From contig JAPLZT010000017.1 in the NCBI GenBank assembly GCA_026394855.1, positions 1 to 17,806 on the forward strand: a stretch of 17,806 bases of DNA. The letters run 5' to 3'. The position numbers and the translations under genes are program-made. Shown piece after piece: positions 1 through 17,806 of this stretch. The stretch's first letter is position 1. The number at the start of each line of letters is the position of its first letter. The DNA comes from Candidatus Woesebacteria bacterium (GTDB taxonomy: Bacteria > Patescibacteriota > Microgenomatia > UBA8517). The notes beneath the pieces are model-generated. The model worked only from the letters and a program-made list of their open reading frames with translations, was not told the DNA's origin and searched no databases.

Positions 1-342
1 AAACAGTATCAGAATGCTTTGGAAATGTATGCAAGCAAAGGAAACGGACTTTTTCCGGGAGAAAATAGTACAGTTTCTGCCGATAGCATTTCGGGAGGTC
101 TTTGCGGTGATTTGGGGCTAACTTCCTGTTCATCCGATCCGAAAAAAGCTTCGGATGCAACTTACGATTACAAATATCAATCGGACGGTTCAGTTACTAC
201 TGGGACTGCCGTTGCCGCCAAATATGTTCTTTGGGCAAAACTGGAAAATAGCACAAATTATTGGGTAAATTGTTCTAATGGAAAAGTTGGGACTAAAGCC
301 CAAAGCGATTTTAGTGTTTCAGGAGGAACATGTCCATTGTAA
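1..342 (+). CDS. Prepilin/pseudopilin C-terminal part (GspG-like), 5' cut by window edge
   Basis: The reading frame is open from base 1 to the TAA at 340-342, giving 113 residues. The N-terminal prepilin leader and hydrophobic helix lie outside the window. What remains starts with KQYQNALEMYASKGNGLFP, which looks like the end of the pilin alpha-1 helix followed by the alpha-beta loop of a major pseudopilin of the GspG type. The rest is a small Ser/Thr/Gly-rich globular domain with a Cys pair near the end (WVNCSNG and GGTCPL) that could form the D-region disulfide of type IV pilins. It overlaps the next prepilin gene by 13 bp, which argues for one operon. The family call rests mainly on that context and on the helix-end motif. 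The exact class (major pilin or pseudopilin) cannot be decided without the N-terminus. Confidence 0.75.
   Translation, partial: KQYQNALEMYASKGNGLFPGENSTVSADSISGGLCGDLGLTSCSSDPKKASDATYDYKYQSDGSVTTGTAVAAKYVLWAKLENSTNYWVNCSNGKVGTKAQSDFSVSGGTCPL
321..326 (+). promoter_or_regulatory. Shine-Dalgarno AGGAGG for the prepilin at 330
   Basis: AGGAGG lies only 3 nt before the ATG at 330, inside the Ser-Gly-Gly codons of the preceding gene. The core is strong but the spacing is short (5-9 nt is usual). There is no better in-frame start, since the prepilin leader MSIVKKG begins exactly here. Confidence 0.55.
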
Positions 343-755
343 AAAAGGGATTTACGCTTATCGAACTTTTGGTCGTTATTTCCATAATCGGGATTTTGAT
401 GACAATTTCCCTTTTTGGAATGCAGGGGGCCAGAGAATCATCTCGGGATGCAAGAAGAAGATCAGATCTTGAAATGATTCGAAGCGGACTTGAAATATAT
501 AGATCGGATTGCAATACCTATCCGGATACTTTGGGAACCTCTTTGGCGGGAGCATGTCCGGGTCCGGCAAGCAATACCTATATTTCTTTGGTCCCCACTG
601 ATCCTCTGCCCGGCAGACTCTACCCATACTCATACTCGGCGGCAACTAAAACATATACCTTGTGCGCCTCGTTAGAAAATGGTGGCACAGCAGTAATAGG
701 TTGTGGAAGTTGTGGAAGTGGAGTAACTTGTAACCATAAAGTTACTAGCCCATGA
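330..755 (+). CDS. Type IV prepilin / pseudopilin (N-methylation motif)
   Basis: This 141-aa protein begins with a short basic leader, MSIVKKG, followed by FTLIELLVVISIIGIL. That is a textbook class III prepilin signal: PilD-type peptidase would cut after Gly7 and methylate Phe8, and Glu12 is the conserved Glu+5. The hydrophobic helix runs to about residue 27 and continues into an amphipathic part (GARESSRDARRRSDLEMI) and then ...SGLEIYRSDCNTYPD, a pattern typical of GspG-like major pseudopilins. Cysteines in the C-terminal half (CGSCGSGVTC) may form disulfides. The gene overlaps its upstream and downstream neighbours by 13 and 4 bp. The protein would sit in the cytoplasmic membrane and assemble into a pilus or pseudopilus used for adhesion, DNA uptake or secretion. 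Which of these cannot be told here, because no ATPase, platform or peptidase gene is in view. Confidence 0.93.
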   Translation: MSIVKKGFTLIELLVVISIIGILMTISLFGMQGARESSRDARRRSDLEMIRSGLEIYRSDCNTYPDTLGTSLAGACPGPASNTYISLVPTDPLPGRLYPYSYSAATKTYTLCASLENGGTAVIGCGSCGSGVTCNHKVTSP

Positions 756-1216
756 GAAAAGGTTACACACTCATTGAAGTTTTAATTTCGTTAACCATTA
801 TTGGACTTCTTTTTGGTTTTGGATTTGCAAGTTTCAGGGATTTTTCCAGAAGACAACATTTGGCGGGCGTTGCCAGAACCATAAAAGGAGAATTAAGACT
901 TGTGCAAGGTAAAGCCTCAGCTGCAGAAAAACCTGCTGGTTGCGACACAAAGATTCTTTCTTCCTACAGTTTTCATATAACACCTCCCTCTTCATATGAA
1001 GTTATTGCTAACTGCTCAGGAGGAGTAAATGTGACTGTTAAAACTGAAAATTTACCGGACGGTGTTACTATGATATCTACTCAAAATACAATTTCTTTTA
1101 AAGTTTTAGGTCAGGGAACAAATATCGTATCAGTTCCGATTGTAATTACTTTTACTCAAGCAGGAACGAATAATAAATCGTATGTTACGGTAACAGCGGG
1201 AGGAGAGATTAAATAA
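752..1216 (+). CDS. Minor prepilin, GspH/FimT-like
   Basis: This 154-aa protein starts MRKG / YTLIEVLISLTIIGLLFGFGF: a four-residue leader, cleavage after Gly4, aromatic +1 and Glu+5. The segment after the helix (ASFRDFSRRQHLAGVARTIKGELRLVQGKA) resembles GspH/FimT minor pseudopilins, in which the alpha-1 helix leads to a conserved region carrying basic residues. The C-terminal part is beta-rich and low in Cys. The start overlaps the previous stop in an ATGA (752-755), giving translational coupling, and no SD is seen. Minor prepilins of this kind form the tip complex that primes pilus or pseudopilus assembly. The prepilin call is sure. The GspH assignment is moderate and based on pattern. Confidence 0.9.
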   Translation: MRKGYTLIEVLISLTIIGLLFGFGFASFRDFSRRQHLAGVARTIKGELRLVQGKASAAEKPAGCDTKILSSYSFHITPPSSYEVIANCSGGVNVTVKTENLPDGVTMISTQNTISFKVLGQGTNIVSVPIVITFTQAGTNNKSYVTVTAGGEIK

Positions 1217-1237
1217 GCAAATAAACAAATGACAAAT
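1211..1237 (+). repeat. 27-bp direct repeat copy 1, spanning the start codon of the prepilin at 1229
   Basis: A 27-bp A-rich stretch is repeated exactly at 1699-1725. Copy 1 contains the TAA stop of the previous gene (1214-1216) and the ATG of the next one (1229-1231), with ATG at the same offset in both copies. It ends inside a short heptamer array (CAAATGA units). Confidence 0.9.
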
Positions 1238-1690
1238 GACAAATTAGAAAAAGGCCAGTCGCTTTTTGAGGTGGTTATGGCCCTTGGTGTAATTGCGGTG
1301 ATAACTGTTGGTGTTGTTTCACTTTCGGTAAATGCAATTAGGAATGCGGCGTTTTCCAAGAATAAAACACTTGCAGGAAGATATGCTCAGGAAGCAACTG
1401 AATGGTTAAGAAGTCAAAGGGATAATGATTTTAATATATTTGAGGATAATGTCCAAACTTCACCGCGGTGTTTTCCTACTACACCTCTCAATTGGAACGG
1501 CAGGGTTGGAACTTGCTTGGATGCAGAAAAAATACCGAATACTCCCCTATTCAGACTGATCTCTTTTTCAACAACTACAATTTCAGGAAAAATTGTGATT
1601 CAGGCGGATATTAAGGTTTATTGGACTGATGCTCAGGGGTATCATGAAGCAAGAAGCGCAACTTCATTTACCGATTGGAGGCAACGGTAA
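1229..1690 (+). CDS. Minor prepilin, GspI/PilV-like
   Basis: This 153-aa protein begins MTNDKLEKG / QSLFEVVMALGVIAVITVGVVSL. Cleavage is expected after Gly9, and Glu+5 is kept although +1 is Gln rather than Phe, as happens in minor pseudopilins. The QSLFEVV pattern and the following NAIRNAAFSKNKTLAGRYAQEATEWLRSQRD are typical of GspI/PilV-like proteins, where A..YAQE.TEWLR.QRD follows the helix. There is one Cys pair in the globular part (SPRCFP, GTCLD). No SD precedes the ATG. Instead the start sits in an A-rich 27-bp sequence that also surrounds the start of the next gene. It is fourth in the prepilin run. Confidence 0.9.
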   Translation: MTNDKLEKGQSLFEVVMALGVIAVITVGVVSLSVNAIRNAAFSKNKTLAGRYAQEATEWLRSQRDNDFNIFEDNVQTSPRCFPTTPLNWNGRVGTCLDAEKIPNTPLFRLISFSTTTISGKIVIQADIKVYWTDAQGYHEARSATSFTDWRQR

Positions 1691-1698
1691 GAATAAAC

Positions 1699-1725
1699 AA
1701 ATAAGCAAATAAACAAATGACAAAT
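1699..1725 (+). repeat. 27-bp direct repeat copy 2, spanning the start codon of the prepilin at 1717
   Basis: This is identical to 1211-1237 over 27 bp, with the ATG at the same internal offset (position 19 of the repeat). Related A-rich sequence (AATAAACAAATAAGC) extends a few bases further upstream. It lies between two prepilin genes and replaces an SD. Confidence 0.9.
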
Positions 1726-2232
1726 AAACAACAAAACAATACGGGAATGAGCATGATTGAGATTTTAATTGTTATCGGTATATTTGCAGTTCTTGGCGTG
1801 CTTTCTACCCGCGTGATCTTTCTTTCTTTGCAAGGGTCCCAAAAGGGGGATGCGCAGGTTAAAGTCAGGGAAAATCTGGATTATGCAGTATCGGTTATTG
1901 AAAGACGGTTGAGAAATGCCGGAAGCGTATCTCCCTGTCCCAACAATTCCAACCATCTAGTGATTGGTTACAGTGATTCCAATAATGTACCCGCTTCATT
2001 TAGTTGTGTAATTAATGCCACAGAAGGCTATGTTGCATCTGGTTCTGCGAATCTTAGGCTTACAAGTGAAGAAATTAAGGTTACAGTCTGTTCATTTACT
2101 TGTACTGCCGGGACACAATCTACGCCCCCAAGGGTGGCGATAGATATTCGGGCGGTTGACGCAGCAAGTCAAGGATCAAAAGAAGGGGCCAGTGTTTCTA
2201 TCTCCACCGAAATAAACCTAAGAACTTATTAG
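1717..2232 (+). CDS. Minor prepilin, GspJ/PilW-like
   Basis: This 171-aa protein begins MTNKQQNNTG / MSMIEILIVIGIFAVLGVLSTRV: a ten-residue polar leader, Gly at -1, and Glu at +5 (SMIE). After the helix comes GDAQVKVRENLDYAVSVIERRLRNAG, closely resembling GspJ/PilW minor prepilins, where a sequence like R.NLDYA...IER.LRNAG is characteristic. Four Cys in the globular part (PCPNN, SCVIN, VCSFTC) may form disulfides. It is the last prepilin in the run and ends with TAG at 2230-2232. A strong promoter for the next gene starts immediately after the stop, so the prepilin transcript may end or read through here. No hairpin terminator was found. Confidence 0.9.
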   Translation: MTNKQQNNTGMSMIEILIVIGIFAVLGVLSTRVIFLSLQGSQKGDAQVKVRENLDYAVSVIERRLRNAGSVSPCPNNSNHLVIGYSDSNNVPASFSCVINATEGYVASGSANLRLTSEEIKVTVCSFTCTAGTQSTPPRVAIDIRAVDAASQGSKEGASVSISTEINLRTY

Positions 2233-2234
2233 TC

Positions 2235-2262
2235 TTGACAAGAGCTATAAAAAACATATATT
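2235..2262 (+). promoter_or_regulatory. Sigma-70-type promoter, leaderless geometry, for the gene at 2269
   Basis: A perfect -35 TTGACA (2235-2240), a 16-bp spacer and a -10 TATATT (2257-2262, 5 of 6). Six bases then separate the -10 from the ATG at 2269, so the predicted +1 is the A of the start codon. No SD exists. Confidence 0.75.
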
Positions 2263-2268
2263 GAATAT

Positions 2269-2590
2269 ATGACTCAGCTTACAAAAGAAGATCTGAAACT
2301 GGTACTAAAAGAGGTCGGTGTAGTCACCAAAGACAATTTAAAACCAATTTTAAAAGAATTTGGTGTGGTTACAAAGAACGATCTCAAAGAAATGGGAGTC
2401 GTAACTGAAAAGACTCTTAAAAGGGAACTTGTAGGACTTGTAACCGAAAAGGCGCTCAAAAGGGAACTTAATAAAACTACAAGAAAACTTCAAGAAGCTA
2501 TAGCTAATGTAGCATTAAACTCACCAACTATATAATCAATTTAATGAACTCGAAAAGAGAGTATCCAGTTTTGAAGCTTTTGCAAATTAG
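2269..2590 (+). pseudogene. VVTK-repeat coiled-coil protein, apparently frameshifted near its 3' end
   Basis: The first frame gives 88 aa (2269-2535): MTQLTKEDLKLVLKEVGVV and onward, with four to five copies of a degenerate unit GVVTK-x-x-LK-x-x-LKE spaced 11-17 residues apart and then a helical tail (RELNKTTRKLQEAIANVA). Such units are common in short helical proteins of CPR bacteria, and their function is not known. The frame closes at TAA 2533-2535, but the next frame from about 2519 reads HQLYNQFNELEKRVSSFEAFAN to a TAG at 2588-2590. That looks like the missing amphipathic heptad-rich C-terminus. I infer a single-base loss or gain between about 2500 and 2521. It could be a real decay event, an assembly error, or a programmed shift. 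Translation probably starts on a leaderless transcript. Confidence 0.7.
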
Positions 2591-2606
2591 TTCAACCTCC
2601 GACCAA

Positions 2607-2622
2607 GTTGCAAAACTTGACC
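2607..2622 (+). repeat. 16-bp direct repeat GTTGCAAAACTTGACC, left copy flanking hicBA
   Basis: Identical to 3121-3136, and 15 of the 16 bases recur at 7557-7571. Here it overlaps an inverted repeat AAGTT-GCAA-AACTT (2605-2618), with another AAGTT at 2625-2629. It lies 36-51 bp before the hicB ATG, upstream of its -10. Confidence 0.85.
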
Positions 2623-2643
2623 CCAAGTTCGTTTACATTTTTG

Positions 2644-2652
2644 TGTTATACT
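2644..2652 (+). promoter_or_regulatory. Extended -10 promoter (TGTTATACT) for hicBA, leaderless geometry
   Basis: TGT followed by TATACT (2647-2652) is an extended -10 element. Exactly six bases separate it from the ATG at 2659, so the predicted +1 is the start codon. No convincing -35 lies 16-18 bp upstream; the extended TG may compensate. The repeat at 2607-2622 lies near the -35 region and could be an operator. Confidence 0.6.
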
Positions 2653-2658
2653 AATAAT

Positions 2659-2910
2659 ATGAAGATCAAAAATTATTCAGTGATTCTTAAGAAAGAACCG
2701 GAAGGTGGATATACGGCTATTGTACCGTCACTTCCCGGGTGTGTCACTTATGGTGAAAGTATAGAAAAAGCTCAAGAGATGGTTAAAGATGCAATCGAAT
2801 CTTACATGATTTCTTTTTTAAAGCATGGTGAAGAAATTCCCGAAGAAAGAAATGTATTTTTGACCTCAATTTCCGTTCAAAGCTCAGGTGTTTTCTTTGC
2901 TCATGCCTAA
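2659..2910 (+). CDS. hicB: HicB-family antitoxin (single-domain)
   Basis: This 83-aa protein starting at MKIKNYSVIL carries the HicB fold signature: GGYTAIVPSLPGCVTYGES followed by IEKAQEMVKDAIESYM. It is the partial RNase-H-like domain that neutralises HicA. I chose the ATG at 2659 over the in-frame start at 2608 because it begins right at the conserved first strand and matches an extended -10 promoter six bases upstream. The protein ends soon after the domain (ISVQSSGVFFAHA), so the C-terminal helix-turn-helix or ribbon-helix-helix DNA-binding domain of classical HicB is missing, and autoregulation may be indirect or absent. It is followed by hicA with an 8-bp overlap. The antitoxin-first order occurs in many HicBA loci. 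Confidence 0.9.
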   Translation: MKIKNYSVILKKEPEGGYTAIVPSLPGCVTYGESIEKAQEMVKDAIESYMISFLKHGEEIPEERNVFLTSISVQSSGVFFAHA

Positions 2911-3118
2911 ACTGCCTGCAATAAAACCGAGAATATTAATTAAAAGATTAAAAAAGGCTGGGTTTATTGAGGATCATCAATCCGGAAGTCATGTTGTTAT
3001 GTACCACCCTAAAACGGGAAGGAGAGCAATAATCCCATATCATTTTAGAGATATTCCCAAGGGAACATTAAATTCTCTTATTAAGGAAGCAGGGATATCA
3101 AAAGAGGAGATTTCATAG
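2903..3118 (+). CDS. hicA: HicA-family mRNA interferase toxin
   Basis: This 71-aa protein reads MPKLPAIKPRILIKRLKKAG and ends ...GTLNSLIKEAGISKEEIS. The family pattern is complete: the helix RILIKRLKKAGF, the QSGSHVVMYHP strand with the catalytic His at residue 30 (GSH), a basic turn GRRAIIPYH, and the C-terminal IPKGTLNSLIKEAGIS. HicA binds and cleaves mRNA in the cytoplasm and is held inactive by HicB. A GTG at 2888 is also in frame, but the ATG at 2903 starts at the usual position for the family and overlaps the hicB stop (ATGCCTAA), suggesting coupled translation. With hicB it forms a cassette bracketed by the 16-bp repeats at 2607 and 3121; the right copy begins two bases after its stop. 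Confidence 0.92.
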   Translation: MPKLPAIKPRILIKRLKKAGFIEDHQSGSHVVMYHPKTGRRAIIPYHFRDIPKGTLNSLIKEAGISKEEIS

Positions 3119-3120
3119 CT

Positions 3121-3136
3121 GTTGCAAAACTTGACC
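3121..3136 (+). repeat. 16-bp direct repeat GTTGCAAAACTTGACC, right copy flanking hicBA
   Basis: A perfect copy of 2607-2622, starting two bases after the hicA stop codon. The two copies enclose hicBA in a unit of about 530 bp. Confidence 0.85.
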
Positions 3137-3150
3137 TTTCAGCCTATGAT
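3122..3150 (+). promoter_or_regulatory. Promoter-like TTGCAA-N17-TATGAT with no obvious gene downstream
   Basis: The right repeat copy supplies TTGCAA (3122-3127), and TATGAT lies 17 bp downstream (3145-3150), the same arrangement as at 7557-7585. A transcript from here would meet only an eight-codon reading frame at 3173 and then run antisense to the 65-aa gene, towards the truncated decarboxylase gene. It may be an orphaned promoter. Confidence 0.4.
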
Positions 3151-3205
3151 TTTAACCAACACCTAACGATATGAGCAAAGATACTCCCCTCTTCTAAACC
3201 AAGGT

Positions 3206-3403
3206 TTATTTGATTGACTTTCCGATTACCATTGTTAAAATTTCTATTTTCCCTTCAAGTTTGCCAACCTTCTCCTTTAAATCAAAAATCTCCTTTAAGA
3301 TATGAGGGGGAAGTTCCGGGTGAGGCGGGTGCGGATGATTCTTTTTTGCCTCTTCTTCCAGTTCTTCTTTTTTAGGATATGGTTTAAATTTATTATTTAT
3401 CAT
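3206..3403 (-). CDS. Small His/Pro-rich, coiled-coil hypothetical protein (65 aa)
   Basis: I do not recognise a family. The protein has a charged N-terminus (KKEELEEEAKK), a His/Pro cluster at residues 22-34 (HPHPPHPELPPH, with His at 23, 25, 28 and 34) that could bind a metal or be an extended linker, and a C-terminal amphipathic helix at about 35-60 (ILKEIFDLKEKVGKLEGKIEIL) with heptad-like leucine spacing, probably an oligomerising coiled coil. It has no signal peptide and no Cys. Despite its size it is very probably a real gene, because a near-consensus promoter and a near-perfect SD (AAAGGAGGTGA) precede the ATG at proper spacing. It is transcribed away from the truncated decarboxylase gene, and its promoter lies in that gene's eroded 5' region. 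Confidence 0.8.
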   Translation of the reverse strand: MINNKFKPYPKKEELEEEAKKNHPHPPHPELPPHILKEIFDLKEKVGKLEGKIEILTMVIGKSIK

Positions 3404-3409
3404 AAATAA

Positions 3410-3420
3410 TCACCTCCTTT
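3410..3420 (-). promoter_or_regulatory. Near-perfect Shine-Dalgarno AAAGGAGGTGA for the 65-aa gene
   Basis: The minus strand reads AAAGGAGGTGA, six bases before the ATG at 3403. It is the strongest SD in the window and fixes both the start and the reality of this small gene. Confidence 0.9.
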
Positions 3421-3428
3421 CATTTTTT

Positions 3429-3457
3429 AATATATGGCAATGAAGGAAAAAGATCAA
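3429..3457 (-). promoter_or_regulatory. Sigma-70-type promoter TTGATC-N17-TATATT for the 65-aa gene
   Basis: On the minus strand, -35 TTGATC (3457-3452), a 17-bp spacer and -10 TATATT (3434-3429). The predicted +1 is near 3422, giving a leader of about 18 nt that contains the SD. It overlaps the still-open decarboxylase frame that begins at 3444. Confidence 0.65.
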
Positions 3458-4472
3458 GAGCTTTCTTAATTACCTTTGGGCTTCTAAGGAGATAGAAATA
3501 ATAAACCCGGTGAATGAGGCAATAGCGATGGGTATTGCCTCCGGATTTTACCTTGGGACCAAAAAAATTCCAGTTGTGGCTATTCAGAATTCGGGTTTGA
3601 TGAACACCCTTAACGCTTTAACGTCACTAAATCAAATTTATAAAATCCCAGTATTTTATTTGATTACTTGGAGGGGCGAAGGGGGTAAAGGCAAAGACGC
3701 TCCGGAGCACGATATTTTGGGGGAAAGTCTAAAGAGAATATTAATTACTTTTAAGATTCCCTATAAAATTATTGATGAAAAAGATTGGTCAAAACAAATA
3801 AACGATTTATCACTCTTAGCCCAGAGGACAAAAAGACCAGTAGCCTTGATTATTAGAAAAGATACTTTTTCAGCTTATGAGAAGAAGGAAGAGAAGGCCA
3901 AGGGTATCAAATTAATGACTAGAATAGAGGCTGTATCTATTGTTAAAGATACTATAGGTAGTACGGCTCTATATCTATCCAGCACTGGTTTCCCCACGCG
4001 AGACTCGTTTTCTGTTTGTGATACACCAGATTTTTATATGGTCGGTTCAATGGGGCACACCTTTGCCGTTGGGTTAGGTCTTTCACCCAATACGAATAAA
4101 AAAATAGTCATTTTGGAAGGAGACGGATCCATGTTTATGCATCTTGGCAGCCTTGCTTCATTTAGACCTAAAAGACATAAAAATATTATCTACATCGTTT
4201 TCGGTAACGAAAGCTATGAAAGTACTGGCGGACAGAGAATAACATTCAGCAATATTAAGATAGACAATTTGGTTAAGTTGTTTGGTTTTGAAAGTACCTT
4301 TTTTGTACAAGATAAGGCGAAATTAAAATTGGTGATGCAAGGAGTTCTTGAGAGCAAAGAAAGTCTTTTCATTTACATTCGAATAAAAAATGATATCAAA
4401 ACAATTTCTGGTAGGGTTACGGATAAACACACTACTGAGGAGATAAAAAATAGGTTTATGATCGCGATTTAA
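3444..4472 (+). pseudogene. Phosphonopyruvate/sulfopyruvate decarboxylase-like TPP enzyme, 5'-truncated
   Basis: Counting from the GTG at 3510, the protein has 320 aa. Family features are the activating Glu in NPVNEAIAMGIASGFYLGTKK (E3), QNSGL, TWRGEGG plus KDAPEH, and the C-terminal TPP/Mg motif GDGS (204-207) followed after 26 residues by Asn233 (VFGN), then STGGQ. This order fits phosphonopyruvate decarboxylase (Ppd, about 370-400 aa) and its sulfopyruvate decarboxylase relatives, cytoplasmic enzymes that decarboxylate a 3-substituted pyruvate to the aldehyde. The frame stays open back to 3444 and still reads like Ppd (SFLNYLWASKEIEIINP), but it lacks an ATG or GTG there and meets a stop at 3441. 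About 35-40 N-terminal residues of the PYR domain are therefore missing. It may be a recent pseudogene, or be translated from GTG 3510, where activity is doubtful. It meets the kinase gene tail to tail with a 17-bp overlap. Confidence 0.8.
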
Positions 4473-5490
4473 TGATTTCTCTGATAGATTTTTCATTAAT
4501 TAGATCCTGTTTTAATAATTGTTTGCCAGCCTTAATGATAATGTTGGAATATCGTCTTTTTATGTAAGGTGCTGGGGAGGCCCCCACGATGCGATACAGT
4601 AACGTACACCCGGCATATTTCCAGGCCCTTTCTCCAATATTTGCAGAAAATGTTAGGCCCCGAACATTTTCTAAATAGCGATTGTATATTTTTAATATTG
4701 AATCAACAGCTAAATCCTTTTGGGTGGATATCATAGCGAATAACACATAGTGCCCAATCATAAAACCCAAGTCGTATGCCGGATCACCCATGCCAGAGGT
4801 AAATTCAAAATCAACAACAGCGATATTCTTTTCAGGAAAGTATAAAATATTTTTAGGACAAAAATCCATGTGTACTAAGAGTTTGTGGGAGTGAGCAATA
4901 CCGTCTTCATAAATGTTTACTATCTCTTTCTTCAGATCTGATAAAGCCATATTTTTCAACAGATCTTTGGTTCTCAACGAAAGAAAAAAATTCCAATGTT
5001 CTATCTCTTCGGCTAAAGTTTTTCGAATAATTATATTTTTGTTAAATGTTGTTGAGTGCTGATAAGCTATATAGTCTCCAATATTTCCTGCAATTCCTTT
5101 ATTAAATATTCCACCCTCCAAGTCTTTCTGTAAAAATCCACTTGCACCTAAGTCACGCGTTATCAGGATGCTGTTAGACTTGTCAAACGACAGAATCTCA
5201 GGCAATATATGTAGATTTCTCTTATGAAAACAATCTTTAAGAGCAGTAATACTTCTATATTCAGATTCAATACGGTTCCTTTTGATTAGGGTCAAATCCT
5301 TACTTAATATATTTTTCTTTTTTGCTTCTTCTAAAGCTTGCTTTAAATAATATATAGAACCATCTTTAGCGCGGGCCCGATAAACATAATTCATGACACC
5401 CGTATTAATTGTGGAAATATTGGTTACACTCTTGCCTATCAGCTTTGAGAATATTGAGGTGTTTGCTTCCTTCAATATTATTCTAGCCAT
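4456..5490 (-). CDS. APH/choline-kinase superfamily small-molecule kinase (methylthioribose-kinase-like)
   Basis: This 344-aa protein has a protein-kinase-like APH fold: a glycine-poor nucleotide loop TINTGVMNYVYRA, the ATP-binding Lys50 in IYYLKQAL, a conserved Glu near 75-77 (NRIESEYRS), the Brenner motif HMDFCPKNIL (catalytic Asp209, Asn214) and the metal-binding DFE (227-229), followed by MGDPAYDLGF. The C-terminal helix AGCTLLYRIVGAS resembles 5-methylthioribose kinase, so a sugar or amino-alcohol hydroxyl is the likely phosphate acceptor. It starts one base after the stop of the Nudix gene and is third in an operon with it and a cytidylyltransferase. A kinase plus a cytidylyltransferase is the usual pair for making CDP-activated alcohols. 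The substrate is unknown; the decarboxylase next door suggests a C2 or C3 compound, which is inference only. Confidence 0.82.
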   Translation of the reverse strand: MARIILKEANTSIFSKLIGKSVTNISTINTGVMNYVYRARAKDGSIYYLKQALEEAKKKNILSKDLTLIKRNRIESEYRSITALKDCFHKRNLHILPEILSFDKSNSILITRDLGASGFLQKDLEGGIFNKGIAGNIGDYIAYQHSTTFNKNIIIRKTLAEEIEHWNFFLSLRTKDLLKNMALSDLKKEIVNIYEDGIAHSHKLLVHMDFCPKNILYFPEKNIAVVDFEFTSGMGDPAYDLGFMIGHYVLFAMISTQKDLAVDSILKIYNRYLENVRGLTFSANIGERAWKYAGCTLLYRIVGASPAPYIKRRYSNIIIKAGKQLLKQDLINEKSIREIIKSRS

Positions 5491-5491
5491 A

Positions 5492-6031
5492 TTATTTATT
5501 GAGCAAAAATAACGAAAGCGCTGCCAAAGTCGGAGCGTTTTTTATCTTATTATTTTTTACTAGTTCTTTTACTGTTTTTAACGGTAAAGAAATAACATTA
5601 AGATCCTTCTCGGTTGGCTCAAGTTTTTGTTTTCCTTTAACTAGATTGCTTCCCTTAAATATATATATTTTTTGTTCTAGAAAACCCGATGAGGTACAAG
5701 CTTCACCAAGGAAAGTAATACTACCTTTAAATCCAACCTCTTCTTCAAATTCTCTCTTGGCGGCGTCTTTAGGAGTTTCATTTTCTTCAACAAATCCTTG
5801 AGGAAATTCCAGAGAGCGTTCATCTAAGGCGTATCTATATTGTTCGACAAAAATGAGGTTTTTGTTAACTTGAGGTATTACAATAACTATGTCCCTTCTG
5901 TTGACAATCTCATATGAAGCGGCACTTCCATCTGGTTTTATGAAGCTATCTTTCCTTAAAATAAGCCACTTACTTTTATAGATTGTTTTTGTCGAAGTAA
6001 TTTTTGCTTTTTTCGAGATCGTATATGACAT
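5492..6031 (-). CDS. Nudix hydrolase, ADP-ribose-pyrophosphatase-like
   Basis: This 179-aa protein has a complete Nudix box at residues 79-101 (GFVEENETPKDAAKREFEEEVGF), matching GX5EX7REUXEEXGU. The preceding LEFPQG and the N-terminal beta-rich half (KWLILRKDSFIKPDG, IVIVIPQVNKNLIFVEQYRYAL) are typical of the ADP-ribose/NDP-sugar pyrophosphatase branch, which cuts NDP-X to NMP plus X-phosphate with Mg2+. It is the middle gene of a minus-strand operon: the cytidylyltransferase ends 9 bp before it and the kinase begins 1 bp after it. In that setting it may clear unwanted or excess nucleotide-activated product, or supply the phosphorylated precursor. No SD is visible, so translation is probably coupled. 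Confidence 0.9.
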   Translation of the reverse strand: MSYTISKKAKITSTKTIYKSKWLILRKDSFIKPDGSAASYEIVNRRDIVIVIPQVNKNLIFVEQYRYALDERSLEFPQGFVEENETPKDAAKREFEEEVGFKGSITFLGEACTSSGFLEQKIYIFKGSNLVKGKQKLEPTEKDLNVISLPLKTVKELVKNNKIKNAPTLAALSLFLLNK

Positions 6032-6040
6032 ACTGTGTAA

Positions 6041-6565
6041 TTACTCATATCCTATCATTTTTAAAAGGTTGGTGGTGGAGTTTCTCCTATTAATATTAAC
6101 TGCCAGTAACTTTATTCCTGCCTCATTCGCTAGATCTCTTTTTTGGTCAATCAGCGGGTTCCAGGACATAACTGCTAGTAAATCAGGGTTTAGCTCACGA
6201 TACCTTTTAATATAAATTTCTGGGTTTCCGCCACAAATTGGTATATCATCGTATCCAAACACAAAATTTACCGGTTGGAGTGCTGATAGGAAAGCGAGCC
6301 TGATTTCTAGAGGATTAAAGGGCCTGTTTGCGCCTTTACTAAGACGAGCGTATTCGTCTGTTTCAACGCCGACGAAAAGTAGATTTCCCGCTGATTTAGC
6401 CTGTGTGAGGTAGTCAATATGACCAATATGAACAATGTCAAAAACACCGGATGCTAAAACCACACGCAAGTCTTTCCCGCGGTTTTCCCTGATTCTCGAT
6501 ATCGCTTCTTGATAGTTTATTGTTTTACCCTCAATAAGGGTTTTTACATCGATTTCTGGTGACAT
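6041..6565 (-). CDS. Cytidylyltransferase-family nucleotidyltransferase (TagD/RfaE-C-like)
   Basis: This 174-aa protein carries the nucleotidyltransferase signature VVLASGVFDIVHIGHIDYL, with HIGH at residues 46-49, followed by GNLLFVGVETDEYARLSKG and the RPFNPLEIRLAFLSALQPVNFV motif. A C-terminal RRNSTTNLLKMI corresponds to the ISTT element of this superfamily. It transfers a nucleotide (CTP or ATP) onto a phosphorylated alcohol or sugar. Relatives include glycerol-3-phosphate cytidylyltransferase and the adenylyltransferase half of HldE; motif reading cannot choose between CTP and ATP. It is the first gene of the operon with the Nudix and kinase genes, and the kinase could provide its phosphorylated substrate. 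An N-terminal extension of about 30 residues precedes the core, and the start at 6565 has no clear SD. Confidence 0.87.
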   Translation of the reverse strand: MSPEIDVKTLIEGKTINYQEAISRIRENRGKDLRVVLASGVFDIVHIGHIDYLTQAKSAGNLLFVGVETDEYARLSKGANRPFNPLEIRLAFLSALQPVNFVFGYDDIPICGGNPEIYIKRYRELNPDLLAVMSWNPLIDQKRDLANEAGIKLLAVNINRRNSTTNLLKMIGYE

Positions 6566-6652
6566 ATTATTTGAGGGTATTCTCTCATATTGTGTCTAAA
6601 TTTCAAACTGTTAGTAAAAAGATGAGGGTTGGAGGACAAAATGTCCGAATAT

Positions 6653-6681
6653 TTGATTAATTTGTGTTCTTTTAGTATATT
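6653..6681 (+). promoter_or_regulatory. Sigma-70-type promoter TTGATT-N17-TATATT for the dehydrogenase at 6689
   Basis: -35 TTGATT (6653-6658), a 17-bp spacer and -10 TATATT (6676-6681). Seven bases separate the -10 from the ATG at 6689, so the transcript should begin at or one base before the start codon. This supports 6689 rather than 6629 as the start. Confidence 0.7.
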
Positions 6682-6688
6682 TCAATTC

Positions 6689-7534
6689 ATGAAAAAAATA
6701 GCGGTGATTGGTACGGGCATTATGGGTAGTGGCATTGCGAAGAATTTCCTTAAGAAAGGCTACAAAGTCTACATTTGGAACAGAAGCAAGAGCAGGCTTA
6801 AAAACTTAATAAAAATGGGCGGAGTTGCAACAAATAATCCATTTAAAGCGACTCAAAAAGCGGATATTGTTTTTGAAGTAACAGCCAATGATAAGTCATC
6901 AAAATTAGTTTGGACTGGCAAAGACGGGATTCTATCGGGAGCAGACTCCAAAAAGGTTTTTATAACCTGTGCCACACTATCGGTTTCTTGGACGGATAAA
7001 TTAACAAATATTTGCAAAAAGAAGGGATTAACTTTTTTTGACATGCCAATGACTGGTAGCAGAATTGGAGCTGAGTCAGGAAAATTAACTTTATTGGTTG
7101 GTGGAGATAAAAAGAAACTAGAAACGATTAAAAAGGATTTAGGTACTATAAGCGAAAAGATATTCTATTTCGGTAAAGGGGGTTCCGGAATGCGTTACAA
7201 GCTTCTCCTTAACACCCTTCAGGCAATACATATTATTGGACTTGGTGAAGTTTTAAACGTGGCTAAAAAAGCGGGATTAAATATTAAAGCCGTTGGAGAT
7301 GCATTAGCTGAAAGGCCTGGCGGTACAGCGACAAATCTTGCTTGGATAGGCTATCAAAAAGAACCCAACCCTACAAACTTTTCAGTTAAATTGATTACAA
7401 AAGATTTGATTTACGCAAAACAACTTGCAAAGGGACTAAAAAGCCCGCTTCTAGATAAGGTTTTAAAAAAATACAGAAGTGCAATAAGAAAAAATTTAGG
7501 GCAAAAAGACTGGACAGTGGTTAATAGAACTTGA
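6689..7534 (+). CDS. 3-hydroxyisobutyrate-dehydrogenase-type NAD(P)-dependent oxidoreductase
   Basis: From the ATG at 6689 this is 281 aa, close to the 285-300 of the beta-hydroxyacid dehydrogenase family. MKKIAVIGTGIMGSGIAKNF is the Rossmann dinucleotide motif (GTGIMG at 8-13), with NRS after the second strand (residues 31-33), where NADP-dependent members often carry Arg. PMTGSRIGAESGKLTLLVGG (120-139) is the substrate-binding signature, and Lys171 with Asn175 in RYKLLLN is the catalytic pair. Such enzymes reduce aldehydes or semialdehydes to alcohols or hydroxyacids, or the reverse; succinic semialdehyde and glyoxylate reductases belong here. Next to a Ppd-like decarboxylase it would be a natural consumer of the aldehyde product, but this is inference. 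The upstream in-frame start at 6629 would add 20 residues lacking family features and is rejected. Confidence 0.9.
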   Translation: MKKIAVIGTGIMGSGIAKNFLKKGYKVYIWNRSKSRLKNLIKMGGVATNNPFKATQKADIVFEVTANDKSSKLVWTGKDGILSGADSKKVFITCATLSVSWTDKLTNICKKKGLTFFDMPMTGSRIGAESGKLTLLVGGDKKKLETIKKDLGTISEKIFYFGKGGSGMRYKLLLNTLQAIHIIGLGEVLNVAKKAGLNIKAVGDALAERPGGTATNLAWIGYQKEPNPTNFSVKLITKDLIYAKQLAKGLKSPLLDKVLKKYRSAIRKNLGQKDWTVVNRT

Positions 7535-7556
7535 TTTTTCCCCACGTAGGTATAGT

Positions 7557-7571
7557 TTGCAAAACTTGACC
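7557..7571 (+). repeat. Third copy of the TTGCAAAACTTGACC element
   Basis: Fifteen bases identical to the repeats flanking hicBA. Here the first six bases act as a plausible -35. No further copy was seen on either strand. Confidence 0.85.
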
Positions 7572-7585
7572 TATAAACCTATAAT
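7557..7585 (+). promoter_or_regulatory. Promoter TTGCAA-N17-TATAAT for the 556-aa surface protein
   Basis: -35 TTGCAA (7557-7562), a 17-bp spacer and a perfect -10 TATAAT (7580-7585). The predicted +1 is near 7592, giving a leader of about 12-18 nt with no SD. Confidence 0.65.
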
Positions 7586-7603
7586 ACAAAGTGTACGCGG
7601 TGT

Positions 7604-9274
7604 ATGGATATGAAAGATAAAGAACCGAAGATTCATCCGTTGGTTAAGTTGGGTAGAGCTCTTGGCATAGTTGCCCTTGCTGTAGGCCAAGTTAGGTGCA
7701 ATCCGCCATCCGCAACACCCGAGGCAACTTCAACAGATTTCCCTTCCACCTTAACAGTTGAGCCCCCTGAGCCTTCTGTAGGATTTGAGCCGTTAACCCG
7801 AACTCCCGATGCCGTATATACACCAGCCGTAGAAACCCCAATACCCGCTGAATCAGGATTGGGCACGTTTCGTGCACCGACACTTGAACAGTTGGCCGTT
7901 CCTGTCGGGGAAGGCGGTCCCCTACCCGAATATGCCCAAAGCTATTACAATGTAATGGATCAAATAAAGATAAATGTTGCGCAAAAGGTTGGTGTTGATC
8001 CTAATAAAGTTGAGACCCGCTACTGGGATAATAAAGGCAGTCAGGATGCTTTCGGCTGGATGCTTTACTACAAAATAGACGGCGGAGGGGTGATATGGCC
8101 TCTTAAGCCTGATGGAGCCCTTGCCGACTACCCTGCATATTTTGAAGGCCAGGTTCAACCGGACGGATCTCTGGTAAACCTTAGAATTAATTCCGACTAC
8201 AATAATTGGGTAGTTGTAGGTGAAAATGCGGCCGCTATTTTTGGAGGAACTTTGCCTGTCATAGTTGACTCTCCTGTTGGTGGTATTTATTCAAGATGGT
8301 TTAGACCGGGTGGTCAACCGGAGGGTTATGCCCAAGAGTTCCTGCAATGGCAAATGACTCCAGGAGTTTCAATTCCACTTCCTGAAGGTCTATCAAATCT
8401 TCCCGATGGCTTTGTCCCTGTACGCAATGAAGATAACACTTGGGGAATAGGAAGAGAAGTAAACGGAGAGACAGTAGAAATTCCGGGAATTGCCTTTAGT
8501 GAAAACAAATTTATGTTGAATTTAGGCGATGGAGAAACTCTTGACATAACCGACGACATAAATGCAATTAAAATTGTAGACCATCCATCAGGCGCAGAGA
8601 TAATAGATATGGGTGAGCGGACGGGCTTTGTCTGGAAAGGGGATAAATGGGCCGAAATTTTACTGCAAATTAAATTTGAAACAGACGGGACAAAATTCAA
8701 TGAATTTCCAGTAGTAAATTATGAGGATGTTACCTCCGGAGCTTTAGCTGAATCCGAACGCCTAGCAACCCAGCCTTTTCCAGAAGGCGTAGAACCAGTG
8801 AATAATTATTATTACGATTCAAATTATGGCACGATATACCCCAATTATGATCCACAAATAGGTTATGAGTTTTCCATTCATCTTGAAAAATTTCCAATGC
8901 GTTATGTATATTTCTATCAAACAAAAATCGGAGACGTTCCTGTGGTAATGGCAACTTTACAGGTATTAAATAAGGATAATTCTTCTGTATTTATTCATAT
9001 AGTTGAAAGTCGAGATTTTCTTGAAAGTCAAAAGAATTGGTGGACCAACAATATTCAATTACGACGTAGACCTGTTTTTGGTTTAGCACTTGGCGGTACC
9101 GAATATAACTACTGCGAGGATGGGTGGTCAGAAGCAGCAAAACAAGTGTGCGGTTTGAACGCTCCCCATAAAGCTTATTTGCAGGAATTATCGCAGAAAT
9201 GGATAACAGAACAAAAAATACCTGAAGAGCTTGAAGGGGTTTTATTTACACTTCAAAGTGGAAGATGGTATTAG
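7604..9274 (+). CDS. Large exported or membrane-anchored protein of unknown function (556 aa)
   Basis: The N-terminus has a basic stretch and a short hydrophobic core (LVKLGRALGIVALAVGQV), then a Cys at 32 and a Pro/Thr/Ser/Glu-rich linker to about residue 85. That is the layout of a lipoprotein or signal-peptide protein with an extended cell-wall spacer. The residues before the Cys (QVR) do not fit a standard lipobox, so lipidation is doubtful. The rest is a roughly 470-residue ectodomain rich in Tyr, Trp and Gly, with beta-strand-like segments (RYWDNKGSQDAFGWMLYYKIDG, GDGETLDITDDINAIKIVD) and only two further Cys (NYCED and KQVCGL) near the end, likely a disulfide. I recognise no domain. 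It has its own promoter built on the TTGCAAAACTTGACC element and is followed by two more exported proteins. Two ATGs compete as the start (7604, 7610). Confidence 0.8.
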   Translation: MDMKDKEPKIHPLVKLGRALGIVALAVGQVRCNPPSATPEATSTDFPSTLTVEPPEPSVGFEPLTRTPDAVYTPAVETPIPAESGLGTFRAPTLEQLAVPVGEGGPLPEYAQSYYNVMDQIKINVAQKVGVDPNKVETRYWDNKGSQDAFGWMLYYKIDGGGVIWPLKPDGALADYPAYFEGQVQPDGSLVNLRINSDYNNWVVVGENAAAIFGGTLPVIVDSPVGGIYSRWFRPGGQPEGYAQEFLQWQMTPGVSIPLPEGLSNLPDGFVPVRNEDNTWGIGREVNGETVEIPGIAFSENKFMLNLGDGETLDITDDINAIKIVDHPSGAEIIDMGERTGFVWKGDKWAEILLQIKFETDGTKFNEFPVVNYEDVTSGALAESERLATQPFPEGVEPVNNYYYDSNYGTIYPNYDPQIGYEFSIHLEKFPMRYVYFYQTKIGDVPVVMATLQVLNKDNSSVFIHIVESRDFLESQKNWWTNNIQLRRRPVFGLALGGTEYNYCEDGWSEAAKQVCGLNAPHKAYLQELSQKWITEQKIPEELEGVLFTLQSGRWY

Positions 9275-9324
9275 TACTCCCCTAGAGTTTTATTAAAAAA
9301 AGTGCTAGGCTAAAGTTTAGGCAT

Positions 9325-9612
9325 ATGTCTAAACGGATTATCTTCATTTTCGTGATTATTTCTTTTGTTTTGACATTATTGATTGGCGGAGGGCTGTATT
9401 GGCTGAAAAAACTGGAAAAGAAAGAAAACGGTATTGGCAGCGATAAAATCGAAGTAAGTAACATAACGTGCGATCTTAACGGTAAAACATATCAACAGGG
9501 TGAAAATTTTTTGTTTCGTTTGAATTCAGAGTGCAGTAATTGTGTTTGTAGCAGAAACGGGATTGTAACATGCGAGAAAGCTAATTGTCCTGAAGGATCA
9601 CTAAATGAATAA
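9325..9612 (+). CDS. Membrane-anchored mini-protein with a VWC-like Cys-rich domain (95 aa)
   Basis: Residues 4-26 (RIIFIFVIISFVLTLLIGGGLYW) form one transmembrane helix, followed by a charged linker and a compact Cys domain from about 45 to 90: ITCDLNGKTYQQGENF, SECSNCVCSRNG, IVTCEKANCPE. The spacing C...NG..Y..GE.F......C..C.C..NG.V.C....C (Cys 49, 70, 73, 75, 83, 88) is the pattern of the first half of a von Willebrand factor type C / chordin-like domain, known best from extracellular animal proteins. In the predicted topology the domain lies outside the cell. The gene overlaps the next (686-aa Cys-rich secreted protein) by 8 bp, so the two are co-translated and may act together. A weak -10 (TAAAGT, 9311-9316) lies 8 bp before the ATG. 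Confidence 0.82.
   Translation: MSKRIIFIFVIISFVLTLLIGGGLYWLKKLEKKENGIGSDKIEVSNITCDLNGKTYQQGENFLFRLNSECSNCVCSRNGIVTCEKANCPEGSLNE
9593..9597 (+). promoter_or_regulatory. Shine-Dalgarno AAGGA for the 686-aa protein
   Basis: AAGGA, seven bases before the ATG at 9605, inside the last codons of the preceding gene. It supports the overlapping start. Confidence 0.6.
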
Positions 9613-11665
9613 AAAATTGAAACTATTAATTATTGGTCTAACGTTTGGTTTGCTGACATTCTTAAATAGTGGATCGGAAAACGCCAAAGTAATGGCAACA
9701 GATTGTTGCAACAATAATCAGTGCGTTGCTATTTATGGCGCGTCTTATTTTTGTAACGGAGTCGGAGTTCCCTGTCCTCCTAACACAGGGACCTGTAAAG
9801 TTACCACTACAGACCCTTATAATTACTGTACAAGTTGGACTGACTGGGGTAATTGTCATCCAGAGGGGAGTGGGTGCCTTGAAACCCGATATTGCCAAGC
9901 GCCGTCCTGGATGACATATTATTATCAAATCAGGGCGTGCACTTGTCCTCCGCCGGTGTGTAATCCGGGGGCGACGACTTGCGGGGCGTGTTCGGGTGGA
10001 GTGCGGAGTTGTACCAATGGCTGCGATACTTGGAATGACTACAATTGCGCTACACCGCCGCCTACGCCCACTCCTACTTGTACTCCCACCTGCACTGCTA
10101 ATTTAGGTTGTGGTTGTCATGACGCAAGTTGTAATGGAGGAACAGCTTATCCTGCTCCTTACTGTACTAACAATGGTTGTGGTTGTACTCCAACTTGTAG
10201 TGGAGGATCAGGTCCTGCTCCTTACTGTACTAACAATGGTTGTGGTTGTACTCCAACTTGTAGTGGAGGATCAGGTCCTGCTCCCAGCTGCACTGCTAAT
10301 TCAGGTTGTGGTTGTCATGACGCAAGTTGTAATGGAGGAACAGCTTATCCCGGTCCCTCCTGCACTGCTAATTCAGGTTGTGGTTGTCATGACGCAGATT
10401 GTAATGGAGGAACAGCTTATCCTGGTCCCCGCTGTACTGCTAATTTAGGTTGTGGTTGCCATGACGCAAGCTGTACCGGAGGAACAGCTTATCCTGCTCC
10501 ATCATGTTCCCATATATGCGGTTGCTCTTCCATAAATTGCAGTGGAGGAATAGGTTATCCTGATCCTTACTGTAAAAGCAGCTGTACATATGGTTGTTCT
10601 TCCACAAGCTGTAGTGGAGGAGTGTGCGGCATCCCTTCCTGCACTCTTAGTATTAATCCTGCGGGAAGCATAATGGTTCATGGAGATACCGGATCATTTA
10701 CTGCTTCTGTATCCAATATTGCATATGGTATAGTCTCCAATGTTTCTTTTTCTTCAAGTAATACCGGTATTGTTAGTATAAGTCCTGCATCAGACTCGTC
10801 TTCTCCCTATATAACTTCCGCAACTGCAGTTTTTCCGGGGACAGCTATATTGACCGCTTCGGCAACTATGAATGGGGAAGCCGTGAGATGTTCGAATATT
10901 TTAAATATAACAGTTAATCCCAGGGGTCCCTGGTGGCAGGTTGTTGATGCCGATGTTCAAACAAAAGAAAGTTTAAATTCGGACGTTCCGCCAACCCTTT
11001 ATTTTGGCCTTCCCGGCCTGGGGGGATTTCCCGGAGTTGCCAAATACGGAGGGTCAACTTCTCTTTCCTCGGGAAATGTATCAGCCATGCACTGGTTGGC
11101 AAATTCTTCGTATTCTCCACCTAACAACAAGGTTCAAGACTACGCATATTTCAGAAGACTTATACCTGAAGGTGTTCTACAGCCAATTCCATCAAGTAGT
11201 GTTATTGGGTCATGTTCACCTTCTTCAGATGGGTATTGCTGGTATGAATATGATGGATCAACAACCGGACTTCCCTTTAGAATAACCTCTGATATCAGTT
11301 TGACTGATGGAAAGAAAGTGGTACTTTTTGTAAAAGGGGCCGATTTAAATATTGAAGGAAAGATAACTTACACTTCAGGAAAAAGCATTTTTGTGGCTTT
11401 GGTTGATAAAAATATAAATATTAGTTCTGATGACTTAATGGGTTTTTTCCTTGCCGACGAAAACATATCCACAGGAATTTCTGCAAATCCACTTCATCTT
11501 AAGGGATCTGTAGCGGCTTTAGGAGGCTTTAATCTTCAAAGAAATTTGGTTTCTTTAAATCTGACGAAAGCTTCCGAGGTATTTGAATATGATCCTGCCA
11601 GTGCCTTTCTTTTTCCGCCAAAACTCTCCATGGAAAAGACAAGATGGAAGGAAGTGGCACCATAA
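9605..11665 (+). CDS. Secreted Cys-repeat surface protein with Ig-like and C-terminal domains (686 aa)
   Basis: Residues 1-31 are a signal peptide (KKLKLLIIGLTFGLLTFL ... AKVMA). Next comes a Cys-rich, aromatic region (to about 150), a Pro/Thr linker (PPPTPTPTCTPT), then eight tandem 21-24-residue units (162-345), each starting with Cys and carrying a GCGC-x-x-x-x-C-x-GG core and a PAP/PGP end. From 346 to about 440 there is a beta-sandwich resembling a bacterial Ig-like (BIG2-type) domain: SINPAGSIMVHGDTGSFTAS, VSFSSSNTGIVSIS, GTAILTASA. The last roughly 245 residues begin PWWQVVDADVQTKESLNSDV and end in SMEKTRWKEVAP, a tail I associate with large exported proteins of Microgenomates, of unknown function. 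It is probably displayed on the cell surface and stabilised by many disulfides. The stop is 17 bp from the convergent phosphatase gene. Confidence 0.85.
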   Translation: MNKKLKLLIIGLTFGLLTFLNSGSENAKVMATDCCNNNQCVAIYGASYFCNGVGVPCPPNTGTCKVTTTDPYNYCTSWTDWGNCHPEGSGCLETRYCQAPSWMTYYYQIRACTCPPPVCNPGATTCGACSGGVRSCTNGCDTWNDYNCATPPPTPTPTCTPTCTANLGCGCHDASCNGGTAYPAPYCTNNGCGCTPTCSGGSGPAPYCTNNGCGCTPTCSGGSGPAPSCTANSGCGCHDASCNGGTAYPGPSCTANSGCGCHDADCNGGTAYPGPRCTANLGCGCHDASCTGGTAYPAPSCSHICGCSSINCSGGIGYPDPYCKSSCTYGCSSTSCSGGVCGIPSCTLSINPAGSIMVHGDTGSFTASVSNIAYGIVSNVSFSSSNTGIVSISPASDSSSPYITSATAVFPGTAILTASATMNGEAVRCSNILNITVNPRGPWWQVVDADVQTKESLNSDVPPTLYFGLPGLGGFPGVAKYGGSTSLSSGNVSAMHWLANSSYSPPNNKVQDYAYFRRLIPEGVLQPIPSSSVIGSCSPSSDGYCWYEYDGSTTGLPFRITSDISLTDGKKVVLFVKGADLNIEGKITYTSGKSIFVALVDKNINISSDDLMGFFLADENISTGISANPLHLKGSVAALGGFNLQRNLVSLNLTKASEVFEYDPASAFLFPPKLSMEKTRWKEVAP
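10091..10639 (+). repeat. In-frame tandem repeat, eight units of 63-72 bp, coding for the Cys repeats
   Basis: Unit borders fall at 10091, 10163, 10226, 10289, 10361, 10433, 10505 and 10571, with lengths 72, 63, 63, 72, 72, 72, 66 and 69 bp. Units 2 and 3 are nearly identical in DNA (63 bp), and units 1, 4, 5 and 6 are close copies, which implies recent duplication. Units 7 and 8 have diverged. All length differences are multiples of three, so the frame is preserved. Confidence 0.92.
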
Positions 11666-11682
11666 ACGGAACAATTAATCAT

Positions 11683-12306
11683 TTAAATGTGAGAAGTATC
11701 ATTCCAGTTGACAAGAGTCCATCCCCATCTGTCTGTATACTCACAAACTGTAATTCCGGTATTTTTAAGCCATAAATGTTCCCTTAATTGTAAAAATATT
11801 TCCGGAGTTAAACTTTTCCCGAATATTGCTTTACAGACGATCATTTTTATCATGGTTGCGTGGGATATGCATAAAACGTTTTGCTCTTTGTGATGCAAAA
11901 GTAGATGTTCAAGCACTCCTTCTGCTCTTCTATTTAATTCTTCAAAAGTTTCTTCATCCGAATAACGCCCATCTCCTTTGATAAATTTATTTCTGGCTAA
12001 TTCCTTAATTTTTAAGATCCTTTCGTCTTCTGCCGGTTTTCCCCAGATTTCACTCGGATTTCGTATTTCTTTCAAATTTTCCCAGGACTCAACAGGAATT
12101 TTTAACTGATCGGAGATTATTTCCGCTGTTTGCTTTGCCCTGACCATTGAGCTTGAATAGATAACGTCGATTCTGTGTTTTTTAAGTCTTTCAGCAAGAA
12201 CCTGACCCTGTTTAACTCCTTCTTCGGAAAGGGGAACCTCAGGGCCTTGATGGAGCCCTTTTTTATTTCCTTCAGATTCCCCGTGTCTTATAAAATAAAT
12301 TATCAT
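11683..12306 (-). CDS. Histidine phosphatase superfamily protein (phosphoglycerate-mutase-like)
   Basis: From the ATG at 12306 this is 207 aa. MIIYFIRHGESEGN carries the catalytic RHG (His8), IYSSSMVRAKQTAEII has the conserved phosphate-pocket Arg, an acid residue follows in ENLKEIRNPSEIWG, and NVLCISHATMIKM supplies the second catalytic His. These are the branch-1 features of cofactor-dependent phosphoglycerate mutases and broad phosphatases such as CobC/PhoE-like enzymes, which pass a phosphate through a phospho-His. The length fits a small-molecule phosphatase rather than a glycolytic mutase (about 230-250 aa). A TTG at 12312 would add two residues and is less likely. It is divergent from another histidine phosphatase 46 bp away and convergent with the 686-aa gene. 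Confidence 0.92.
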   Translation of the reverse strand: MIIYFIRHGESEGNKKGLHQGPEVPLSEEGVKQGQVLAERLKKHRIDVIYSSSMVRAKQTAEIISDQLKIPVESWENLKEIRNPSEIWGKPAEDERILKIKELARNKFIKGDGRYSDEETFEELNRRAEGVLEHLLLHHKEQNVLCISHATMIKMIVCKAIFGKSLTPEIFLQLREHLWLKNTGITVCEYTDRWGWTLVNWNDTSHI

Positions 12307-12317
12307 TTTCAAACCTA

Positions 12318-12346
12318 ATATTATCTTAGATATATGTTAAACTCAA
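12318..12346 (-). promoter_or_regulatory. Weak promoter TTGAGT-N17-TAATAT for the minus-strand phosphatase
   Basis: On the minus strand, -35 TTGAGT (12346-12341), a 17-bp spacer and -10 TAATAT (12323-12318). The predicted +1 is near 12311, a leader of about 5 nt before ATG 12306. It overlaps the -10 proposed for the divergent gene. Confidence 0.4.
12335..12343 (+). promoter_or_regulatory. Possible extended -10 (TGTTAAACT) for the phosphatase at 12353
   Basis: TGT plus TAAACT (12338-12343) lies nine bases before the ATG. It resembles the hicB extended -10 (TGTTATACT). No clear -35. Confidence 0.4.
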
Positions 12347-12352
12347 ATCGAA

Positions 12353-12958
12353 ATGAATACTTTTTATTTAATCAGACATGGTCAGAAAGTGACAGAAGCC
12401 GGAGACCCCGGGCTTACTGAATTAGGAGGACAGCAGTCAAGAAAAACTGCAGAGTTTTTAAAAGATAAAAATATTTTAAAAATTTATTCCAGTACTTTTG
12501 CAAGAGCCTGGGAAACCACAGAAATTATTAATGAAATACTAAAAGTCGGAGTTATTTTTGATGATAGATTAAGAGAAAAAATGAATTGGGGTTCAATTCC
12601 TAACCAAACACTTAAAGAATTTTTGAAAGAATGGGAATATTCAAATCTTCATAGAGATTTTAAACCTAAAGCAGGCATTTCTTCATTACAATCAGGTCAA
12701 GATGTTTTTAATGTGATATCTGAGATATCAGTCTCTCTCCCCGACTCCAATATTGTAATAGTTACCCATGGCGGGGTTATCTGTGATTTGTTAAGAAATT
12801 TGTTTTCGGATGACGAACTTAGAGAATTTAAACAAGATTTTCCTGAACTACTAGATAAATTAATTAAAGAGTGTTCGATAACTACTTTAGTATACGAGAA
12901 TAATAAATTTAAATTAGGAGAAATTAGTTCAACTAAACATTTAAGTCTGATTAATTAA
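12353..12958 (+). CDS. Histidine phosphatase superfamily protein, second copy
   Basis: This 201-aa protein begins MNTFYLIRHGQKV (catalytic His9), followed by LTELGGQQSRKTAEFL, IYSSTFARAWETTEII (phosphate-pocket Arg), DDRLREKMNWGS (acid residue region) and NIVIVTHGGVICDLL (second His). It is clearly a homologue of the divergent 207-aa phosphatase but shares little beyond the motifs, so it is probably not a recent duplicate. RHGQKV rather than RHGESE places it nearer to SixA/PhoE-type or RNase-H-phosphatase-like proteins, with the substrate unknown. No SD precedes the ATG, only a possible -10. It ends 8 bp inside the convergent GNAT gene. Confidence 0.9.
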   Translation: MNTFYLIRHGQKVTEAGDPGLTELGGQQSRKTAEFLKDKNILKIYSSTFARAWETTEIINEILKVGVIFDDRLREKMNWGSIPNQTLKEFLKEWEYSNLHRDFKPKAGISSLQSGQDVFNVISEISVSLPDSNIVIVTHGGVICDLLRNLFSDDELREFKQDFPELLDKLIKECSITTLVYENNKFKLGEISSTKHLSLIN

Positions 12959-13514
12959 CCTTAATATTTTTATACATTTGAGTATCGTCAACTAATTTTC
13001 CCTTGTATAAATTTCCCTTTGGTAGTTTTCCGTATTCAATAAACCCAAAATCTTTATACATTTTTATTGCTTTTTCGTTTTCTGCAAAAACTTCAAGTGT
13101 TACTATCTTAAGTTTCATTAGGTTTTTAGAGGCTTCTTCCAAAGTAAGTTTCATCAAGAGTTTCCCAAAACCTCTTCCACGATATATTTGGGCAATCGTA
13201 ATCCCGAAAACTCCTATATGGCATTTAATTCTTTCGCCAAGGTCAATTGCAGAAATTCCCGAAAGTTCACCATTTACAAATAAAAGTAACTGTACAGTTT
13301 CTTTTTCCCCTATTCTTTTAAGCTGATTTTTAAGATATTTCTGTTCATGTTTTAGGGATATTTCTTCACCCTGCCAGGTTATGTAAGTTTTCTCTTTTGA
13401 AATTGCGTTTATGTATTTGAGCATAGCCTCAACATCTCCGTTTTGAGGATATCTAATAACTACTTCGGAATTTCCAATGTTGTTGCAATAGACGACATTA
13501 TTTGATTTATACAT
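12951..13514 (-). CDS. GNAT-family N-acetyltransferase
   Basis: This 187-aa protein has the GNAT core: N-terminal VVIRYPQNGDVEAMLKYIN, strand LLLFVNGELSGISAIDL, and motif A GITIAQIYRGRGFGKLLM with the acetyl-CoA pyrophosphate loop R-G-R-G-F-G at 112-117. Motif B is LEVFAENEKAIKMYKDFGFIEYGKLPKG, the usual NxxAixlYxxxGF end. It would transfer acetyl from acetyl-CoA to an amine. The closeness to RimJ/RimL-like and amino-acid or diamine acetyltransferases leaves the substrate open. About 17 residues precede the core, and no later in-frame ATG fits better. A perfect extended -10 (TGATATAAT) lies nine bases before the ATG. The gene is divergent from the GrpB-HAD fusion and overlaps the histidine phosphatase 3' end by 8 bp. 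Confidence 0.92.
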   Translation of the reverse strand: MYKSNNVVYCNNIGNSEVVIRYPQNGDVEAMLKYINAISKEKTYITWQGEEISLKHEQKYLKNQLKRIGEKETVQLLLFVNGELSGISAIDLGERIKCHIGVFGITIAQIYRGRGFGKLLMKLTLEEASKNLMKLKIVTLEVFAENEKAIKMYKDFGFIEYGKLPKGNLYKGKLVDDTQMYKNIKVN

Positions 13515-13523
13515 AATGCCTAG

Positions 13524-13532
13524 ATTATATCA
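13524..13532 (-). promoter_or_regulatory. Extended -10 promoter TGATATAAT for the GNAT gene
   Basis: The minus strand reads TGA then a perfect TATAAT (13529-13524), nine bases before the ATG at 13514. A leader of about 3 nt is predicted. Any -35 would fall at about 13547-13552, on top of the divergent gene's -10. Confidence 0.6.
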
Positions 13533-13545
13533 GACTCATTGGTCG

Positions 13546-13554
13546 TGCTAAAAT
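13546..13554 (+). promoter_or_regulatory. Extended -10 promoter TGCTAAAAT, leaderless geometry, for the gene at 13561
   Basis: TGC plus TAAAAT (13549-13554, 5 of 6) is followed by exactly six bases and then ATG 13561. The predicted +1 is the start codon. No SD and no strong -35. Confidence 0.6.
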
Positions 13555-13560
13555 TGAAGT

Positions 13561-14589
13561 ATGCTCACAAAAGATGAATTGGATTTCTTAAATAAAATTC
13601 CAGCTGATAAGAAAGTTAATTTTCATTCATTCGATCCAAAAGTTGTCAGGATGGCAGAAGATCTAATTCAATCAATAAGTAATATCTTTCCGGATCTGGA
13701 AGTTAAACACATGGGAGCATCAGCTTTAGGAATTTCGGGACAAAACGACATTGATATTTACGCTTTTTCAGAACCAAAAGATTTTGAGAAGTTCCTTCCT
13801 GGTTTGGTTAAACTTTTCGAGAAGCCACTCCACAGACACGAAACTTTCATTGAATGGAAATTTAAGAGAGAGGAATTTGATGTCGAATTTTACTTGACCA
13901 CCAAAGATTCAAAAACAATGAAAAAGCAACTTATGGTTTTTCAAACACTCAAAAACAACAAGGATTTACTTAAGGAGTACGAGAAATTAAAAGAATCCAT
14001 GAATGAAAAATCCTTTAGGGAATACCAAGAGAAAAAGTACGAGTTCTACCACAGGATTTTAGACAATAAAATTAAGGCAATTATATTTGATCTGGTCGGT
14101 GTATTGGTACTTAAAAAAGAAGGTTTTATTGCAACTTCACCTGATGAAATTAATGCTCAAAATATCGAGAAAGAAAAACTTAACTTAAGCGATGGAGAAA
14201 TTAAGAAAGCTCTTCCGTATATCCCAACAAAATTTGAAAGGTTTGAAAAGCTCTGGGAAATTCTTTCTGATCTTAAAAAACAATATAAACTAGCAGTTAT
14301 AAATAACGGCAATTCAATAGCTTTAAGATACTGGAAAGAAAAGTTTGATTTTGGTATTTTTAATTTATATATTAATTCAGGTGAGATAGGACTTAGAAAA
14401 CCGGACCCAAAAATATATTTACTTACTTGCAAGAAATTAGACGTAAAACCTGAAGAATGTCTATTTATGGATGACTCCTTAGAAAATATTGAAGCAGCAA
14501 AGAAATTGGGAATGAAAACTATATGGTGGAATAAAGGCGAGAACAAAGAGAAATTGTTAACTGAATTTAAAAAACTGGTAAATAGCTAA
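13561..14589 (+). CDS. GrpB-type nucleotidyltransferase-like domain fused to a HAD hydrolase (342 aa)
   Basis: Residues about 20-168 resemble the GrpB/UPF0157 family of the nucleotidyltransferase superfamily: VKHMGASALGISGQNDIDIYAF (48-69) corresponds to the family's H-x-GST-A-V-x-G-L-x-x-K-x-x-I-D-I motif with Asp63 and Asp65, and the tail EYEKLKESMNEKSFREYQEKKYEFYHRIL is the usual GrpB C-terminal helix. Residues 170-342 are a HAD subfamily IA hydrolase: motif 1 FDLVGVL (nucleophile Asp177, but Val at 179 where the second Asp usually stands), motif 2 INN (248-249), motif 3 Lys280 in RKPDP, and motif 4 MDDSLENI (Asp304, Asp305). The missing second Asp occurs in some YihX-like members. The fusion suggests linked nucleotidyl transfer and phosphate removal. 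The next gene starts one base after its stop. Confidence 0.85.
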   Translation: MLTKDELDFLNKIPADKKVNFHSFDPKVVRMAEDLIQSISNIFPDLEVKHMGASALGISGQNDIDIYAFSEPKDFEKFLPGLVKLFEKPLHRHETFIEWKFKREEFDVEFYLTTKDSKTMKKQLMVFQTLKNNKDLLKEYEKLKESMNEKSFREYQEKKYEFYHRILDNKIKAIIFDLVGVLVLKKEGFIATSPDEINAQNIEKEKLNLSDGEIKKALPYIPTKFERFEKLWEILSDLKKQYKLAVINNGNSIALRYWKEKFDFGIFNLYINSGEIGLRKPDPKIYLLTCKKLDVKPEECLFMDDSLENIEAAKKLGMKTIWWNKGENKEKLLTEFKKLVNS

Positions 14590-14590
14590 T

Positions 14591-15094
14591 ATGGGAGATT
14601 ATTCAAAGTATACCGACTATAAAACCGTTATGGCGGTTAACGCTCTTATTTGGTGCGACGGTAAAATATTGATGCTTAAAAGAGCAGACACTAAAAAACT
14701 TGATCCCGGACTTTATGCAGGAATCGGGGGAAAGGTGGAACCTCACGAAAGTTTTTACGATGCTCTCCTTCGGGAAATTAAAGAGGAAACAGGACTAACG
14801 GAATTTTTATCAATAAAGCCATATTCTGTAACCCAACATCCATATCCTCCGGATGATTCGGAATGGGTGAATATCTATTTTATTGTCAAAATTGCAAAAC
14901 AGGTAAATGTAGAACCAAATAAAGACGGAACGTTTCATTGGATTGATCCAAAAGAAATAGACTCATATCAAACCACTACCGACACTAAAGAATATATCAA
15001 AATTATTTTCAAAAATCCCGATGCCTTTATCTTCGGATTCTTTGATCATGATAAATCAGGCAAACTTATAAATAAAGTTGTTAAGATTTTATAG
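14591..15094 (+). CDS. Nudix hydrolase, MutT/8-oxo-dGTPase-like
   Basis: This 167-aa protein has a full Nudix box at 47-69 (GKVEPHESFYDALLREIKEETGL). MAVNALIWCDGKILMLKRADTKKLDPGLYAGIGGK leads into it, a pattern common to MutT-like and 8-oxo-dGTP diphosphatase proteins, and FHWIDPKEIDSY is the usual post-box strand. It would hydrolyse a nucleoside diphosphate-X substrate, possibly a damaged nucleotide. It lies one base after the GrpB-HAD gene and two bases before another Nudix gene, so the three form a transcription unit starting at the promoter at 13546. No SD is visible. Confidence 0.92.
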   Translation: MGDYSKYTDYKTVMAVNALIWCDGKILMLKRADTKKLDPGLYAGIGGKVEPHESFYDALLREIKEETGLTEFLSIKPYSVTQHPYPPDDSEWVNIYFIVKIAKQVNVEPNKDGTFHWIDPKEIDSYQTTTDTKEYIKIIFKNPDAFIFGFFDHDKSGKLINKVVKIL

Positions 15095-15096
15095 AT

Positions 15097-15561
15097 ATGG
15101 AAGAAAAACCGAGAATTAAAATAAGGTTAAGAATGGTGATTGTTAAAAATGGAAAACTTCTTGTGACATACGATTCTGAAGAAGATTACTATTACTATAT
15201 TGGGGGAAAACTTGAATACGGAGAAACAGTTTTGGAGGGAACCCAAAGAGAAATAAAAGAAGAGTTGGGAGAAGATGTTAAATTAAATTTTAGAAAAATT
15301 CTTTACATTCGAGATTTTCTTCAACCCGAAAAAGATGAACACAGTTTGGAACTATTTATTTTGGGAGATGTAAATAAATATGAGGAACTTGAGCATTATC
15401 CTGATCCTGAACATGGAGATAAAAAATGGTCTACTTGGCTTGATATAAATAAACTTCCGGATAACCTTTTCCCTAAACCTTTAACCAAAAAACTTCAGGA
15501 AGATTTTGAGGAAGGGTTTATTAATTCAGGTGAATATGTAGGGAGAATGGATGGCGAATAA
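15097..15561 (+). CDS. Nudix hydrolase (154 aa)
   Basis: The Nudix box is complete at 37-58 (GKLEYGETVLEGTQREIKEELG). The N-terminal IKIRLRMVIVKNGKLLVTYDSEEDYYYYIGG is a short beta sheet with an acidic, Tyr-rich loop where MutT-like proteins usually carry the residues that read the base. The C-terminal half (HSLELFILGDVNKYEELEHYPDPEHGDKKWSTWLDINKLPDNLFP) fits small NTP-pyrophosphohydrolases. It is third in the unit with the GrpB-HAD fusion and the previous Nudix gene. The two neighbouring Nudix proteins share the box but little else, so an old rather than recent duplication is likely. Its stop is 17 bp from that of the convergent 592-aa gene. Confidence 0.9.
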   Translation: MEEKPRIKIRLRMVIVKNGKLLVTYDSEEDYYYYIGGKLEYGETVLEGTQREIKEELGEDVKLNFRKILYIRDFLQPEKDEHSLELFILGDVNKYEELEHYPDPEHGDKKWSTWLDINKLPDNLFPKPLTKKLQEDFEEGFINSGEYVGRMDGE

Positions 15562-15578
15562 TATAGCCGATGAAAAAA

Positions 15579-17357
15579 TTATCTCAAGGTTGCTATTATC
15601 TTCTCCTGAGAAGCAGTTAGCTCTGTTAATAAATTGCGTGTCGTTTTTACAACTAATTCAAGTGAAGTTTTATAACCGGGACATATTCTTGGCAACTTCA
15701 GCCTGAATTTTACTCCGTTCAATTCATTGTATCCTCCTTGTATACACACCCGTGTTTGAGGAAGCCCAAAGCTGTCCCCCAAATCTATATAAGGCGAATT
15801 AATTTTTTTTACAACATTAGCTACAATTTTATTTATTTCGTTGTTAAAATTCTTTACTTTTCCTTCTATATTTTCGTTTTGACTACCAAGATTTTGAATA
15901 CTTTTCAAAACTTCACCCTTCGGAAAGAAAAAAGTATGGTATGTATAGGAAAAAAGATTCCACCTTACCTTATTATTATCCATATGGATTTTGGCAAGTT
16001 GTGAATTCAATAAACTAACGGTTTCTCTTTGTTTAGCCAGCCATGTGGAACTTGGTCGTGGGAAGTGGACGATATGAGGTTCATAAATATTACCACCCAC
16101 TAAGGCTCTCTTTCTAGTTATTTCTTGAGATAATTTTTCATCAGTTGTATAAGCTACTCCAAAAAAGTATTTACGGCCGCCCCTTTGATGTTTGCTTACG
16201 CTCAATGTTTTAATTATGTGTAAATTCGGCGGTAGATCATTATCTAAGTGTTCTCTGACTTGGAACAGAGGATCGACTGTAACATCAATTACAGCATATC
16301 TATTCGTTCCAGGATTCTCGTGGCAAAATTGGGCAAGATTATTTATTGTTTGGATTGGACTTTCGATATGGGCAGATTTGTCAAAAGTAAAAAAATTAGT
16401 TGGTTCTAAATTTATCAACACTATTTGTGTGGAACGAGTAACTTTATCTGATATACAAAATGATTTTTGTGCTGTTAGCATATTTTCGTAGTACCAATAA
16501 GGGTGAATGTATGCGTTTCCATTACATACTTTTGAGAGAGTTAATAAAACTGCTTCGGAGGATGAAGTTCCGCTTGAAAACAGAATGCTGTTGTCTTGAG
16601 TATCTTCGACATTTTCCTTTAATATATTCCCCCAATGTTTGGAACTGTTCTTTCCCCATCGATTTAAGTCTGCTTCTGTTGCATGCAAAGAAAGCTCCCC
16701 TTTTCTTCTAAACATACTGCTGTAGGTTGAGTCTGGTTGAACTTTGACATCAGCCTGTCTGCTGTTCGAATCGATTGCCAATTGCAGTCTTTCCAATGGA
16801 TTTATTCCACACTTTATGAGTGATTTATACAACTCCTGTCTGGCAACTCCGCATGGTGGATCTGGTTTTACAATTGGGCTTTCTGCTGTACCTATCCAGT
16901 AGGCTAGTTCTGGAGTAAGCATGCCCGTAAAACCCGACTTTGGGCTAAATCTTTCTATTTGTTCTTGTGAGGCTATTACTATATCTTGGATAGGCGATCT
17001 AACTATACCAGCTAGTACTTCCGTAACTTGTTGAGGATATGTTTGTTTATATACATCAGACCTAAAATACACTGCTGCTGCGTCAGTTAATCGTGGAGAT
17101 CTTTCCGGTAAATAGCTTCTTATTTCGTCAGAAAGATATGTGTCGAAATAATGTATGGCTGCCCTAACTGCGGTAACACTATCGACCTCCGGCTTACTTA
17201 TCGTATCTTCTATTTCAGTCAAATAATCCATTCCAGTTTGGTCAATTAACATGTTTTTAGAAGAATGCATGAACTTTATTGCAACACTCTTTTGTTCGTC
17301 AGAAGAAACATATGTAAGCAAACTGCCTTCTTTGTAAGTTTCTCGTTCAGTCAACAT
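15579..17357 (-). CDS. Putative PLP-dependent fold-type-I enzyme with an unrecognised N-terminal domain (592 aa)
   Basis: The C-terminal part looks like a fold-type-I PLP enzyme. NSILFSSGTSSSEAVLLTLS (256-275) resembles the phosphate-binding G-T-x-x-x-x-E-A loop, YAVIDVT supplies an Asp (358) where the pyridine-nitrogen Asp is expected, and IIKTLSVSKHQRGGRKYFFG carries a candidate Schiff-base Lys389 in S-K-H followed by GG, much like the SxTK-x-x-x-G of cystathionine-gamma-synthase-like and aminotransferase enzymes. Residues 1-220 match nothing I know (TDAAAVYFRSDVYKQTYPQQV, PCGVARQELYKSLIKCGINPLER). At 592 aa it is 150-200 residues longer than typical members. It could be a transaminase, lyase or racemase acting on an amino acid, but no substrate can be named. 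It lies 30 bp downstream of a Nudix gene on the same strand. The start at 17357 has no SD. Confidence 0.65.
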   Translation of the reverse strand: MLTERETYKEGSLLTYVSSDEQKSVAIKFMHSSKNMLIDQTGMDYLTEIEDTISKPEVDSVTAVRAAIHYFDTYLSDEIRSYLPERSPRLTDAAAVYFRSDVYKQTYPQQVTEVLAGIVRSPIQDIVIASQEQIERFSPKSGFTGMLTPELAYWIGTAESPIVKPDPPCGVARQELYKSLIKCGINPLERLQLAIDSNSRQADVKVQPDSTYSSMFRRKGELSLHATEADLNRWGKNSSKHWGNILKENVEDTQDNSILFSSGTSSSEAVLLTLSKVCNGNAYIHPYWYYENMLTAQKSFCISDKVTRSTQIVLINLEPTNFFTFDKSAHIESPIQTINNLAQFCHENPGTNRYAVIDVTVDPLFQVREHLDNDLPPNLHIIKTLSVSKHQRGGRKYFFGVAYTTDEKLSQEITRKRALVGGNIYEPHIVHFPRPSSTWLAKQRETVSLLNSQLAKIHMDNNKVRWNLFSYTYHTFFFPKGEVLKSIQNLGSQNENIEGKVKNFNNEINKIVANVVKKINSPYIDLGDSFGLPQTRVCIQGGYNELNGVKFRLKLPRICPGYKTSLELVVKTTRNLLTELTASQEKIIATLR

Positions 17358-17387
17358 GGTGTGAGGATAATTCAGGCAGGAGTAAAG

Positions 17388-17806
17388 TTATGACAATGCA
17401 TTCACCTGTATCAAAATATCAAATGCTTTTTTCTCGTCGTCATGTTGCATAACTTCTTTCACTTTAGTAATAGTCATCCAATCATAACCTATGCTTTCTT
17501 CATTAAGTATAATTTTGGTATCGATATCCTTTAGCCTTATTGCAAAAAATTTAATAACTGTTTTACCTCTTTTATCTGTAAATTCTATTTCATAGTTCAA
17601 TTTTTGGACGTTATTAGCTTTACTGAGGCCAAATTCTTCCTCTGACTCCCTGAGGGCGGTATTTTCTTCTGCTTCATTAGTCTCGACATTTCCAAACAAA
17701 ATTGTCCACTCGTCTTCATAACCATTAAAAGGTCTATTGTGGCGGATTAAAAAACGTGGTTTACCTTCCGGGTCAATTGTCCAAACAATTATACCCGCTT
17801 TCAGAA
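17388..17806 (-). CDS. Nudix hydrolase, 5' end beyond the window
   Basis: The frame is open to the right edge and ends with TAA at 17390-17388. The visible part, about 139 aa, starts LKAGIIVWTIDPEGKPRFLI and then RHNRPFNGYEDEWTILFG, followed by a complete Nudix box (GNVETNEAEENTALRESEEEFGL). FFAIRLKDIDTKIILNEES and IGYDWMTITKVKEVM match the post-box strands and helix. The W-x-x-G/FG approach to the box resembles diadenosine-tetraphosphate or bis(5'-nucleosyl) hydrolases of the Nudix family. A TTG at 17699 could be mistaken for a start, but the coding homology clearly extends upstream of it. It is the first visible gene of a minus-strand pair with the 592-aa putative PLP enzyme. Confidence 0.88.
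   Translation of the reverse strand, partial: LKAGIIVWTIDPEGKPRFLIRHNRPFNGYEDEWTILFGNVETNEAEENTALRESEEEFGLSKANNVQKLNYEIEFTDKRGKTVIKFFAIRLKDIDTKIILNEESIGYDWMTITKVKEVMQHDDEKKAFDILIQVNALS

Follow-up and report, generated by a model that had tools for sequence, protein, structure and literature searches.

In Deinococcus-Thermus, a -10 motif adjoins about 30% of ORFs on average, as described in the portions of PMC12340547 considered here, in which the domain-wide scan is said to have left out symbiotic and not clearly classified species. For Zheng et al. (2011), a TANNNT box some 12 bp before the start marks TA-led leaderless genes, a class that exceeds 20% in Actinobacteria and Deinococcus-Thermus; candidate division, TM7 and uncultured are terms that do not appear in the main text of that article (PMC3160421). 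In mycobacteria, the available part of PMC4633059 reports leaderless mRNAs established by RNA-seq, ribosome profiling and N-terminal peptides. A literature search found no report of such leaderless mRNAs for Patescibacteria. These bacteria constitute a very large, mostly uncultured share of bacterial diversity and, to our knowledge, little is known of how their translation is initiated.

The window analysed here is a stretch of 17,806 nucleotides from a Candidatus Woesebacteria bacterium, which is tiny and uncultured. The reading that we favour, with a probability of about 0.82, is that sigma-A promoters of the ordinary kind, many of them extended (TGnTATAAT), abut genes and would give rise to leaderless or near-leaderless mRNAs.

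Predicted start-adjacent promoters in the window

The initial annotation had placed a -10 hexamer six bases before the ATG of genes 2269, 2659 and 13561 and seven bases before that of gene 6689, with a good -35 at 16-17 bp for 2269 and 6689, an extending TG at the other two sites and similar elements nine bases upstream of 12353 and 13514; all of these coordinates proved exact (Table 1), and no Shine-Dalgarno (SD) sequence lies upstream of any of the six starts. The two hic genes overlap by 8 nt, and 46-bp gaps separate two divergent pairs, 12306/12353 and 13514/13561. Pfam searches returned no match for the 88-aa and 65-aa frames, and the whole window contains no Rfam match at curated thresholds and no tRNA feature. 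Gene 3403 is the leadered contrast case: the position of its -10 box implies a leader of about 18-19 nt, in agreement with the 18-nt leader and near-perfect SD read there earlier.

Table 1. Promoter-like elements and genes in the window (positions in nt; leaderless assignments are predictions)
Feature	Position	Strand	Remarks
-35 element TTGACA	2235..2240	+	6/6 match; 16-bp spacer to TATATT box of gene 2269
-10 box TATATT	2257..2262	+	ends 6 nt upstream of ATG 2269
88-aa ORF	2269..2535	+	predicted leaderless
Extended -10 TGT TATACT	2644..2652	+	hexamer 2647-2652; 6 nt upstream of ATG 2659; score 9.3
HicB-like antitoxin, first gene of hicBA	2659..2910	+	Pfam PF15919 4.5e-10; predicted leaderless
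HicA-like toxin	2903..3118	+	Pfam PF07927 4.1e-18 (for 2897-3118); start read from sequence
65-aa ORF, leadered contrast case	3206..3403	-	SD and leader
Shine-Dalgarno AAGGAGGTGAT	3409..3419	-	upstream of gene 3403
-10 box TATATT	3429..3434	-	25 nt before ATG 3403
-35 element TTGATT	6653..6658	+	17-bp spacer to TATATT box of gene 6689
-10 box TATATT	6676..6681	+	7 nt upstream of ATG 6689; matrix score 4.7
NAD-binding dehydrogenase	6689..7534	+	Pfam PF03446 3.7e-38, match from residue 3; predicted leaderless
-10-like TAAAGT	9311..9316	+	8 nt upstream of ATG 9325
-10-like TAATAT	12318..12323	-	11 nt upstream of ATG 12306; TTGAGT at 17 bp
Extended -10 TGT TAAACT	12335..12343	+	hexamer 12338-12343; 9 nt upstream of ATG 12353; score 8.6
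Histidine phosphatase	12353..12958	+	Pfam PF00300 1.5e-27; predicted near-leaderless
GNAT acetyltransferase	12951..13514	-	Pfam PF00583 2e-11; predicted near-leaderless
Extended -10 TGA TATAAT	13524..13532	-	hexamer 13524-13529; 9 nt upstream of ATG 13514; score 9.9
Extended -10 TGC TAAAAT	13546..13554	+	hexamer 13549-13554; 6 nt upstream of ATG 13561; score 10.1
GrpB-like + HAD fusion protein	13561..14589	+	Pfam PF04229, PF00702; predicted leaderless

With a TGnTAtAAT matrix derived from other genomes, and a cut-off that 1.5% of background positions exceed, matches were obtained 5-11 nt upstream of 9/22 window starts, where 2.2 were expected (binomial p = 1.5e-4, a post hoc value because the window had already been chosen by the initial annotation). 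The count of 22 excludes the two genes truncated at the window ends as well as the GTG gene at 3510, and one of its starts is misplaced by 6 nt (2897, whereas HicA starts at 2903); the gene caller missed or shifted some window starts, placing HicB at 2680 and missing HicA. The matches at 14591 and 15097, 1-2 nt behind another gene, may be chance hits. An eye scanning AT-rich DNA might pick out such boxes by chance alone: the one at 2269 is weak on the extended -10 matrix (score 0.1, p = 0.038), its case depending on a perfect TTGACA, and exact TATAAT counts made without gene calls are near background in this genome, both over N1-25 (215 vs 237 in the control, little signal) and at N6 (17 vs 13).

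A distance peak across the genome and its relatives

Motif-free gene calling and a de novo motif search over 455 kb of the same genome yielded a different picture from that expected of chance. A TAtAAT motif emerged upstream of operon-first genes with its mode at exactly 6 nt, whether distances were counted or the motif was searched for de novo, and with a shoulder at 7-11 nt; the genome-wide distance plot proposed by the initial annotation has a sharp peak, and the absence of a peak, which had been named as contrary evidence, did not occur. Boxes stand 5-11 nt upstream of 66/233 operon-first genes, against 15 expected, and a held-out matrix matches 91/233 (23 expected); an SD 5-mer precedes 15/233, and neither strict signal, box or SD, is found before the remaining 152/233. 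The adjacent box is the commonest start signal detectable before operon-first genes of this Woesebacteria-like genome. The earlier suggestion that the genome uses both modes is correct, as gene 3403 has an SD, but SD-led genes are a small minority here.

A named Woesebacteria genome shows the same layout, as do its class and much of the phylum, the mode lying at 6 nt in relatives too; E. coli does not (1/81 genes boxed, and again 1/81 by the held-out matrix). Across 96 phylum genomes, TATAATN6ATG occurs 1995 times vs 922 for the reversed control, and the same 96 genomes show no excess at N14 spacing (1076 vs 1139). Shuffles, this 14-nt spacing control and E. coli rule out AT-richness as the source of the pattern, and we give chance almost no credence. 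Plasmid MP1 of D. radiodurans, the intended positive control, proved too thin to serve as one, with 3/77 genes boxed (0.2 expected) and no -10 motif from a de novo search.

Between this genome and the Woesebacteria genome, both orthologues are boxed in 8/30 pairs (p = 0.007); 13561 is among them, and its counterpart reads TGT TAAAAT N6 ATG with the spacing kept. A more distant relative of 13561 (L085) has no box, and orthologue sharing with the class sample, of which stretches L101 and L102 are 40-48% masked, was not significant (2/7 pairs, p = 0.43). No box excess and little SD excess were seen in two families, f20 (6 genomes; 150 vs 162; SD ratio 1.07) and f30 (13 genomes; 316 vs 332; SD ratio 1.12). 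The count of 64/243 for the other stretches of the phylum (L105, L106, L127-L138, L140-L146) is not an unbiased rate, because these were partly picked for strong counts or as known long contigs. Nor is the reversed pattern a neutral control in every group: the ratio is 1.45 in 120 genomes from the phylum of a Spirochaetales MAG, 14 of them at 3-fold or above, and the layout may thus extend beyond Patescibacteria.

Promoter marks and alternative readings of the boxes

In a pool of 248 adjacent boxes from four sample groups, TTGACA-like elements (at least 4/6) accompany 47 boxes at a spacer of 17 bp, and 6-19 at each of the remaining spacers between 6 and 40 bp. TGn precedes 110/248 adjacent boxes vs 5.8% of 4944 intragenic ones and 17% of 307 boxes located 20-59 nt upstream. 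The base at -1 is a pyrimidine in 79% of the genes with a 6-nt box (n = 117) vs 60% of 1005 unboxed genes, and in 127/174 when 6-7-nt boxes are taken together (p = 7e-4). Boxed genes more often start with ATG (231/248 vs 491/592, p = 5e-5) and rarely have an SD (3/248 vs 88/592 unboxed genes), an exclusion owed in part to geometry, since box and SD draw on the same bases. From these sequence statistics, namely the 17-bp -35 spacing, the TGn and the -1 pyrimidine, and from the spacing kept in one orthologue, we argue that the boxes are probably sigma-A promoters.

The TATAAT-like stretches could instead act as a translation signal, either an AT-rich enhancer or an S1 site. For Bacteroidetes and other groups, the portions of PMC5397173 and PMC9581028 considered here discuss AT-rich signals close to start codons that are not SDs, and the peak also appears in genes of this genome lying at most 20 nt from the upstream gene (38 boxes vs 7.7 expected); such a signal would not, however, predict a 17-bp -35 spacing, a TGn or a -1 pyrimidine, and we regard it as improbable. 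A more serious contender, though still an unlikely one, accepts the promoters as real but has the mRNA start mostly 1-5 nt upstream, giving very short leaders handled by another ribosome route (AT-rich 5' end, S1). The shoulder at 7-11 nt is in line with such leaders, as is an S1-like protein encoded here by a 365-aa frame, whose match (E 1.1e-65), like those in all 40 class genomes, falls below the family cut-off, but the mode at exactly 6 puts the usual start point on the A of the ATG, and the excess of -1 pyrimidines at that spacing also speaks against them.

The anti-SD motif GGATCACCTCCTTT has a match on contig C143 of this genome and is exact in 42/59 class genomes, this one included, the other 17 being without an exact match. 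Loss of the anti-SD as a cause is not supported, given the presence of the motif. The genome encodes a standard sigma-A, its primary sigma being identical to a solved SigA over the stretch that we take to read the -10 and TGn; an unusual sigma factor is thus not supported as regards the primary sigma. A second match to sigma70 region 2 lies on contig C88.

A model for start-codon transcription

Transcription usually starts 7 nt after a -10 box. With RNA polymerase starting about 7 nt past the box, mRNAs from boxes 5-8 nt away would begin at the A of the ATG, and those from boxes 9-11 nt away, which are not strictly leaderless, about 3-5 nt before it; an mRNA so short 5' of the AUG would leave no room for an SD sequence, and its translation would presumably fall to ribosomes able to recognise an AUG at or beside the 5' end. 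A minority of genes, such as 3403, would keep a real leader and SD. For the boxed genes, we infer both the transcription start and the mode of translation start from the DNA. Of the leaderless messages predicted initially, those at the 6-7-nt sites gain support from the peak and the promoter marks, but 12353 and 13514, at 9 nt, are better explained by leaders some 3 nt long.

A broader proposal, which we hold at even odds, makes start-codon transcription the default for operon-first genes in most Patescibacteria; some lineages would retain the anti-SD while making little use of it, certain families would have lost or replaced the layout, and in some lineages, including this one, divergent genes could share intergenic regions of only 20-80 bp. 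If leaderless starts are common in Patescibacteria, gene finders that seek an SD would misplace starts and the small ribosomes of these bacteria must routinely handle 5'-terminal AUGs; the view of leaderless initiation as old and widespread would gain another deep lineage. For every gene whose box lies at 6 nt, the model makes a direct and testable prediction of one 5' end.

Comparison with known leaderless systems

As in Deinococcus-Thermus, in the portions of PMC12340547 considered, a sigma-A -10 would stand directly before the start codon and leaderless mRNAs would exist beside SD genes; unlike there, the boxes are often TGn-extended, -35 elements at 17 bp are enriched and a Patescibacterium is the host. 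The TA-led genes of Zheng et al. likewise have a TA-type box close upstream of the start (PMC3160421, in part). The likeness to mycobacteria, as far as the excerpted PMC4633059 goes, consists in an mRNA that would run from the start codon, a -10 hexamer as in leadered genes and no SD, with the difference that in the present genome the leaderless mRNAs are predicted. The best reading is that these would be leaderless or near-leaderless mRNAs of a kind already known from Deinococcus-Thermus and Actinobacteria.

Start Sites in the Window

Contig C111, which makes up the window, belongs to an assembly of 159 contigs totalling 835,613 bases, with a completeness of 90.45%. The initial annotation had placed -10 hexamers of the sigma-70 type (hereafter boxes), in part with -35 elements, so close to several start codons that transcripts would begin at the start codon itself; all of these sites were found at the claimed coordinates and distances, the weakest, by score with the extended -10 matrix TGnTAtAAT, being that of gene 2269 (genes are named by the position of their start codon in the window). 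The gene starts are sound where protein families can judge, as seen from the residues at which Pfam domain matches begin (see the table). Among named relatives, the nearest match to the 13561 protein came from Candidatus Woesebacteria GW2011_GWF1_31_35 (69% identity over residues 1-169), which makes the organism a Patescibacterium, probably a member of the Microgenomates.

Several further features of the sequence were recorded. The 16-bp direct repeat GTTGCAAAACTTGACC flanks hicBA; its 14-base core was found in the genome at these three copies only, all on the same strand, and as a single copy in 2 of the 55 relatives. The repeats possibly mark the borders of a cassette or insertion. In the 3510-7534 cluster, the kinase, cytidylyltransferase and dehydrogenase are named from Pfam and the other two ORFs from a reading of their translations; that the cluster encodes a phosphonate or choline-type pathway is conjecture. 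The four loci found for the 13561-14589 protein all align with one half only, either the first or the second. Elsewhere in the genome, the 16S rRNA gene is broken near CACACCGCC by an ORF-bearing insert (seen in the genome stretches L052 and L082); its ORF starts MITPDYINGLTEGEGCF and is one that we take to be LAGLIDADG-like. The motif GGATCACCTCCTTT lies on contig C143, not on the contig with the interrupted 16S gene.

Coordinates of features in the window and of the 16S rRNA insert
Feature	Position	Observation
ORF 2269	2269	88 aa; no match in the Pfam search
Direct repeat, first copy	2607-2622	36 nt before hicB
HicB	2659	Pfam match begins at residue 6
Direct repeat, second copy	3121-3136	3 nt after hicA
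Gene cluster	3510-7534	Thiamine-enzyme-like ORF, APH-family kinase, Nudix-like ORF, cytidylyltransferase-like protein, dehydrogenase
Dehydrogenase	6689	Pfam match begins at residue 3
Direct repeat, third copy	7556-7571	94% match; 4.4 kb further
Cysteine-rich protein	9605-11665	686 aa; internal repeats, read from the translation
Divergent pair	12306/12353	The two starts are 46 bp apart; a -10-like box for each direction
Phosphatase	12353	Pfam match begins at residue 4
Divergent pair	13514/13561	The two starts are 46 bp apart; a -10-like box for each direction
Two-domain protein	13561-14589	GrpB-like domain and HAD hydrolase joined in one protein
16S rRNA insert	about 4168-4995 of L052 (contig C51)	ORF-bearing

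Distance from Box to Start Codon Across the Genome

The placement of boxes next to start codons is real and extends beyond the window. Genes were called by coding score only, with upstream motifs ignored, in the window and 80 further contigs. Of these 81 (out of 159), 24 were wholly masked, so that 454,963 bases remained, the sites of the window itself among them. A strict box matched TATAAT at no fewer than five of six positions, with T1, A2 and T6 required, and was counted before genes whose upstream gap is 35 nt or longer. The initial annotation had proposed, as a test, to look for a sharp peak at 6-7 nt in the distance from the -10 box to the start codon, and such a peak was observed: 21 boxes end 6 nt before the start codon, whereas positions 16-47 nt upstream average 2.2 boxes each. 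At 5-11 nt, a strict box precedes 66 of the 233 predicted operon-first genes (15.1 boxes expected), and a de novo motif search of these genes returned TAtAAT with its mode at 6 nt; a Shine-Dalgarno (SD) motif was not among the best motifs printed. The matrix, trained for this purpose on other genomes, matches 91 of the 233 first genes, where 23.4 would be expected. Among genes with 21-34-nt gaps it matches 32 of 45 (4.5 expected), and among those at most 20 nt from the upstream gene 59 of 198 (19.9 expected). SD 5-mers precede 15 of the 233 first genes, compared with 6 in a control window, and 16 of the 198 internal ones, compared with 11; the SD-like pattern AGGAGN4-8ATG shows no excess in the genome (76 versus 85 in the control). 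Other results count against the layout: neither strict signal, box or SD, was found in 152 of the 233 first genes, and exact TATAAT, counted over the whole genome with no gene calls, stays near background both at 1-25 nt (215 versus 237 in the control) and at 6 nt (17 versus 13).

Promoter Marks Around the Boxes

Adjacent boxes were pooled from this genome (66), the named Woesebacteria genome G286 (57), a sample of the same class (61) and other classes of Patescibacteria (64), giving 248. A TTGACA-like element peaks at the 17-bp spacer (47 of 248), with 16 and 18 occurrences at spacers of 16 and 18 bp; the remaining spacers between 6 and 40 bp have 6-19 each. The extended-position TG accompanies 110 of the 248; its share is 17% among 307 boxes at a distance of 20-59 nt and 5.8% among 4944 intragenic boxes. 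Where the box lies at 6 nt (n = 117), a pyrimidine (C or T) precedes the ATG in 79% of genes, versus 60% of 1005 box-free genes. The housekeeping sigma factor of this genome is identical to the solved SigA (8x6f) across a 39-residue stretch, presumably the region that reads the -10 and extended -10 elements. From the -35 spacing, the TG, the base before the ATG and the sigma identity, the adjacent boxes can be read as probable promoters. Transcription usually starts 7 nt past the -10 box; with a box at 6 nt, the usual start point thus falls on the A of the ATG.

Conservation and Compact Divergent Pairs

Among reciprocal-best pairs between this genome and G286, both first-like and with agreeing starts, 8 of 30 have a box in both members (p = 0.007); the same pairing with the class sample gives 2 of 7 (p = 0.43). 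Gene 13561 reads TGC TAAAAT TGAAGT ATG and its Woesebacteria orthologue TGT TAAAAT CAGATA ATG, so that the six intervening bases differ while box and spacing are unchanged; a more distant relative (L085) is without such a box, and the other seven window proteins tried found no relative among the fetched loci.

Of the divergent pairs, 21 of 60 here have gaps of 20-79 bp (matrix match on both sides in 7, on one side in 11), as do 21 of 45 in G286 (10 and 9), a genome that is itself in the matrix training set. The median divergent gap is 92 bp here and 62 bp in G286. It is longer in E. coli (199.5 bp over 20 pairs), in the class sample (245 bp over 32 pairs) and in other classes (184 bp over 47 pairs); such compactness is thus not general where the box layout occurs.

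Distribution in Other Bacteria

Boxes at 5-11 nt precede 57 of 181 first-like genes in G286 (14 expected), 61 of 183 in the class sample (11 expected) and 64 of 243 in other classes (19 expected), the last sample being partly chosen for strong signal; the corresponding counts are 1 of 81 in E. coli MG1655 (3 expected) and 3 of 77 in D. radiodurans MP1 (0.2 expected). Counted without gene calls, TATAATN6ATG exceeds its reversed control in 258 of 286 genomes, with 791 versus 224 occurrences in the same class (24 genomes) and 6532 versus 2769 in other classes (262 genomes). For the 96 genomes covered at both spacings, N6 gives 1995 versus 922 in the control and N14 gives 1076 versus 1139. Three families were also summed: f21 has the strongest excess (642 versus 111), and f20 and f30 show no adjacent-box excess in the phylum sample and little SD excess. 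The AGGAGN4-8ATG ratio is a modest 1.33 in the class and 2.05 in f21; since the latter stands beside strong boxes, SD use and strong box use can coexist. The phylum to which a Spirochaetales MAG belongs has 9448 occurrences of TATAATN6ATG versus 6508 reversed (120 genomes), and 14 of the 120 genomes have at least a three-fold excess, so that a layout of the leaderless type may have a scattered distribution in that phylum as well.

Relation to Known Leaderless Genes

No report of leaderless mRNA in Patescibacteria was found in the main texts of open-licence papers, which is not proof of absence. At every place where "leaderless" appears in the papers retrieved, it refers to YchF (PMC12641178) or to streptococcal peptides (PMC13361665), or stands in reference titles only (PMC6851277, PMC10434106, PMC7441243). 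That an adjoining -10 box marks leaderless genes is already established, as PMC3160421, PMC12340547 and PMC4633059 set out, and by mechanism the adjacent-box genes described here belong with these known leaderless genes, as predicted members.
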